DNA from: Bifidobacterium gallicum DSM 20093 = LMG 11596 | GTDB lineage: Bacteria > Actinomycetota > Actinomycetes > Actinomycetales > Bifidobacteriaceae | Assembly (NCBI RefSeq): GCF_000741205.1 | Contig: NZ_JGYW01000003.1 | Location: 124,001-188,000 of the forward strand | Reading direction: 5' to 3' | DNA length: 64,000 nucleotides | Shown: one piece after another, positions 1-64,000 of the stretch | How the letters are laid out: each line of letters starts with the position of its first letter | Position numbering within the stretch: the first letter of the stretch is position 1 | Notes under the pieces: generated by a model | What the model saw: the letters and a program-made list of their open reading frames with translations, nothing else | The model's database searches: none | Told to the model about the DNA's origin: nothing | Position numbers and translations under genes: made by a program

Positions 1-532
1 GCGCGCGCAAATGCTGCATGCGTTCCGCATGTTTGCGCGGCAGGAACCCTTCATAACAGAACCGGTCGGTTGGCAACCCCGACAACGCGAGCGCGTCGAG
101 CACGGCCGACGGTCCCGGAGCACAGGTTACGGGCAGGTTGCGTTCAATCGCGCGCCGCACGATCGCAAGTCCTGGATCATTGATCGTTGGCATGCCCGCG
201 TCCGACACGACGACCACGGTGGCTCCGGCCGCCACTTCGTCGAGCAGCATGTCGGCTTTGCCGCGCTCATTGTGGTCATGATTGGCCACCACGCGCCCGC
301 CCACGTGCACGCCAAGCCGGTTGGCCAGCGCGTAGAGCCGTCGCGTGTCTTCCGCGGCCACAATGTCGGCCTGTTCCAGCAGCGTCACGAGCCTGGCCGA
401 CGCGTCCGCCGTGTTGCCGATCGGCGTCGCCGCCAGTACAACGGTGCCTTTGGGCACGAGCGGTGCCGCATTGTGATGCTTCAGGAATTCGTCTGCCTGC
501 TCAACTTGCGCTTCATCCATACGTTCCAACAT
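1..532 (-). CDS. rsmI: 16S rRNA 2'-O-methyltransferase RsmI (3' end outside window)
   Basis: Family role: transfers a methyl group from SAM to the 2'-OH of C1402 in 16S rRNA, tuning the ribosomal P site. Reading the minus strand, the N-terminal part shows GTVVLAATPIGNTADAS followed by LLEQADIVAAEDTRR, the RsmI signature, then VVSDAGMPTINDPG and a CAPGPSAVLDALALSGLP segment typical of the family. Only about 177 residues are present because the gene runs off the left edge. The start is not fixed: ATG codons at 553, 550, 532 and 520 are in frame and none has a strong ribosome site; 532 is a compromise. It is divergent from the mannosyltransferase gene, a pairing also known in other Actinobacteria such as mycobacteria. 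The family call is secure. Confidence 0.9.
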   Translation of the reverse strand, partial: MLERMDEAQVEQADEFLKHHNAAPLVPKGTVVLAATPIGNTADASARLVTLLEQADIVAAEDTRRLYALANRLGVHVGGRVVANHDHNERGKADMLLDEVAAGATVVVVSDAGMPTINDPGLAIVRRAIERNLPVTCAPGPSAVLDALALSGLPTDRFCYEGFLPRKHAERMQHLRA

Positions 533-621
533 ACCAACCGTGCCGTGCATCATCTCGCCGTGCGTGCGCCAGAGTAGCGTAGTGTCCACTCGCCGGTTCG
601 GGTTTGGACAGAAAGGACATG

Positions 622-2289
622 ATGATTACTGCAGCCCACGCGCGTCACACCGCGGCTTCGCATCGCCCGACGAAACTTCCACGCCATTGGGGGCTGTCCG
701 ACGCCGCATGGAACTGGCTGTTGACGCTGCTTGTGGGCCTTGTGGCCGCGGTGTTGCGCCTGTTCCGGCTCGACCAGCCACGTGCTGTGGTGTTTGACGA
801 AACGTACTATGTTAAGGACGCGTGGGCCATGCTCAACACGGGCGTGGAACGCGACTGGCCGAGCAAGCTTGCTGTTGGCAACAAGCTGGTGCCGATCAAT
901 GAGCTGTTCGCTTCAGGCGACACGGATCATTGGCTACAATCGGCTGAATATGTGGTGCATCCACCCATGGGCAAATGGTTTATCGCCTGGGGGTTGAAGC
1001 TGTTTGGAGGCGCGGCGAATCCGGCGGCATGGCGGGCATCTGTGGCGATAGCGGGAATAATTGGAGTCATCTTGTTGACGCGGCTGACGTTGCGGCTGTT
1101 TCATAACACGAGCGTGGCTGTGCTGGCGGGACTGCTGATGGCCGTGGACGGCGTGGGCATTGTGATGGCGCGCACGGGCCTGCTTGACAATTTCATCATG
1201 GTGCTTGCGCTCGCAGCGTTCCTGTTGCTCGTGATTCACCGGGACCATGCGCGGGCGAAACTCGAACAGGCCTACGCACTGGACGCGGCCGATCCGGACG
1301 CAAGTTGGATGCCGGCCTGGCAGAGCCGCAAACAACGCAAAGCGGGCGTGCAGCCGCGCATGGTGCTCAACGCGGCCGGACCGGTCGTGGCGTTCTCGTG
1401 GGCGCGCGTCGGGGCTGTTGTGCTGCTGGGTCTGGCGACGGGCGTGAAGTGGTCGGGCACGTATCTGTTCGCCGTGTTCTGTGTGATCAGTGTGTGCTGG
1501 GACGCGTGGAATCGGCGTGAAGTCGGATACAGGCCGTGGTTCCGGTTCGGCATGCTGCGCGACGGCATTATATCGGCGCTCTATATGGTGCCGCTGTATG
1601 GGCTGACATATCTGCTTGACTGGATCACGTGGTTCACGCACTCGGATTCCTACATGCACGACTGGGCGTTGAGCCACCCAGGTGAGGGATGGCAGTGGCT
1701 GCCGCCCACGTTGCGTTCGTTTGTGGCCTACCATCAGCAAATGTGGGATTTTCACACGCATCTGGATGCGCCGCATGATTACAAAGCGAACCCGCTGACG
1801 TGGCCGTTGCAGATCCGGCCGACGAGTTTTTATTGGGAAAAACCGAGCGGGCATCCGGGCCTGTGCGCTCTGGCGCCCAATTCGCAGTGCGTGGAGGCCA
1901 TCACGTCGCTGGGCAATCCGCTGATCTGGTGGGTGGGGTCGTTGTGCACCGTGTTGGCGATCGGCATCGCGATTGTCAAACATGGTGATTGGCGCATTTG
2001 GGCCGTGTTGGCCGGTTTCCTGGGCGGTTGGCTGCCGTGGGTGCAATATTTGAACCGCACGACGTTCACGTTCTATTCAATCGTGCTGCTGCCATGGATT
2101 GTGCTCGCGATTGCGTATGTGGCCAATGAGCTGCGGTTGTGCTGCTCACGCAGCACCTGGCTCGTGGCCTGGTGGGCCGTCGTCATTGTGGCAACGCTGG
2201 TTTCCGCGTTCTTCTACCCGATCTGGACGGCCATGCCCGTGCCATATGAATTCTGGCGAGCGCACATGTGGCTGAACTCGTGGATCTGA
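622..2289 (+). CDS. Dolichyl/polyprenyl-phosphate-mannose--protein mannosyltransferase (GT39, PMT)
   Basis: An integral membrane glycosyltransferase that moves mannose from polyprenyl-phosphate-mannose to Ser/Thr of secreted proteins. After the first helix it carries the PMT signature VVFDETYYVKDAWAML, in which the Asp-Glu pair forms the catalytic site. Downstream are YVVHPPMGKW, the GIVMARTGLLDNFIM loop, and a series of about ten hydrophobic segments ending near ALVSAFFYPIWTAMPVPYEFW, as in actinobacterial PMT proteins (usual length 510-560). The start is ambiguous: AAAGGA lies 1 nt before ATG 619 and 4 nt before ATG 622, and TTG 604 is also in frame; 622 has the better spacing and gives 555 residues. 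A ribosome-associated methyltransferase gene lies divergently upstream, and no terminator hairpin is obvious downstream. Substrate proteins cannot be read from the sequence. Confidence 0.9.
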   Translation: MITAAHARHTAASHRPTKLPRHWGLSDAAWNWLLTLLVGLVAAVLRLFRLDQPRAVVFDETYYVKDAWAMLNTGVERDWPSKLAVGNKLVPINELFASGDTDHWLQSAEYVVHPPMGKWFIAWGLKLFGGAANPAAWRASVAIAGIIGVILLTRLTLRLFHNTSVAVLAGLLMAVDGVGIVMARTGLLDNFIMVLALAAFLLLVIHRDHARAKLEQAYALDAADPDASWMPAWQSRKQRKAGVQPRMVLNAAGPVVAFSWARVGAVVLLGLATGVKWSGTYLFAVFCVISVCWDAWNRREVGYRPWFRFGMLRDGIISALYMVPLYGLTYLLDWITWFTHSDSYMHDWALSHPGEGWQWLPPTLRSFVAYHQQMWDFHTHLDAPHDYKANPLTWPLQIRPTSFYWEKPSGHPGLCALAPNSQCVEAITSLGNPLIWWVGSLCTVLAIGIAIVKHGDWRIWAVLAGFLGGWLPWVQYLNRTTFTFYSIVLLPWIVLAIAYVANELRLCCSRSTWLVAWWAVVIVATLVSAFFYPIWTAMPVPYEFWRAHMWLNSWI

Positions 2290-2385
2290 AGCTGGTTCTG
2301 AAGCTGGATTGTGACGCTGGATCGAGAAGCCGGATTGGAAAGCTGGGCCGGGAAGCCGAATCGGGAAGTCAAGACCGCACGCTGA

Positions 2386-2583
2386 CCTTCCTCAACTGCC
2401 GATGTCGCGGCTCGCATGGGCAATACTCCACAGCAAGTGAGCGTGTATCGCGACAAGCTCATCAAGAATGGCGTCATCACCCCTACAGAATGGGGATTTG
2501 TCGACTTCAAGATTCCGTATTTGCGCGATTACCTGCGGGAACATAGCGAACATATCGCCTACCACATGCATGCAAGGGAGTAG
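2386..2583 (+). pseudogene. C-terminal remnant of an ATPase-family (AAA, winged-helix tail) gene
   Basis: A 65-codon open stretch preceded by an in-frame stop (2383-2385) encodes DVAARMGNTPQQVSVYRDK, then LIKNGVITPTEWGFVDFKIP and YLRDYLREHSEH before a stop. This matches the winged-helix end of ATP-binding proteins that are normally 350-450 residues long (pattern: helix-turn-helix, then a GxVxFxxPxxxDYL tail). No P-loop or other ATPase part is found between the mannosyltransferase gene and this point, so most of the gene is lost. The remaining 2290-2837 stretch shows no other gene. The family is recognised from this pattern only; a small functional peptide starting at ATG 2416 (55 residues) cannot be excluded but no ribosome site supports it. 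Confidence 0.55.
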
Positions 2584-2837
2584 CTCGCGCGCCACCGCCA
2601 TACGCGGCGCGTATGGAACCGACCTGGCCGATCAACGGCTCCCGCGCTCAGCACACGCATGGAACAGCGTGCGGCAACCTGTGTGCAGCGCACGGCGACC
2701 TATGGCCGCATTCGCCCGCAGCTGGTAGTGTGCAGGAGGAAGCATGAGGGCCGCGACCATTCGTCAAGCATTCGTCAAGCCGGTCTGATTGCATGGCCAG
2801 TTTCTTGGGCCAGAACAAGATTATGTAGAGGGACATC

Positions 2838-3629
2838 ATGGGATTCATCCATTTCATTGCCAACCTGCTCAAAGATCCGCGCAGCGCTATCGCCGGCTGG
2901 ATCACCATGGGAGTGGGGCCCACGCTGGGCTTCATTTTTCTGATTGTGTTCATTGAGACGGGTGTTGTGTTCTTCCCGTTCCTGCCCGGCGACTCGCTGC
3001 TGTTTGCGGCTGGTTTCTTCGCGGCCCCAGACGCCGTGACCGGCAAATCGGCGCTGCCGATCATGTTGCTGCTACCCGTGGTCTGGCTCGCCCCGATCAT
3101 TGGTGACCAGTGCAACTATTTTATTGGTCATTTCTTCGGCCGCCGCATTGTCGAGTCCGGCAAAGTCAAGGCGTTGACTCCCGAACGGCTCGCCAAAACC
3201 GAAGGCATGATTGAAAAATGGGGTCCGCTGGCCGTGTTCCTGGGCCGCTTCTTCCCGTTCATTCGCACGTTCATGCCGTTCATGTCCGGCATTTCCGGCA
3301 TGCGCTGGGCCCGGTTCACGCCGTTCTCCGTGCTGGGTGGCCTTGTGTGGTCCACGCTGTTCACGCTGCTCGGCTACTTCTTCGGCGGCATTCCGGCCGT
3401 GCAGGAACATTTCGAGCTCGTCATTGTAGCCATTCTTGTTATTTCTCTGATTCCGACCATCGTCGGCCTGTTCAAAGCCAAGTTCGGCCGTAAGAAGCCG
3501 GCTGCGCAAACTGATGACATTTCGAGCAACTCGATTACCGAAGCTCTCGAAAACCAGCTTGATGAATCCGTGGACCTCATGCATAGCGCTGAACAGCTGG
3601 ACTCCTCGGCGAATCAGTCATCGCGCTGA
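2838..3629 (+). CDS. DedA family (VTT/SNARE-associated) membrane protein
   Basis: DedA proteins are polytopic inner-membrane proteins implicated in lipid flipping (undecaprenyl phosphate or phosphatidylethanolamine) and membrane homeostasis. This one has the typical FLIVFIETGVVFFPFLPGD opening (residues 33-51), a charged loop with GRRIVESGKVKALTPERLAK, and the conserved FLGRFFPFIRTFMPFMSGIS segment (about residues 134-153), with Arg and Pro positions shared by the family. Two further hydrophobic spans follow, then a hydrophilic Ser/Gln/Glu-rich tail of about 50 residues that is longer than usual. ATG 2838 is supported by GAGGG five bases upstream. Length 263 fits. Its exact lipid substrate cannot be inferred here. 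Confidence 0.9.
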   Translation: MGFIHFIANLLKDPRSAIAGWITMGVGPTLGFIFLIVFIETGVVFFPFLPGDSLLFAAGFFAAPDAVTGKSALPIMLLLPVVWLAPIIGDQCNYFIGHFFGRRIVESGKVKALTPERLAKTEGMIEKWGPLAVFLGRFFPFIRTFMPFMSGISGMRWARFTPFSVLGGLVWSTLFTLLGYFFGGIPAVQEHFELVIVAILVISLIPTIVGLFKAKFGRKKPAAQTDDISSNSITEALENQLDESVDLMHSAEQLDSSANQSSR

Positions 3630-3678
3630 TTCCGATCGTTCCCAAAACCGTTGCGACACGGCGCTTTCGCACCTCGTG

Positions 3679-3707
3679 TTGCATTTGGCCATACCCAACG
3701 CTAGAGT
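3679..3707 (+). promoter_or_regulatory. Promoter for tRNA-Ala
   Basis: A TTGCAT -35-like box (3679-3684) and a TAGAGT -10-like box (3702-3707) are separated by exactly 17 bases. A transcript would begin near 3714, about 30 bases before the mature tRNA-Ala. Assigned by consensus match and position only. Confidence 0.5.
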
Positions 3708-3744
3708 GATGTGCGTTGTCGCGCGCAGCGTGACAACAGTCCAA

Positions 3745-3817
3745 GGGGCTGTAGCTCAGTTGGTAGAGCGCTTCGTTCGCATCGAAGAGGTCGTGGTTTC
3801 GATTACCATCAGCTCCA
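3745..3817 (+). tRNA. tRNA-Ala (anticodon CGC)
   Basis: Cloverleaf can be folded by eye: seven-base acceptor GGGGCTG with CAGCTCC, including the G3:U70 pair that is the alanine identity element; D arm GCTCAGTTGGTAGAGC; anticodon stem CTTCG/CGAAG with loop TTCGCAT, giving anticodon CGC (codon GCG); T arm with TTCGATT loop. Discriminator A at 3817. The CCA tail is not encoded. Confidence 0.95.
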
Positions 3818-4163
3818 CTTGGGCCGTTGCATTCATTCCACCGCAGCGGCCCATTTCTTTTTCTTCCCCTCCTTCTCGCACGCCGTCTCCGTCTCACCCT
3901 GTCTTAGCGCCGTCTCAGCTCCCGGACAGCCCAGCGCGATTTCATACCCCCTACTCAGGGCGTTCCGGCATGTGCGGCAACGGTTCCGTAAGTCTTATGA
4001 ATCGCAATCGTTTGAGCAGGTTCAGCGCGCTTCTCTCTGCCGGCGAACTTGTCGGCCGCGCGCACCGCAGCCCACCCCATGACACCCGTCACGCTTGGCG
4101 GCTGCTCCCATCCGGGTGCAATCCAGTAGAATGGCGCTCAGACGTTTTCAGAAAGGAGGGGAT
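3818..4163 (+). other. Intergenic stretch, no gene seen
   Basis: Between tRNA-Ala and the Gly-rich membrane protein there is a pyrimidine-rich start (TTTCTTTTTCTTCCCC near 3848-3864) that could serve as a transcription end for the tRNA, and no convincing reading frame or repeat. Confidence 0.5.
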
Positions 4164-5402
4164 ATGGGTAGGCCAGGTCAAGGAGGAGGCGGCGGCCATT
4201 CAGGCGGCGGCCACAGCGGCGGCTCGCGTTCAGGAGGAGGCCATCGCATCGGGGGTTCCGGCGGTCATCGCCCGGGTCAAGGCGGATTCGGCGGCGGCGC
4301 ATCGCGCGGATCATCCGGCGGCTTTGGCGCCGGCATGCCCCCACGCTCGCCGATGGGCGGCGGCATGCCCCCGCGCTCACCGTTCGGTGGTCTACCGCGG
4401 CGTCACAGCGTCCCTGTTATTGTTCCTATTCCTGTGGAGCGCAACCGTCGCTCGCAATACAATCCGCCACCACCAGGCTACGGGCCCGGTCCCGGCAGAC
4501 CAGCATCAGGCGGCAGTGGTTGCGGCAACCTCTTCGGTGGCTTGCTGGCGATGTTCGTGCTGTTGGTGTTGCTGCTGATCATCATTTCGTCGTGTGGTGG
4601 CTCATCGAGCCATTCGTCATCGTCGGGGTATTACAGCAACCAGGTGTCGAGCGCGAACACGAGCGGTGACATTCCGGCCAGCACGACTGACCGTGAAAAG
4701 GCGGATGCAGGCATTTCGTTTACGACGGATTGCATCACCGACCAGATTGGTTGGGTGTCGAATCCGACGGCCACGTGCAAGAACATGAAGGACTTCTATT
4801 CCAAGACAGGCCTTCAGCCGATGGTGCTGCTCAAGTCGTACGACTCGTCACTGAAAACGGATGACGAGAAATATGACTACGCGCAGCAGTACTACACCGA
4901 TCACATCACGAACGAAGGTTCGGTGTTGTATGTGTACTTCGCCGAACAGGACGAGGAAAATGACGTCGGTTACATGGCCCTGATCAACGGCAAGCAAGCC
5001 GGAGCCGTTATGGATGCCGAAGCGCGCGACATTTTCTGGGCATATCTGGATAGCTACTGGTATTCGGACATGGACATGGGTGACGTGCTGTCAACCACGT
5101 ACAACAACACGGCAAACCGCATCATGACGAAGACGACGACCAAAGCCGACATCATCAAGGCCGTGATCATCGGACTGATTGTGGTCATCGTTGTAGTGAG
5201 TGTGGTCATACTGGTCGTCAAGCTTGTCAAGGAGAAAAACCGCAGAGCTAAAGAAGAAGCGGAAGAAACCGAGCGCATTCTCAACACGCCGCTGCAAAAC
5301 GAGGCCGACCCGATGCTCGCGAAATACGAAACATCGTCCGAATCGCAGCCCGCAACCCAGCCGCCAGGAACTGACGGCACGGGTTCCGCAGGCCAGCAAT
5401 AG
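4164..5402 (+). CDS. Gly-rich N-terminus, TPM-like extracellular domain, single C-terminal membrane helix; partner of PspA
   Basis: ATG 4164 follows a very strong ribosome site (AAAGGAGGGG). The 412-residue product opens with about 80 residues rich in Gly, His, Arg and Ser, then a hydrophobic helix CGNLFGGLLAMFVLLVLLLI (about residue 112). A central domain with DFYSKTGLQPMVLLKSYDSS, a YYTDHITNEGSVLYVYFAEQ strand-loop and MALINGKQAGAVMD resembles TPM-type (Psb32/MOLO-1) domains; this comparison is from the motif pattern only. A second helix (AVIIGLIVVIVVVSVVILVV) and a basic, Glu-rich cytoplasmic tail follow. The pspA gene starts 98 bases downstream on the same strand, suggesting a membrane-stress pair in which this protein may recruit or signal to PspA. 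That link is inference from neighbourhood. Confidence 0.7.
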   Translation: MGRPGQGGGGGHSGGGHSGGSRSGGGHRIGGSGGHRPGQGGFGGGASRGSSGGFGAGMPPRSPMGGGMPPRSPFGGLPRRHSVPVIVPIPVERNRRSQYNPPPPGYGPGPGRPASGGSGCGNLFGGLLAMFVLLVLLLIIISSCGGSSSHSSSSGYYSNQVSSANTSGDIPASTTDREKADAGISFTTDCITDQIGWVSNPTATCKNMKDFYSKTGLQPMVLLKSYDSSLKTDDEKYDYAQQYYTDHITNEGSVLYVYFAEQDEENDVGYMALINGKQAGAVMDAEARDIFWAYLDSYWYSDMDMGDVLSTTYNNTANRIMTKTTTKADIIKAVIIGLIVVIVVVSVVILVVKLVKEKNRRAKEEAEETERILNTPLQNEADPMLAKYETSSESQPATQPPGTDGTGSAGQQ

Positions 5403-5500
5403 GGTTGACTTGCCAACATGAACGTACCAATCAAGCAATAAACAAGACTTGCCAACCCGAGTAAAGAAATCGGAGCGGCACCAACAGAAAGAAGGCAACC

Positions 5501-6178
5501 ATGGGAATCCTCCAGCGTTTCTCGGACATCATGCGCAGCAACATCAACGCGCTGCTCGACAAGGCCGAAGATCCGGCCAAGCTCGTCGACCAGATGCTGC
5601 TTGACCTGCGCAAGGATCTTGCCGAGGTCAAGAAGGAAACCGCGGGCGTCATGGCCGACGCAACGCGTGCCAAGCGTGATCTGGATGCCTGCGACCAGGA
5701 AATCGCACGCTACGACAAGGCTGCACGCGCCGCGCTGCAGGCCGGCAATGAAGGTGACGCACGCGCGCTGCTTGCCAAGAAAGTGGCGCTGCAGGAATCA
5801 CGCGAATCGCTGGCCAAAGTCTACGACATGAGCGAAGCCAACGCCAAGAAGATGCGCGAGATGCACGACAAGCTCGTCAGCGATATCAACTCGCTCGAAA
5901 CGCGCCGCAGCACAATCAAGGCGAAGGTGGCGGCAGCCAAGGCGCAGCAGCACATGAACGACATCACGAGCGGCGGCGACCGTGCGCGCTCGTCGATGGA
6001 GGCCTTCGACCGCATGGAAGACAAGGCCGACAAGATGCTCGACCAGGCTCAGGCCGCGTCGGAACTCAACGGCCAGAACGACCCGCAGTCCGATCTGGCA
6101 GACAAGTATCTGTCTGGCGCCAACTCGCCGTCCGTTGACGACGAACTCGCCCAGCTGAAAGCCTCCATGGGCATGTAA
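5501..6178 (+). CDS. pspA: PspA/IM30 family protein
   Basis: Peripheral membrane protein of the ESCRT-III-like PspA/Vipp1 family that coats and repairs stressed membranes. It opens with MGILQRFSDIMRSNINALLD and AEDPAKLVDQMLLDL, the family N-terminal amphipathic helix and first coiled coil, then long heptad-rich helices through about residue 180 (for example VALQESRESLAKVYDMSEAN and SLETRRSTIKAKVAAAKAQ), and ends with a DDELAQLKASMGM tail typical of actinobacterial members. Length 225 is normal. ATG 5501 has AGAAAGAAGG upstream. It follows the TPM-like membrane protein gene in the same direction and is closed by a strong terminator, so the two probably form one unit. Confidence 0.93.
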   Translation: MGILQRFSDIMRSNINALLDKAEDPAKLVDQMLLDLRKDLAEVKKETAGVMADATRAKRDLDACDQEIARYDKAARAALQAGNEGDARALLAKKVALQESRESLAKVYDMSEANAKKMREMHDKLVSDINSLETRRSTIKAKVAAAKAQQHMNDITSGGDRARSSMEAFDRMEDKADKMLDQAQAASELNGQNDPQSDLADKYLSGANSPSVDDELAQLKASMGM

Positions 6179-6243
6179 ACCCGGCTCTGCAGCTTGCTGA
6201 AGCTTGCTCAAGCTAACCGAAGCTCGCTGCAGACCAAAGCAAG

Positions 6244-6284
6244 GGGCGGCCCCGCATGTAATACACATGCGTGGCCGCCCTTTT
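6244..6284 (+). terminator. Rho-independent terminator after pspA
   Basis: GGGCGGCC (6244-6251) pairs with GGCCGCCC (6273-6280), with an inner GCATGT/ACATGC stem, followed by TTTT. It closes the pspA unit and may also stop leftward transcription from the facing genes. Confidence 0.88.
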
Positions 6285-6354
6285 ATTATGCCTTTCTTAT
6301 ATCTGCTCTTAGCTGTGTCCGGCGTCTTGCCGGGCTACGTAGCGTTACGCTCGA

Positions 6355-6657
6355 TCAGCGGTATTGCATGCCGCCGTCCACAATGACGGTCTGACCGGTG
6401 ACGTAATCGGCGTTGTCGCTCGCGAGGAACGAGACGACACCAGCCACATCGGCCGGCACTTCGCAACGGCCGAGCGCGATCGTGCTTACCATGTCTTTGA
6501 AGTTTTGGCCAATCGGCTTGCCGTTGAGGTTGTGCATTTGCTCGTCAATGTACGTCCACATCGGCGTGTCCACGATGCCTGGCGCATAGCCGTTGACCGT
6601 GATGTGATGCGGGGCAAGCTCTTGGGCGGCCGCCTGCGTAAGGCCACGCACGGCGTT
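6355..6657 (-). pseudogene. C-terminal stump of a short-chain dehydrogenase (diacetyl/acetoin reductase type)
   Basis: The last 100 residues of an SDR of the diacetyl reductase (butanediol dehydrogenase) group are intact: NAVRGLTQAAAQELAPHHIT, VNGYAPGIVDTPMW, then a DVAGVVSFLASDNADYVTGQ segment and TVIVDGGMQYR at the end. A full enzyme has about 256 residues. The break falls exactly after the catalytic YxxxK position, so the Rossmann nucleotide-binding half and the catalytic Ser-Tyr-Lys are missing; the sequence further upstream on the minus strand shows no SDR similarity. It cannot be an active reductase. The stump sits in a small region that also holds a TnpB element, an orphan HTH gene and a HAD gene, so deletion at a past insertion site is a reasonable inference. 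Confidence 0.8.
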
Positions 6658-6781
6658 GCCCTCCAGCATACGCGCTGTTGCGAGCGCTACGCCACACGGC
6701 CTACGGCGCACACAATCTGCAGGCATAGTTGTCCATGACCGTCACGGTTGCTCGTTACGCGTGTTCGTTACGCGCAACCCC

Positions 6782-7468
6782 TTACGCTTGCATTGCCGAC
6801 AAGCGTTCACGCACGAAGGATTCAAGCAGTTCCGGCGTCACGTTCGCATAGCCGTTGATTGAGGCGAACTGCGGACCGTCGCTGTTGTCGGCCTGGATAT
6901 ATCCCGTTTGCGCAACCGTTGTTGCCCCGCTGGCTGCGGCCGACGTCAGCCCGCTGATCGAGTCTTCCATGGCCACGCACAACGCCATGTGCTCACGCGC
7001 GATGCCGAGTTTGGACGCCGCCAGCAGGTACGGGGCCGGATCGGGTTTCTTGGCCACGTCGTCATCGCCGCACACGTATCCCGCAAACGCTCCGGCAGGT
7101 GCTTGCGCAATCAGGTTTTCGGCCATCTGCCGCGGCGAGGTCGTCACGAGCACGTTCGGCACGCCCGCGTCACGCAACAGTTCCAGCAGGCGCTCAACTC
7201 CGGGAAACCAAGGAATCCGCTCACGTTCAGCTTCAATCACGTGCGTGATCATCAGATGACTTATTTCATTTATGCTCAGCGGGCATCCGTGTTCGACCAT
7301 GCGTGCCGCCACCTCGGGTACTGGTGTGCCAGATCCTTGCCAGGCCAACGCTTCATCCCAATAGCCGCCATACTGTTGGGCGATGCGCATCTCGCCTTCA
7401 TGCCAATACGGTTCGGAATCGATGAGCGTGCCATCCATATCCCAAAACACGGCTTTGAGCAATTCCAT
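6782..7468 (-). CDS. HAD family hydrolase (beta-phosphoglucomutase/phosphatase-like)
   Basis: A cytoplasmic phosphatase or phosphomutase of HAD subfamily I. Motif I is VFWDMDGTLIDSE (the two Asp near residue 10), motif II is LVTTSPRQ, motif III is a Lys in DDDVAKKPDPAPYLLAA, and motif IV is VAMEDSISGLTSAAASG. The helical cap between residues 20 and 85 is of the phosphoglucomutase/DOG-phosphatase type. ATG 7468 follows GGAGGT on the minus strand and gives 228 residues, the usual size. The substrate (sugar phosphate or nucleotide) cannot be named. It stands alone between a broken SDR gene and an HTH gene, both on the same strand. Confidence 0.88.
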   Translation of the reverse strand: MELLKAVFWDMDGTLIDSEPYWHEGEMRIAQQYGGYWDEALAWQGSGTPVPEVAARMVEHGCPLSINEISHLMITHVIEAERERIPWFPGVERLLELLRDAGVPNVLVTTSPRQMAENLIAQAPAGAFAGYVCGDDDVAKKPDPAPYLLAASKLGIAREHMALCVAMEDSISGLTSAAASGATTVAQTGYIQADNSDGPQFASINGYANVTPELLESFVRERLSAMQA

Positions 7469-7547
7469 GCGCGTCACACCTCCAGCTTGCCGATGCCATG
7501 AAGCATGGCAGAAATACAAAAAAGTCAGAACCACCCTACAACGCAGC

Positions 7548-7578
7548 GCAGCCACGGTCCGTACGGAACCGTGGCTGC
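7548..7578 (-). terminator. Inverted repeat downstream of the HTH gene
   Basis: An 11-base stem (GCAGCCACGGT, 7548-7558, with 7568-7578) around a short loop lies just after the HTH gene stop in its reading direction. A T-rich run on that strand appears only about 25 bases later, so termination efficiency is uncertain. Confidence 0.5.
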
Positions 7579-7599
7579 ATAACAATGGCCAGATACAGA

Positions 7600-7875
7600 T
7601 CAGCTTTCGAGCACGAGGTCTTCCATCTCGGCCTGCTGCACTGCGGCTTGCTTCCAGCGCGAAATGCAACGCTCCACGCGCTTGTAACCGATGATCTTGG
7701 GATCCAAGCCTGCCTCACGGAAGATTTCCGCGGGGGACTCACCGGCATTGTAGCGACGCATGCAATCGTCGCGGAATGCCGCCGAATAGGAGATGCGTGT
7801 CTGGGTGACCGAATCAACGGCCTTCAACGACCACAGATACTTGCGTGTTTTCGCATTAAATGCTCCGCCTGCCAT
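7600..7875 (-). CDS. Small helix-turn-helix domain protein (orphan)
   Basis: A 91-residue protein starting at ATG 7875 with AAGAGGT five bases upstream. It contains RISYSAAFRDDCMRRYNAGE, then SPAEIFREAGLDPKIIGYKR and VERCISRWK, the pattern of a transposase-like helix-turn-helix family (F/Y-T/S-xEF, a GxSPxEIFxxxGxDxxxIGxKR core) seen mostly in Firmicutes mobile or regulatory proteins. No integrase core follows, so it is not a complete transposase. It has no operon partner and lies next to a TnpB element and a broken gene, which suggests acquired DNA. Whether it is a regulator or a leftover is open. Confidence 0.6.
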   Translation of the reverse strand: MAGGAFNAKTRKYLWSLKAVDSVTQTRISYSAAFRDDCMRRYNAGESPAEIFREAGLDPKIIGYKRVERCISRWKQAAVQQAEMEDLVLES

Positions 7876-8525
7876 AACAAACCTCTTGACCTGAAAAAAA
7901 GTAATTGCTAAAGACGGGGTTCTCTCAACCCTTGGTGATGGCATCTATCGTAAAACGTTCGGGGGTGTTGTTCCTACGGCAAAAGATGTCGATTAGACTT
8001 GCATTCAGAATATGACTGGTTTATACTACGCGCTAAAACTGCACACATTATCATTGTAACATCGCATGTTTCAAGCGCATCTGACCAATAACCTACACTG
8101 AAAAACCGTTCAAAACACTGATGTTTGACCTCAGCGCAATGTTCGGCATCTCAACATATGGGCATAACATGCACAGCGCAAGCAATACCACGGGGGTATC
8201 CAGACAACCCGAAACCAACACCCCCGCCAACAACGTTGGAATGGCAATGCCCCCTTACGTTGCGGGCGGCAACCCATGCTGACATGCGAGGACTCGATGA
8301 ACACATATGCGAGCGGTTGTGTCAAGAACGATCCGGCACCCAGTCACATCGCCCAATCCACCACCCCACTCACTGCATTCACTGCCAAACAACCGTCACC
8401 GGATAGCTGGTCAAACGACACTCTGCCGCATCAGGTGTGATGTGCCTAGCGCTGGCCTAGCGTTGCGCCTGGGCTTGGCGCCGGATCCGTCACTCAGCCG
8501 GGTTCCCGGCAACATTCTTCACGGC
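7876..8525. other. Intergenic stretch before the TnpB element
   Basis: About 650 bases that are clearly more AT-rich in 7950-8120 than the surroundings. No reading frame here has a plausible ribosome site together with protein-like composition. The AT-rich part probably contains the promoter of the HTH gene on the minus strand. Confidence 0.4.
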
Positions 8526-8680
8526 TTGACGTCCTCCCCACGGCTGAAGCCGTGGGATTCCTTTCCTCGCGGAAAGGGTTTTCTGTTTCACCGACTACGC
8601 TTCGCACTGCGACAATGCATCGCGGTGTTTGCGTTGGTCTCCGCAGACGTTCACCGCAAGCCCTGCGGCGAGGATGTTTT
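8526..8680 (-). ncRNA. Predicted omega/reRNA of the TnpB-only element
   Basis: In characterised IS605 elements the TnpB guide RNA covers the 3' part of tnpB and the right end, with the guide taken from flanking DNA just past the TCAA terminus. Here the right-end hairpin at about 8533-8552 would form its last stem-loop, and the guide would start at 8525 and read leftward. The extent is an inference from the family; no boundary is visible. Confidence 0.35.
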
Positions 8681-9833
8681 TGGCTGCGTTCACGTCCCTG
8701 TCATGGGTCGTGTGGCACGCGGGGCACGTCCATGCCCTGACGTTCAACGGTTTGCGGCCGGTGTTCTTCCCGCAGGTCGAACAGATTTGGCTGCTCGGGT
8801 ACCAGCGGTCGATGACCACAAGCTGACGCCCGTACCATTCGCACTTGTATGCGAGCATGGTGCGCAACATGCGCCAGCCCGCGTCCGTGATACCGCGGTT
8901 GAGGGCGCGTTTGGCCGTCTGGCCGTTGGGAAGGTAAAGGTCTGGATTGGCCGGGTCCGGTTTCGGCTTGCACCTGCGGCTCATGTTTTTCACCGCCAAG
9001 TCCTCGATGACGACCGTTTGGTTTTCACGGACGATTCGGGTCGAGAGCTTGTGCAGGAAATCCTTGCGCCGGTCCGCGATGCGGGCCTGAATACGGGCCA
9101 CCTTCAACATGGCCCTGCGGTGGTTGTTGCTTCCTTTCCGTTTGCGCGCCAGATTGCGTTGCGCTTTCCTCAACCGTTGCGCGTCCTGTTTGCGGAATCG
9201 GGGGTTGGCTGTCTTTTCCCCGTTCGAGGTGATGGCGAAGTCCGTCAACCCCATGTCGATGCCGACCTGCGTACCGGCCTTGGGCAATGGTTTGACGTGT
9301 TCCTCGACGAGGATGCTCACATGCCAGCGTCCGGCCGCGTCCAATGTGACGGTCACACTCGACGGCTTGGCGCTGCGCGGCAGCGTGCGGCTCCACTTGA
9401 TATTCAAGGGTTCGCCCATCTTGGCGAGCTTGAGGTCGTGGCCGTTCCATGTGAACGCGGTGCGCATGAACGACGCGGAACCGCCATGGGACTTCTTCTT
9501 GAATTCCGGGTAGTCGCCACGCTGGTTGAAGAAGTTGGAGAACGCCGCCTGCAAATGTCTTACGGACTGTTGCAATGCAACGGAGGACACGTCGTTGAGG
9601 AACGACAGTTCCTCGGTGTTCTTCCATAGGGTCAACTGGCGGCTGGTTTCCGCGAAGCCCATGCGCTCGTGTCGCGTCGTCCATGCTTCGGTGCGTGCAG
9701 CCAAAGCCTTGTTGTACACCAGACGGCAGCATCCGATGGTACGCCGAAGCAGGTCCTCCTGCTGGGGCGTTGGATAAAAGCGGAACCTGTAGGCCCGCTG
9801 GGCCACACCATCGGAACTCATGGTTATAATCAT
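8595..9833 (-). CDS. tnpB: RNA-guided endonuclease TnpB (IS605 OrfB family)
   Basis: TnpB is the transposon-encoded, RNA-guided DNA nuclease ancestral to Cas12. The 412-residue product has the N-terminal YRFRFYPTPQQEDLLRRTIG segment with the OrfB helix-turn-helix, then the RuvC parts: Asp in VGIDMGL (about residue 193), Glu in VVIEDLAVKNM, and Asp in THDRDVNAAKNIL near the C-terminus. A zinc ribbon CSTCGK...CPAC lies between the last two. All three catalytic acids are present, so it should be active. ATG 9833 is chosen because a TATAAA box ends 9 bases before it and ATG 9854 would lie upstream of that box; ATG 9821 is another possibility. No tnpA accompanies it. Confidence 0.93.
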   Translation of the reverse strand: MIITMSSDGVAQRAYRFRFYPTPQQEDLLRRTIGCCRLVYNKALAARTEAWTTRHERMGFAETSRQLTLWKNTEELSFLNDVSSVALQQSVRHLQAAFSNFFNQRGDYPEFKKKSHGGSASFMRTAFTWNGHDLKLAKMGEPLNIKWSRTLPRSAKPSSVTVTLDAAGRWHVSILVEEHVKPLPKAGTQVGIDMGLTDFAITSNGEKTANPRFRKQDAQRLRKAQRNLARKRKGSNNHRRAMLKVARIQARIADRRKDFLHKLSTRIVRENQTVVIEDLAVKNMSRRCKPKPDPANPDLYLPNGQTAKRALNRGITDAGWRMLRTMLAYKCEWYGRQLVVIDRWYPSSQICSTCGKNTGRKPLNVRAWTCPACHTTHDRDVNAAKNILAAGLAVNVCGDQRKHRDALSQCEA

Positions 9834-9957
9834 GGCACAGTTTTTATAAGACATGCGCGCCTTACATCCCCATGCCTAAAGGCAGGGGCTTTACGGCGCA
9901 ACCCGGTAACTGCCAAAATCACGACCAAACCACAACCAAACCACCGCAAACCACAAC

Positions 9958-9990
9958 GGGGAGCGCCGCATACGATATGCGACGCTCCCC
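9958..9990 (-). terminator. Hairpin terminator of the dnaK-hspR operon
   Basis: GGGGAGCG (9958-9965) pairs with CGCTCCCC (9983-9990), with an inner CGCAT/ATGCG stem, 22 bases after the hspR stop in its reading direction. The following minus-strand bases are G/T-rich rather than pure T. Confidence 0.7.
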
Positions 9991-10012
9991 GTCAAGCAAC
10001 GCGCGTTGCGCT

Positions 10013-10726
10013 TCAGTGGGCACCCGTCCACAGCACCATTGAGCGCGACCTGCTATGCGAGGCGGACGCCACGCTTGCAGCAGCACTCACATGCGCATCA
10101 GCGGTGTTCCCGCCAGCGCCTGCAGTACCGCCACCAAGCGTGTCAGCGCTGGTGACGCGAATCACGCCGCCCTCACCAGCCGCAGCACCCGCCGCATCTG
10201 CAGCATCCGCAGCGCCCCACACGGCGTTGCGCTGCGGCAGTTGGCGCGTTTCACGACGCAGCATATTGCGCCAGTCACGCATATTGCGCGAACGATGCAC
10301 TTCCACAATGTCACCATCGGCGTTGGCCGTGAACACGCTCGACCCGTTCGAGCGGCGCAGCCGTCCAATCCGCTTGCGCAGCTCGCGGTTTTCTTCCTGC
10401 AATGACAGGATGTGCTGTACGCCCGTCAAATTGATGCCTTCATCCTGGCTTAAATGCTGGGCTTGCACGAGCCGGTCCACGTCACGCAATGAGTAGCGGC
10501 GCGCGCCACCTTCCGTGCGTTCAGGCACCACAATGCCAAGCCGGTCGTACTGGCGTAGCGTTTGGGGATGAATATCCACGGTCTCACCCACCGCGCCCAC
10601 CGTGAGCACAGGCTCGTCCACATTGAATCCGGCCGCCGTGGCACCTTCGAGCGTGGCACGGCCGCGCACCAAGGCGAGCGCACACAGTTCATAAAGATGG
10701 CGCATATGCTTGGGCATGCGAGCCAT
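10013..10726 (-). CDS. hspR: Heat-shock repressor HspR (MerR family)
   Basis: MerR-type repressor that, with DnaK as co-repressor, binds HAIR operators and shuts off chaperone genes. The winged helix is clear: HPQTLRQYDRLGIVVPERTE, then GGARRYSLRDVDRLVQAQHL and DEGINLTGVQHILSLQEE. A coiled helix (ENRELRKRIGRLRR) follows. Residues from about 160 are an Ala/Gly/Ser-rich tail, making the protein (237 residues) longer than streptomycete HspR (about 150). ATG 10726 is preferred: GAGGTGA, which contains the dnaJ stop, lies 5 bases upstream, so hspR is translationally coupled to dnaJ. Last gene of dnaK-grpE-dnaJ-hspR. Confidence 0.93.
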   Translation of the reverse strand: MARMPKHMRHLYELCALALVRGRATLEGATAAGFNVDEPVLTVGAVGETVDIHPQTLRQYDRLGIVVPERTEGGARRYSLRDVDRLVQAQHLSQDEGINLTGVQHILSLQEENRELRKRIGRLRRSNGSSVFTANADGDIVEVHRSRNMRDWRNMLRRETRQLPQRNAVWGAADAADAAGAAAGEGGVIRVTSADTLGGGTAGAGGNTADAHVSAAASVASASHSRSRSMVLWTGAH

Positions 10727-10731
10727 GGCGC

Positions 10732-11793
10732 TCACCTCTTCTGCTGCTCGGCAAGCTCCTCAAGGAACTTCTCCCCGCAGGCCTCGTCGAAAGCCTTCGC
10801 GGCGTTCTTCTCGGCATGGGAAGCGTGTTCGGGCACGCGGATTTCAATGCGTGCCACAAGGTCGCCCTTCTTGCTGGGACGCTGCACGCCCTTGCCGTGG
10901 ACGCGCACCTCGGCGCCGCTCGACGTGCCGGCTGGCACTTTGAACGTCGTAAACTCGCCTTCAAAATCGCGCGCTTCAATCTTGGCGCCGGCCACGGCCT
11001 GACCCACGCTGATCGGCAGCGTCATGACGAGGTCGTCACCTTCCATCGTGAACTTCTCGTCGGGCTTGACCGTCACCTGCAGATACAGGTCGCCGTTCTT
11101 GCCGCCATGCTTGCCCGCGCGGCCCTTGCCAGCCAGACGGATCTTCTGGCCGTCTTTGACACCGGCTGGCACGCGCGTCTTGAACTTCTTGCCGCCCGCG
11201 CTCAGCGAGACCGTGGCACCCTTGACGGCCTGACGGAACGTCAGCGTGATCTTTGAGTTCAGATCCGTGCCGTCTTCTGGCATTGTGGTCGGGCGGTGTC
11301 CTTGGAACGCGCCGTCATCGTAGTCGTAATCGTCGTAGTAGCCATGGTTGGTCCCATAGCCACCACCACCGAACATGCCACCAAAGATATCGTTGAGATT
11401 CGCGGCGTTGAACCCGCCGCCATTACCGCCCGTCTGGAAACGGATGTGCGTGTTGCCGCCGCCCGGAGCGCCGCCACCGAACATGCCGCCGAACATGTCG
11501 GCAAAATCGCCGGCGTTGAATCCGGCATCACCCGCGCCGCCCGTGAAGCGTGCGCCACCCATGCCGAACTGGCGGATTGCATCGTAGCGTTCGCGCGATT
11601 CCTTGTCTTTGAGCACGTCATACGCCTCGGAGATGTCCTTGAACTTCTCCTCGCCTTCCTTCGTCTTGTTGATGTCGGGATGGTACTTGCGCGCGAGCTT
11701 GCGATACGCTTTCGTGATTTCGCTCTCTGTGGCGTCCTTGGAGACACCGAGGATTGTATAGAAATCCTTGTTGAGCCACTCATTCTCAGCCAT
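10732..11793 (-). CDS. dnaJ: DnaJ-family co-chaperone without zinc finger (CbpA-like)
   Basis: J-domain co-chaperone that stimulates DnaK ATPase. The J domain (residues 9-75) has the invariant HPD in [21 protein letters not shown] long Gly/Phe-rich linker with [20 protein letters not shown] and a near repeat [19 protein letters not shown] follows, then a stretch of Asp/Tyr. The four CxxCxGxG zinc repeats are absent, so this is a type II (CbpA-like) DnaJ, and substrate domains start directly at [20 protein letters not shown]. Length 353. ATG 11793 has GAAAGGGGGC upstream. It lies 232 bases after grpE, separated by two strong hairpins and a possible own promoter. Confidence 0.95.
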
Positions 11794-11834
11794 CCGTGCC
11801 CCCTTTCGTGGTTGGTACAGCTGAATTGATTCGT

Positions 11835-11840
11835 GTTATA
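11835..11840 (-). promoter_or_regulatory. Possible internal -10 element for dnaJ-hspR
   Basis: On the minus strand CTGTATAAC lies about 42 bases upstream of the dnaJ start, after the two intergenic hairpins, but no clear -35 box is found 17 bases before it. It could let dnaJ-hspR be transcribed apart from dnaK-grpE. Confidence 0.35.
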
Positions 11841-11921
11841 CAGTGCAAAAATTCAAAGGTCTGCGCCTATCCGTCAGAACCTGTTCCGTCAGGATTTGCC
11901 GTATCAGGACCGGCACAGACA

Positions 11922-12008
11922 GCACCGGCCGCGAACCGTTTCGCTTGCGGTCCGCGGCCGGTGCAGTGCGTTTGTGGTGAGGGGCCGGGTCAGATTTCTC
12001 GGCCCCTC
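11922..12008 (-). terminator. Two strong stem-loops between grpE and dnaJ
   Basis: The first stem met after grpE is GAGGGGCCG/CGGCCCCTC (arms 11979-11987 and 12000-12008). The second is GCACCGGCCGCG with its exact complement (11922-11933 and 11953-11964) plus an inner ACCG/CGGT stem. Neither has a T run, so they look like attenuation or mRNA-protection/processing structures rather than full terminators. Confidence 0.65.
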
Positions 12009-12025
12009 AGCGTGTGAACCGTGCG

Positions 12026-12658
12026 TCAGGCTTCGGGGGAAGCCACCACGACTCTCGCCGGGCGCACAACGCGGTCGCCGATGCGGTATCCGGCTTCTAC
12101 AACCGTGTCGACGGTCGGCTTTTCGCTGTCCGGGTCGGGCTTGTGCAGGATCGCGTCGTGACGTGTGGGATCAAAATCCTCACCTTTGACGCCGAATTTC
12201 TCGACGTCAAACTTTTCGAACGTGCGATCAAGTTTGGCGGCCACGGCCTTGAACGAATCGTCGAGTTCACCGTGTTCACGGATCCGGTCAATGTCGTCGA
12301 GCGCCGGCAGCATCGCCGTCAGCACGTCGATGATGCCCTGCTGGCGTGCGCGGTCCATGTCTTTGCGTGTACGGTTGCGGTAGTTGATGAACTCCGCCCG
12401 TTCACGCTGCAGCGCCTCAAGGTATTCCGCGGCTTCCTTCTTGGCCTGGCCGAGCGGCGTCAACGTCGCCGCATCGTCCGGGTCGCCCGTCTCCCCCGCT
12501 GGTTCGGTGGGTTCCTGGGTTTCGTCAGCTTTGGATGATTCCTCTGGCTGCGACGTGGCGGATTCATCCGCCGGCGATGCGGTGGATGCGGCCTGCCCGT
12601 CCAGCTCGCTGGCGTCGGGCAGGTCATCGAGGTAATCGTCCTTGTTGAACTCGGACAT
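12026..12658 (-). CDS. grpE: Nucleotide exchange factor GrpE
   Basis: GrpE releases ADP from DnaK. The first 80 residues are acidic and rich in Ala, Glu, Ser and Thr (disordered). The dimerising helix follows with LGQAKKEAAEYLEALQRERA and EFINYRNRTRKDMDRARQQG, then the beta domain with a FDPTRHDAILHKPDPDSEKP segment and VVEAGYRIGDRVVRPARVVV at the C-terminus, all classic GrpE. Length 210. ATG 12658 overlaps the dnaK stop codon by one base (TGATG), so the two are translationally coupled. Operon position is as in other HspR-regulated actinobacterial dnaK operons. Confidence 0.96.
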   Translation of the reverse strand: MSEFNKDDYLDDLPDASELDGQAASTASPADESATSQPEESSKADETQEPTEPAGETGDPDDAATLTPLGQAKKEAAEYLEALQRERAEFINYRNRTRKDMDRARQQGIIDVLTAMLPALDDIDRIREHGELDDSFKAVAAKLDRTFEKFDVEKFGVKGEDFDPTRHDAILHKPDPDSEKPTVDTVVEAGYRIGDRVVRPARVVVASPEA

Positions 12659-14523
12659 CACTTGTTGTCCTTGTCGTCGTCGTCCACAACCTCAGCGTCA
12701 ACCACGTCGTCATCAGCGGCCGAATCAGCGCCCTGTGCCTGGTCGGCACCGGCGGCGCCAGCGGCGCCTTCCTGGGCATAGAGGGCTTGGCCGATCTTCT
12801 GCGCAGCCGTCATGAGCTCTTCCTGGGCCGACTTGATCTTGTCGATGTCGTCACCCTTGAGGGCTTCCTTGAGCGCGTTGACCTTGTCGGTGACCTCGGT
12901 GGCCAGCTCGTCGGAAAGCTTGTCCTTGTTGTCGTTGACGAGCTTCTCGGTCTGGTAGGCGAAGCCTTCGGCCTGGTTGCGCACTTCAGCCTCTTCACGA
13001 CGCTTCTTGTCGTCGGCTTCGTGGGCTTCGGCGTCACGCACCATGCGGTCGATCTCGTCCTTCGGCAGTGCCGAACCGCCCGTGATTGTCATGGACTGTT
13101 CCTTGCCTGTGCCCTTGTCCTTGGCCGAGACATGCACAATGCCGTTGGCGTCGATGTCGAACGTGACCTCGATCTGCGGGACGCCACGCGGAGCCGGAGC
13201 GATGCCCGTCAGCTCGAACGTGCCGAGCGGCTTGTTGTCGCGAGCGAACTCACGCTCACCCTGGTAGACCTGGATCAGCACGGAAGGCTGGTTGTCCTCA
13301 GCGGTCGAGAAGATCTCGGAACGCTTTGCCGGGATGGCCGTGTTGCGGTCGATGAGCTTGGTCATGATGCCACCCTTGGTCTCAATGCCCAGCGACAGCG
13401 GCGTCACGTCGATCAGCAGCACATCCTTACGGTCGCCCTTGATCACGCCGGACTGCACAGCGGCACCAACAGCCACAACCTCATCCGGGTTCACGGACTG
13501 GTTCGGTTCCTTGCCGCCATCGAGTTCCTTGACGAGTTCCTTGACGGCCGGCATACGCGTGGAGCCACCAACGAGCACAACGTGGTCGATCTGCGAAACC
13601 GACACGCCAGCATCAGCCAGCACGTTGTTGAACGGTGCACGGCAACGGTTCAGCAGGTCGGCCGTCATTTCCTCGAAGTGGGCGCGCGTGAGCTTCTCGT
13701 CGAGATGCACTGGCGTGCCGTCAGGCGTCATGGCCAGGTACTGCATCGAAATCGTCGTGCTCATCGAGGAGCTGAGCTCCTTCTTGGCCTGCTCAGCGGC
13801 TTCCTTCAGGCGCTGCAGCGCGATCTTGTCTTTCGACAGGTCCACGCCGTACTTGTTCTTGACTTCGCCGACGAGCCAGTCAATGATCTTCTGATCCCAG
13901 TCGTCGCCACCAAGGTGGTTGTCACCGCTCGTGGCCTGCACCTGGATCGTCGAGAAGCCGTCGTCGTCCTTGCCGATTTCCAGCAGCGACACATCGAACG
14001 TGCCACCACCCAGATCGAAGACGAGAATACGCTCATCTTCCTTGCCCTTTTCGAGGCCATAGGCCAATGCGGCAGCCGTCGGCTCGTTGATGATACGCAG
14101 CACGTTGAGGCCGGCGATTGTGCCGGCGTCCTTCGTGGCCTGACGCTGGGCGTCGTTGAAGTATGCAGGCACCGTGATCACAGCGTCGGTCACAGGTTCG
14201 CCGAGGTAGGCTTCAGCGTCACGCTTGAGCTTCATCAGAATCTGGGCGGAAATCTCCTGCGGCGTCCACTTCTTGCCGTCAATGTCTACCGTCCAGTCAG
14301 TGCCCATATGACGCTTGACCGAGCTGATCGTGCGGTCAACGTTCGTCACGGCCTGGCGCTTGGCCACTTCGCCGACGAGGATTTCGCCGGACTTGCTGAA
14401 TGCCACGACCGATGGCGTGGTGCGCGAACCTTCAGCGTTCACGATAACGGTGGGCTCGCCACCTTCGAGGGTTGCAATGCAGGAATTGGTAGTACCCAAA
14501 TCAATGCCGACTGCGCGTCCCAT
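12658..14523 (-). CDS. dnaK: Chaperone DnaK (Hsp70)
   Basis: ATP-dependent Hsp70 chaperone and, in this operon type, co-repressor of HspR. The ATPase domain begins [20 protein letters not shown] and contains [32 protein letters not shown] and [20 protein letters not shown]. The linker [19 protein letters not shown] leads to the substrate-binding domain with [20 protein letters not shown], and the tail ends in an acidic Asp-rich stretch ([15 protein letters not shown]). Length 621 is normal for Actinobacteria. ATG 14523 follows AAAAGGAGAA. A HAIR operator lies about 110 bases upstream. First gene of dnaK-grpE-dnaJ-hspR. Confidence 0.98.
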
Positions 14524-14856
14524 ACTGTGTTCTCCTTTTGCTTGACGAATGATATTCAGTTCAGCTTCTTACGGTCCGTACACGGGCTGCATCGACCATC
14601 GCGGTCAACTTGCCCTTTCCAGACCATCCGAAACTTGAGCCTACATCACTCAACTTATAGAATCCTGAGTTTATTCCCAGTGCGGAACACAATTTCTTCA
14701 CACCCCCTAAATTGGCGGTATTGCTAGCAAACCAAGCCGTACACAGGCCCCCTAAAGCATCGATTCAGCATTTCCCCAGCAACGTGCGCTTTCACCACGT
14801 CATCGCATAGCGCAGCCACCTCGCCATCACCGAGTTGGGGGTTTGGGGGCGGGAAG
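14524..14856. other. dnaK leader and left flank of the IS605-type element
   Basis: This 330-base gap holds the dnaK ribosome site, the HAIR box and AT-rich promoter DNA up to about 14760, then GC-rich DNA that runs into the element left end. No gene is seen. Confidence 0.5.
14634..14654 (-). promoter_or_regulatory. HAIR operator (HspR binding site) upstream of dnaK
   Basis: CTTGAGC (14634-14640), seven bases, ACTCAAC (14648-14654): 12 of 14 positions match the HAIR consensus CTTGAGT-N7-ACTCAAG. On the minus strand the box overlaps a TATAAG sequence (14659-14654), so bound HspR would cover a -10-like element. The repressor gene is the last gene of the same operon, giving a feedback loop. Confidence 0.85.
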
Positions 14857-14894
14857 CCCCCGGCTTCAGCCGTGGGGATGGATGGCCCCCAATC

Positions 14895-15353
14895 CTAGAC
14901 GTTGCGTTGGTTTTCGACGTATTGCTTGGCGATTTCGAGCGGCGTTCCTCCGACGGTGGCGACGAAGTAGTTGTTGGTCCATAGTGTCGGGATGCGGCGT
15001 TTGAGGCTGGGGTATTCCTGCCTGAGGAGACGGCTTGAGCGGCCTTTGATGAGGCGGACGAGCTTGTTGATTCCGTATTGCGGGTCGCAGTCCACGAGCA
15101 GGTGCACATGGTCGGGCATGGTTTCCAGTTCGAGGATTTCGCTGTCATGCTCTTTGCAGACGTCTTGGATGATTTCCTTGAGGCGCGCGTCTACGGGGCC
15201 GGGGTCTCCCGGTATTGGCGGGTTGTTGAGTTTCGGGTCGAGGCTGGTGATGACCTTGCGCCGGTACTTGGGGCACCAGACGACGTGGTAGTGGCACCGG
15301 TAGGTGATGTTGTGGTTGTGCTTGACGGCATCCATGTTTTTGCGACGGCTCAT
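14895..15353 (-). CDS. tnpA: IS200/IS605 Y1-HUH transposase TnpA
   Basis: Single-strand transposase that cuts and joins the hairpin ends through a tyrosine-DNA link. The 152-residue product shows NITYRCHYHVVWCPKYRRKV at its start, the metal-binding HUH motif in METMPDHVHLLVDC-like context (PDHVHLLVD), and the catalytic Tyr in EIAKQYVENQ close to the C-terminus. Length is typical (130-160), so it appears complete and likely active; between PDPKL and PVDAR there is a small Pro-rich loop. ATG 15353 is chosen because a TATACT box lies 6 bases before it and no ribosome site exists, implying a leaderless message. Confidence 0.93.
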   Translation of the reverse strand: MSRRKNMDAVKHNHNITYRCHYHVVWCPKYRRKVITSLDPKLNNPPIPGDPGPVDARLKEIIQDVCKEHDSEILELETMPDHVHLLVDCDPQYGINKLVRLIKGRSSRLLRQEYPSLKRRIPTLWTNNYFVATVGGTPLEIAKQYVENQRNV

Positions 15354-15357
15354 GCGT

Positions 15358-15411
15358 ACAGTATACAGCAGCGAAACCATATGCGTATATGTTTTATGTA
15401 TGGTATACTGT
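15358..15411. promoter_or_regulatory. Near-mirror-symmetric divergent promoter of tnpA and tnpB
   Basis: ACAGTATAC (15358-15366) and its exact reverse complement GTATACTGT (15403-15411) flank the divergent genes. Each arm contains TATACT reading outward. The distance from TATACT to the ATG is 6 bases for tnpA and 7 bases for tnpB, so transcription would begin at or next to the start codon. The tnpB box also has an upstream TG (TGGTATACT, extended -10). Confidence 0.65.
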
Positions 15412-15416
15412 CTTTC

Positions 15417-16706
15417 ATGAAGGTTCGCTACACGTACAGGCTACGCCCGTCCAAGACGGCGCGCCGCCGCCTCATGCGCGAATGGGGCATGTGCCGCTAC
15501 GTGTGGAACCGGATGGTTGAGGAATCCAAACGCCGCCACGAACTCAACCGCGACGAAGGGCGACTCCACGACGAAGGGTTCGGCGACAAGACGGCGCAAC
15601 GCTACCTGACCATCCTGCGCAACCTCACCTGCGACGAGCACGGCGACCGCTGGCTGCGCGAAGGCAGTGTCGTCGCCCAACAGCAGACCGTCAGGGACTT
15701 CTCCAAAGCCCGAAAGAAGGCGTTGCTCGACCGCAAGAACGGGATTGCCCCCGGCAAGCGCGCTGGGCTGCCACGGTTCAAATCCAAACGCGACTCAACA
15801 GCGACACTTAATTACACCACACGAGGCTTCTCCCTATACGACGACGACGGCGGGACACGCCTACGCTTGGCCGGGGGTATCGGAATCCCGGTCGTATGGT
15901 CGCGCCCGCTGCCCGGCAAACCGTCAAGCGTGCGCGTCAGTCAAGACACCGACGGGCACTGGTACGCCTCCTTCGTCGTGGACAAGCCGGCCGAGACCCC
16001 ACTGCCCGAGACGGGACGCGCCATCGGCATCGACCCCGGCGTAAGCACGCTGATGACCTGCGCGACCATCGACGGAAACGGCATCGTGGACGAAACCGGC
16101 GCATACGACCTGCCCCATCCCGAATACGGCAGGAAAGCGCACCTCGAACTTGCCCGACTGCAACGACGCATGGCAAAAGAACGCAGACCGAAACGGCAGA
16201 AACCTTCCAACAGGTACCTGAAGAACAAGCGCCGCGCCGCTGAAATCCAACGCCGCGTCCAACGCCAACGGCAGGACACGGCAAACAAATGGGCGCGCCG
16301 TATCGTGCGGGACCATGACAATATCGCCATGGAGGACTTCAAGCCGAAGTTCCTCGCCAAGACCACCATGGCCCGCAAGGCGGCTGATGGGGCGATAGCC
16401 AGCGTCAAGCATGCGCTTGAATGGCAGGCCCTCAAACATAGCCGCACCCTCAGGCTCGTCAACCCATCCGACACCACGAAACGTTGCGCGCATTGCGGCG
16501 CGATAGCCAAACACCGCATCCCCCTGAAGGAACGCACGTTCCGTTGCGATTCATGCCGCATGTCGCGCGCGAGGGACAAGAACTCCGCGCTGAACATGCT
16601 TTGCAGGGCTGGTTTCATCCCTGACGGCGTGGACGGGGTAAACCCACGCTGGGACGCTGTTCCCACTGGCACCCGCCCAGCAAACCGTGAAATCCCCCGC
16701 CTTTAG
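15417..16706 (+). CDS. tnpB: RNA-guided endonuclease TnpB (IS605 OrfB family)
   Basis: 429-residue TnpB starting MKVRYTYRLRPSKTARRRLM. The RuvC acids are present: Asp in AIGIDPGVSTL (about residue 207), Glu in NIAMEDFKPKF, and Asp in SRARDKNSALNML. The zinc ribbon is CAHCGA...CDSC. The middle has a basic helix region (RRMAKERRPKRQKPSNRYLK) expected to bind the guide RNA. It is divergent from tnpA; the two 5' ends are 63 bases apart. The protein is only distantly similar to the other TnpB in this window (different spacing and residues around every motif), so the two elements were acquired separately. The C-terminal coding end runs to within 20 bases of the right-end hairpin. Confidence 0.93.
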   Translation: MKVRYTYRLRPSKTARRRLMREWGMCRYVWNRMVEESKRRHELNRDEGRLHDEGFGDKTAQRYLTILRNLTCDEHGDRWLREGSVVAQQQTVRDFSKARKKALLDRKNGIAPGKRAGLPRFKSKRDSTATLNYTTRGFSLYDDDGGTRLRLAGGIGIPVVWSRPLPGKPSSVRVSQDTDGHWYASFVVDKPAETPLPETGRAIGIDPGVSTLMTCATIDGNGIVDETGAYDLPHPEYGRKAHLELARLQRRMAKERRPKRQKPSNRYLKNKRRAAEIQRRVQRQRQDTANKWARRIVRDHDNIAMEDFKPKFLAKTTMARKAADGAIASVKHALEWQALKHSRTLRLVNPSDTTKRCAHCGAIAKHRIPLKERTFRCDSCRMSRARDKNSALNMLCRAGFIPDGVDGVNPRWDAVPTGTRPANREIPRL

Positions 16707-16724
16707 GCGTGGGGAGGATTCAAG
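16560..16724 (+). ncRNA. Predicted omega/reRNA of the complete element
   Basis: By family analogy the guide RNA would span the 3' end of tnpB and the right end hairpin (16694-16714), taking its guide from DNA after TCAAG (from 16725). Only the hairpin and terminus are visible; the 5' limit is a guess. Confidence 0.35.
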
Positions 16725-16747
16725 AAACGCGGATTTTGTGAAGACGA

Positions 16748-16777
16748 TTGGACATCGTCGCCGCCACCCGTTACTAT
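16748..16777 (+). promoter_or_regulatory. Promoter of the tRNA-Trp/secE/nusG unit
   Basis: TTGGAC (16748-16753) and TTACTA/TACTAT (16771-16777) are spaced 17-18 bases, about 55 bases upstream of tRNA-Trp. It lies just outside the right end of the IS605-type element. Confidence 0.5.
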
Positions 16778-16832
16778 TTCAACTTGGCGGTTTTCCTCAG
16801 GGAACTTACGGATCCTGAAGAAAACATGTTAA

Positions 16833-16905
16833 AGGGATGTGGCGCAATTGGTAGCGCAACGGTCTCCAAAACCGTAGGTTGTGGGTTCGAGTCCCGCCGT
16901 CCCTG
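16833..16905 (+). tRNA. tRNA-Trp (anticodon CCA)
   Basis: Acceptor AGGGATG pairs with CGTCCCT (one G:U), D arm GGCGCAATTGGTAGCGC, anticodon stem CGGTC/GACCG-type closing a CTCCAAA loop with anticodon CCA, T arm GTGGG-TTCGAGT-CCCGC. Discriminator G at 16905, correct for tryptophan. CCA is not encoded. It lies directly upstream of secE, the usual bacterial order. Confidence 0.95.
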
Positions 16906-16950
16906 CTCATTCTCTCGAGTATGCATCGAGGCCACTAATTGGAGGGTAAC

Positions 16951-17187
16951 ATGGCTAAGTCCACCAAAGAGACCAACGATGACATCGTTGTGAATCCGAA
17001 CATTTTCCAGCGCATTGGCCTGTTCATCAAGCAGATTATTGACGAACTGCGCAAGGTCGTCACTCCTACGCGCAAGCAGCTGTTCATGTGGGTACTCGCA
17101 GTGTTCATCTTTGTGGTGCTGCTCATGGTGTTCGTCACAGCAATGGACTTTGGTCTGGGTAATCTGGCATTCTTGATTTTCGGCTGA
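16951..17187 (+). CDS. secE: Preprotein translocase subunit SecE
   Basis: Small essential subunit that clamps SecY in the protein-export channel. The 78-residue product has the amphipathic helix FQRIGLFIKQIIDELRKVV with the conserved TPTRKQLFMW turn, and a single C-terminal transmembrane helix (VLAVFIFVVLLMVFVTAMDF). ATG 16951 follows GGAGGG by five bases. The order tRNA-Trp, secE, nusG, rplK, rplA is the classic one. Confidence 0.95.
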   Translation: MAKSTKETNDDIVVNPNIFQRIGLFIKQIIDELRKVVTPTRKQLFMWVLAVFIFVVLLMVFVTAMDFGLGNLAFLIFG

Positions 17188-17233
17188 TTGAAGCTTAATC
17201 ACAGTTTTTACGAATACCTGAAAGTGACCGTGC

Positions 17234-18106
17234 ATGACTGACGAAGAAAATCTCGAGGAAGCCACCTCAAATGTGGATGACATCGTTGAGGATGCCGTAG
17301 ATACCGCCTTGGCAGCAAGCGCTGCTGCGGATGCGGATGCTATGGCTCAGGAAGCCCAGGATGAGATTGATCAGATCGAAGCGGACGCACCGAGCGGAGA
17401 CGTGGCTGACGGCGTAGCTGAAGCGGAAGCAGAACGAGAAGCAGCCGAAGCTGAGCAAACGCAAGAGCAAGAGAACGACGACGAGCTGGACGCGGGCGCC
17501 AAAGCTGTCAAGGAGTTTTCCAAGACGCTGCGCACGCTGGAAGGCAAGTGGTACGTGCTGCACACGTATTCAGGCTACGAAAAGCGCGTCAAGAGCAATA
17601 TCGAGTCCCGTGTGGCGAGCTTCGGGCTGGAAGACGTGATCTTCCAGGTGGAAGTGCCGATGGAAGAAGTCGAGAAGCATACGGAAAAGGGCAAGAAGGT
17701 CGTCACTCGCGTACGTGTGCCGGGCTACGTGCTGATTCGTATGTATCCGGACGAGAACGCGCGCCGTATTGTGCGCGAAACTGAAGGTGTGACGGGCTTC
17801 GTGGGCCCGACTCGTGAACCGGCACCGCTGAGCCGTCAGGAAGTCGTGAGCATGCTCGCACCGATGATCGCCTCGCAGGCGCTCAAGGACGCGGGTGACA
17901 AGCCGGCCGCCGCCAAGAAGCGCACGATTGAAGTGTCGTTCGCGCCGGGCGACCAGGTGACCGTGACCGACGGACCGTTCGCCACGATGAGCGCCGTCGT
18001 CTCCGACGTGGAGCCGACCACGCAGAAGCTCAACGTGCTCGTGTCGATCTTCGGCCGTGACACGCCGGTGGAACTCGGCTTCGACCAGGTGGAGAAGCTC
18101 GTCTGA
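17234..18106 (+). CDS. nusG: Transcription termination/antitermination factor NusG
   Basis: RNA-polymerase-bound factor that controls pausing, Rho termination and coupling with ribosomes. The first 105 residues are an acidic Ala/Glu/Asp-rich extension, as is common in Actinobacteria. The NGN domain starts [20 protein letters not shown] and includes [15 protein letters not shown] and [15 protein letters not shown]. The C-terminal KOW domain has [20 protein letters not shown] and [14 protein letters not shown] at the end. Length 290. The start ATG 17234 has only a weak GAAAGTGA upstream. A strong terminator follows, so rplK-rplA have their own promoter about 0.8 kb away. Confidence 0.96.
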
Positions 18107-18154
18107 GATTCGATTCGCCGGACCGGCTACGAATCCAACTACAAAACGTAACAG

Positions 18155-18190
18155 AAGGCTCTTGGAAGTTGATTCCAAGAGCCTTTTTAT
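18155..18190 (+). terminator. Rho-independent terminator after nusG
   Basis: AAGGCTCTTGGAA (18155-18167) pairs perfectly with TTCCAAGAGCCTT (18173-18185) and runs into TTTTTATT. Confidence 0.92.
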
Positions 18191-18230
18191 TGTCTGCCGT
18201 CGTTGCTGAAGCTGGTTATTCCCCGAATTC

Positions 18231-18505
18231 GTAGCGTTTCTGTACCACGGTGGTACGTTCGCGGTACAGATTGGGTGGGGAATGGGCTGAAGTGTAGCGT
18301 TTTTGTACCACGGTGGTACAACTGCGGTACGGATTTAGGGCGAAAATGCACGCGTCTGTACCACGCTGGTACGTTCGCGGTATAAACGGGCGCAAATCCG
18401 TAGCGTGTCTGTACCACGGTGGAACGTTCGCGGTACGGATTGGGTGGGGAAGGGGCTGAAGTGTAGCGTTTTTGTACCACGGTGGAACGTTCACGATACG
18501 GAAAC
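18231..18505. repeat. Five-copy palindromic repeat array A (nusG-rplK intergenic)
   Basis: Units begin at about 18231, 18294, 18348, 18400 and 18463. Full units are 63 bases (copies 1 and 4) and are built as GTAGCGTTTTTG, then the palindrome GTACCACGGTGGTAC, GTTCGCGGTACGGATT and a G-rich tail GGGTGGGGAAGGGGCTGAAG. Copies 2 and 3 are shorter in the tail; copies 4 and 5 have TGGAAC in place of TGGTAC; copy 3 has GCTGG at the centre. The translated frames shift between copies, so this is not a coding repeat. No unique spacers, so not CRISPR. Confidence 0.85.
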
Positions 18506-18572
18506 GGTAGTGGAGCGGCACAAAAACGAGATGAAAAGATGCGGAAGAGGGATGGAAGCGGCCCGAAAGCAG

Positions 18573-18720
18573 CACAAAAGAGAGACGAAAGCTGAGAGAG
18601 GGGCGGAAGGGGCGCAGGAGCGGCACAAAAGAGAGACGAAAGCTGAGAGAGGGGCGGAAGGGGCACAGAAGCAGCTCAAAAGAGAGACGAAAGCGGCACA
18701 GAAGCGGCGCAAAAGCCGCA
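18573..18720. repeat. 51-bp purine-rich tandem repeat upstream of rplK
   Basis: A unit starting CACAAAAGAGAGACGAAAGC occurs at 18573, 18624 and (as CTCAAAAG...) 18675, exactly 51 bases apart; the first two copies are nearly identical and the third is partial. The plus strand is almost pure purine plus C from about 18525 to 18740. It follows array A directly and ends about 200 bases before rplK. Confidence 0.85.
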
Positions 18721-18939
18721 CGGAAACCGCACAACGGAGGCGCCGATTTAGGCTCTGGTAAAAGTCCGGTTCGTGGGGCATAATTGGAGAGTTGTGCCTG
18801 GAGGAATCGCAGGCCGTTCAGAGCGCCGTATCGGCGATCGTACACAGCTCCCGTTCCGCTCGCACAACGACACAACAAGTTGCGGAAGGTGCGCAGTAGG
18901 CGTGCCGCAATACCGCTCTAGTGAAAGAAGAACCATACA

Positions 18940-19371
18940 ATGGCTCCTAAGAAGAAAGTCTCGGCGCTGATCAAGCTCCAGATTGAGGCTGGCAAGGCCA
19001 ACCCGGCCCCGCCGCTGGGCCCGGCTCTGGGTTCGCATGGCGTGAACATCATGGATTTCTGCAAGGCATACAATGCCCAGACGCAGGACAAGATGGGCCA
19101 GGTCATCCCTGTTGAGATCACCGTTTACGAAGATCGTTCCTTCACGTTCATCCTCAAGACCCCTCCGGCAGCAGATCTGCTGAAGAAGGCCGCCGGTATC
19201 AAGAAGGGTACCGAGAACCCGCTGACGCACAAAGTTGGCTCGGTCACCAAGGCACAGGTCAAGGAAATCGCGGAGACGAAGATGGCTGATCTTTCCGCTC
19301 GCGACATCGAAGCCGCCATGAAGATCATCGAGGGCACTGCGCGCTCGATGGGCATCACGGTGAACGACTGA
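18940..19371 (+). CDS. rplK: 50S ribosomal protein L11
   Basis: L11 binds the GTPase centre of 23S rRNA and the stringent factor. The 143-residue product begins [20 protein letters not shown] and has [40 protein letters not shown] and the C-terminal RNA-binding part [20 protein letters not shown]. Full length. The ribosome site (GAAAGAAG) is weak. It lies downstream of two repeat arrays and must use a promoter in 18730-18930; rplA follows after 20 bases. Confidence 0.98.
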
Positions 19372-19391
19372 TAAGAGGGGAATAGACAGAC

Positions 19392-20087
19392 ATGGCTAAG
19401 CACTCCAAGAAGTATCGTGAAGCGGCCGAGCGCATCGACCGTAACAACCTGTACACCGTTCCTGAAGCTCTCGCTCTGCTGCAGAGCATGCCGGCTTACA
19501 ACTTCGACCAGACCGTCGAAGCTGTGCTGCGCTTGAACGTGGATCCGCGTAAGGCTGACCAGCTCGTCCGCGGTTCCGTGAACCTGCCGAACGGCACGGG
19601 TAAGACCGCCAAGGTCCTCGTGTTCGCTCGCGGCCCGAAGGCTACCGAAGCTCTCGAAGCCGGCGCCGACATCGTTGGCGACGACGAGCTCGTGGAGAAG
19701 GTCGCCAACGGCTTCCTCGATTTCGATGCCGTCGTGGCTACTCCGGACATGATGGGCAAGGTCGGCCGTCTGGGCCGCGTGCTCGGTCCGCGTGGCCTCA
19801 TGCCGAACCCGAAGACGGGCACCGTCACCATGGACGTGACGAAGGCTGTCAACGACATCAAGGGCGGCAAGGTTGACTTCCGCGTCGACAAGAACGGCAA
19901 CCTGAGCTTCCTGATCGGCAAGCTCTCGTTCACTCCGGAAGCTCTCGAAGAGAACTTCCGCGCTGTGGCCGACGAAGTTCGTCGCCAGAAGCCGACTACC
20001 GTGAAGGGCCGTTACCTGACCAAGGCAACGCTGACCTCCACGATGAACCCTGGCGTTCCGGTTGACACCGCTTCGGTCTTCGCCTGA
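19392..20087 (+). CDS. rplA: 50S ribosomal protein L1
   Basis: L1 forms the stalk that guides tRNA out of the E site and often represses its own operon. The 231-residue product shows [54 protein letters not shown] and the family signature [20 protein letters not shown]. Full length, ATG 19392 preceded by GAGGGGAA. Co-transcribed with rplK and closed by a terminator. Confidence 0.98.
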
Positions 20088-20122
20088 TCTCGCCTGAGTT
20101 CAACGGCTCAGTTTGATTAATT

Positions 20123-20166
20123 CCCGCTCCACTGCACATGTTGCTGTGGAGCGGGGATTTTTTATT
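20123..20166 (+). terminator. Rho-independent terminator after rplA
   Basis: CCCGCTCCAC pairs with GTGGAGCGGG around a 13-base loop, followed by GATTTTTTATT. Confidence 0.92.
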
Positions 20167-20234
20167 GTTATTTTTCATATACTCCCTTGGCCGCCACACC
20201 CCGCAGTCTGGCACCGTGCTTACACCGGCGCATT

Positions 20235-21014
20235 CTAGTGGTCGCGCATGCGGCCGATGGCTATGGCGGTGTTGAGGACGAAGGCGTCGCGCGGATCGGT
20301 GGCATCCCAGCCGCTGGTTTCGGCGGCGCGTTTGAGGCGGTAGCGCACCGTGTTCGGATGCACATTGAGTTCTTTGGCGGTCGCTTCCAGCGAACCGCCG
20401 TGACGCAGGAACGTGCTGACCGTGTTGAACGACGCGTCATCTTCGCTGTCCCCTAACACGACGCGATACACGTTGATATAGAGCTCGTCTCGCGCCATCG
20501 GGTCGCCAAGCAACGCGCGCTCAGGCAACAGATCATCATCGCGCACAGGTCGCGGCGCATCGAGCCATGCGGGAGCCGCTTGCAACGAGAAATAGGTTTC
20601 GCGAATGGTTTGCGAGGCTCCGACAATTCCCTCGCGCACAGGGCTGATGTACACAGCCTGATTGTCAGCGAATGCGTCCAACACATTTGTGCACAGCACT
20701 TCCGGGCGCACGGCTGATTCCTGGGTGGCGAGCACCATGACCATCGTGCCGGCCGCGCCGACGAGCGCATGGGCACCACCCAGGTCATGCACGGCTTGCC
20801 GCAGCATCCGGGAGGTGCTGGCCGGATGCTCGCGTGGTGTGCCACCAATCGCGAAGCAAGGGAACGCGCTGCCCCATCCCAACACATGCATGAGCGAGTT
20901 CACACGGTCATCGACCACACCATTGAGCAAGCATTCAAACGTGAGGCGTTCAATCGTCGTATCGTCGGTATGCCCGGCCAACAAATCCAGCACATCACTT
21001 TGCTCATCCATCAT
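20235..21014 (-). CDS. PucR-family transcriptional regulator (FasR-like candidate)
   Basis: The C-terminal 55 residues form a PucR/CdaR helix-turn-helix: STFLRHGGSLEATAKELNVH, PNTVRYRLKRAAETSGWDAT and DPRDAFVLNTAIAIGRM. The N-terminal 190 residues resemble the GGDEF-like sensory part seen in such regulators. In Streptomyces a PucR-family protein (FasR) next to fabD activates fatty acid synthesis; this gene lies about 10 kb from fas and has the same C-terminal pattern, so a role in fas control is a reasonable but untested idea. ATG 21014 or 21011 has no ribosome site; a TAGACT box 8 bases before it suggests a leaderless message. Length 259 is shorter than usual (about 400). Confidence 0.8.
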   Translation of the reverse strand: MMDEQSDVLDLLAGHTDDTTIERLTFECLLNGVVDDRVNSLMHVLGWGSAFPCFAIGGTPREHPASTSRMLRQAVHDLGGAHALVGAAGTMVMVLATQESAVRPEVLCTNVLDAFADNQAVYISPVREGIVGASQTIRETYFSLQAAPAWLDAPRPVRDDDLLPERALLGDPMARDELYINVYRVVLGDSEDDASFNTVSTFLRHGGSLEATAKELNVHPNTVRYRLKRAAETSGWDATDPRDAFVLNTAIAIGRMRDH

Positions 21015-21100
21015 GAGGCACGAGTCTAGCCGGTATGGCTGAATGCCAACAGTACGCAGCCAAATCCGGCAGTCAGCTCTGGTCCGATCTTAACGACAAT

Positions 21101-23389
21101 TCAGCTTTGGTCGCGTTGGGGACTGTGGATGCGTTGCTGACCTTGGTTGCGCTGGGCTTTTGCTGCACGCTCGTACGAGGTGCGTGGAGTGTTGGCGCGA
21201 CGCGTATCGCGCACAAATGTCAATACGAGGAAGCCGAACACAAACGCGAGCGGCAACATATGGCGCTCAAAGTTGTTGGCCGGCGCCATGACCATGACGC
21301 CCATCAGCATCAGCAGCGGAATATGCCATGCCAACGTTCTCCAACGCCGCAGCACGAGTTCCGCCGCGCCGAACAACAATGTCAACGTGACATAGAAATT
21401 GCCATGAGTAAGCCACCCCAACACGGGAATGTGACTCCACGAGTTGACAAAATGCACAACGTCATTACGCCAATCATGGTTGTATTGGCCGATCCATTCG
21501 GTTTGCGATTGCACGTAATCATTGTTCACGTAGTAGCTCATGGCCACATACGGTTCATCAACCACATCGAAGTAGCCGTAGCATTCGGCAAAGAACGCGT
21601 CCATCGCCACTTGCGGATTGGCCTGCACAATCTCAAGCCATGCGCTGTTGAATTGCTTCATGTCTTCAGGAGTGACGGTACGCCAACGGTAACTGGTCTT
21701 CTTGGATTGGATGCCTGAGGACTTCACAGGGTCGGCGTCTTGACGGAAATAGGCGTCGGCCATCTGGTCGAGATTGAAAATGGGCGCCAGTTTCTCGCGG
21801 GCCGATTGCGGGATTGACTTGGGATCATGCTTGGCTACGCGCGCAATCATTTGCAATTGGATGCCACGACTTTCAATCGGGTCGCCCGTAATAATCAGGC
21901 CTTGATGGCCCAGCGCGCTGATGCCGCCATGGATTAGCAGTGTGGGAAGGAACATGGTGAGCAGATATACCTTCCAACGGCGGCGGTCAGCGAGCATGCA
22001 CAGCACTACTTGGAGCATCAGAATGTACCATGCGTATTTTGCAGAAATCAACATGATAATAACGGAACCGACCATGGCCGCGAGCGTGCGTGGACGGACG
22101 TGGCCGCGCGTGCAAGCGAACTCGTAGAGCACGCCGAACCACCAGACGAACGCGAACGCGAACAGCGGGGATTTGGTGATCGAAATGGTCGAGAACCACA
22201 CGAGCGGGCAGCCCAGGAAGAACAGCAGAATCCACAAGCGAGCCGCGCCGCCAGCCGGACGCGTGCGCTTGAGGAAGCCGCGTTCGGGGTGAGCGTGTGA
22301 GCGCGGCTCAAGGTCGCAGCCGCGTGAGGGCGTCGGCGTAAAGCTTGTGGAAAGCCACGGCAGGTTGAGGAAGCGGTGCGCGGCCGACGCCACGGCGAAC
22401 GCGGCGAACGCGAACTGCAGTACCGAAAGCGTGACAAATCCCAGATCGTTCGAACCCGTCAGATAGCGCGAGAACGCTGTGACGGCGCCATAAAACACAG
22501 TCAGCACAACGTTGTGTTGGTCGGTCAGGTAGGTGGGGTCGTGCGGCCACAAATAATGCGCCGTGGGGTAGATGTCCATCGGCACGAACGAGAAGAACCC
22601 GATGTAGGGCTGGTCGAGGCCCGTCCACTGGTTCCAAGCCCAGCTGAACTCGCGCGCTTGGGAACGGATGTCGGCGCCGAATGCCGAAAGCAGCGTTGCG
22701 GGCACCCATAGCCAGCCAATGAAGAACACGAGGAACAGCTTCCAGAAGCGGTTGGTGGCGTGCGTGAGTTTGCGGCCTGAGCGGTGGAGGAAGAGGTGTA
22801 GGGGGGTGGGCAGGAGGTGGTGGGTAGTGTGCGCAGGGTGTGAGGAGGCAGTGCGTGAGGCGGCTGATGCGCGTGATGCGCGTGAGGCGGCTGCGCGGGT
22901 ATCTGCGGTCAAAGGTGAGGGATTGGCTACGGTGAGTGGAGACGGGTCTGTGGTGAGTGGGGACGGGTCTGCAGTGGCGTGCGGCGAGGGGTGGTCCGCA
23001 GTGCGTGACGGAATCCGGGTGATCATGCGCGGCGAGTGGCGGCGTGCACGCCACCAGCGCGGCAGGCGCCCGCTGCCGTAAGCCCAGAGCAGCCACACGA
23101 TTCCAAAAGTAATCGCGAAGGTGAGCACGAGCCAGAGCACGTTGATCGCGCCGAAAGAAGCCAGGCCTTGGTCGGAACGCATGCAGGGGCCGATGGCCGT
23201 GCACCAAGCGATCCACAGGCACGCGAGCGCGGCGATGGCCCATGTGAAGATTGACGCGGCGCGCGAACCGTGAGAGGCACGGGCGCGGCCGTTATTGGAT
23301 GATTGGCGTTGCGGGAAATTGCTGGCGTTGGGGGAGGAAGAGGAGGATTGAACGCGGCCGGCGGGGGTGCTGACAGTACGCGTGGCCAT
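21101..23389 (-). CDS. Large polytopic membrane protein (DUF6020-like, glycosyltransferase-C-like topology)
   Basis: A 762-residue protein with about a dozen hydrophobic segments, for example ASIFTWAIAALACLWIAWCT near the N-terminus, KLFLVFFIGWLWVPATLLSA, LWILLFFLGCPLVWFSTISI and VGSVIIMLISAKYAWYILML. The luminal loop with LDQPYIGFFSFVPMDIYPTA and the long soluble segment around QSKKTSYRWRTVTPEDMKQF are typical of a bifidobacterial family I recall as DUF6020; enzymatic role unknown, though the layout resembles membrane glycosyltransferases. A Pro/Ser/Thr-rich linker with repeated DPSPLT units (about residues 130-175) separates helices 2 and 3. The frame stays open far upstream, so the start is uncertain; ATG 23389 is chosen for composition, without a clear ribosome site. 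Confidence 0.7.
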   Translation of the reverse strand: MATRTVSTPAGRVQSSSSSPNASNFPQRQSSNNGRARASHGSRAASIFTWAIAALACLWIAWCTAIGPCMRSDQGLASFGAINVLWLVLTFAITFGIVWLLWAYGSGRLPRWWRARRHSPRMITRIPSRTADHPSPHATADPSPLTTDPSPLTVANPSPLTADTRAAASRASRASAASRTASSHPAHTTHHLLPTPLHLFLHRSGRKLTHATNRFWKLFLVFFIGWLWVPATLLSAFGADIRSQAREFSWAWNQWTGLDQPYIGFFSFVPMDIYPTAHYLWPHDPTYLTDQHNVVLTVFYGAVTAFSRYLTGSNDLGFVTLSVLQFAFAAFAVASAAHRFLNLPWLSTSFTPTPSRGCDLEPRSHAHPERGFLKRTRPAGGAARLWILLFFLGCPLVWFSTISITKSPLFAFAFVWWFGVLYEFACTRGHVRPRTLAAMVGSVIIMLISAKYAWYILMLQVVLCMLADRRRWKVYLLTMFLPTLLIHGGISALGHQGLIITGDPIESRGIQLQMIARVAKHDPKSIPQSAREKLAPIFNLDQMADAYFRQDADPVKSSGIQSKKTSYRWRTVTPEDMKQFNSAWLEIVQANPQVAMDAFFAECYGYFDVVDEPYVAMSYYVNNDYVQSQTEWIGQYNHDWRNDVVHFVNSWSHIPVLGWLTHGNFYVTLTLLFGAAELVLRRWRTLAWHIPLLMLMGVMVMAPANNFERHMLPLAFVFGFLVLTFVRDTRRANTPRTSYERAAKAQRNQGQQRIHSPQRDQS

Positions 23390-24146
23390 ACCGTTGACGC
23401 TGCTGCCGTCATGCTCTACTTGCTGGGTTTGCTGGGTCTGCTCACCGTTGCCGCCCTCGCGAACGGGGAGGTCGGGCGTATTTTCGGCGTGCTTTTTTCT
23501 GTGAGCGATACGGTGTTGGAGCTGCAAAAAAGCCCCGGAAGCCAAATTTGTACAATTCCTTGACAAAATAGACACCCTGAACGGTGTTGCGGGTACATCC
23601 GGTCGTGTAGGGTTGTCAATAGGGATCTGGTTCGCACGGTCGCCAATCATGATTCGTAAGCTTATTACGAGCGCACGAATGGGTGGCGAGCGTGTGCGGG
23701 ATGGCATGCTGCAGGGGATTTTCCAAAGATGGTTGATTGCTGGAGTGCGTCGAACTGCGTTGAACTGCGTCAGACTATGCGGAACTGCGAGAAATTTCGC
23801 TGAACTGTATTGGACTGCGCGGGGCTGCTTATTGCGGTCTGTTGTGAACCGGCTTCTTGACTCGCGGCTCGTGAGGCTGTTGCTCAAGGTGGTGAACAGC
23901 GGCGTTGCGGCTACGGGGAATGGTTTCGGGCGTGCGCCGCACACGCACACGCTTGAGCCGGGTGCATCGAAGCAGATGCACCAACTGCATAACTGCATAA
24001 CAAGATGCAAACGCACAGAAAATACTATGGGACCGCCATAGCACCGGAAACACCGTGGAGCATGTGCGCAGGCATCGCAATAGAGGATGCTCGAGCAGGG
24101 ATGCTGGGGGATACGTACTACTTGATACGCAGAAGGGAACCTGACA
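23390..24146. other. Divergent intergenic region with short repeats
   Basis: The 757 bases between the large membrane protein gene and the BirA-like gene hold no convincing coding sequence. A cluster of GAACTGCG-like decamers lies at 23751-23820. On the plus strand TTGACA occurs at about 23561, and 24036-24140 leads to the AAGGGAA ribosome site of the BirA-like gene. Confidence 0.5.
23751..23820. repeat. Decamer repeat cluster GAACTGCG
   Basis: CGAACTGCGT, TGAACTGCGT, CAGACTATGC, GGAACTGCGA, a gap of ten, TGAACTGTAT and TGGACTGCGC follow one another in almost exact ten-base steps, i.e. one helical turn each. Confidence 0.7.
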
Positions 24147-25370
24147 ATGGGGATGGTCGATACGGCAGCTACGCAAGCAGCGGTTACGCACACTGCAACT
24201 ACCGCTACGCGCACTACAGCTACGCACACTGCAACTACGCACACTGCGGCTGCCGCACGCAACAGCAACAGCAATACCAACAGCAACATCAACAACGAAA
24301 CTGACACTGCAACCACTGCAACCACTGCCAACACTGCAACCACTGCCAACACTGCCAACACTGCAACCGCCGCACACAAGCTGACTGACACTGTCAGCTC
24401 CTGGGGGTCCTGGATACGTGGGGAGCGCCGCCCGGGATCCACGCTGCTGGACGCAGGCAATCGTGGCATGGTCGTGCCCGTCAAAGCGCCGCGTCTGACG
24501 CGCACGCGCCAGCTGATTTCGCGTGTGTTCACGCGCGCTCGCGTGGCTTCCACGCAGCGTGAAGCCCGTCGTCTGGTGCGCGAAGGCGAGCTCAACAACG
24601 AGCTGCAGCGCATAACGCAATTCCCAGCCGCAGCGCTAATCCGTCCGGTCGCCGTCGTGGCCGCCGATGTGGAACATGATGCGCGCGGCCGGTTCAACCG
24701 CCGTTGGTTCAGCATGCCGAGCAGCTCACTCACGTTCACGCTCGTGGCCACGGCACCGCGTGAAGCCATGAATCATAAGGATTTCACAGGTTGGGTCAAC
24801 GTGCTCAGCTGCATCGCCGTCATCGACGCGATTCACGAAGCCGCGCCCGCTGACCTCGACAGCAAACTCACGTTCGCGTGGCCCAACGATATTCTGTGCG
24901 ACGGCATGCGCCTCGGCAGCGTCAACGTGTCGTACACGTCGTTGCCCAACGACGAGCAGCATGCCGCCGTGCTGATCACGTTCGGCCTGAACCTGGCAAT
25001 GCCGGCTTCCTGCCTGCCCACACCGAACGCCACGTCATTGTCAATGCATGTGCCAGACATGCCGTCCGCCGACACGTTGCGCGACATGATCACGGCTTCC
25101 GTCGTGGCCGCGCTGCCGCTGCAAGTGTCGGGTCTCGCCGCCCAGCATGACGCGCACCAGCAGGCAACAGTGTTGCGTGTGCGCGAATCGTTGTCTCGGC
25201 ACGCGCGCTCGCGTCACTTCCAGCTCAACGACGGCAGCAGCGTGGACGGCACGATTGTGGACTTCAACATCGACGCATCCGTCACAATCCGCACGAGCGC
25301 TGGAGACCGCCGCTTGCATCCGTCCGACGTTGGCGTGACGGCCCAGTGCATTGATGTGGTGCTTGCGTAA
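24147..25370 (+). CDS. BirA-like protein with degenerate ligase motifs
   Basis: A 407-residue paralogue of the next gene. After a repetitive Thr/Ala/Asn-rich N-terminus (residues 5-80) it follows the biotin-protein ligase fold: PVAVVAADVEHDARGRFNRR aligns with the GRGRLGRxW adenylate-binding loop, SKLTFAWPNDILCDGMRLGS with KWPNDxxxxxxKLxGIL, then LITFGLNLAMP, and a C-terminal SH3-like segment (FQLNDGSSVDGTIVDFNIDA). Key residues differ: the first Gly of GRGR is Ala, the invariant Lys of KWPND is Ala, and the Lys before LxG is Arg. It therefore probably cannot make biotinyl-AMP efficiently and may bind biotin, ATP or BCCP for another purpose. ATG 24147 follows AAGGGAA. birA starts 75 bases downstream. 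Confidence 0.8.
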   Translation: MGMVDTAATQAAVTHTATTATRTTATHTATTHTAAAARNSNSNTNSNINNETDTATTATTANTATTANTANTATAAHKLTDTVSSWGSWIRGERRPGSTLLDAGNRGMVVPVKAPRLTRTRQLISRVFTRARVASTQREARRLVREGELNNELQRITQFPAAALIRPVAVVAADVEHDARGRFNRRWFSMPSSSLTFTLVATAPREAMNHKDFTGWVNVLSCIAVIDAIHEAAPADLDSKLTFAWPNDILCDGMRLGSVNVSYTSLPNDEQHAAVLITFGLNLAMPASCLPTPNATSLSMHVPDMPSADTLRDMITASVVAALPLQVSGLAAQHDAHQQATVLRVRESLSRHARSRHFQLNDGSSVDGTIVDFNIDASVTIRTSAGDRRLHPSDVGVTAQCIDVVLA

Positions 25371-25445
25371 GCGCGGCAATCGCTTGGAGAAGATTGGGCT
25401 GGCCGACGCTCCTGATGCGGGCGCGAGCTGCAATAATCGGGAAGC

Positions 25446-26495
25446 ATGATGACTATGCACAATGATTCGCACGAGTTTGCGGCTGCATCGACGTCCGCAT
25501 TTGCGTCCGCGCCCACATCCGATCCCACATCGTCGCCCACTTCAGTCGCGCGGGATACGCAAGGTCCCGCGCAATTTCCAGCGTCCCCGCTGCCCTTCCC
25601 GCTATGCCGCACAATCGCCGACGTGCGCGCCTATGACGTGGTCGACTCCACGAACACGCTGGCCGCGCAGCTCGTGGCGTCCGACGACTACGCGCACGAC
25701 CGTATCACCGTGGTCACGGCCCGTGAACAGACTGCGGGTCGCGGCCGGCTCGACCATACGTGGACGAGCGTGCCGGACGAATCGTTCATCGCGTCGTTCA
25801 TTGTGCGCCTGCCGCGCTCGCTCGTCACCGATGAGCTTACTGCCGGTTGGGTGTCAATGGTTCCAGGATTCGCGACGGTCGATGCGCTGCGTACCACGGT
25901 ACGTGAGCTCAATCTGACGTGGCGCACGGACGCGCACGGCAATTCATTCGAACCCTCACTCAAGTGGCCCAACGACGTGGTATGCCAAGGGCTCAAGCTC
26001 GGCGGCATTCTGACGCAGTGGGTTGGCGTCGGTCTCGACTCGGCCGCCGTCATTTTCGGCATCGGCCTCAACCTCAACATCCCGGCCGACCGCCTGCCAA
26101 CCGCGCAGGCCACGTCACTGCAACTCGTTACGTCCGCTGCGGATTCGGCTGGGCAGGATTCCAGTAGTATTTCCGCATCCCACGCACGAGGCGTCCCCCA
26201 CCTGACGGACTGCTTGGCCATGCATATGGTGCAACAGCTGCAGATGCAATGCGAGTCGCTGATCGATGCGCCACGTGACACGGCTGCGCGCATGCAGTCG
26301 CGCATGAACGCTGAATGTTGGACGCTTGGCAAACCCGTGCAAGCGCATTTGGTGGACGGTTCCACGCTCAACGGCACAGCCGTTGCCCTACAAGAGAACG
26401 CATCCTTGGCGATCCGTTTGCCCGACGGTAGCATGCGAACTGTCACCACGGGCGATGTGGGAGTGCTTCCCGAAGACACACATTTTGTCCTTTAA
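25446..26495 (+). CDS. birA: Biotin--[acetyl-CoA-carboxylase] ligase BirA
   Basis: Attaches biotin to the BCCP domain of the nearby acyl-CoA carboxylase. After an Ala/Ser/Thr/Pro-rich lead of about 50 residues, the catalytic core has AYDVVDSTNTLAAQLV, REQTAGRGRLDHTWTSVPDE (adenylate loop), PSLKWPNDVVCQGLKLGGIL with the catalytic Lys, and IFGIGLNLNIPADRLPTAQA. The C-terminal SH3-like domain begins near HLVDGSTLNGTAVALQENAS. There is no N-terminal DNA-binding domain, so it should not act as a biotin-operon repressor as E. coli BirA does. Length 349. The start MMTMHND is preceded by GGGAAGC. Faces bioY tail to tail. Confidence 0.93.
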   Translation: MMTMHNDSHEFAAASTSAFASAPTSDPTSSPTSVARDTQGPAQFPASPLPFPLCRTIADVRAYDVVDSTNTLAAQLVASDDYAHDRITVVTAREQTAGRGRLDHTWTSVPDESFIASFIVRLPRSLVTDELTAGWVSMVPGFATVDALRTTVRELNLTWRTDAHGNSFEPSLKWPNDVVCQGLKLGGILTQWVGVGLDSAAVIFGIGLNLNIPADRLPTAQATSLQLVTSAADSAGQDSSSISASHARGVPHLTDCLAMHMVQQLQMQCESLIDAPRDTAARMQSRMNAECWTLGKPVQAHLVDGSTLNGTAVALQENASLAIRLPDGSMRTVTTGDVGVLPEDTHFVL

Positions 26496-26530
26496 CCCCC
26501 ATATCGTGGCACCGCGATGAATCGAGCTGT

Positions 26531-27223
26531 TCAGTGCTGTTCGCGATTCAGCAATGACAATCCCGAAGCGGCGGCTGCGGCGACAATCGCCTTGCACACG
26601 TCACCCGCAATGAAGCCCATCGACGCCAGTGCTACTGTGCCAACGGGCATGCCCGTGACGAATGACTGCAGGCCGATGCCGAACACATAGAGCACACCCA
26701 CGCAGCCGACGAGGCAAGCCACAACGTTGCGCACAAAACGCAACACCACCGTCAACGTGACACGGCGTGCCGTTGACTGTTCGCGCGCAATGGCCGCATC
26801 CCAACGGCTCTTGCGGCTAGCCAGCAGTCCCGTCACCACCACGGCGGGTACAAACCCATAGAGGAAGCCGCAGCTCGGCCCGATCAGCGCGGCTATGGAC
26901 ATGCCGCCCGAAAACACGGGCAACCCGCAAGCGCCAGCCGTCAGATACAACACCACCGATGCCAACGCGTTGCGCCAACCAAGCAGCAACGCCATCATCA
27001 TGACCACAAACGTCTGCAACGTGATCGGCACAGGAGTGCCCGGCACTGGAATGCGGCCGGCAGCCGTGGCCGCCCACAGCAACAATGCGGCGCCCACAAT
27101 GGCCGTCAAACGCATCGCAGGTGTGAGACCATGATCACGAGCCGTGATCACGGGCGGCAGCGTGGACGTGGTGGAAGCCGACGTGGTGGAATTGGTTGAT
27201 GGGGCATTCTGTGGTTGTGCCAT
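26531..27223 (-). CDS. bioY: Biotin transporter BioY (ECF S component)
   Basis: Membrane S component that captures biotin. The 230-residue product has a Ser/Thr-rich start, then six hydrophobic segments with GRIPVPGTPVPITLQTFVVM, GWRNALASVVLYLTAGACGL and PVFSGGMSIAALIGPSCGFL, the conserved BioY motifs for biotin binding. ATG 27223 follows GAGGAGAC. No bioM/bioN genes are present, so it works alone or with shared ECF ATPases. It is divergent from accBC, the enzyme that needs biotin, and convergent with birA. No biotin synthesis gene is seen in the window, which fits uptake as the source. Confidence 0.95.
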   Translation of the reverse strand: MAQPQNAPSTNSTTSASTTSTLPPVITARDHGLTPAMRLTAIVGAALLLWAATAAGRIPVPGTPVPITLQTFVVMMMALLLGWRNALASVVLYLTAGACGLPVFSGGMSIAALIGPSCGFLYGFVPAVVVTGLLASRKSRWDAAIAREQSTARRVTLTVVLRFVRNVVACLVGCVGVLYVFGIGLQSFVTGMPVGTVALASMGFIAGDVCKAIVAAAAASGLSLLNREQH

Positions 27224-27558
27224 GGTGTTCGTCTCCTCTGCGATACCTGCCATGCAAGTCATGCCATGCAAGCCATGCCATGCAAGCCATGCCATGAAAG
27301 TCGCCGCACGTGGCCTTGTCCAGGAACGTTGTGCATGCGTGCATGGTGGCGTGGAACATGCCGAACGCTTGCGAAGCGGCAATGTCGCGTCCTCAGAGTG
27401 GTGAGGGCGAGCGGTTTGTGTCGCCCAAGTGCGGCCGGCAGGATTCATCGTAAGAAAGTTTGGTTACGACTCCGTTTGTGCACGTCAACAAAACTTGTGG
27501 CGAACTTTTGCATAATCGGCGATGCCGCACCCCGGACCGGCATGGCAAGGTGGAACGC
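27224..27558. other. Divergent bioY/accBC intergenic region with CATGCCATGCAAGC repeats
   Basis: Positions 27250-27297 hold a short tandem array of the 15-base type CCATGCAAG(T/C)CATG, rich in the palindrome GCATGC/CATG. It lies between the ribosome site of bioY and a 240-base stretch leading to accBC. It may contain shared regulatory sites; no known biotin operator is recognised. Confidence 0.5.
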
Positions 27559-29598
27559 ATGCCAACACAGCCTGCCACAACTGTCCCTCCATCCACCCTT
27601 CCATCATCGCCGTCATCGTTTGCAATGTCAGCCAACAACGCCACTGCAACACCGCGTCCAATCGCCACGTTGCTTGTGGCCAACCGTGGTGAAATCGCGT
27701 TGCGCGTGGTGCGCACGGCCAAAGAAATGGGCATCCGCACGGTTGCCGTGTATGCCGAGCAAGACCGTCACGCCCAATACGTGCGCATGGCCGACGAAGC
27801 ATATCTGCTGTCGGGCGACACATACGCCGAAACCTATCTCAACCAGGATCGTCTGATTGAGATTCTTGAACGTTCAGGCGCCGACGCCGTGCATCCTGGC
27901 TACGGTTTCCTGTCTGAAGTGCCGTCGTTCGCGCAAGCTGTGCTGAACGCGGGCGCCGCTTGGCTCGGCCCGAACCCTACAGCGCTTGAAGAACTTGGCG
28001 ACAAGATCAGCGCTCGCAAAGTCGCCAAACGCGCCCATGTTCCTCCGGTGCCGGGCATTTCCGAACCAATTTCCGACATGCGTCCGCTGCTTGACTTTGC
28101 GCATACGCATGGCTACCCGCTCATGCTTAAGCGTGCCGACGGCGGTGGCGGCCGTGGCATCACGCTCGTGCGCAGCGATGATGAGCTGCGTGGCTTTTAC
28201 ATGAACCACGACGCGTTGCAAGGCGGCGATTTGCAAGCGTATTTCGTCGAGCTGTTCATTGATCAGGGCCGCCATGTGGAAACGCAGTGCGGCCGTGATG
28301 CGCATGGCAATTTCACCGTGTATTCAACGCGTGACTGCTCGCTGCAGCGCCGCAACCAGAAACTGATTGAAGAGGCTCCGGCCCCGTTCTTGACTCCTGA
28401 GGTTGAGGAGGCGCTTGAACGCAACTCGCGTGCGCTGTTTGAAGCCGTGGACTATGTGGGTTTGGGCACGTGTGAGTTCATGGTCACGTCCACGGGCAAG
28501 GTCTACTTTTTGGAGGTCAACCCGCGTCTGCAAGTCGAGCATACGGTCAGCGAAGAAGTTTGCGGTCTCGATTTGGTGCGTGAACAGATCACCATCGCGT
28601 CCGGTGGCACGCTTACACAGCCCGAACCGTTGCGTGGCCACAGTTTTGAGCTGCGCATCACGTGCGAAGATCCGAATACGAACTTGGCGCCGAGCTCCGG
28701 CACGTTGACGCGCGTCGTCTGGCCGTCCGGTCCCGGCATCCGCGTGGATTCAGGTGTCGTTGAGGGCGACACGATCTCCCCGAAGTTCGATTCGATGATG
28801 GGCAAGCTGATTGTCACGGCCCAAGACCGCCGTTCGGCCATCGCTCGCGTGCGCCGCGCACTTGAAGAGCTCGTCATTGAAGGCGTGCCCACGCCGGCCC
28901 CGCTGTTCGCCGAGATTTTCCGCGACCACGAGTTCACGGCAGAAGACGATATTGATTTCTCGGACACCGACAACGCGTTCCAACCGTCCACGCCCGGCCG
29001 TTTCGCTGTGAGCACGAAGTGGATGGAACGCAAGTATCTCAATAGGCAGGCGGCGTCTTCGAAGGGTGGACAGCCTGCGTCGCTGTCTGCAGAAATCAAT
29101 GAACCAAACAAACCTGAGCCCAGCGAAACGTTCGTCATTGAAATGAACGGCAAGCGCGTGAGCCTGACCGTGCCGTCGGACGTGGTGGCCAACATCACGG
29201 GTGCCGCGCGCATGAAAGCCGGCAAGCAGGCCACGCAACCGTTGCGCGGAGCCGGACTGCACCACGTACCGCGCGCCACGCACGAGTCCGAGGCCGGAGC
29301 CGGCGTGATCGCCGCACCGATGCAAGCCATCGTGACGCGCATCAACGTGGCGGAAGGGCAGGAAGTAGCCAAGGGCGACCTGCTCGTCGTGCTCGAGTCG
29401 ATGAAGATGGAAAACTACGTCTACGCGCCCACGGGCGGCACCGTCACCGACATCCAAGTCGCGCCGGCAGCCGGCGTGGAAGCGGGCGACACGCTGATGA
29501 CGCTCGATGTTGACGGCACCACCAAAACCGATACGGCAGGCGCCAATGCCACTGCCAATACGGCTGCAGATACCAGCAAGGAGGGCAACGATGACTGA
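27559..29598 (+). CDS. accBC: Acetyl/propionyl-CoA carboxylase alpha subunit (biotin carboxylase + BCCP)
   Basis: Carboxylates its own biotin with ATP and bicarbonate, then passes CO2 to the beta subunit to form malonyl-CoA. The biotin carboxylase part begins ATLLVANRGEIALRVVRTAK, with HPGYGFLSEVPSFAQAV, the ATP-grasp loop LMLKRADGGGGRGITLVRSD, and FLEVNPRLQVEHTVSEEVCG. The BCCP domain at the C-terminus carries the biotin-Lys motif LVVLESMKMENYVYAP (Lys about residue 616). An Ala/Thr/Asp-rich tail follows. Length 679. ATG 27559 has AAGGTGG five bases before it; the first 35 residues are Ser/Thr/Pro-rich. The stop overlaps accD by 8 bases. Confidence 0.96.
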   Translation: MPTQPATTVPPSTLPSSPSSFAMSANNATATPRPIATLLVANRGEIALRVVRTAKEMGIRTVAVYAEQDRHAQYVRMADEAYLLSGDTYAETYLNQDRLIEILERSGADAVHPGYGFLSEVPSFAQAVLNAGAAWLGPNPTALEELGDKISARKVAKRAHVPPVPGISEPISDMRPLLDFAHTHGYPLMLKRADGGGGRGITLVRSDDELRGFYMNHDALQGGDLQAYFVELFIDQGRHVETQCGRDAHGNFTVYSTRDCSLQRRNQKLIEEAPAPFLTPEVEEALERNSRALFEAVDYVGLGTCEFMVTSTGKVYFLEVNPRLQVEHTVSEEVCGLDLVREQITIASGGTLTQPEPLRGHSFELRITCEDPNTNLAPSSGTLTRVVWPSGPGIRVDSGVVEGDTISPKFDSMMGKLIVTAQDRRSAIARVRRALEELVIEGVPTPAPLFAEIFRDHEFTAEDDIDFSDTDNAFQPSTPGRFAVSTKWMERKYLNRQAASSKGGQPASLSAEINEPNKPEPSETFVIEMNGKRVSLTVPSDVVANITGAARMKAGKQATQPLRGAGLHHVPRATHESEAGAGVIAAPMQAIVTRINVAEGQEVAKGDLLVVLESMKMENYVYAPTGGTVTDIQVAPAAGVEAGDTLMTLDVDGTTKTDTAGANATANTAADTSKEGNDD

Positions 29599-31303
29599 TA
29601 TCACGCAGTCACCGAACGTGCTCGCGTTCGCCGATGCGAGCGGCGATTTCAACGAGGCTGTCAGCCGCGTGGAAGCCAGCGAACAGGCGCGCGTTGAAGC
29701 CGCGGGGGCGGCCGCGACGGCAGGAACACCGGGCGCGCAAACCGCAGCGGCAGGCGAGCGCCAACCGATCCGCGCGGCCGTGCTGAAAGCCGCACAGCTC
29801 GCGCGTGACGCCGAAGAACATGCGCGCACGAAACAGCACGTCAAAGGCAAACTCACGGCGCGCGAACGCTTGGATCTGCTGCTTGACACGGGCAGTTTCG
29901 AGGAAATCGGCCGGTTCAGCGGCGGATCGATCAACGGTGGCGTGGCCGGAGCGGCCGTCATCACGGGATTCGGACGTATTTATGGCCGCACAGTGGCCGT
30001 CTACGCGCAGGATTTCTCAGTGCGCGGCGGTTCGCTCGGTGCGGCTGAAGGACGTAAAATCTGCCGGCTCATGGACGAAGCGCTCGCACTGGGCGTGCCG
30101 GTGATCGCACTGATCGATTCGGGCGGCGCGCGCATCCAGGAGGGCGTGGCCGCGCTGACTGAATACGGCCATATTTTCCGCCGCACCTGCCAGGCGAGCG
30201 GATTCGTGCCGCAAGTCTCGCTGATTTTGGGGCCGTGCGCGGGCGGTGCCGTGTACTGTCCGGCGTTGACCGACCTGATTGTGATGACGCGCGAAAACTC
30301 GAACATGTTCGTCACGGGTCCCGACGTGATCAAAGCGGCTACGGGCGAAACAATTTCGATGGACGACCTGGGCGGCGGCCATGTGCATGCGACGACGAGC
30401 GGCGTGGCACATTATTTGGGCGAAGACGAGTCGGACGCGATTGATTATGTGCGCACGGTGCTCGCATATTTGCCGGCGAACGCGAGCGGCCCGCTGCCGC
30501 ATTACGATTACATGGCCACGCGCGCCGACCATGAAGTGGCCAAACGTTTGGCCGGCATTGTGCCGGCGAACGAACGCCAACCGTACGACGTGACCGATGT
30601 GATCCGCTGCATTGTGGATTACGGCGAGTTTGTGCAAGTACACGAACTGTTCGCGCCGTCGGCCGTGGTCGGGTTCGCGTGCATGGATGGCAATCCTGTG
30701 GGCATTGTGGCCAACCAGCCGGCCGTGCTGGCAGGCAGTCTCGACGTCGACGCGTCGGAGAAAGTCGCACGGTTCGTGCGGTTGTGTGACGCGTTCAACC
30801 TGCCCGTGATCACGCTCGTGGACACGCCTGGTTACAAGCCGGGTGCCGAACAGGAACATGCGGGCATCATCCGCCGTGGTGCCAAAGTCATTTACGCCTA
30901 TGCAAGCGCCCAAGTGCCGCTGATCACGGTGATCTTGCGCAAAGCATTCGGCGGCGCCTACATCGTGATGGGTTCGAAGTCAATTGGCGCTGATCTGAAC
31001 TTCGCTTGGCCCAGCAGCCAGATCGCCGTGCTTGGCGCGACGGGTGCCGCGAACATTTTGCATCGACGTGACTTGCAAAAAGCCAAGGACCAAGGCAAAG
31101 ACGTGGAAGCCGAACGTGCACGCTACGCAGCCGAATATGAGCGCACGACGGTCAACGCGAACCTGTCGATGGAAATGGGTGAAGTCGACGCGATGATCGA
31201 CCCCGAGCAAACACGCGAAACGTTGCTGCATGGCTTGGCCACGCTGCGCACGAAGCAACGCCGGCGCGTCACAGGCAGGCATCATGCCAATCCGCCGTTG
31301 TGA
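29591..31303 (+). CDS. accD: Acetyl/propionyl-CoA carboxylase beta subunit (carboxyltransferase)
   Basis: Transfers the carboxyl group from biotin to acetyl-CoA (or propionyl-CoA). ATG 29591 is preceded by AAGGAGGG and lies inside the accBC end, so translation is coupled. An Ala-rich lead of about 75 residues precedes the crotonase-like core: KLTARERLDLLLDTGSFEEI, FSVRGGSLGAAEGRKICRLM, PVIALIDSGGARIQEGVAAL, and the second half with ITLVDTPGYKPGAEQEHAGI, plus the IVMGSKSIGADLNFAWPSSQ segment that binds biotin. Length 570. The combination accBC-accD directly before fas identifies it as the malonyl-CoA supplier for the type I synthase. Confidence 0.95.
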   Translation: MTDITQSPNVLAFADASGDFNEAVSRVEASEQARVEAAGAAATAGTPGAQTAAAGERQPIRAAVLKAAQLARDAEEHARTKQHVKGKLTARERLDLLLDTGSFEEIGRFSGGSINGGVAGAAVITGFGRIYGRTVAVYAQDFSVRGGSLGAAEGRKICRLMDEALALGVPVIALIDSGGARIQEGVAALTEYGHIFRRTCQASGFVPQVSLILGPCAGGAVYCPALTDLIVMTRENSNMFVTGPDVIKAATGETISMDDLGGGHVHATTSGVAHYLGEDESDAIDYVRTVLAYLPANASGPLPHYDYMATRADHEVAKRLAGIVPANERQPYDVTDVIRCIVDYGEFVQVHELFAPSAVVGFACMDGNPVGIVANQPAVLAGSLDVDASEKVARFVRLCDAFNLPVITLVDTPGYKPGAEQEHAGIIRRGAKVIYAYASAQVPLITVILRKAFGGAYIVMGSKSIGADLNFAWPSSQIAVLGATGAANILHRRDLQKAKDQGKDVEAERARYAAEYERTTVNANLSMEMGEVDAMIDPEQTRETLLHGLATLRTKQRRRVTGRHHANPPL

Positions 31304-31374
31304 GCCTGCGCGGGAAGGCGGCCGCATGATGGCGCGTTGATAGCCCGTCAGCAAATCCGACTCGAAAGCGGGCT

Positions 31375-31409
31375 GCCAACTTGGCCACGAGCCGGGTTGC
31401 CAACCTGGC
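31375..31409. promoter_or_regulatory. Two small palindromes between accD and fas (operator candidates)
   Basis: GCCAACTTGGC (31375-31385) is a perfect palindrome and GCCAACCTGGC (31399-31409) a near copy; their centres are 24 bases apart, and both sit in longer direct repeats (TTGCCAAC-Y-TGGCC). They lie about 165-190 bases before fas. A FasR-like PucR regulator is encoded 10 kb upstream, but binding is speculative. Confidence 0.4.
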
Positions 31410-31571
31410 CGCCCGCTGAGTTGCCAGCGGGGCTGCAAACCCGCCCAACGATCTGACCATGCATCAACCGAACCAACTCGCCACTCTTCTGGCCACCTAA
31501 CAGTTTCTATACAACCAACCGCTTCTATCCAACCAACATCCAACCAATCACCACTGATGGCAAGGAATCCT

Positions 31572-34500
31572 ATGAACAACCTCAACGAAGCCGCAGCTAC
31601 AACTGCGGCAGACGCCACCTCCACCACGAACTCGTTCGAGTATTTCCTCGACGTGCTGGGCGGCGCAGCCACTGACGCCAGCACTGCCAACACTGCCAGC
31701 GCAGCCGGCGAACCCTACGTGCTGATGTTCGCAGGCCAGTCCACACCGTGGACGACGGCGCTCAACGAATTGGCCGAGGACGGCCAGACGAGCAGCGTGC
31801 TGCACGCCCAAGCCGACGCCGCGCGCGCCAAACTCGCCCCTGTAGCGGCTGACCTGCTGGCCATAGCCGGCAAGCCGCTCGACTTGTTCGCGCTCGCGGC
31901 CGCCACGGCCAGCACGAATTCAGCACGCCTCGGTGCGGCTGCCGACGCCACAGCCAGCGTTGAAGGCATCGCATTGGCGCAGCTCGGCGCGCTGGCTGAG
32001 CTGGAAGCATTGGGCTTGGATCTGCGGCAGCATGCGCCAGCCGCATTGCTCGGCCATTCACAAGGCGTGCTCGGCGTACACATGGCCCATGCCATCGCCA
32101 AAGCCGGTTCCGTCGAGGCCGCTGCCGACGCCACGGCCAACATTCTGGCCATCGCCGCGCTGATTGGTGCGGCCGGCACGCGCGCCGCCCGCCAGGAAGG
32201 TCTCGTGCCGCGTTTTGGCGATGCCACGCCGATGCTGTCGGTCAAGGACGCCACGCCTGAACAGGTGCAGGCGCTGATTGCCAAGGTGCGCAATGCTCGC
32301 ACACCTATCTCAATCGCCGTGCGCAACGCGGCCGACCATCTTGTGCTGTCAGGTCATCCGCAGGATTTGCAAGCGTTCGCCGACCAGGCCGCCAAACTCG
32401 CCAAGCGTGAGCAGGCCGCGCGTGACGGCAAGCAGCAGGGTGGCGCCGTGTTCGATCCGACGCTCGAATATTTGGACGTGACACTGCCATTCCACAGCCC
32501 GCTCATGGAGCCGGCCGTCGAGCAAGTGGCCCAGTGGGCCGCCGCCTGCGGACTTGACGTGGACACGGCCGTCACGTTGGCGCGTGAAGTGCTCGTCGAT
32601 CCCGTCGATTGGGACGGCCAGGTACGCCAGTTGCTGGCCGATCAGGATGCAGCCGCACTCTGGGCGCTCGACTTGGGTCCGGGTGCTGTGACGGCCAAGC
32701 TGTTCTCAGCTGTCGCACAAGGCACGGGTGCCGGTGTCGTCGACGCGTCGACGGTCGAGGCGCGTGGCGCGCTCGCCACGACGCCAGCCCGTGCGTTTGC
32801 CCGTTTGCAGGATTGGTCGCGGTTCGCGCCGCGCGTGGTTGAGACGGCTGACGGCCCGAAGCTCAGTACGGCGTTCTCACGTTTGACGGGCAAGCCGCCT
32901 GTGCTGTTGGCCGGCATGACGCCGACGACTGTTGATCCAGAGCTTGTGGCCGCCGCTGCCAACGCGGGTTACTGGGCTGAGCTGGCTGGTGGCGGCCAGG
33001 TCACGGCCGAAGTGCTCGACCGCAACATCGCCGAACTCGAACGCTTGCTTGAAGAGGGCCGCACGGTTGAGTTCAACGCGATGTTCATGGACCGGTATTT
33101 GTGGAATCTGCAGTTCGGCCAGTCGCGTCTCGTGCCGAAGAAGCGTGCGAGCGGCGCGCCGATTGACGGCGTGGCCATTTCCGCAGGCATTCCTGAACTC
33201 GATGAGGCTGTGGAGCTCGTGCGTTCGTTCCAGGCCGACGGCCTGCCGTACGTCGCGTTCAAGCCCGGCACCGTCGACCAGATCCGCCAGGTGGTGCGCA
33301 TCGCCAAGGCCGTGGCTCCTGTGACTGTGCTCATGCAGGTTGAGGGCGGCCAGGCTGGTGGCCATCACAGCTGGGAAGCGCTCGATGATTTGCTGCTGCA
33401 AACCTATGCGCTTGTGCGTGAGCAGCCGAACCTCGTGCTGTTGGCCGGTGGTGGCATCGGCACGCCAGAACGTGCGGCTGACTATGTGACGGGCGAATGG
33501 TCGCTCAAGTACGGCCGTCCGGTCATGCCCGTGGACGGCGTGTTCATTGGCACGGCCGTGATGACGGCGCGTGAAGCACATACGAGCCCTCAAGTCAAGC
33601 AGCTGCTGCTCAACACGCCCGGTATCACGCCAGACACGCCTGCTGGCGCCGATTTGGGTACCGGTGATTGGGTTGCGTCAGGCAAGGTGCGTGGCGGCAT
33701 GACGAGCGGCATGAGCCATCTGCACGCCGACATTTACGAAATCGAGAACACGTCGGCCCAGTGCGGCCGCTTGCTCGCCTATCTTTCGAAGCATCCCGAC
33801 GAGGTTCCGGCTCGCCGTCAGGAAGTCATTGACGCGCTGGCCGGCACGGCCAAGCCTTATTTTGGTGATCTTGACACGATGACCTACCGCCAGTGGGCCG
33901 AACGGTTCGCTGAACTGTCGTTCCCGTGGGCCGACCCGACGTACGCCGACCGTTTCCTGCATATGCTGCAGCGCATCGAGGCGCGTTTGACGGCTCAGGA
34001 AACGGGTTCGTTCACGCCGTTGTTCACCACGCGTGAGCAGGTGGAATCCGACCCGTCGGTTGCGATCGCCGAGCTGGTCAAGGCGTATCCGCTGGCTGAG
34101 CAGCGCATTGTTTCGCCGATGGATGCGGCTTGGTTCACGACGCTCGTCAACGAGTATCCCAAGCCGATGCCGTTCGTGCCGGTCATTGATGGCGACGTGT
34201 TGCGTTGGTGGGGCCGCGACCAGCTCTGGCAGTCCGAAGACCCGCGCTATTCGGCCGATGTTGTGCGCATTATTCCGGGTCCCGTTTCGGTCGCCGGCAT
34301 CACGTCCGTCGACGAGCCCGTCAAGGACATTCTGGGCCGGTTCGAAACGGCGATGATTGACCGTGCCGCAGCCCAACAGGCGGACGAACAGGAATCACAT
34401 ATTGATTTCTCTGGCGCCAACGCGAGCGTTCCCGCCTCCGGCCAGCGTTTCGCCGTGCTCGGTGAGGCTGGCGACGCGGCTGCATTCATCCGTCGAAGCC

Positions 34501-37500
34501 CGAATATCTCATGGGTGGGCCACGTGATGGACAACCCGGCCTACGGCACGCAAGATGACGACGCGACGTATGAACTCGTGTCGCTCGGCCAAGGTACGGA
34601 CGAGCAGGGACGCACGGTCGAACAGTTCGACCTGGTGATTCATCTCGACACATTCTGGGACGGCGATCCGGATGGTGGCCTCTCAAAGCATGCCGTGCGT
34701 GAGATCACGATTCCGCTTGACGTGGCGCATGTGGCCGCTGGCACGATGCCTGTGGTCAACCGCGAGCGCCTGCCCAAGCATGTCTACTCGATGCTGGCCG
34801 CCACGGCCGGCATTGGCAACACGGCAATCACGGGTGACGAGTTGACCGAACTGCCTGTTGCTGATACGGCCAGCGCCAACGAAACGGCGCCGTTCGGCTT
34901 CGTGCACGCAACCTATACGCTCTCGCCAAACCTGGGTCTTGACCACGCGGCGGCCACGGGCTCGGCGATGCTGGAAACGGCTGACCTGATGATGTCGCGT
35001 ATCGTGCCTGACGCGCTCGTGGGACCGGCGTGGCCTGCGATCTATGCGGCGCTCGGCTCGGTCATGGTTGACGGATACCCGGTGATTGAAGGCCTGCTGA
35101 ACGCCGTGCATCTCGATCATCTGATCGATTTGGCCGTCACGGACCAGGAGCTGCTGGCGCGCACCGGTGAACAGGTGGTGTTGACGAGCTGGGCTGAACC
35201 GTATGCCGAGTCGGCGTCGGGACGCGTCGTAACGATTCACGTGAAACATTGCGCGCAGGACGGCACCGAACTAGCCCATGAAACCGAACGGTTCGCAATC
35301 CGTGGACGCGCTTATAGCGCCGCGCTGCCCGAACCGGCAGCCGAATATGGCGGCCTTGGCGAGGATGTGGAGCCTACGCCACGCCGTCTGCTGCGCCGCG
35401 TGAAGGTGACGGCGCCGGGTGACATGACGGCGTTTGCACGCACGTCGGGTGATTTCAACCCGATCCACACTTCGACACGTGGCGCGGCGATTAGTGGACT
35501 GTCGGCGCCGCTCGTGCATGGCATGTGGCTGTCGGCCACGGCCCAGCATGTGGTGCAGGCCACCGATATCAAGGGCATGCACTTTGAGATTGAAGGCTGG
35601 ACCTATTCGATGGTCGGCATGGTGCAGCTCAACGACGAAGTCGAAATCAGCGTGGAGCGCGTCGGCCACTTGCCGCATGGCGGTCTGGCGCTTGAAGTCA
35701 CGTGCAAGATCGATGGCGCGCTCGTCTCGCGTGGCACGGCTTTGTGCCGCGCACGCCGCAGCGCCTACGTGTACCCGGGCCAGGGCATCCAGCAGCAGGG
35801 CATGGTGTTGAATGAACGCGCGATGTCGCCGGCGGCGCGTGCCGTATGGGAGCAGGCTGACGCGTTGACACGTGAGAAGCTTGGATTCTCGATCCTTGCC
35901 GTCGTACGTGACAACCCGACCGAGTTGACGGCCAACGGTGTGACGTATCGACACCCCGAAGGCTTGCTGAACTTGACACAATTCACGCAGGTCGCTCTGG
36001 CGACGGTCGCGTTCGCGCAGACGGCGCGTTTGCGTGAGGCCGGCATGGATATTGACGGTTCGTATTTCGCAGGTCACTCGCTTGGCGAATACAACGCGTT
36101 GAGCTCGTATGCCGATGTGATTCCGCTCGACACCGTGCTTGAGCTCGTGTTCCACCGTGGTTCGACGATGCATCATCTGATTGAGCGTGATGAGCAAGGC
36201 CGTTCGAACTATCGTATGGGCGCGTTGCGTCCGAACCAGTTCGGTGTGGACGACGCGCATGTCAAGGATTATGTGGCGCGAGTCGCTGAGGAATCGGGCG
36301 AATTCCTGGAGATTGTCAACTACAACCTGGCCGGACAGCAGTATGCCGTGGCTGGCACAATCGCCGGTTTGAAGGCGTTGCAGGCCGATTCGGCACGTCG
36401 CGTGGCCGAGTATGGTGGCAAGCCCGCATTCATGTTGGTGCCGGGCATTGATGTGCCGTTCCATTCCACGCTGCTGCGCAAGGGTGTGGAGGAGTTCCGC
36501 AACAAGCTCGACGCGTTGCTGCCGCAATACATCGACTACCATGGCGCGTTGGAACACCGCTATATTCCGAACCTTGTGGCTGTGCCGTTCGAGATGACAC
36601 GCGAATTCGCGCAGCGCATCCTTGATGTGGTGCCCTCGACGCGCATCGCTGAAGCGTTGGCTGACCCGGCCGTCTGGGACGAGTATGCGGCCGACGACCA
36701 GAAGCTTGGCCGTTTGCTGCTGACCGAACTGCTCAGCTGGCAGTTCGCATCCCCGGTGCGCTGGATTGAAACGCAGGCGCTGCTGTTCGGGGCTCGCGAA
36801 CAAGGCGGTCTTGGCGTGGAACAGTATGTGGAAGTCGGTTTGGGCAATGCGCCGACGTTGGCCAACCTGGGTGCCAAGACGCTGCGCCTGCCGCAATTCG
36901 CCGACCGTGTGGTTGATGTGTTCAACGTGGGTCGTGACGAAGGCCGCGTCTACATGACCGACACTGATTCACTCGTTGAGGAAACCGTGGAAGAAACGCC
37001 GGTTGAAGCCGCTGCCGAACCGTCGGCTGCTCAGGCTGCGCCTGCCGCAGCTGAGGCAGCGCCTGCCGCGCCGGCACCGGTGGCTGCTCCGGCTGCTGTA
37101 CCGGCTGTGGCGGCCGGATCAGTGGCTGATATCGCGTTCAAGGCGCATGACGGCATCGCAATGCTGCTGGCCTATGAAGCCAAGGTGCGTCCAGATCAGA
37201 TTGGCGGTTCGGACACAACCGACACGTTGACCAATGGTGTGTCGTCGCGCCGCAACCAGCTGTTGATGGACATCAGCACCGAACTCGGTGTGGCCAGTGT
37301 CGAAGGCGCGGCCGAAGCCACGGTGGACGCGCTCAACGCGATGGTTGACAAGGTGGCGCCGAACTACAAGGCGTTCGGCCCGGTGCTGGCCGACATTGTG
37401 CGTGACCGCGTGCGTGGCATGTTTGGTGCTGCAGGCATCAAGCCGGCCGCAATCGAACAGCGCGTGACCGACGTGTGGGGCTTGGGCGAAGGCTGGGCCA

Positions 37501-40500
37501 AGCATGTGGTGGCCCAGATTGTGCTGGGCACGCGAGACGGCGCGAGCGCGCGTGGTGGCGATTTGGCCACGCTCGGCACGGACTGCGCATCGAACCAGGC
37601 GGCGGCCAATGCGCTGATTGACGCGGCTGTGGAACAGGTCGGTGCTGAGCAAGGTGTTGCTGTGGCCAAGCCGTCGGCTGGCGGTGCATCCTCAGTAGCC
37701 GTGGATTCGGCCGCGTTGGATGAATTCGCACAGACAGTGACCGGAAATAATGGAATCCTCGTGCAAACGGCACGCTACATTCTGAACCGTCTTGGGGCCG
37801 ACGCGGCTGTGACGGCCGATGAGGGCGACGATCAGAGCCATGTGCTCGAAGCGGTGGCCGCCGAACTTGGTTCCGACTGGCCCGAGCAGGTGGCGCCGCG
37901 GTTCCGTGCGAGCGAGGCCGTGCTGTTTGACGACCGTTGGGCGTCGGCGCGTGAGGATTTGGCGCGTGCGTTCTACGACCGTGACGAAACGGCGTTGGAC
38001 GGCCAGTTTGCTGGCCTTGGCCAGGCTGTTGCCGAGCAGGCGCGCTGGTATGCGACGCAAGCCCAGGAAGCCGGCGAAACCGAGCTGGCGCAACGGTTTG
38101 CGGCGATTGCCGACGAAGCGTTGACGACTCCTGAACTGCCGTATGCGGGTGACGTGGCCGTCGTGACGGGCGTGGCGCCCAACTCGATTGCCGCGCAGGT
38201 CGTGGCCGGACTGCTGGAAGGCGGCGCGACCGTGATCGCCACTTCGCACAGCTTCCGCCAGAGCGTCAAGAGCTGGGCCAAGCGCACGTTCCGTACGCAC
38301 GCCGCAGCTGGCGCGAAACTGTGGCTTGTTCCTGCGAATTTGTCAAGCTACCGGGATGTGGACGCGCTCGTGGACTGGATTGGACACGAACAGAAAAAGG
38401 TGAACGGCGCGACGACCACGGTGCTCAAGGAAGCTTACGAGCCGACACTGTTCTTCCCGTTCGCCGCTCCTCCGGTGCACGGCACGCTGGCTGATTCGGG
38501 CGAACTGTTCGAATCCCAGGCGCGACTGATGCTGTGGGGAGTCGAGCGTGCGATTGCCGGACTCGCGGCGCTCGGTGCCGACACGGACGTGCAGCACAAG
38601 TTGCACGTGGTGCTGCCGGGCTCGCCAAACCGCGGTATTTTCGGCGGTGACGGCGCATACGGCGAGGTCAAGAGCGCGTTTGACGCGATTGTCAACCGTG
38701 CGCGTGCCGAGCGTGCCGCATGGTCACAGCGCGTGACGTTCGCCCACCCGCGCATCGGATGGGTGCGCGGCACGGGCCTGATGGGCGGCAACGATCCGCT
38801 CGTAGCCGTGGTTGAACGCCAAGGACTGCGCACCTACAGCACGGCTGAAATCGCGCAGGAACTGCTGGCGCTCGTCTCTGCCGAATCGCGTGAGGCCGCC
38901 AAGCAGGCCCCGCTGAACGTGGATTTGACGGGCGGACTGGGCGACACGCCGATTGACATCAAGGCGCTGCGCGCTGAAGCGGAAGCTGACGCGGCGGCTG
39001 AAGCTGCTGCTGGAGCTGGTGCCGGGGCTGGTGTTGCTGGTGCTGCTGGAGCTGGTGTTGCTGACGGTGACACGGTGACAATCAAGGCGCTGCCGAACCT
39101 GACAGTGCCGCAGCAGGCGAGTGTGGATCTGGCCGACTGGACGGCTGTGACGGCGCGTCCGGAAGACCAGATTGTGATCGTGTCGATCGGCGAACTTGGC
39201 CCGTGGGGCTCCGGCCGTACGCGTGCCGAGGCCGAACTCGGCATCCATGAGGACGGCACAGTGGACCTGTCGGCCGGAGCTGTGCTCGAACTGGCATGGA
39301 ACATGGGCTTGATCTCGTGGGCCGACACGCCTGAACCGGGCTGGGTCACGCCGGAAGGCGAGCTCGTGCCCGAAGAGGAAATCCACGAACGCTTCCATGA
39401 CGAAGTTGTGGCACGCAGTGGCGTGCGACCGTTCGAAACGGGCATGGGATCGGACTACCGTCCGGGAGCCGGTGCCGGTGGCACGGGCGGCAATGACGAG
39501 GAAGAAGCCGAAGTGTTCCTCGACCATGACGTGACGTTCAGCGTGCCGTCGCAAGCGATCGCTGAAGAATACGTGGCAGTGGACGAAGCGCACACGACGA
39601 TTGCCGAAGATGCGGAAAGCGGCGAATGGCTCGTCACACGCACGGCCGGATCGATGATCCGCGTGCCGCGACGCGCCACAATGACGCGCACCGTGGGCGG
39701 CCAGTTCCCCGACGGATTCGATCCGATCAAGTGGGGCATTCCAGCCTCGATGGTCGGAGCCGTGGACCCGATCGCGTTGTGGAACATCGTCGTGACGGTG
39801 GACGCCTACCTGTCGGCAGGATTCACGCCAGCCGAGATTTTGCAGGCCGTGCACCCGTCGATGGTGGCCAGCACGCAAGGCACAGGATTCGGCGGCATGC
39901 ACTCGATGCGCAAGCTTTATCTCGACCGCTTCCTGAACCATGAGATCCCAACCGACATTTTGCAAGAAGCGCTGCCGAACGTGGTGGCGGCCCATGTGAT
40001 GCAAAGCTACATCGGCGGTTACGGCTGCATGATCCAGCCCGTGTCGGCGTGCGCCACGGCAGCCGTTTCGCTCGAGGAAGGCGCCGACAAGATCGCGTTG
40101 GGCAAGGCTGATTTCGTGGTCACGGGCGCCATTGACGACATTGGCGTGGAATCGGTGATTGGCTTCGGCAACATGAACGCCACCGCCAACTCGGCGGAAA
40201 TGCTGGCCAAGGGCATTGCGCCGCGATTCTTCTCACGTGCCAACGACCGTCGGCGTGGCGGCTTCATCGAATCGCAAGGTGGTGGCACAGTGCTGCTCAC
40301 GCGTGGCGACATTGCGCAGCGTTTGGGACTGCCTGTGGCTGGCGTGGTCGGATTTGTGCATTCCTACGCCGATGGCGCGCACACGTCAATCCCGGCACCC
40401 GGCTTGGGCGCGCTTGCCGCAGGCTTGGGCGGACGCAACTCAAAGCTTGCACGCGATCTGGAACGTCTGGGCGTTGGTGTGGACGACATCGCCGTGGTCT

Positions 40501-41117
40501 CGAAGCACGACACATCCACGAATGCCAACGATCCCAACGAGTCCGAGCTGCACAACTCGCTGGCCCATGCGTTGGGACGTGCTGAGGGTGAACCGCTGTT
40601 CGTGATCTCGCAAAAGAGCGTGACCGGCCACGCCAAGGGTGGCGCCTGCGTGTTCCAGGTCAACGGCTTGACGCAGCTGTTCCGCTCCGGCGTGGTACCG
40701 GCCAACGTGGCGCTCGACTGCGTCGACCCGAAGCTGGAACGCGACGACCACATGGTGTGGTTGCGCCAGCCACTGGACTTGGGCGCTCGCGGACCTATCA
40801 AGGCCGCACTGGCCACGTCGCTGGGCTTTGGCCATGTGTCGGGCTTTGTGGCGCTCGTGCATCCGGGTGCGTTCGAGGCCGCTGTGGCCAACACGCTGGG
40901 CCAGCAGGCGCTCGATGAATGGCGTGAGCGCGCCAACGAGCGTTTGGCTGCAGGCCGCCGCCACTTCGAAGAAGGCATGATGGGCCACAGCGCGTTGTAC
41001 GAGCCAGTCGACAACCGCCGCTTCGCCGAAGACGGTCGCGGCTACGTGGCGCACGACGTGGAGAAGGCCATGCTGCTCGATCCCGAAGCCCGCCTAGGCG
41101 CCAACGGCCAGTTCTAA
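31572..41117 (+). CDS. fas: Type I fatty acid synthase (FAS-I)
   Basis: One polypeptide of about 3181 residues that carries out the whole fatty acid cycle from acetyl- and malonyl-CoA. Domains in order: acetyltransferase with LLGHSQGVLG (about residue 160); enoyl reductase with LLAGMTPTTVDPELVAAAAN (about 442); MaoC-like dehydratase with GDFNPIHTSTRGA and LVHGMW (1295-1315); malonyl/palmitoyl transferase with YVYPGQGIQQQ and FAGHSLGEYNALSS (1398-1505); Ala/Pro linker, then ACP with the phosphopantetheine Ser in TNGVSSRRNQLL (about 1890); ketoreductase with VAVVTGVAPNSIAAQVVAGL (about 2195); ketosynthase with Cys in PVSACATAAVSLE (2826) and His in SKHDTSTNAND and KSVTGHAKGGA. No phosphopantetheinyl transferase domain; acpS is separate, downstream. 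ATG 31572 has AAGGA five bases before it; ATG 31557 is also in frame. Confidence 0.98.
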   Translation: MNNLNEAAATTAADATSTTNSFEYFLDVLGGAATDASTANTASAAGEPYVLMFAGQSTPWTTALNELAEDGQTSSVLHAQADAARAKLAPVAADLLAIAGKPLDLFALAAATASTNSARLGAAADATASVEGIALAQLGALAELEALGLDLRQHAPAALLGHSQGVLGVHMAHAIAKAGSVEAAADATANILAIAALIGAAGTRAARQEGLVPRFGDATPMLSVKDATPEQVQALIAKVRNARTPISIAVRNAADHLVLSGHPQDLQAFADQAAKLAKREQAARDGKQQGGAVFDPTLEYLDVTLPFHSPLMEPAVEQVAQWAAACGLDVDTAVTLAREVLVDPVDWDGQVRQLLADQDAAALWALDLGPGAVTAKLFSAVAQGTGAGVVDASTVEARGALATTPARAFARLQDWSRFAPRVVETADGPKLSTAFSRLTGKPPVLLAGMTPTTVDPELVAAAANAGYWAELAGGGQVTAEVLDRNIAELERLLEEGRTVEFNAMFMDRYLWNLQFGQSRLVPKKRASGAPIDGVAISAGIPELDEAVELVRSFQADGLPYVAFKPGTVDQIRQVVRIAKAVAPVTVLMQVEGGQAGGHHSWEALDDLLLQTYALVREQPNLVLLAGGGIGTPERAADYVTGEWSLKYGRPVMPVDGVFIGTAVMTAREAHTSPQVKQLLLNTPGITPDTPAGADLGTGDWVASGKVRGGMTSGMSHLHADIYEIENTSAQCGRLLAYLSKHPDEVPARRQEVIDALAGTAKPYFGDLDTMTYRQWAERFAELSFPWADPTYADRFLHMLQRIEARLTAQETGSFTPLFTTREQVESDPSVAIAELVKAYPLAEQRIVSPMDAAWFTTLVNEYPKPMPFVPVIDGDVLRWWGRDQLWQSEDPRYSADVVRIIPGPVSVAGITSVDEPVKDILGRFETAMIDRAAAQQADEQESHIDFSGANASVPASGQRFAVLGEAGDAAAFIRRSPNISWVGHVMDNPAYGTQDDDATYELVSLGQGTDEQGRTVEQFDLVIHLDTFWDGDPDGGLSKHAVREITIPLDVAHVAAGTMPVVNRERLPKHVYSMLAATAGIGNTAITGDELTELPVADTASANETAPFGFVHATYTLSPNLGLDHAAATGSAMLETADLMMSRIVPDALVGPAWPAIYAALGSVMVDGYPVIEGLLNAVHLDHLIDLAVTDQELLARTGEQVVLTSWAEPYAESASGRVVTIHVKHCAQDGTELAHETERFAIRGRAYSAALPEPAAEYGGLGEDVEPTPRRLLRRVKVTAPGDMTAFARTSGDFNPIHTSTRGAAISGLSAPLVHGMWLSATAQHVVQATDIKGMHFEIEGWTYSMVGMVQLNDEVEISVERVGHLPHGGLALEVTCKIDGALVSRGTALCRARRSAYVYPGQGIQQQGMVLNERAMSPAARAVWEQADALTREKLGFSILAVVRDNPTELTANGVTYRHPEGLLNLTQFTQVALATVAFAQTARLREAGMDIDGSYFAGHSLGEYNALSSYADVIPLDTVLELVFHRGSTMHHLIERDEQGRSNYRMGALRPNQFGVDDAHVKDYVARVAEESGEFLEIVNYNLAGQQYAVAGTIAGLKALQADSARRVAEYGGKPAFMLVPGIDVPFHSTLLRKGVEEFRNKLDALLPQYIDYHGALEHRYIPNLVAVPFEMTREFAQRILDVVPSTRIAEALADPAVWDEYAADDQKLGRLLLTELLSWQFASPVRWIETQALLFGAREQGGLGVEQYVEVGLGNAPTLANLGAKTLRLPQFADRVVDVFNVGRDEGRVYMTDTDSLVEETVEETPVEAAAEPSAAQAAPAAAEAAPAAPAPVAAPAAVPAVAAGSVADIAFKAHDGIAMLLAYEAKVRPDQIGGSDTTDTLTNGVSSRRNQLLMDISTELGVASVEGAAEATVDALNAMVDKVAPNYKAFGPVLADIVRDRVRGMFGAAGIKPAAIEQRVTDVWGLGEGWAKHVVAQIVLGTRDGASARGGDLATLGTDCASNQAAANALIDAAVEQVGAEQGVAVAKPSAGGASSVAVDSAALDEFAQTVTGNNGILVQTARYILNRLGADAAVTADEGDDQSHVLEAVAAELGSDWPEQVAPRFRASEAVLFDDRWASAREDLARAFYDRDETALDGQFAGLGQAVAEQARWYATQAQEAGETELAQRFAAIADEALTTPELPYAGDVAVVTGVAPNSIAAQVVAGLLEGGATVIATSHSFRQSVKSWAKRTFRTHAAAGAKLWLVPANLSSYRDVDALVDWIGHEQKKVNGATTTVLKEAYEPTLFFPFAAPPVHGTLADSGELFESQARLMLWGVERAIAGLAALGADTDVQHKLHVVLPGSPNRGIFGGDGAYGEVKSAFDAIVNRARAERAAWSQRVTFAHPRIGWVRGTGLMGGNDPLVAVVERQGLRTYSTAEIAQELLALVSAESREAAKQAPLNVDLTGGLGDTPIDIKALRAEAEADAAAEAAAGAGAGAGVAGAAGAGVADGDTVTIKALPNLTVPQQASVDLADWTAVTARPEDQIVIVSIGELGPWGSGRTRAEAELGIHEDGTVDLSAGAVLELAWNMGLISWADTPEPGWVTPEGELVPEEEIHERFHDEVVARSGVRPFETGMGSDYRPGAGAGGTGGNDEEEAEVFLDHDVTFSVPSQAIAEEYVAVDEAHTTIAEDAESGEWLVTRTAGSMIRVPRRATMTRTVGGQFPDGFDPIKWGIPASMVGAVDPIALWNIVVTVDAYLSAGFTPAEILQAVHPSMVASTQGTGFGGMHSMRKLYLDRFLNHEIPTDILQEALPNVVAAHVMQSYIGGYGCMIQPVSACATAAVSLEEGADKIALGKADFVVTGAIDDIGVESVIGFGNMNATANSAEMLAKGIAPRFFSRANDRRRGGFIESQGGGTVLLTRGDIAQRLGLPVAGVVGFVHSYADGAHTSIPAPGLGALAAGLGGRNSKLARDLERLGVGVDDIAVVSKHDTSTNANDPNESELHNSLAHALGRAEGEPLFVISQKSVTGHAKGGACVFQVNGLTQLFRSGVVPANVALDCVDPKLERDDHMVWLRQPLDLGARGPIKAALATSLGFGHVSGFVALVHPGAFEAAVANTLGQQALDEWRERANERLAAGRRHFEEGMMGHSALYEPVDNRRFAEDGRGYVAHDVEKAMLLDPEARLGANGQF

Positions 41118-41205
41118 GCGATATCGCGGCGCGGCTGCGTGGTTGCGGCGCTGGTTGAGCGGCATGCGTGATGTCGTGCGACATCAGGTGATTGCGACAC
41201 AATCC

Positions 41206-41248
41206 GTGGTGGGGTGGTACCCGTTGGTACCACCCCACCACTTCTTAT
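41206..41248 (+). terminator. Perfect 16-bp stem-loop after fas
   Basis: GTGGTGGGGTGGTACC (41206-41221) pairs without mismatch with 41226-41241 around loop CGTT, followed by TTCTTATAT. It probably ends the accBC-accD-fas message. The inner GGTGGTACC-N4-GGTACCACC resembles the core of repeat array A. Confidence 0.75.
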
Positions 41249-41300
41249 ATGTCCCTATCCCGCCTTCCCACCCAACTTCTTCGGTCAACTTCCCAGCCCC

Positions 41301-41562
41301 TCAAACTGCCACTTGCCTGACCAGCTTGGTCAGAAGGTTTACGGTTTGGGCGCTGAAATTGCGTCTTTTCTGACCAGCCTGGTAAAGGAAATTACGTTTT
41401 TGGCCCTTAAACTGCATCTTTTCTGACCAGCTTGGTAAGGAGGTTTACAGTTCCAGCCCTTAAACTGCGTCTTTCCTGACCGGTCTGGTCAGGAGGTTTA
41501 CGGTTTGGGTTCTCAAACTGCATCCTTTCTGACCAGCTTGGTAAGGGAAGATGCGTTTTCGG
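41301..41562. repeat. Five-copy palindromic repeat array B (fas-acpS intergenic)
   Basis: Units begin at 41301, 41354, 41408, 41461 and 41513, a 52-54 base period. Each reads (T)AAACTGCGTCTTTTC, then the palindrome TGACCAGCTTGGTCA, then AGGAGGTTTACGGTTTGGG and a short spacer. Copies 2, 3 and 5 have TGGTAA instead of TGGTCA, and copy 4 has CCGGTCTGG in the centre. The translated frame differs between units and no unit has a start with ribosome site. Confidence 0.85.
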
Positions 41563-41748
41563 TGGATTCCTGGTTTGATGGCGGCGGTTGCCACTGGTGG
41601 GGAGGGATCGTTATGACGGTTGGCGTGTGGTGGTGACGTACCATGCGACGGTGGGCTGGCACAATAGTGTGGGCGGTGTTGTGTGCAGTGTTGTGCGCAC
41701 GTGGCGAGCAGCGTCGTGAGCAGATCGGAGTGAGGCGAAAGGGGTGCG

Positions 41749-42216
41749 ATGCGCGGGTTGGGGCATGATGTGGTGGAAGTGACGGCGTTCGCGCAGCAGT
41801 TGGAGCAACCAGGTACAACCATGGGCAAGTTGTTTTCGATGCGCGAGCGACGCCAAGCGCAGCAATCAGCCCAACGGCATGGTGACGGCATCGCCGTGCA
41901 TCTGGCTGGCAAGTGGGCGGCCAAAGAGTCGGTAATCAAGGCCTGGTGCGAAGCGCTGGCCCAACAGGGGGTACACACGCGAGCGGCGTTGCCTTACACG
42001 ATTGAGTCGGTGCCGTGGAGTCGCATCGAGATTCTTGACGATGCGCTCGGCGTGCCGCATGTGGTGCTCGGCAGTGAGGTGCAAGCTATGCTTGTGCAAT
42101 CCCTGGGCGATGCGGGTACTGCGGAAATCAATCAAAACAGCCCAAAGCAAGTCCGCTGGCACGTAAGTATCTCGCATGACGGGCCGATTGCGTCCGCAGT
42201 GACGGTACTTGATTGA
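41749..42216 (+). CDS. acpS: Holo-[acyl-carrier-protein] synthase
   Basis: Transfers 4'-phosphopantetheine from CoA to the ACP Ser, here the ACP domain of the neighbouring fas product. Motifs: GLGHDVVEVTAFAQQLEQ (the Asp binds Mg), VHLAGKWAAKESVIKAW (Glu and Lys of the active site) and WHVSISHDGPIASAVTVL at the C-terminus. Length 155 is slightly above the usual 120-130 because of a loop near ALAQQGVHTRAALPYTIES. ATG 41749 follows AAAGGGG. Its place directly after fas, across repeat array B, fits FAS-I-bearing bifidobacteria. Confidence 0.92.
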   Translation: MRGLGHDVVEVTAFAQQLEQPGTTMGKLFSMRERRQAQQSAQRHGDGIAVHLAGKWAAKESVIKAWCEALAQQGVHTRAALPYTIESVPWSRIEILDDALGVPHVVLGSEVQAMLVQSLGDAGTAEINQNSPKQVRWHVSISHDGPIASAVTVLD

Positions 42217-42222
42217 CGGAAC

Positions 42223-42250
42223 TTGCGATGTGTGCGTGCTTGTGTATAAT
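42223..42250 (+). promoter_or_regulatory. Promoter for tRNA-Gly
   Basis: TTGCGA (42223-42228), 16-base spacer, perfect TATAAT (42245-42250) with an upstream TG pair, 26 bases before the mature tRNA. Confidence 0.75.
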
Positions 42251-42275
42251 GGCACACGTTGCCCCAGCGGCGTAC

Positions 42276-42349
42276 GCGGATGTAGCTCAATGGTAGAGCC
42301 TCAGTCTTCCAAACTGATTACGCGGGTTCGATTCCCGTCATCCGCTCCA
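42276..42349 (+). tRNA. tRNA-Gly (anticodon TCC)
   Basis: Acceptor GCGGATG pairs with CATCCGC; D arm GCTCAATGGTAGAGC; anticodon stem TCAGT/ACTGA around CTTCCAA with anticodon TCC; T arm GCGGG-TTCGATT-CCCGT. Discriminator T, and here CCA (42347-42349) is encoded, unlike the two other tRNAs of the window. Confidence 0.95.
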
Positions 42350-42356
42350 ACAGACG

Positions 42357-42401
42357 AAACGGCTAGACTCCAAAACGTTGGAATCTAGCCGTTTCTGTTT
42401 G
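42357..42401 (+). terminator. Terminator after tRNA-Gly
   Basis: AAACGGCTAGA-C-TCCAA pairs with TTGGA-A-TCTAGCCGTTT around AACG, followed by CTGTTTGTCT. Bidirectional: it also lies after the PAP2 gene on the other strand. Confidence 0.88.
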
Positions 42402-42502
42402 TCTGCGCTTACGCTGCATGAGCGGAAAACGCAGCTGTTTGGGTTGGATTTGTGTTGAATTCTTCAACAACTCTTCAACGGAATGCAGCTGCGACCCGCA
42501 GT

Positions 42503-43201
42503 TTACCCGCGCAACGCTGTGGCGTTGGGGGAGCGGGCGATCCACGGTTTGACGATGACGGCGAACACGATCAGATAGGCCACAGAAAACAGGAAACCGG
42601 CCGAAACGTCGCTCGGATAGTGCACGCCGAGATACACGCGGCTGACGATGATGATGCCAATCAGCGCGGCAAGCACCACGGTCCCAAGCCAGCGCAGCCA
42701 AACATTGCGGCAGAACCACCACAACAACACAATCAAAAACCCGTAAAACGCCGTGTTGACCATGGCATGGCCCGACGGAAAACTGTATCCCCACTCCTGA
42801 ATGATGCGATGCTCGCTCGGCCGCGGGCGCCGCACAATCTCTTTGAACAGCGTATTGAGTCCAAAAATCAACGCCAAATTGATACACACGGCCGCGCCGA
42901 GACGCCGGTTGCGCACGATGGCCAGCATGAGCAGCGAAATAATGATCAACGGCCAAGCCGACCCGAGGAACGTGCAGGCCTTCATGAACGGCGTGAGCGC
43001 AGGGGAAATGAGATGGGCGGCGAACCAGGAGTAGACCGTCTCGTCGAATGCGCCCGTACGATGTTCGGCCACGAGCATCCACAGCCAAACGAACACAGCC
43101 GTGCACACGACGAGTAGCAGCATCTGCACCACAATGCCGACGGGGGAGTGGGCAGGCGCAGCAGGGACGGAAATGGCTCTACGATTGCGGTTTTCACTCA
43201 T
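42503..43201 (-). CDS. PAP2-family membrane phosphatase
   Basis: Lipid phosphatase of the PAP2 superfamily, acting on the outer face of the membrane (for example on phosphatidic acid, phosphatidylglycerol phosphate or undecaprenyl diphosphate). The three signature parts are present: KEIVRRPRP (residues about 119-127), the GYSFPSGHAMV core with catalytic His, and SRVYLGVHYPSDVSAGF with the second His. About six hydrophobic helices. Length 232. The reading frame starts at ATG 43201. Substrate not decided by sequence; the neighbouring divergent gene encodes an unrelated membrane-anchored protein. Confidence 0.92.
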   Translation of the reverse strand: MSENRNRRAISVPAAPAHSPVGIVVQMLLLVVCTAVFVWLWMLVAEHRTGAFDETVYSWFAAHLISPALTPFMKACTFLGSAWPLIIISLLMLAIVRNRRLGAAVCINLALIFGLNTLFKEIVRRPRPSEHRIIQEWGYSFPSGHAMVNTAFYGFLIVLLWWFCRNVWLRWLGTVVLAALIGIIIVSRVYLGVHYPSDVSAGFLFSVAYLIVFAVIVKPWIARSPNATALRG

Positions 43202-43484
43202 TCGTCCAATCTAAAACGCGGGACATACAGCGGGTGGCGAGGAAGTTGGGGGTGGAAAGGCGAGGTCGGCCGGGAGTCGAGCGGCAATCGCTCGGCCGCC
43301 CCTGTTTTCGTCTCCCAGAGGAAAGCAGGGGTTTCAAGGTTTTCCCAGCATAGCGCGGATAGACTGAAGGCGATCGCCCGGCCGGGCCGTTCCGCTGGAC
43401 GTTGCGCGAGAACGTTGTACGGGCACGTTGTACGGGCACGTTGTGCGGACCTGAGCCGCTGGAAATTTGTTGAAGGAGGCTGCC

Positions 43485-44216
43485 ATGAAGCAGCGTACGA
43501 TTTGGTTGTTCATCGCAGTGATCTGCTTGCTGACGATGCTGTGGGGATTCGGCATGCACTCCAACTTCACAGTGCTCATTATTTGGCTCGTGTGCTGGGG
43601 TATCGCGGCCATCGTGTTCTTTGTACTTGCGGGCAACACAGCCGCCGACAAGCGCATCGGCGGCGCGTCGTCACCCGTCAAAAACGTCAACCTGCTGCCC
43701 GATAACTACTGCGCGATCGACGTCATCACGCATTCGCCGGACAGTGATGAACTGATTGAACTCGCCGCGATCCGCGTGCGCTCCGGTAAGCCCGTGGGCC
43801 AGATGGAAACGCTCGTCGCCCAGTCGGGTCCGCTGCCGCAAGACGTGGCCGCACGCACGGGACTGACGGATGCCGCGCTCGCCGGGCAGCCGTCCGTCAA
43901 GCAGGCGATCGAGCAGTTCCTCTCGTTCGTGGGCAACGACACGTTTATCGCGCCGAACGTGGGCCGCATGCAGACTGAACTGTTCTTGGCCGAACGTGCC
44001 AGCGGCGTGCCGATGCACCGCAATATTTTGATCGATCCGCTCATGCTTGAGCAGCAGATGTATCCGGGTGACGACACGTCCTCGATCAACGCGCTGATGA
44101 ACCGCGCCGGTTTGATGGAAGCTCCGGCCACGCGCGCGCTGACGGCCTGCAAGCAGACGGTGGCTTGCTACCGCTGGCTGCGTCAAACGATCATCAACAG
44201 CCGTAAGCAGGCGTGA
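43485..44216 (+). CDS. Membrane-anchored DnaQ-like (DEDD exonuclease fold) protein with missing catalytic acids
   Basis: 243 residues starting at ATG 43485 after a perfect AAGGAGG. Two N-terminal helices (IWLFIAVICLLTMLWGFGMH and FTVLIIWLVCWGIAAIVFFV) anchor it. The soluble part reads like a DnaQ-type exonuclease: YCAIDVITHSPDSDELIELA, AIRVRSGKPVGQMETLVAQS, LPQDVAARTGLTDAALAGQP, FLSFVGNDTFIAPNVGRMQT. Where active enzymes have FDIETTG and AHNAxFD, this one has IDVITHS and APNVGRM, so the first motif Glu and the second Asp are gone. It is therefore probably a binding protein rather than a nuclease. This is a motif comparison, not a database result. A terminator follows. Confidence 0.7.
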   Translation: MKQRTIWLFIAVICLLTMLWGFGMHSNFTVLIIWLVCWGIAAIVFFVLAGNTAADKRIGGASSPVKNVNLLPDNYCAIDVITHSPDSDELIELAAIRVRSGKPVGQMETLVAQSGPLPQDVAARTGLTDAALAGQPSVKQAIEQFLSFVGNDTFIAPNVGRMQTELFLAERASGVPMHRNILIDPLMLEQQMYPGDDTSSINALMNRAGLMEAPATRALTACKQTVACYRWLRQTIINSRKQA

Positions 44217-44285
44217 ACGCTTGGCTGAGTAGGAGCTCAGCTGGGGCGTGCGGGGAGCGTTGTGAACGTCCGCAACGTCCGTAAT

Positions 44286-44336
44286 AAAGCCGCACTGCAG
44301 TAGCTCAAGATTGAGTTGCTGCAGCGCGGCTTTGTG
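44286..44336 (+). terminator. Terminator after the exonuclease-like gene
   Basis: AAAGCCGC(A)CTGCAG(T)AGCTCAA pairs with TTGAGTTGCTGCAGCGCGGCTTT, 44286-44333, followed by GTGT rather than a T run. The rest of 44217-44561 is pyrimidine-rich on the plus strand (CTCCCTCC and CCTCC runs) without a gene. Confidence 0.75.
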
Positions 44337-44561
44337 TATGGTGCGGCTCTCCCTCCGTCTCCCGCAGTCTCCCTCCTTCTCCCGTCGTCCCCTCCCACCC
44401 GTCTCCACCCTCCTCGAGCGTGCGTTAGCCGCCCGTTAGTATACTGGGCTCACCAATGTTCCCGAGACGTTCCCAAGCGCTCGCAAGCGGCTATGCAGAA
44501 CACCGTGGGAAACATTGTGGAACACATGTTCAGACGCAACAACCCGCGGGGAGGAAGCAAT

Positions 44562-45449
44562 ATGGTGGCTGACGAGCGCGTCACGCACGATTCGCAGGAT
44601 GGTTCCGCAGCGGCTTCCATCGATACGGCCGTCAGCAATCCCGCTGCACCTGCTGAACCGTCCGCTTCGGCAACTTCCAGCGCTGCCGCAGCTCCCGCCG
44701 CCCCAACCACTCCAGCTACTCCAGCCACCCCGTCCGCGCAGTCCCCGTCCGCGCAGCCCTCGTCCGCGCAGTCCCCGTCCGCGCAGTCCGAGGCCGCCCC
44801 TGACTCCCCGTCCGTCCCCACGGTTTCCAAGCACCCCACTCCCACGATCGGCGAGACTGACATTTCGTTGGCCGACATTGAAAAGCGCCGCTCGCATCCG
44901 GGAGTTTGGGTGGCAGGCATTATTATTACTCTGCTTGCATTGATAGCGCCGTACTGGTATGGCCGGGCCCTCGCTGTTACGCAAACGCATATGATCATTG
45001 ATCACCTGAGCATGCTCGAACCACGCGGCGTGGCGATGGTCAGCTGGGAAGCCACGTTGCTCGGCTTCATTGGCCTGGGCATGATGATCATTGACCGCCA
45101 CAAAATCGCTTGGTTCTCGCTGTTCACCCTGTGTTTGGTCGTGGAACAGTTCATTGCCGGACTGTCACTGCTGAAGTTCAACTTCTGGAACTCGACCTAC
45201 GTGATTTATGGCGCCAACGCACGCCTCGCCAACGCCGCGAACCTTGGCATCATCGCCGCCGCGCTCGGTTTGGCCGTGTTCGCCGTGGTATGGGTAGGTT
45301 TGCTCGTGTGCATCAAAAAAAACGTCGCCGCTCAACGTGTTGACTCGCGTGTGGGTATCGTTCCTGTTTTTCATCGTCATCGAACTGCTGGCGTTGGCCG
45401 TTGTGCTGTTCGGCGGCTTGATCACGACGGTTTAGTACCGGTCAAGTAA
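44562..45449 (+). CDS. Polytopic membrane protein of unknown function, last helix out of frame after an A8 run
   Basis: ATG 44562 follows GGGGAGGAAG with good spacing; ATG 44493 is in frame upstream but has no site. The first 110 residues are Ala/Pro/Ser-rich with a repeated SPSAQ/PSAQS unit. Four hydrophobic segments follow, including VWVAGIIITLLALIAPYWYG and IAWFSLFTLCLVVEQFIAGL. At CIKKNVAA the frame meets eight A (45315-45322); from there the read frame turns polar and ends at 45449. With one A fewer the next frame gives KKTSPLNVLTRVWVSFLFFI and VIELLALAVVLFGGLITTV, a clear fifth helix, ending at 45435. Function not recognised. Confidence 0.65.
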   Translation: MVADERVTHDSQDGSAAASIDTAVSNPAAPAEPSASATSSAAAAPAAPTTPATPATPSAQSPSAQPSSAQSPSAQSEAAPDSPSVPTVSKHPTPTIGETDISLADIEKRRSHPGVWVAGIIITLLALIAPYWYGRALAVTQTHMIIDHLSMLEPRGVAMVSWEATLLGFIGLGMMIIDRHKIAWFSLFTLCLVVEQFIAGLSLLKFNFWNSTYVIYGANARLANAANLGIIAAALGLAVFAVVWVGLLVCIKKNVAAQRVDSRVGIVPVFHRHRTAGVGRCAVRRLDHDGLVPVK

Positions 45450-45623
45450 TTCCGGACGCCCCGACGCTCCCACGTTCCCGCACTCCCACCTTCCCCACGC
45501 TCCCGCCGCCCCGTTGTCCGTAGGGCGTGGGTACCATTATCGCTTGGCGTACATCGCCCGCGGATCGAGAGCGCTTCCAGCATCGGGTTGGAGGCACCGC
45601 GCAACTCATTTGAGGAGGAAGCC

Positions 45624-45893
45624 GTGGCACTCACGACTGAAGAAAAGAAGCAGATCATCGCTGAATACGCGACTCACGAAGGTGACACCGGCTCGCCTGA
45701 GGTTCAGGTCGCTCTGCTGTCCAAGCGCATCGCTGACTTGACCGAGCACCTCAAGGAGCACAAGCACGATCACCACTCCCGTCGTGGTCTGCTGCTCATG
45801 GTTGGTGACCGTCGTCGTCTGCTTGATTACCTCAAGCGCGAAGACATCGAGCGTTACCGTTCGCTGATTTCCCGCCTCGGCCTGCGTCGATAA
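45624..45893 (+). CDS. rpsO: 30S ribosomal protein S15
   Basis: S15 binds 16S rRNA helix 22 early in assembly. The 89-residue product reads [60 protein letters not shown] and [13 protein letters not shown], complete and canonical. The start is GTG 45624 after GAGGAGGAAGCC. It has its own terminator, and pnp follows 424 bases later, the usual rpsO-pnp order. Confidence 0.97.
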
Positions 45894-45935
45894 TCGACGT
45901 TTAGGCACGTCAAGGCGCGTCAACTTCAAACTTTT

Positions 45936-45971
45936 CAGGTCCGTCCCGTCAAGGGATCGGACCTGTTTTTT
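45936..45971 (+). terminator. Rho-independent terminator after rpsO
   Basis: CAGGTCCG (45936-45943) pairs with CGGACCTG (45958-45965), followed by TTTTTT. Confidence 0.92.
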
Positions 45972-46316
45972 ATTTCCGCATAATCTTCGCAAGCGTTCCG
46001 TTGCCGCACATAGGCATGCCGTTTCGTTTTGTGCCGCTTGCGATGCGCTGCAGGACTCGCTCAGTGATGTGCACGAATCGTACTACAATCAAGCACGGTG
46101 AATAATTGCGGGACGCCAGTGCTAGTGACGCTAGGCTGGCGACGTCAAGCTAGCGGCGCTAGTGACGTTGACGCCAGTGGCGCCCCGGGTACCGCCAGGC
46201 TCCTTGAAGCTGCACGCTGCAGCGTCAGGTGGCGCGAACATCGGCGCCGGTTTCACCTGGGAGCCATGCAGATGGATGAATGAAAAAGGAATAAGAACAC
46301 CCTAAGGAGGAACCCT
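45972..46316 (+). other. pnp leader region
   Basis: About 345 bases without a gene. A 60-base stretch (46112-46179) carries direct repeats of GACGCCAGTG and GCTAGTGACG that can fold back on themselves through GCTAGC/CTAG steps; a pnp leader of this kind can be the target of autoregulation, but no specific site is recognised. Confidence 0.4.
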
Positions 46317-49004
46317 ATGGAGGGTCCCGAAATCAAGGCTGTGGAAGCCGTAATTGACAATGGATCGTTCGGTACGCGCACGCTGCGCTTCGAAACCGGA
46401 CGTCTCGCCCAGCAGGCTGATGGCGCCGTCGCCGCCTATCTTGACGATGATACGATGATCCTGTCCACGACGACTGCCGGATCGAGCCCGAAGGAGAACT
46501 ACGACTTCTTCCCGCTGACCGTGGACGTGGAAGAGAAGATGTATGCCGCCGGCAAGATCCCGGGTTCGTTCTTCCGCCGTGAAGGACGCCCGAGCACCGA
46601 AGCCATTCTGGCTTGCCGCATCATTGACCGCCCGCTGCGCCCGCTGTTCCCGCACACGCTGCGTAACGAAGTGCAGGTTGTGGAAACGATTCTGGCTGTT
46701 AACCCTGATGACGCGTATGACGTGGTGGCCCTGAACGCCGCTTCGGCCTCGACGCTGATTTCCGGTCTGCCGTTCGGCGGCCCGGTGTCGGGCGTGCGCC
46801 TGGCCCTGATCGATGGCCAGTGGGTCGCATTCCCGCGTTGGAGCGAGCGCGAGCGCGCCGTATTCGAAATCGTCGTGGCTGGCCGTGTTGTTGACAATGG
46901 CGACGTCGCTATCGCTATGATCGAGGCTGGTGCTGGCAAGAACGCATGGAAGCTCATCTACGACGAGGGCCACATGAAGCCCGATGAGGAAGTCGTGGCC
47001 GGTGGCCTTGAGGCGGCCAAGCCGTTCATCAAGGTCATTTGCGAAGCCCAGGATGAGCTCAAGAAGCTCGCTGCCAAGGAAACGCGCGAGTTCCAGCTGT
47101 TCCCTGAGTACACGGATGACCTGTATAACCGCATCGACGAGATTGCCCACGCCGATTTGGACGAGGCTCTTTCGATTGCCGAGAAGCTGCCGCGCCAGGA
47201 GCGCATCCATGAAATCAAGGAGAAGGTGCGTGAGGCGCTTTCCCTCGAGTTCACCGACATGGACGAAGCCGAGAAGGAAAAGGAAGTCGGCAACGCGTTC
47301 AAGGAACTGCAGCGCCAGATTGTGCGCCGCCGCATCCTGACTGAGGATTACCGAATCGACGGCCGTGGCTTGCGCGACATCCGCACGTTGTCCGCCGAAG
47401 TCGGCATTGTGCCGCGCGTGCACGGTTCCGCGCTGTTCCAGCGTGGCGAAACGCAGATTCTGGGCGTGACCACGCTCAACATGCTCAAGATGGAGCAGCA
47501 GATTGACGCGCTGTCGGGTCCGACGTCCAAGCGTTACATGCATAACTACGAGATGCCGCCGTATTCGACGGGTGAGACGGGCCGTGTCGGCTCGCCGAAG
47601 CGTCGTGAAATTGGCCACGGCGCGCTGGCTGAGAAGGCCATTGTGCCGGTGCTGCCGAGCCGCGAAGAGTTCCCGTATGCGATCCGCCAGGTCTCCGAGG
47701 CCATCGGTTCGAACGGTTCGACGTCGATGGGTTCCGTGTGCGCGTCCACGCTGTCGCTGCTGGACGCTGGCGTGCCGCTCAAGGCTCCGGTCGCTGGCAT
47801 CGCCATGGGCTTGGTGTCGGGTGACGTTGACGGCAAGCACATTTTCAAGACGCTGACCGATATTCTGGGTGCTGAGGATGCGTTCGGCGACATGGACTTC
47901 AAGGTTGCCGGCACGTCCGAGTTCATTACGGCCCTGCAGCTCGACACGAAGCTCGACGGCATTCCTGCCGACGTGCTGGCTGGCGCGCTCAAGCAGGCTC
48001 ACGAGGCCCGCACCACGATCCTTGAGGTCATCAACGAGTGCATCGACGGCCCGGCTGAGATGAACGAGACGGCTCCGCGTATCATCACGACCGTCGTGCC
48101 TGTCGACAAGATTGGCGAGATCATTGGCCCGAAGGGCAAGATGATCAACCAGATCCAGGAAGACACGGGTGCTGAAATCGCCATTGAGGATGACGGTACG
48201 GTCTTCATTTCGTCCGAAGGTGGCGCTGCCGCCGAGGCCGCCAAGAAGATCATCGACGAGATCGCCAATCCTCACGTGCCACAGGCTGGCGAAACGTACA
48301 CGGGCAAGGTTGTCAAGACCACGAGCTTTGGCGCGTTTGTCAACCTGACTCCGGGCACTGACGGTCTGCTGCACATTTCGCAGATCCGCAATCTCGCCAA
48401 CGGCGAGCGTATCGACGCTGTCGAAGACGTGCTCAAGGAAGGCGACGAAGTCGAGGTTGTCGTCCAGAACGTTGACGACCGTGGCAAGATCAGCCTGGCT
48501 ATTCCGGGTTTTGAAGACCAGGAGTCGGGTGCTCAGCGCTCTTCGGACCGTCCGGCTCGCGACGACCACCGTGACCGCGGTGAGCGCCGTGGCCGCCACG
48601 ACCGTGACGATCGCGATGATCGTCCGCGCCGTGCTCGCCGCGATGACCGCGACGACCGTGATTATGACGACCGTCCGCGCCGTTCTCGCCGCGATTTTGA
48701 CGACGATGATTTTGATGATCGTCCGCGCCGCTCTCGCCGTGACGACCGCGACGACCGTGATTATGATGATCGTCCGCGCCGTTCACGCCGCGATGACCGC
48801 GATGATCGTGACGACCGCCATGAGTACCGTTCGCGCCGCGACCGTGATGATCGCGATGATCGTCCGCGCCGTTCACGCCGTGACGACCGCAACCCGCGTT
48901 ACGCCGCCGACGAGAACTACGACGAGTATCGTGCGGGCCGTGAGGAGCGTCACGAACGTCCGCGCCGCCGCGTGCGCCGCGATTTCGATCCGTACGACGA
49001 CTGA
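46317..49004 (+). CDS. pnp: Polyribonucleotide nucleotidyltransferase / guanosine pentaphosphate synthetase
   Basis: Degrades RNA 3' to 5' by phosphorolysis, and the actinobacterial type is also linked to pppGpp synthesis. It opens [20 protein letters not shown] and has two RNase PH domains, the first with [20 protein letters not shown], the second with [40 protein letters not shown] and a KH domain near [20 protein letters not shown]. The S1 domain starts [20 protein letters not shown]. From about residue 742 to the end (895) there is an extended Arg/Asp tail built on the unit [17 protein letters not shown], much longer than in E. coli PNPase. ATG 46317 follows AAGGAGGAA. Confidence 0.97.
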
Positions 49005-49117
49005 TCGGCATGCTTGCGCAGCGTAGGGCGTACGGTCCGTTATTGGACTATTGATTTCTGCTTCTGCGCCGCGTAGGCCACTCAAGCCTCACCGCCGTTA
49101 CCGTTTCGGCTTGACCA

Positions 49118-49153
49118 CAGGCCCCGAAGGTATTGCACCTTCGGGCCTGTGTT
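49118..49153 (+). terminator. Terminator after pnp
   Basis: AGGCCCCGAAGGT pairs with ACCTTCGGGCCT (one bulged C) around ATTGC, followed by GTGTTG. The remaining 49154-49417 contains GCTGCATA-type direct repeats but no gene. Confidence 0.8.
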
Positions 49154-49417
49154 GATATCAGCTGTCCAGCTCGTGAACAAGAAATGCAGGGGGTGTCTGG
49201 CTCCGCAATAATGGCTCAAGTGCCTTCCGAGGCTGCATAAGTTGCATACCGCTGCATATCACTTGGCAACAGTCAAGTACGGCGAACAAGGCTGCATAAG
49301 ATTGCGAACGACTGCACACGGACGGCACCGCAAGGCAAACAAGCATCGAAACGCGTTGCGAATCCCACAAGGAACCGTAACGACTCTTCGACTCGACTGA
49401 AAGGAACGGTGATCCCC

Positions 49418-49996
49418 ATGAGTGCAGGGTGGATCATTCTCATCGTCGTTGTGGTGCTGCTGATCGCCATCGCATTGTGGTTGGTCGCTGTCTACAATTC
49501 ACTCGTCCAGCTGCGCAACCGTGTGGCAAACGGTTGGGCACAGATTGATGTGACGCTCAAGCAACGAGCCGACCTGATTCCGAACCTCGTGGCCACAGTC
49601 AAAGGCTATGCGGCACACGAGTCTTCAGTGTTCGAGCAGGTCACGCGTGCGCGTGCCGTCGCGATGGAAGCCGCCAACAATCCGCATACCACAGTGGCCC
49701 AGCGTGCCGCCGCTGAAGACGCGTTGACGAATGCGTTGTTCAATTTGCGTGCCGTGGCTGAAGCGTATCCGGACCTCAAGGCCAACCAGAACTTCCTGCA
49801 GCTGCAAGGCCAGCTCTCGCAGCTCGAGGAGCGCATCGCTTACGCCCGCCAGTTCTACAACGACGTGGTGCTCAAGTACAACAACGCCATCGCCGTGTTC
49901 CCGAGCAACATTGTGGCGTCGATGTTCGGCTTCCACGAGGACGGCTACTACCAGGTCGACCAGGCCGACCGTGTGGTGCCAACCGTGCAGTTCTGA
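49418..49996 (+). CDS. lemA: LemA family protein
   Basis: Single-pass membrane protein of unknown biochemical role, often paired with DUF2207 or TPM-domain proteins. The 192-residue product has one N-terminal helix ([20 protein letters not shown]), then the LemA signature [40 protein letters not shown] and a long helical hairpin ending with [20 protein letters not shown] and [11 protein letters not shown]. Start is either ATG 49418 or GTG 49409; AAAGGAA lies 2-3 bases before the GTG and 12 before the ATG. The DUF2207 gene follows 179 bases later in the same direction. Confidence 0.92.
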
Positions 49997-50175
49997 GCAT
50001 CGCCATGTGATGACGGTTGCGCATTGAGGCGCAACTGATACGCAAATTTGATCAAACCTGGGAGGGTAGGCCGCCTTGCGTGGCTTTCCCTCCCTATTTG
50101 GAATGCCAGCGGAAATAATGCGCCTGATTGTGCACAAACGTGAGATGGGGACGCTGGAGAAGAGAAGGAACTGAA

Positions 50176-52539
50176 GTGGGAAATTTGGCGAAAAAAATTG
50201 TGTGGGCGATAGTTGCCACGCTCATCGCCGCCGCGCTGACGATTGGCATCGGCATAGGGATCGGGGCTGCGGAATCCGACAGCCAGATGAAATACAATTC
50301 ACTCAACTATGACGTGACGGTTGCCGATAACGGCGACCTGCGCATAGTACAAGACATTGACGTGCGGCTCGACAAGCGCGGCAGCGGGGACGACGCGAAG
50401 CCGTGGAGGCAGCTGTACCAGCAGTACACGCTCAACACGAACAACCTGCTTGACATTACCGACATCAGCGTGGAAAACCTGACGACGGGAGAGACCTATA
50501 CGCAAAGCGAGCCTGTCAACGCGGGCAACGTGTATGGAGGCAAGTGGGACACGTCCTATGCCAAGCACTGGTATATCGGCGACATTACCAACGGCGACAC
50601 GTTACCGACCGCATACCGGCCGTTTGACAATGCGGATGCCACATACAAAGCGGATGAGCCACGCAAACGCAAGGTGGAACTCGGTTGGAACATTCCTAAA
50701 ACCATGTCGGCCAAAAGCATGAAGTTCCGCGTCTCCATGACCTGGCGCGGCACAGGCACCACGTATGAGGACGTGACGACGTTCAAATGGGAACCGTTTG
50801 GTGAGAACAACCAGATGCCCATGAACAACGTGAGCGTGAACGTGCATATGCCGAACGTGTGTACGCAAGACACCGGCAAGGAAAACGGCGGCAAAGCGTA
50901 CGGCTCGTCGGCTGAGCGCACGGGTACCAACCCGCTGTGCCGCACGTGGGTGCACTATTCGAAGCAGTCCACGGTCACGCGCAGCGAGGACGGCACGTTG
51001 ACGGTCTCGATGAACCAGGTGCCGACGGGCACGTATCTTGACGTGGTCGCCATGTTCCCGAGCGTTGCTGGACATGCGGCCGTGCGCGGGGAAGACCGTG
51101 ACGCCGCCGCGAGCCTGATCGACTCGGAAGGCGACGAAGAGCGCACATGGTACAAGCACCAGCGCACGAAAGCGATCGTGACGATTGTGGCGTGGCTCGT
51201 CGTGTTCGTTGGCGGACTGGCGTTGACGATTCCGTGCGTGATCAAGGCGCTGCGCGTGCGCAAGTATGCCGAGTATCTGGGTGGTATCGAGTATTGGCGC
51301 GAGCCGCTGCATATGACTCCGGCCGTGGCCGCGCAAATCAACCAGGTGCTCAAGTCGACGTCGCCTGGCGGCGTGGACAAGGAGATGATGGGCGCGACGA
51401 TGCTTTCGCTGATTTCACGCAAGTTCATCGCCGTGTATCCAGGTCCCGCGTCGATGTATGCGGGCATTGACATGAGCCGCGTGCATCCTGCGGGTTTGGC
51501 GCAGTTCGCCGAGCAGCGCCTGGCTATGGATCCATCGATGGCCAAAGCGAACACGAACACGATTGTGCTGCTGCCGCCAGCGTACGACATGCAGGCGTTG
51601 CTGACGTTGAGCCCGTCGGAACGCACGCTGCTTGACATGCTGCAGGAAGCGAGCAGGCTGATTGGCAATCTGCCCGTGTTCGACATGAACGCGATGAAGC
51701 ACCAGTTCAAGAAGCATGCGAAGAAGGGCGCTGCGGCGATCGCGGCGTTCGAGGACGCGTGCCGCAAGGAGCTCGATGCGTCGAAGGCGCTGGCCACGGT
51801 GCGCGGTGGTGTATATGCGATGGGTGTGATTGGCATGATCCTCGGCATCATTTCGATGATGGCGTTCACATTGATCGACGGCATGCTGGCGTTGGCGTTC
51901 ATCATTGGCATTCCAGTGACGTTCCTCGGCTTCCTTGGCGTCATGCTGATGCCGGCCCGCGTCTTTACCGGCCAGCCCGATGATTGGGCGACAGCTGGCG
52001 GTTCGGGTGCAGCCGGTGTGGCTGGAGTGGCCGGCAGCGCTGGCGGTGCAGATGCTGCAGGTGCGCTGCCGAAGTACGTTCCTGACGGTCCGGGCCAGCA
52101 GATGGCCGGCCATGTGCAGGGCTTGCGCCGTTATCTGCTTGATTTCTCGGACTTCTCGGACCGTGGCGTGTTGGATTTGATGTTGTGGGACCAATATCTG
52201 GTGTTTGCCACGGCGTTCGGCATCGCCGACAAGGCCATGGCCCAGTTGCGCCAGGCATATCCGCAGTTGTCGGACCAGCGCTGGCTTGACGAACACGGAT
52301 ACCATTCGTCGAACATCTACTGGTCGAACCGCACGTATGTGGCCGGTTCGGTGTTTGCCAGCATGAACATCAGTTCGGGAATGTCGGGCTTTAGCGATTT
52401 GGGATCGGCGCTTTCGTCGAGCATGAACAGCATCAGCAACACGATCAGCGCCGCGAACTCGAGCAGCAGCAGTGGTGGCGGTGGCAGCTTCGGCGGTTCG
52501 GGCGGTGGCTCAGGCGGCGGCTCATTCGGTGGCCGCTGA
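50176..52539 (+). CDS. DUF2207 membrane protein (LemA partner)
   Basis: 787 residues starting at GTG 50176 with AAGGAA five bases upstream. An N-terminal helix (IVWAIVATLIAAALTIGIGI) serves as signal anchor, followed by the DUF2207 extracellular domain with YNSLNYDVTVADNGDLRIVQ. A second helix (VTIVAWLVVFVGGLALTIPC) near residue 340 starts the cytoplasmic part; further helices lie around IGMILGIISMMAFTLIDGML and LAFIIGIPVTFLGFLGVMLM. The C-terminus is low-complexity Ser/Gly (SSSSGGGGSFGGSGGGSGGG). Similar proteins occur beside lemA in many Actinobacteria; the function is not known, probably envelope related. Confidence 0.88.
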   Translation: MGNLAKKIVWAIVATLIAAALTIGIGIGIGAAESDSQMKYNSLNYDVTVADNGDLRIVQDIDVRLDKRGSGDDAKPWRQLYQQYTLNTNNLLDITDISVENLTTGETYTQSEPVNAGNVYGGKWDTSYAKHWYIGDITNGDTLPTAYRPFDNADATYKADEPRKRKVELGWNIPKTMSAKSMKFRVSMTWRGTGTTYEDVTTFKWEPFGENNQMPMNNVSVNVHMPNVCTQDTGKENGGKAYGSSAERTGTNPLCRTWVHYSKQSTVTRSEDGTLTVSMNQVPTGTYLDVVAMFPSVAGHAAVRGEDRDAAASLIDSEGDEERTWYKHQRTKAIVTIVAWLVVFVGGLALTIPCVIKALRVRKYAEYLGGIEYWREPLHMTPAVAAQINQVLKSTSPGGVDKEMMGATMLSLISRKFIAVYPGPASMYAGIDMSRVHPAGLAQFAEQRLAMDPSMAKANTNTIVLLPPAYDMQALLTLSPSERTLLDMLQEASRLIGNLPVFDMNAMKHQFKKHAKKGAAAIAAFEDACRKELDASKALATVRGGVYAMGVIGMILGIISMMAFTLIDGMLALAFIIGIPVTFLGFLGVMLMPARVFTGQPDDWATAGGSGAAGVAGVAGSAGGADAAGALPKYVPDGPGQQMAGHVQGLRRYLLDFSDFSDRGVLDLMLWDQYLVFATAFGIADKAMAQLRQAYPQLSDQRWLDEHGYHSSNIYWSNRTYVAGSVFASMNISSGMSGFSDLGSALSSSMNSISNTISAANSSSSSGGGGSFGGSGGGSGGGSFGGR

Positions 52540-52775
52540 TCTGACGGTCTGCCGCCAGCGCTGACCGAGTATGGCACGGTTTGTCCGGTCGCATATGCAC
52601 ATCATCGTTTGCTGAACAAACGCTGTGGATATGCGGCAGGATGAATCTTCAGGGAACTTTCAAGTGCGGGTTGCTATAACAAAGCCAACACCCCGCGCAT
52701 GCATCCGTGACTGCCATGCCGCTTCCAAGGCGGTGTGGGTGCCGATGCCATGCCCATAGCTTGAAAGGATTGATC

Positions 52776-53207
52776 ATGGACGCCATTCGTATGACTTCCG
52801 CGCACACCGCTTTGATGGAACAGTTCCCGATTGAGAAGGACGCCATTGAGCGTCACAGCATCATCGAGAACCCGCTCGTGCAAAACGAGCTCGTGGTCCT
52901 CGACGCGGGTCAGGAGATTGCTGAGCATGCTTCCGACCAGCTCGTCATCGTCACGCTGATCAACGGTTCCATCGAGTTCACTGTGCAAGACACTGTGCAG
53001 TACATGCATGGCGGCGACGTGATCTACATGGTTCCGGGTGAGCTGCACAAGGTCAAGGCCATGGAACAGAGCTACATGTCGCTCACGAAGATCAATGCCA
53101 AGGCTGTGGATTGCCTCGAAGACGAAGAGGCCGAGAAGGAAGCCAAAGCACTCGAAAAGGAAGAAGCCGACGCCGGCAAGTGTGACGGCTGCGGCTGCGG
53201 CAAGTGA
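52776..53207 (+). CDS. Cupin-domain protein with Cys-rich metal-binding-like tail
   Basis: 143 residues starting at ATG 52776 after AAAGGA. A small single-domain cupin core is visible: VVLDAGQEIAEHASDQLVIV, TLINGSIEFTVQDTVQYMHG, GDVIYMVPGELHKVKAMEQS; the His residues of AEH and GELH fit the cupin metal site. A charged Glu/Lys helix (EDEEAEKEAKALEKEEADAG) then leads to the tail KCDGCGCGK with three Cys in six residues. The cupin alone is common; the acidic arm plus Cys cluster is unusual and suggests metal carriage or redox sensing. It stands alone between a gene end and a terminator. The function is unknown. Confidence 0.8.
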   Translation: MDAIRMTSAHTALMEQFPIEKDAIERHSIIENPLVQNELVVLDAGQEIAEHASDQLVIVTLINGSIEFTVQDTVQYMHGGDVIYMVPGELHKVKAMEQSYMSLTKINAKAVDCLEDEEAEKEAKALEKEEADAGKCDGCGCGK

Positions 53208-53267
53208 TATACCGCTAGCTGATCGGGACCGCATGGACCAGCGCTGCTGGTTTGCGTGAACCGGAAT

Positions 53268-53306
53268 AAAAGGCCCGCAATGGTAATGCCATTGCGGGCC
53301 TTTGTT
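53268..53306 (+). terminator. Rho-independent terminator after the cupin gene
   Basis: AAAGGCCCGCAATGG (53268-53282) pairs perfectly with CCATTGCGGGCCTTT around TAATG, followed by GTTCTG. Confidence 0.88.
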
Positions 53307-53364
53307 CTGTCTGTTGTGGTGTTAATAATAGGTTCGCGTAGAAGGAATAACGGGAGGGGTTGCG

Positions 53365-55419
53365 ATGGTACGCACCGCGGACGTTCAGCATGCAACAGGC
53401 CACAAGGCTTCCGAACGCGAGCAAAGTCACCATTTCACTGGCGTGGATGGGTTGCGAGCCATTGCGATAATTGGCGTGCTGCTTTACCATACGCGACCTT
53501 CGCTGCTGACTGGTGGTCTGCTTGGCGTCACGATGTTTTTGGTGGTTTCGGGCTTCTTTATTACGCGTTCCATCCTGAACGCCGTGGATCGCGGCACATT
53601 CGCCTATGTCACTTATCTCAAGCGCCGATTGCGACGCATTTGGCCTCCTGTACTCGGATCCATCGCGTTCATTGCGCCATTGATCTACTGGTGCACGCCA
53701 TCATTGCTGGCCAAAGTGCGGGCCGACACATTGCCGAGTGGCCTGTTTGTGAGCAACTGGGTATACATTTTCCGTCACGATTCATATTTTGCGGCAGCTG
53801 GATTGCCAAGCCCGCTCACGCCGCTATGGTATACGAGCCTGCTGATGCAATTTTACGTGATTTGGCCGTTCATAATGCTGCTCATATGGAGTTGGCGCAC
53901 CTCACGTGAGCATCGCATTGGAGCCATCGTGGTGCTTATTGCACTGTCCACACTCGAAATGGCGCTGATGAGCGTCGCTGGTGTGGACACGTCGCGCATG
54001 TATTACGGACTCGATACGCGAGCCGGCGAATTGCTCGTGGGCGCGTTGCTGGCCGTCGTGCTGCATCGGCGACGCCCGACCACGCAACCGCGCAGTTCCG
54101 GCCACAGGCGGCAGCATGCGACGGCTGCCGAGGCGCCAATGCCCACCGTTGTGCGCACAGCGCTGCCGGTGCTGGCCGCTGTGGGCTTGATAGTGATGAT
54201 TGTGCTGTTCTTCGTTGTGCACGGTGAAAGCGCGGGATTGTATCGAGGTGGATTCCTGCTTGTGGCGTTGCTCAGTGCCCTGCTGGTATATGCGGCCGTA
54301 CGCTCCAACGTGGTGGCGTGTGCATTGTCCATTAAGCCGTTGCGCTACTTGGGATCGCGCTCATTCTCGCTGTATTTGGTGCATTTTCCATTGCTTGAAG
54401 TGATGAATCCGGCCACGCGCACCACGCCGATCCGCTGGTGGGAGTGGATTGGGCAGTTCCTGCTGATCATGGTGGTCGCCGAAGCGTTCTACCAACTCGT
54501 TGAAGCACTGCGTGGCACCCCATTGCTGCCGTGGCTGCGTTCCCCGTCGAGTGCCGTGCGGCATGCGGTGCCGACGCCGTCACAGCGTGCCAGCAACGCG
54601 ACGCCGTCACGGCGTGCCAATACCGCGAGCACAGGAACGTTGCGCATCACGTCCCGCATCGCATGCGCATTGGGAGTGGTGACGATTCTCGTGTTGCTGT
54701 TGCCGTTGCATTGGGACGCCATCGCCCAGCAGCGTGCGCAGGTGTTGCGTCCGGAATTGGCTGCGAGCGCGACGCCGTCAGTTGGGTCATCCGCTGCGCC
54801 CTCCGCCGCGCCATCGCAATCGGCTGCGGCACAGCCAAAGCCGAGTGACCAGGCAGATGCGGCAACCGCCCAAACGGGCCATGTGACAGCCGAGAAGGTG
54901 CCGTTCAATCTCCATACCAACGATTGGCAGTGCGACAATGCGCAGAAAATATGCCAAGCACGCGTGCTCGTGGTCGGCGATTCGGTGACATTGGGCGCTC
55001 AGGAAGCAATCATGCAGCATTTCCCGAATGCCGTCGTGGATGCAGCCGTGAGCCGCTATCCAAGTTCTGGCGTGGCCGCGATCCATGACCATATTGATAC
55101 GGGCTACGATGCCCAAGTGGTGATTGTGGCGTTGGGGTCCAATGGCACCGTGGTGCCGGAAGCTATCCAAGGCTATCTTGACGCCGTGCAGGGCCGTCCG
55201 CTCTATATTGTGTTGCCGCGTGCTCCTGCAAGTTGGGTGGATCCGAATATCGCGTTGTTCCGCCAATGGGCTGCGGATCACGACAACATGGGGCTGTTGG
55301 ATTGGCAGAAACTCAGTGGCGAACACCCTGAGTATCTAGTTGACGACGGCACCCATTTGACGCCGTCCGGTCAGCAAGCGTTTGCCACCATGCTGTACGA
55401 CGCCGTCTGCCCCCACTGA
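53365..55419 (+). CDS. OatA-like acyltransferase (acyltransferase-3 plus SGNH domain)
   Basis: Membrane acyltransferase that probably O-acetylates a cell-wall glycan (peptidoglycan or polysaccharide). The N-terminal 370 residues carry the acyltransferase-3 fold: GVDGLRAIAIIGVLLYHTRP (catalytic His), LLGVTMFLVVSGFFITRSIL, and about ten hydrophobic helices. After a helix at residue 450 comes an Ala/Ser-rich linker, then a periplasmic SGNH hydrolase-like domain with VLVVGDSVTLGAQEAIMQHF (nucleophile Ser in GDS), VIVALGSNGTV, and VDDGTHLTPSGQQAFATML (Asp-His dyad). Length 684 fits OatA-type proteins. ATG 53365 follows GGGAGGGG. The target polymer cannot be decided. Confidence 0.92.
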   Translation: MVRTADVQHATGHKASEREQSHHFTGVDGLRAIAIIGVLLYHTRPSLLTGGLLGVTMFLVVSGFFITRSILNAVDRGTFAYVTYLKRRLRRIWPPVLGSIAFIAPLIYWCTPSLLAKVRADTLPSGLFVSNWVYIFRHDSYFAAAGLPSPLTPLWYTSLLMQFYVIWPFIMLLIWSWRTSREHRIGAIVVLIALSTLEMALMSVAGVDTSRMYYGLDTRAGELLVGALLAVVLHRRRPTTQPRSSGHRRQHATAAEAPMPTVVRTALPVLAAVGLIVMIVLFFVVHGESAGLYRGGFLLVALLSALLVYAAVRSNVVACALSIKPLRYLGSRSFSLYLVHFPLLEVMNPATRTTPIRWWEWIGQFLLIMVVAEAFYQLVEALRGTPLLPWLRSPSSAVRHAVPTPSQRASNATPSRRANTASTGTLRITSRIACALGVVTILVLLLPLHWDAIAQQRAQVLRPELAASATPSVGSSAAPSAAPSQSAAAQPKPSDQADAATAQTGHVTAEKVPFNLHTNDWQCDNAQKICQARVLVVGDSVTLGAQEAIMQHFPNAVVDAAVSRYPSSGVAAIHDHIDTGYDAQVVIVALGSNGTVVPEAIQGYLDAVQGRPLYIVLPRAPASWVDPNIALFRQWAADHDNMGLLDWQKLSGEHPEYLVDDGTHLTPSGQQAFATMLYDAVCPH

Positions 55420-55464
55420 CGGCTGCCGACAACCGGCTGAACGGTTGCCTTTCAGACAACATAA

Positions 55465-55502
55465 CAAAGCCCCCGCCGACCCAAATTCCGGCAGGGGCTT
55501 TG
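55465..55502. terminator. Bidirectional terminator between converging genes
   Basis: CAAAGCCCC-C-GCC pairs with GGC-A-GGGGCTTTG (55465-55502). It lies between the acyltransferase (plus) and the aldo/keto reductase (minus) and can serve both. Confidence 0.85.
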
Positions 55503-55549
55503 CTGTGCACGCCGTTGTCGTTGAACTCAACGGCATGAGGAAATGGCGC

Positions 55550-56413
55550 TTACGGCAGCATCGCCAAGTCTTCGGGAGTCAAGGCCAGATCGCCGGCTTT
55601 GAGCGAATCGAGAATCGTTTCCGGACGGTGGGCACCAGGAATCACGAACACATGGTCACCCTTGGCGAGCTCCCATGCGAGCACGACCTGCTGGTAGCTG
55701 ACGCCGTGACGGTTGGCCACAACCTTGAACGGGTCGAACTTGGACTCGTCATAAGGCTTGCGGAAACCACCCAACGGGCTCCAGCATACGAACGAAATGC
55801 CGATGCGAGCCGCATGCTCAAGCGTGTCAGCTGTGTCGAGATAAATCGGTGAATACTGGTTTTGCACCGCGATCAGACGGTCGCCAAGAATCTCCTGCGC
55901 AATGTCCATCTGTTCGATTGACGCGTTCGACACGCCGCCTTCACGTGCGACGCCTTCGTCAATAAGCTCGCGCAGCGCCTCAATCGACTCGCCATAGGGA
56001 ATCTTCGGATCAGGACGGTGGAAGTAGAGCAGGTCGATTGTGTCAACGCCGAGTTCGTAAGCGCTTTCCTTGGCGCGACGAATCAGGTTTTCGGGGCTGC
56101 CATCCACATCCCACGTGGGCTGTCCGTCCGTAAAGTTGCGGAAATGCCCGACTTTCGTGGCCACGAGCACTTCGTCGCGCGGACCGTTCCACGTCTTCAA
56201 CGCTTCACGCACGAGCTTTTCGCCCGTCTGCTCCTCACCGCCCGAACAGTAGTAGGCCCAAGCCGTGTCGATCTGGCGGCACCCCGCATCCAGCGCCGCA
56301 TGAATCGTTTCAATGCCTTTGGCCGTGCCCAGGTTGTTCTCGATTGTCAACGGCATTTCACCCAAGCCGATGGCCGTCGTGTCAAACGGCCCAAGATTAC
56401 GCTGCAATACCAT
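55550..56413 (-). CDS. Aldo/keto reductase
   Basis: NADPH-dependent oxidoreductase of the AKR superfamily ((beta/alpha)8 barrel). The catalytic tetrad is visible: Asp and Tyr in RQIDTAWAYYCSGGEEQTGE (residues about 48-54), Lys in VLVATKVGHFRN, and His in LLYFHRPDPKIPYGE. Cofactor-binding end: AIQN-type IAVQNQYSPIYLD, FVCWSPLGG and FVIPGAHRPETILDS. Length 287 is slightly short but complete. The start ATG 56413 has GAAAGCGAAC upstream. It faces the acyltransferase gene and is divergent from the U32 peptidase gene. Substrate unknown. Confidence 0.93.
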   Translation of the reverse strand: MVLQRNLGPFDTTAIGLGEMPLTIENNLGTAKGIETIHAALDAGCRQIDTAWAYYCSGGEEQTGEKLVREALKTWNGPRDEVLVATKVGHFRNFTDGQPTWDVDGSPENLIRRAKESAYELGVDTIDLLYFHRPDPKIPYGESIEALRELIDEGVAREGGVSNASIEQMDIAQEILGDRLIAVQNQYSPIYLDTADTLEHAARIGISFVCWSPLGGFRKPYDESKFDPFKVVANRHGVSYQQVVLAWELAKGDHVFVIPGAHRPETILDSLKAGDLALTPEDLAMLP

Positions 56414-56616
56414 GGTGGTTCGCTTTCTTCCAGTGGATCAGTACAGTTGCGTACCCCTCAAGGTTTATCAGAACAAGCCGCCATGTGCGCTCCCGCTCCG
56501 ATGCATGGTCCCATCCTTGCCGCACTCCTCCCATCCGCCCCGCGCTGTGCGGTCGGCCGTATAGAATGGAACGCGTTATTTTTCGCCGAACAACGTTACG
56601 GAAGAGATCAACAGAC

Positions 56617-58257
56617 GTGAGCATGAAGTATCGCAGAAGGCCGGAAGTGCTGGCTCCGGCTGGCAACTTGCAGGGCTTGAAAACAGCCGTCGATTATGGC
56701 GCCGACGCCGTCTACTGCGGCGGCAAGGCGTTCGGCATGCGCTCGGCTCCGCGCAACTTGAGCCTCGAGGACTTCCGTGAAGGCGCGGCATACGCGCACG
56801 AACGCGGCGCCCGCGTCTACGTGACGCTGAACATTCTGCCGCGCAACAGCGAAGTACGCCAGATTGAGCGCTACATCGCCGATTTGGCCGACACAGGCAT
56901 CGACGCGTTGATCGTTTCCGACATGGGCATCATGATGATGGCCAAACGCATCGCCCCCGGGCTGGAACTGCATGTGTCCACCCAAGCTGGAGTGACGAAT
57001 TACGGTGCCGCCAACGCGCTCGCCGAGCTCGGCGCGAGCCGCGTTGTTTTGGCTCGCGAGATGGACGTGCAGGCTGTGCGCGATATCCGCGCGAACATTC
57101 CCGACACGCTCGACATTGAAACGTTCGTGCATGGCAGCATGTGCATGGCGTTTTCGGGCCGCTGCCTGATTTCGAACTATCTGACAGGCCGTGACGGCAA
57201 TCATGGCGAATGTGCGCAGCCGTGCCGCTGGAAATACAGTCTCGTGGAAGAAAAACGTCCAGGACAGGTCTTCCCGCTTGAAGAAACTCACGAGGGCACC
57301 TACCTGTTTAATTCCCAAGACATGAACATGATGGAGCATCTCGACGACCTCATTGATTCAGGGGCCACGAGTTTGAAGATTGAGGGCCGCTCCAAGTCCG
57401 CTTATTATGTGGCGGCCATGACGAACGCTTACAAGACCGCCGTCAACGCGTACATGGTGCAACGTGGGTTTGAAGACGAGGACGGCAACGAGCTGCGCCC
57501 GTTCCGCGACCGTGTGTTGCGTCCCGGCGAACGTGCGCAAGATATTGATAGTGATTTCTGTGATGATTCCTTGGCCGCTGCGCGCGACTCGATCATGGCC
57601 CATGCTGACGATGCGTTCGCGGGCCTGCCCGACGCAGCCGTGGACGCCCCGGCACCCGGCCAGATGATTGACGGTGAAGCCGGCCTGACCATGGCGGGCG
57701 TCAACCGCCCGCAAACCGCGGCGGCTCCTGCGCCCGCGCATGTCAAGGCGCAAGCCCCCGATTTGAACTCGAACCGTTCGGCGCGCCGTCAGCTTGACAT
57801 TTCCGATGTGCCCGAATCGGACTTCGAACATGCACGCGTGGTACCGGCACCCAAGGTCGAGCTGCCCCAGTGGCTGCATGAGGAGCCATACAAGGTGGCG
57901 CACCGCGATTACAGCACGGGTTTTTATTATCCTGAGCGCAAAGTGACGCAAAACACCGACCGTTCCTCATATTTCCGCGATTGGCTCGTGGTTGGCGAAG
58001 TGTTGGATTGGGCTGACGGGCGTGTCACGCTCAAAAGCCGCAACAAGATTGAGGCCGGTCAAGAGGTCGAATTTCTGCTGCCAGGCCAAGCGCCCCTTGT
58101 CTACATAGTGCCTCAAGGCGGTTTCCTCAATGAAGCCGGTGAGCCTGTGGAAGCGATCAACAACCCCGCGCACGTGTTCTCGATGCCATTGCCGCAGCCG
58201 GTGCCCGTGAACGTGGCGATCCGTTCACGCACGCGCAAACCCACGCTCAAGGCGTGA
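56617..58257 (+). CDS. Peptidase U32 family protein
   Basis: U32 proteins include collagenase-type peptidases and RlhA/TrhP-type RNA hydroxylases. The product reads RRPEVLAPAGNLQGLKTAVD, GADAVYCGGKAFGMRS, YVTLNILPRNSEV, and the family signature ETFVHGSMCMAFSGRCLISN, with DGNHGECAQPCRWKYSLVE, whose Cys residues may hold an iron-sulphur centre as in RNA-hydroxylating members. LFNSQDMNMMEHLDDLIDSG and LKIEGRSKSAYYVAAMTNAY follow. An Ala/Pro/Asp-rich insert of about 100 residues (roughly 325-430) splits the protein before the C-terminal beta domain. Start: GTG 56617 has GGAAGAG ten bases upstream; ATG 56623 is the alternative. Length 546. Confidence 0.9.
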   Translation: MSMKYRRRPEVLAPAGNLQGLKTAVDYGADAVYCGGKAFGMRSAPRNLSLEDFREGAAYAHERGARVYVTLNILPRNSEVRQIERYIADLADTGIDALIVSDMGIMMMAKRIAPGLELHVSTQAGVTNYGAANALAELGASRVVLAREMDVQAVRDIRANIPDTLDIETFVHGSMCMAFSGRCLISNYLTGRDGNHGECAQPCRWKYSLVEEKRPGQVFPLEETHEGTYLFNSQDMNMMEHLDDLIDSGATSLKIEGRSKSAYYVAAMTNAYKTAVNAYMVQRGFEDEDGNELRPFRDRVLRPGERAQDIDSDFCDDSLAAARDSIMAHADDAFAGLPDAAVDAPAPGQMIDGEAGLTMAGVNRPQTAAAPAPAHVKAQAPDLNSNRSARRQLDISDVPESDFEHARVVPAPKVELPQWLHEEPYKVAHRDYSTGFYYPERKVTQNTDRSSYFRDWLVVGEVLDWADGRVTLKSRNKIEAGQEVEFLLPGQAPLVYIVPQGGFLNEAGEPVEAINNPAHVFSMPLPQPVPVNVAIRSRTRKPTLKA

Positions 58258-58307
58258 CCCGTTAATACTTGAAGGAAATAACAAGGTTGGCCGCTACAGT
58301 GGTGGCT

Positions 58308-59489
58308 ATGACTGAACAGCATAATATTGTGGACGATGCCGCATCGCAGGGACCTGACGATGAAGCGGCACGCAAGGCCGCGCAAGAAGCGAGCCTCGCG
58401 TTAAGCAAAGCCGTGAACGAAGCGATTGCCAAAGCGCTCAAAGGCCAAACACCGCAAACTGCCGCGCCAAATAACGTGGTCAAGCAGTATGATGACGCGA
58501 TTTTGGACTCCACAGCCGTGGATGCCACGGATGCCGAGGGCAATCCGGTGCCGGTGACGATTCCGATCGCACTGGCACCAGGTATCACCGTCGTGTACAC
58601 GACGCGGTTGGGTGGCGTGAGCCAAGGCGATTACGCGCATTTCAACCTCGGTGGCAAAAGTGGCGACGCAAGCGAAGCTGTGGAAGCCAACCGTGAAGCG
58701 TTGGCACGTGAACTGGGTTGCAAGATTTCAATCGTGAACCAGGTGCATGGTGCCGAACCTGTGGACGTGGATGAACAGTTTGTGGAAAACCGTCCGTTCG
58801 GTTTCGACGCTTCCGGCACGGTGCGCGACATGGTGGACGATGTGGAACACGTCAACTCCGAGGTGCAGATCATTGATGGTGACGCGCAAGTCACCACAAA
58901 GACCGACATCGCATTGGGCGTGTTTGCCGCCGATTGTCTGCCCGTGTTGATGGCCGATCCGCAAGCCGGCGTGATTGCCGTGGCGCATTGCGGCCGTTTG
59001 GGACTTGAAAAGCATGTGATTTCCGCCACGGTCAAGATGATGGAAGACAAAGGCGCTGACCGCTCGCGCATTGTGGCCACATTGGGACCAGCCATTTGCG
59101 GCGACTGCTATGAAGTGGGCGGCGACATCGCTGACGCGTTCGACCATGTGTTCCCCGGCACATACACGCTGACGCGTTTTGGTGGCCCTGGCGTGGATTT
59201 GAATGCGGCGGCGCTGCAGGAGCTGGATGCGGCCGGCATTCATGGCGACCGCATCATCTCGTCGCAGCCGCGCGCCAATGCAGCCACACAGTATTTGTCT
59301 CATGACGAAGAACTCAAGCAGTTGTGCCGTGAAGACAATGAAGGCAATCCTGAACTTGATGAACGCATTGGCCACATCCATCGTTCGCTGTGCACGCTCG
59401 AGAACCCGATCTGGTTCTCGCATCGTCGCGCGCAATTGGCGAAGAAAGCGCATGAAGGCCGCATGCTGGCCTTGATTGTGCGCCACTGA
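58308..59489 (+). CDS. YfiH/LACC1 family protein (polyphenol oxidase/purine nucleosidase-type)
   Basis: Members of this family (YfiH, LACC1/FAMIN) have been reported as multi-function purine nucleoside enzymes. The metal and catalytic residues are visible: His in IVNQVHGAEPVDV, Cys in GVFAADCLPVLMADP, His in IAVAHCGRLGLEKHVI. The C-terminal NPIWFSHRRAQ and LALIVRH match the family end. The N-terminal 80 residues are an extra Ala/Lys/Asp-rich arm. Length 393 is longer than usual (about 250) because of that arm plus a 30-residue Asp/Val-rich loop near residue 170. ATG 58308 has no clear ribosome site; a TACAGT box 9 bases before it suggests a leaderless start, so the true start could differ. 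Confidence 0.88.
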   Translation: MTEQHNIVDDAASQGPDDEAARKAAQEASLALSKAVNEAIAKALKGQTPQTAAPNNVVKQYDDAILDSTAVDATDAEGNPVPVTIPIALAPGITVVYTTRLGGVSQGDYAHFNLGGKSGDASEAVEANREALARELGCKISIVNQVHGAEPVDVDEQFVENRPFGFDASGTVRDMVDDVEHVNSEVQIIDGDAQVTTKTDIALGVFAADCLPVLMADPQAGVIAVAHCGRLGLEKHVISATVKMMEDKGADRSRIVATLGPAICGDCYEVGGDIADAFDHVFPGTYTLTRFGGPGVDLNAAALQELDAAGIHGDRIISSQPRANAATQYLSHDEELKQLCREDNEGNPELDERIGHIHRSLCTLENPIWFSHRRAQLAKKAHEGRMLALIVRH

Positions 59490-59548
59490 TTTGATGCACC
59501 CATGGTGTATTCGCAACCGTTTGATCCAACCCAAGGAATGTGATTCTT

Positions 59549-60433
59549 GTGACTGATATCACACCAACTGATGAAGAACAGCAGCGCGTGGTGCCGGTGG
59601 TCGCCGTGGTGTTGGCCGCCGGTTCCGGCGTGCGCTTCGACCCGCGCAATCCCAAGCAACTCGTGATGCTCGGCGGCAAACCCATTGTGCAATGGTGTTT
59701 GGAAGCGTTCGAGCATAGCGCGGCCGTTACCGACATCATGGTCGTCGTCAACGACCGCGTGCGCGAACCGGTGGAGCACATCATTGAAACAACCGGCATG
59801 ACCAAAGTGCGTGCCGTGATCAATGGTGGTGCCGAGCGTGCGGACAGCACACAAGCCGCACTCGACACGCTGGCACGTTTCGGCGTGCCAGGAGATGCGA
59901 AGATTTTGATCCACGACAGTGTGCGCCCGTTCGTGTCTCAACGCCAAATCCAGGATTGCGTGGATGCGCTCGACGAGTTCACAGCCGCCACCGTGGCCGA
60001 CCCGTCGACCGACACCGTGTTGCTGACCGAAGCGTTGGGCGACCGTAAAGTCATCAAATCGGTGCCTGACCGCCGTTTCGTGTTCCGCGCGCAGACACCG
60101 CAAGCGTTCCGCTATGCCACGATCCGCCGCGCCTACGAATTCGCGTCGCAAGACCACGGATTCAGGCCCACTGACGACACGCGCGTCGTGGTGGAATACC
60201 TGCCTGATGAGCCCGTGGCCATTGTGGCGGGTTCCCAGTTCAACATGAAGGTCACGACGCCTGAAGACATGCCATTCGCCGAGCTGACCGCGGCCATCAT
60301 CACGCGCACCAGCGCCAAACACGACATGCGCCAAGTGTTGATGAGTGCGATTGATGAGCTCATGGGTGGCTCGGACACGACCGATCAGCCCGGTGCTCCT
60401 CAGCAGCCTGCACCCGATACGCAGGCACGCTGA
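59549..60433 (+). CDS. ispD: 2-C-methyl-D-erythritol 4-phosphate cytidylyltransferase (IspD family)
   Basis: Forms CDP-methylerythritol from MEP and CTP in the non-mevalonate isoprenoid path; the related TarI makes CDP-ribitol. The Rossmann-like core has VVAVVLAAGSGVRFDPRNPK (CTP-binding loop), QLVMLGGKPIVQWCLEAFEH, VINGGAERADSTQAALDTL, ILIHDSVRPFVSQRQIQDCV and RAQTPQAFRYATIRRAYEFA, then TDDTRVVVEYLPDEPVAIVA and FNMKVTTPEDMPFA. The N-terminal 12 and C-terminal 45 residues (with GGSDTTDQPGAPQQPAPDTQ) are extra. GTG 59549 is preferred to GTG 59540, because AAGGA lies 11 bases before the former and 2 before the latter. IspD versus TarI cannot be fully separated by eye. Confidence 0.85.
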   Translation: MTDITPTDEEQQRVVPVVAVVLAAGSGVRFDPRNPKQLVMLGGKPIVQWCLEAFEHSAAVTDIMVVVNDRVREPVEHIIETTGMTKVRAVINGGAERADSTQAALDTLARFGVPGDAKILIHDSVRPFVSQRQIQDCVDALDEFTAATVADPSTDTVLLTEALGDRKVIKSVPDRRFVFRAQTPQAFRYATIRRAYEFASQDHGFRPTDDTRVVVEYLPDEPVAIVAGSQFNMKVTTPEDMPFAELTAAIITRTSAKHDMRQVLMSAIDELMGGSDTTDQPGAPQQPAPDTQAR

Positions 60434-60455
60434 GCCATGGTGGAACGCGGAAATA

Positions 60456-61145
60456 ATGATGAATACTGCAGCGAACAGTGAGCCGACGCGGCTGTCAGTG
60501 CTGATCTCGGGATTCGGACCGTATGACCACGTGCCGGTCAACCCCTCCCAACTCGTGCCCAAACTGCTGGCCGAGCAGGGGATTGCGGCAAACCCCGGCG
60601 ACCTGGACGACCCGCTACGCGGCGTGCAACTCGACGTGCACGCGGTGACGATGCCCGTCAGCTACGCGGGGTCATGGGCGATGCTTGAGCGCGAACTTGA
60701 GCGCGTCCAGCCCGACATCGTGGTGGCCACGGGACTCAAACGCGCCGCACGCGGCATCCTGCTCGAACGCGGAGCGCTGAACCGGACGGATTCGACGCGT
60801 CCCGACGCCGATGACGTCGTAGCCGACCGTGGTCCGATACGTGAGGGCGCGCCGGCCGCATACTGGACACGCCTGCCGTTGCGGGCGATTCTCAACGCGT
60901 TCTCCAAAGACCACACGCTGCCCGCGTCACTGACGTCGGATGCGGGCACGTTCGTCTGCAACGCGCTGTTCTACCAGCTCCAGGACTGGGCGGCCCACCA
61001 GACGCGCGACGTGCTGACGGGATTCGTCAGCCTGCCGCTGATCAACGACGAACCGCATCCGCAACACGGCCTGCCTTTGGAACGGCAAGTCGTGGCGATC
61101 CGGCATGTGGTGCGCCAATCAGTGGCCTATTTGCTCGATATGTGA
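60456..61145 (+). CDS. Pyroglutamyl-peptidase I-like protein (peptidase C15), catalytic His replaced
   Basis: C15 enzymes remove N-terminal pyroglutamate from peptides. The 229-residue product has the opening LSVLISGFGPYDHVPVNPSQ, the Glu segment IVVATGLKRAARGILLERGA and the nucleophile Cys in SDAGTFVCNALFYQL. The position that should hold the third catalytic residue (motif GFxHVPxxP) reads GFVSLPLIND: the His is Ser. Nearby His residues in EPHPQHG might take over. Without that the protein may be inactive or use a different mechanism. ATG 60456, next to ATG 60459; GGAAAT lies upstream. It follows ispD after 22 bases in the same direction. Confidence 0.82.
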   Translation: MMNTAANSEPTRLSVLISGFGPYDHVPVNPSQLVPKLLAEQGIAANPGDLDDPLRGVQLDVHAVTMPVSYAGSWAMLERELERVQPDIVVATGLKRAARGILLERGALNRTDSTRPDADDVVADRGPIREGAPAAYWTRLPLRAILNAFSKDHTLPASLTSDAGTFVCNALFYQLQDWAAHQTRDVLTGFVSLPLINDEPHPQHGLPLERQVVAIRHVVRQSVAYLLDM

Positions 61146-61283
61146 CGCATGTTTGCCACGTTGCTCAGCTCGAAGAGAGCGACACCACGAGCTGTTCGAT
61201 TGCGACATGCGTGTGCAGTACTGTGAAGACATGATGTGCCGTGTGGGGAACACGGCAACAACCGATGGGAAAGGAAGTGCAGC

Positions 61284-62996
61284 ATGGTGGATCGCTTCCC
61301 CGTGGTGCTGAGGGGTTACGACAAGGATCGTGTGGACGAGGCGCTGTCTGCGGCCCAAGTCACGATCGAACGTCTGCGCGAACAAGTCAAAGCCAACGAC
61401 GACGTGATCTTGCAACTGCAAGCCAAAGTGCAGGAAGAACGCGCCAAAGCCGCCAATAATGACAACACGTTCGCCTCACTGGGCGCCAACGCGCAGCAAA
61501 TGCTGGCCTCAGCCGAGCAGACCAGCACGGAACTGCTCGAACGCGCCAAAAAAGACGCCGCATCCACGCGCACCGAAGCGGCCTCCCAAGCGCAAACGCT
61601 GCTCAACAACGCCAAGCTTGACGCACAGCACATGCTGGCCGACGCGCAAGCCAAAGCCGACTCGCTGCTGCGCAACGCAAAGTCGGAAGCCGACACGATT
61701 GTGACGAACGCGCGGGAAGATTCCTCACAGCTGCGCGCGTCCACAGCCAAGTCAATCAAGGAACAGCGCGAGGCACTCGACCTTGAACTGACAAACTCGC
61801 GTGAAGAACACACGAAGCGTCTCGCTTCCGAACGTGCAGCCCAGGAACGCGAACTGTCGGACATGCGTGCCGAAGCGACGCAAACGATTTCCGAACAGCG
61901 AAAGGCCGCCAATGAGGAAATGACGCGCATCAAGAGCGAAACGAATGACCAGATCGAAGCGGCGCTCGCCGATGCGAACAAGAAGCTCGCCGACGTGCGC
62001 GAACAAGTGTCGAAGATGATGACCGAAGCGCAGCGCAAGGCCGGTGAAATCACCGATGCCGCACAAAGCCACGCGCAGGAAATCACCGACAACGCTGAAG
62101 TCGAGCGCACGCAAACAATCAGCCAGGTCAAGGCCGAGGTTGAGCAGATTCGCGCCGATATCGCCGACCAGCAGGATGAGGCGACGAACAAGGTCAACGA
62201 ACTGCTGCGCTCGCTGGAGGAACGCCAAGCCGAGGCCAAGAAGGAATCGGAGGAGCTGCTCGCCCAGGCGCGTGCGACGCGTGAGGAAGCCGACGTCTAT
62301 GCGGCCAACAAGCGCCACGAGGCTGATGATGAGGCGGCAAGCATTGTGCGCAAGGCCGCCGAGGAAGCGGCAGAGCAGATTGAGGATCGCCGTCAGGCCG
62401 CGAAGTCTGAGCTGGACAGCTTGCAAACGCGTATCGCCGATTTGCAAAGCCGTGAAGCTTCGATCACGCAGCGTGTGGCTGAATTGCGTTCGATGTTCGC
62501 CAATGCGTTCTCGAGCTTCGGCCTGGCCCCTGAAGGGCCTGCCGCGACCGATACGCTGTCGGTGGTCAACGCTGTGGCTGGAACGGATGAAAATGCCGCT
62601 TCTTGCGCACCTGTCGAGGCTGCTGCAGCTGCCCCGGCCGCTGCGGACGCCGCATATGATGCGCCAGGCAGCGTGGCTACACAAAGCTCGTTCTCGCATA
62701 GCGTTGCGGATGGTCCTGCCGGCGTTGAAGTGTCTGAGGAACACGTCGATGCGGTAATGACTGAAGACGGCGCTGTGGATGCCGCCGCGGACGATGCTGC
62801 GGATGAGGACCAGACGGGTGACGCGATGGCTGCCGTGCAGATGGAAGCGCAGGAAACCGCGGCTCTCGTTGAGGAAACCGTGATTTCCGAAGAAGCCCAT
62901 GAAGACAATCCCGTCGAAGAGGCGCAAACCGTGATGCTGACAGCTGTGGATGACGATCAGCCGCATGGCGGTTTCGAAGGCGGCGCCCAAGAGTAG
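61284..62996 (+). CDS. DivIVA-domain/long coiled-coil protein
   Basis: The start MVDRFPVVLRGYDKDRVDEA matches the DivIVA/Wag31 N-terminal membrane-binding motif (FxxVxRGYD). Residues 20-430 are almost pure heptad coiled coil rich in Ala, Glu, Lys and Gln (for example RLREQVKANDDVILQLQAKV and EREAELSDMRAEATQ-like units), followed by an acidic Ala/Asp/Val-rich tail. Length 570. Such proteins mark cell poles or septa and guide peptidoglycan growth; a cytoskeletal or scaffold role is expected. ATG 61284 has AAAGGAAG 8 bases upstream. Which family subgroup (Wag31, SepIVA, or bifidobacterial branch scaffold) cannot be decided here. Confidence 0.82.
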   Translation: MVDRFPVVLRGYDKDRVDEALSAAQVTIERLREQVKANDDVILQLQAKVQEERAKAANNDNTFASLGANAQQMLASAEQTSTELLERAKKDAASTRTEAASQAQTLLNNAKLDAQHMLADAQAKADSLLRNAKSEADTIVTNAREDSSQLRASTAKSIKEQREALDLELTNSREEHTKRLASERAAQERELSDMRAEATQTISEQRKAANEEMTRIKSETNDQIEAALADANKKLADVREQVSKMMTEAQRKAGEITDAAQSHAQEITDNAEVERTQTISQVKAEVEQIRADIADQQDEATNKVNELLRSLEERQAEAKKESEELLAQARATREEADVYAANKRHEADDEAASIVRKAAEEAAEQIEDRRQAAKSELDSLQTRIADLQSREASITQRVAELRSMFANAFSSFGLAPEGPAATDTLSVVNAVAGTDENAASCAPVEAAAAAPAAADAAYDAPGSVATQSSFSHSVADGPAGVEVSEEHVDAVMTEDGAVDAAADDAADEDQTGDAMAAVQMEAQETAALVEETVISEEAHEDNPVEEAQTVMLTAVDDDQPHGGFEGGAQE

Positions 62997-63032
62997 GGGC
63001 GAGGCTAGACTCGACGTTGAAAGCAACAGTCA

Positions 63033-63063
63033 CGAGGCATCCGGCATGCGGCCGGGTGCCTCG
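63033..63063 (+). terminator. Strong hairpin after the coiled-coil gene
   Basis: CGAGGCA-T-CCGGC pairs with GCCGG-G-TGCCTCG (63033-63063). No T run follows, so the terminating effect is uncertain. Confidence 0.6.
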
Positions 63064-63211
63064 ACTGCGTGATACGGGCTATGTCGGGGGTATGGCGCTC
63101 CCTGCGGTGTGCCGTGTGTATGCGACGCGGCGGCTATAGGGTGGGCTATGCCACTGGAATATGGCGGAAATAACAAGAAAATACAGAAGACACCAGAGGA
63201 AAGAAGACAAG

Positions 63212-64000
63212 ATGGCTCAGATTCAGCCGTTGGACGCAGCGCAACTCGACAGCATGCGTGAGGCGTTCGATGCCGACAAGTCAAATCGAATGGCCATGAA
63301 CGCGGTGACGGCCGCGGGCATCGACAAAGTGGCACGCAACTATGACCGTGCGCGCCTGCTGCAGCGCCGATTCAGCATTCTCGTGGACGACGGCGAGGCC
63401 ACCCACCAGGACCGGTCGGGCCGCTGCTGGCTGTTCAGCTCGCTGAACGTGGCGCGTTTCGTGGCCAAACGCAACATGAACCTGACCGAATTCGAGTTCT
63501 CGCAGAACTATGCGATGTATTTTGACAAACTCGAGCGCATCAACTACTTCCTGCAAGATATCGCGGCACTCGTGCGTGAAGGCGAGTCGATTGATTCGCG
63601 CCTGTTCCAGCACATGCTGCACGATGTGATGGGTGACGGCGGACAGTGGACGATGGCACTGAACATTTACAAGAAGTACGGTGCCGTCCCCAAGTCGCTG
63701 TACCCGGAAACCGAATCGTCCAAAAACACGGGCGAAATGAACACGCAGCTGCGCCGCCTGCTGCACACGGCCGTAGCGCACATGGTGGCCGAACCCGCGC
63801 GCATCGATGAGATTGTGAACGAAACAGTGCAAGCCGGACACCGCATGCTGACGATCCACTTGGGTGAGCCGCCCGTCGAGTTCGATTGGGAATGGACCGA
63901 CAAGGACGGTAAGTTCCATCGCGACGGCACAATCACGCCGCAGGAATTCTGGAAGAAGTACGTGGGCGACGCAAACCTCGAAGAGTATGTGTGCCTCGTG
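63212..64000 (+). CDS. pepC: Aminopeptidase C / bleomycin hydrolase family (PepC), 3' end outside window
   Basis: Cysteine aminopeptidase (peptidase C1B) that trims peptides in the cytosol. The visible 263 residues begin MAQIQPLDAAQLDSMREAFD. The active-site region is HQDRSGRCWLFSSLNVARFV, with the catalytic Cys in SGRCW; then FEFSQNYAMYFDKLERINYF and MLHDVMGDGGQWTMALNIYK, IVKKYGAVPKSLYPET-type sequence (KKYGAVPKSLYPE). The catalytic His and Asn would be beyond the right edge. ATG 63212 follows GAGGAAAGAAG. Full proteins have about 440-450 residues. Confidence 0.95.
   Translation, partial: MAQIQPLDAAQLDSMREAFDADKSNRMAMNAVTAAGIDKVARNYDRARLLQRRFSILVDDGEATHQDRSGRCWLFSSLNVARFVAKRNMNLTEFEFSQNYAMYFDKLERINYFLQDIAALVREGESIDSRLFQHMLHDVMGDGGQWTMALNIYKKYGAVPKSLYPETESSKNTGEMNTQLRRLLHTAVAHMVAEPARIDEIVNETVQAGHRMLTIHLGEPPVEFDWEWTDKDGKFHRDGTITPQEFWKKYVGDANLEEYVCLV

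Follow-up and report, generated by a model that had tools for sequence, protein, structure and literature searches.

Intergenic arrays of palindromic units in Bifidobacterium gallicum

The window analyzed here is a stretch of 64,000 nucleotides of the B. gallicum genome. Two of its intergenic gaps carry arrays of short repeated units (Table 1): array A is located between nusG and the gene for ribosomal protein L11 (rplK), and array B between an ORF of 3186 codons, which we presume to encode a type I fatty acid synthase, and acpS. As an earlier note on this sequence had reported, each array contains five units, and an ACC-N5-GGT core was found in all five units of both. The core-to-core spacing is 63, 53, 53 and 63 bp in array A, while it is 53 bp between all units of array B, whose plus strand has a G+T content of 57%. 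The terminator-like repeat on the 3' side of nusG has two perfect arms of 13 bp each, followed by a T-rich run. TRF with its default score gave no row for array A, and an Rfam scan of the window reported three tRNAs only, neither array being matched above the gathering score. Array A is directly followed by a separate purine-rich tandem array, which lacks the palindrome core and has a period close to that of A.

Table 1. Features surrounding arrays A and B (positions in the window)
Feature	Position	Strand	Details
nusG, flank of array A	17234..18106	+	Pfam NusG 1.3e-24 and KOW
Terminator-like inverted repeat, 3' side of nusG, upstream of array A	18155..18190	+	Arms, T-rich run
Array A	18224..18507	.	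Five units; cores 18244, 18307, 18360, 18413, 18476
Purine-rich 51-bp tandem array, separate from A	18546..18733	.	TRF, repeat search
rplK, ribosomal protein L11, flank of array A	18940..19371	+	Pfam
3186-codon ORF, flank of array B	31557..41117	+	ORF list
Terminator-like inverted repeat, between 3186-codon ORF and array B	41206..41241	+	16-bp perfect
Array B	41298..41563	.	Five units; cores 41320, 41373, 41426, 41479, 41532
acpS, flank of array B	41749..42216	+	Pfam ACPS 4.8e-10

Arrays A and B share one design

In A and B, the unit is an imperfect inverted repeat of about 45 bp with an ACC(A)-N3-(T)GGT core, repeated with a period of 52-53 bp. The window contains the sequence ACCANNNTGGT 10 times, where base composition predicts 0.82 occurrences, and seven of the 10 fall within the two arrays. 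Read by eye from the alignment columns, the unit including its outer half-sites is roughly ATCCGTANCGYGTTTGTACCACNGTGGTACAAACRCGNTACGGAT for A and AAACYGCATCTTTCCTGACCAGNCTGGTCAGGAAAGATGCRGTTT for B. These half-sites, which in array A extend about 22 bp to each side of the unit centres, bring the unit to its full length; like the 53-bp lattice, they were absent from the earlier description. That description rested on a 15-base palindrome, a leading GCGT-(T/C)-TTTT block and a G/T-rich or purine-rich trailing half. The palindrome exists in its exact 15-bp form in two of five A units (GTACCACNGTGGTAC) and in one of five B units (TGACCAGNNTGGTCA), but the core is 11 bp long. The leading block is exact in one of the 10 units (41361), and the trailing half is part of the G/T skew that the arrays show on one strand and, after A, of the separate 51-bp array.

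Conservation is position-specific in both classes, covering the core plus positions +-13, +-14, +-17 and +-18 in A, and the core plus +-17, +-20 and +-21 in B. Arrays of both classes begin and end with whole units: when three conserved outer letters were scored, they were found in 68% of terminal arms, 91% of internal arms and 3% of positions one period past the end for A, and in 76%, 86% and 11%, respectively, for B. The likeness of A to B outside the core is weak, a value reached by 2.3% of 2000 column shuffles. The common core, the common 52-53 bp lattice and the mutual register seen in some arrays support the view that both arrays follow a single design.

Copy number and placement in the genome

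Genome-wide searches, in which one palindrome scores on both strands, returned 68 forward and 67 reverse matches to the A pattern with at most two mismatches (the backwards control giving 6 and 5) and 38 + 38 matches to the B pattern with at most three (0 and 0 for the control). Paired cores in the same genome gave 115 versus 2. In 37 stretches around the matches listed (229 kb), plus the window, we identified at least 285 units, of which 70 are of class A and 215 of class B, in at least 41 intergenic arrays, these totals being lower bounds. A unit standing at lattice distance was accepted with as many as two mismatches in its core, and a few of these calls are doubtful, such as the last unit of stretch L077 and the first of L054. 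One stretch (L053) carries a single whole A unit, and the array of L050 overlaps a called ORF, perhaps because of a wrong start.

Genes on both sides were called, with a home-made ORF caller, for 37 of the 41 arrays: 20 lie between codirectional genes, 11 between convergent and 6 between divergent genes. The occurrence of arrays in all these settings is more readily expected of an element acting as DNA than of one belonging to 3' UTRs. The suggestion that arrays lie just past a terminator holds for both arrays of the window (18155-18185 and 41206-41241), but as a general rule it had to be rejected, given the divergent settings. Among the array flanks scanned with Pfam (NusG, L11, ACPS, ABC transporter, permease, glutamine synthetase, RNase III), no shared theme emerged. 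The palindromic cores, their intergenic location and their sequence specificity are also what operators of local transcription regulators would display. It is very improbable that the arrays are such operators, considering the variety of genes adjoining the 41 arrays, the presence of as many as 20 B units in a single array and the 11 arrays between convergent genes.

The lattice is apparent from exact cores alone. Among 112 consecutive spacings below 80 bp, 106 measured 51-54 bp, five 62-63 bp and one 56 bp, and 22 of the 23 spacings of 80-130 bp measured 104-107 bp, corresponding to two periods. This tally does not depend on the acceptance of units at 51-54 or 62-63 bp, by which an earlier unit-based histogram was partly circular; a few of the stretches tallied had been chosen by a pair pattern permitting 50-56 bp. 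A and B units share the register in mixed arrays, as seen for unit 2744 of L042 (at +53), unit 3170 of L071 (at +52) and, in L065, a B unit following A at +52.

A is copied as blocks and B grows locally

The two classes spread differently. For 61 of the 70 A units the nearest relative is in a different array. In 17 cases the two arrays concerned each have five units, and in 11 of these the relative occupies the same index. Two A arrays on contig C9 have two units in common at 100% identity, in inverted order. Five units, which the earlier note had found in both arrays, are common in A only: exactly five are present in 8 of the 15 arrays with at least two A units, the remainder having two to six, and B arrays range from 2 to 20 units. 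The nearest relative of a B unit lies within its own array in 114 of 215 cases, against 9.0 expected. A thus spreads between loci as multi-unit blocks, and B grows locally.

Such behaviour is what would be seen if the arrays were selfish or mutational repeats without a host function, A being a MITE-like copied block and B a satellite expanding by unequal exchange; the period would then be a consequence of duplication formation on palindromic DNA. The species distribution described below, with the layout in 2 of 112 genus genomes and sequences that vary among species, agrees with this explanation as well. We regard it as rather unlikely, in view of the position-specific conservation and the whole-unit ends, which the binding site of a mobilizing enzyme would nevertheless also produce. 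It is also disfavoured by the search for a mobilizer, which found none: the three Y1_Tnp matches each lie beside a TnpB-like ORF and have no array within 1.5 kb of flank. The TnpB-like neighbour is a 555-aa frame in L173 and L174, the window copy having been matched to TnpB, and was recognized by eye in L172; the three 3.4-kb loci together contain one ACCANNNTGGT. In the window, an IS200/IS605-type element occupies positions 14792-16706, with the Y1 transposase on the minus strand adjoining the TnpB-like ORF; a near-identical copy is present at C3:31835 and a differing one at C5:408573.

Comparison with known intergenic repeats

According to PMC2817692, REP and BIME elements of enterobacteria and Stenotrophomonas are intergenic, high-copy, regularly spaced palindromic units that form hybrid clusters of two types, and BIME-2 binds gyrase while BIME-1 binds IHF. 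The bifidobacterial arrays resemble them in being intergenic, palindromic, clustered and present in more than 100 copies. They differ from BIME-2 and REP arrays by their near-symmetric units of about 45 bp, their period of 52-53 bp and the lack of a GTAG/CGTC tag; no RAYT was found. REPs alternate in orientation at regular spacing; here the spacing of 52-53 bp is regular, but the units are close to symmetric, and within an array the G-T polarity mostly has one direction. The GTAG/CGTC REPs, as presented in PMC3733652, comprise many families of short palindromic repeats, the CGTC ones having no dedicated transposase. The short palindromic form is shared, but no GTAG or CGTC end tag was detected in the conserved columns of A and B, where the GTA of the A units continues with G in 23% of cases. 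REPINs, described in PMC8049555 and PMC2817692 as non-autonomous intergenic repeats whose sequence varies among species, are similar in these three respects, but none of the three inspected Y1_Tnp matches in the B. gallicum genome is a repeat-flanked transposase like that of REPIN/RAYT systems. The nearest class is REP/BIME; as neither a RAYT nor a tag was found, the arrays are not counted among the REPINs or the tagged REPs.

Neither the main text of PMC3733652 nor the accessible text of PMC12306157 (RepRanger) contains a word starting with Bifidobacter or Actinobacter. No title on such bifidobacterial arrays was present among the matches listed from the open-access literature, a scope that mostly excludes subscription journals.

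Arrays of similar period in other Bifidobacterium genomes

The earlier note had proposed a repeat superfamily with a common ACCA-N3-TGGT layout. A profile scan showed that this layout is species-specific: it matched 2 of 112 genomes, with 115 paired-core sites in B. gallicum and one site among the 111 other genomes of the genus (in G063). The proposal is supported insofar as A and B share one design and other genomes of the genus have arrays that differ in sequence and are similar in period. Near acpS, arrays of different sequence were found in three relatives, upstream of the gene in L086 and downstream in L081 and L090.

We analyzed 46 other genus genomes, represented by 100 stretches of at most 20 kb (1.98 Mb in total, 20 to 186 kb per genome). 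The sample is partly non-random: G007, G074 and G033 were picked for their arrays near acpS, G029 and G023 because L11 places them closest, and the position of at least eight stretches was set at acpS or rplK. Scanning these sequences for lags (window of 106 bp, identity of at least 57%, open frames of at least 150 aa excluded) yielded 44 noncoding rows, of which 27 represent 26 arrays (one in two pieces) with a period of 45-80 bp in 16 of the 46 relatives. With A and B included, 17 periods are at 51-53 bp, 8 at 60-63.5 bp, 2 at 72-73 bp and 1 at 49 bp; none falls at 54-60 bp, and the classes are separated by about one DNA turn. Against a 10.5-bp step, these periods, tallied by hand, gave R = 0.84, which none of 5000 uniform draws reached; as R was 0.82-0.86 across every step tried from 9.5 to 10.75, an even spread is rejected and the step is not fixed. 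From the period test we excluded 12 double-lag rows whose half-lag was a poor match (G029 at 121, four times, and at 118, the latter resembling a duplicated tRNA; G074 at 99, 104, 105 and 105; G043 at 114; G057 at 116; G106 at 100) and five rows below 45 bp (21, 38 and three times 33). Uncounted open-frame rows include G007 at lag 52 (twice) and G033 at lag 63.

Many of the relatives' units look by eye like inverted repeats of about 45 bp. In 24 of the 44 rows the best inverted repeat exceeded all 15 shuffles. Among the 26 arrays of the period test it did so in 15, and it failed to do so for both arrays of G044 and those of G030, G015 and G014. As only part of the arrays surpass their shuffles, what they have in common is primarily the period and secondarily the hairpin. 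A prediction of 51-53 or 60.5-63 bp for hairpin arrays, made in advance and compared with 20 new genomes, fitted three of the four arrays then found (52, 61, 63 and 73 bp); the 73-bp array is near seven helical turns, a reading made after the fact, and the inverted repeat stood above shuffles only at 61 and 63 bp.

Under the same lag-scan rules, eight outgroup genomes of other genera, one of them of the same family, gave no row in 20 stretches (400 kb); at 53% identity, one noncoding row of lag 34 was obtained. The open-frame rule is harsher in GC-rich genomes, so this zero is weaker than its face value; the rows that it dropped include G141 at lag 51 with 77% identity and, in G131 and G112, rows with lags of 28, 34, 38 and 42 bp. 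Shuffled sequences produced no match in 12 pieces at 55% identity and four in 100 stretches at 53% (lags 24, 24, 28 and 112), controls that belong to the 55% and 53% scans and not to that at 57%.

Two further arrangements were observed. The gap upstream of rplK in G066 (L191), the gap that carries array A in B. gallicum, contains three widely spaced hairpins of about 50 nt, AACGGACATACAG...CTGTATGTCCGTT. In G029, the nearest relative by L11, hairpins of about 45 nt are separated by short and long spacers in alternation, with a two-unit period of 121 bp (L205, L208 and L211).

Strand skew, folding and arm covariation

Arrays are G/T-rich on one strand, and this polarity correlates with the gene strand in the stretch (rho 0.46, p 0.003; 38 stretches, one without units), the same comparison for intergenic GC skew giving 0.30 (p 0.066). 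Read on one strand, the stem mismatches of an array are often G-T for the most part, with 116 to 8 among the B units of L055 and 27 to 0 for one array of L059. When the first 260 nt were folded and compared with 16 dinucleotide shuffles, the better strand had a z below -2 in all 41 own arrays and in 13 of the 17 examined from relatives.

These results could be explained by an element acting at the RNA level, transcribed arrays being strings of hairpins of about 45 nt that would serve as RNase III substrates, in mRNA protection or in termination. The folding values speak for it, as does the bias of G-T stem mismatches to one strand, which tends to agree with gene direction; the G/T skew that tracks the gene strand would suit this explanation or another transcription-linked process. 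We nonetheless give it a minor share of the probability. Spacers are as G/T-rich as stems (0.62 versus 0.58 in B, 0.57 versus 0.55 in A), so the skew is not pairing-specific. Some arrays are mixed in G-T polarity (24 to 31 in L054, 26 to 20 in L073), and units within one array share descent. Six of the 37 arrays lie between divergent genes, and no arm pair of B covaries above z 2.3, positions +-10, 11, 13, 14 and 18 trending the opposite way. The arms of A gave z values of 2.5-5.1 at +-13, 16, 17 and 18, which a second kind of outer arm in the middle units likely causes.

A candidate protein-docking element

We favour, with a probability of about 45%, the view that A and B represent two classes, differing in sequence, of a single BIME-like element, non-autonomous and intergenic, at which proteins dock at the DNA level. 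In its favour are the spacing lattice, the position-specific conservation, the whole-unit ends, the common register of A and B units, the period classes of the genus and the presence of arrays in every gene setting. A DNA-binding protein would recognize by sequence the complete inverted repeat of about 45 bp, comprising the inner palindrome and the outer half-sites. Units spaced about five, at times six or seven, helical turns apart would place protein dimers on one face of the DNA; by analogy with BIME-2 and gyrase, the aligned dimers may form a docking array, which could in turn affect the chromosome. Co-evolution of recognizer and repeat would be expected to retain the layout and replace the sequence between species, and the comparison of relatives suggests that the layout is kept while the letters turn over. 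The correlation of polarity with gene strand counts against a docking element, as a purely DNA-level element predicts none. So do the range of steps that fit the periods equally well and the inverted repeats of relatives, which surpass all shuffles in only 15 of 26 arrays. The period classes could also derive from shared descent or from a duplication quantum. The earlier note had suggested that each palindrome is perhaps read by a different partner, but a search for the binding partner revealed no candidate and the two arms of B do not covary; ParB_N matched one locus only, and a ParB-like partner was rejected for that reason.

A broader and doubtful extension is that the arrays constitute a genus-wide bacterial satellite, in which the geometry of whole turns between inverted repeats is selected and the letters are replaced in each species together with a fast-evolving chromosome-organizing protein. 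If the layout is selected and the letters are free, the arrays would be a bacterial counterpart of satellite DNA co-evolving with its binding protein. The period classes allow a direct test, and the arrays could be used as bait for that protein. Even if selfish, they represent an abundant repeat class that is partly missed by usual detectors (TRF, Rfam).

Searches beyond the genus

Searches of phages with the array B DNA and of plasmids with the array A DNA returned no match. A scan for triple cores retrieved 22 stretches from the genome_contigs collection, none titled bifidobacterium (records of the own genome were possibly excluded), and two from viral_contigs. Six of these 24 loci were inspected (L112, L113, L120, L126, L128 and L130): two resemble protein repeats, two are hairpin arrays of different sequence and two have a common site cluster. 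The hairpin arrays are located in Neobacillus (L113, 2941-3316; period of 52 bp) and in Nocardioides (L120, 911-1365 and 1726-2033; periods of 51 and 53 bp, with the inverted repeat GGTGGTTGAG...CTCGAAACCACC); the periods of both are no independent evidence, since the search pattern demanded a spacing of 51-54 bp. Similar clusters of ACCA-N3-TGGT sites are present in Paenibacillus (L112, 6500-6616) and in a viral contig (L130, 12961-13076).
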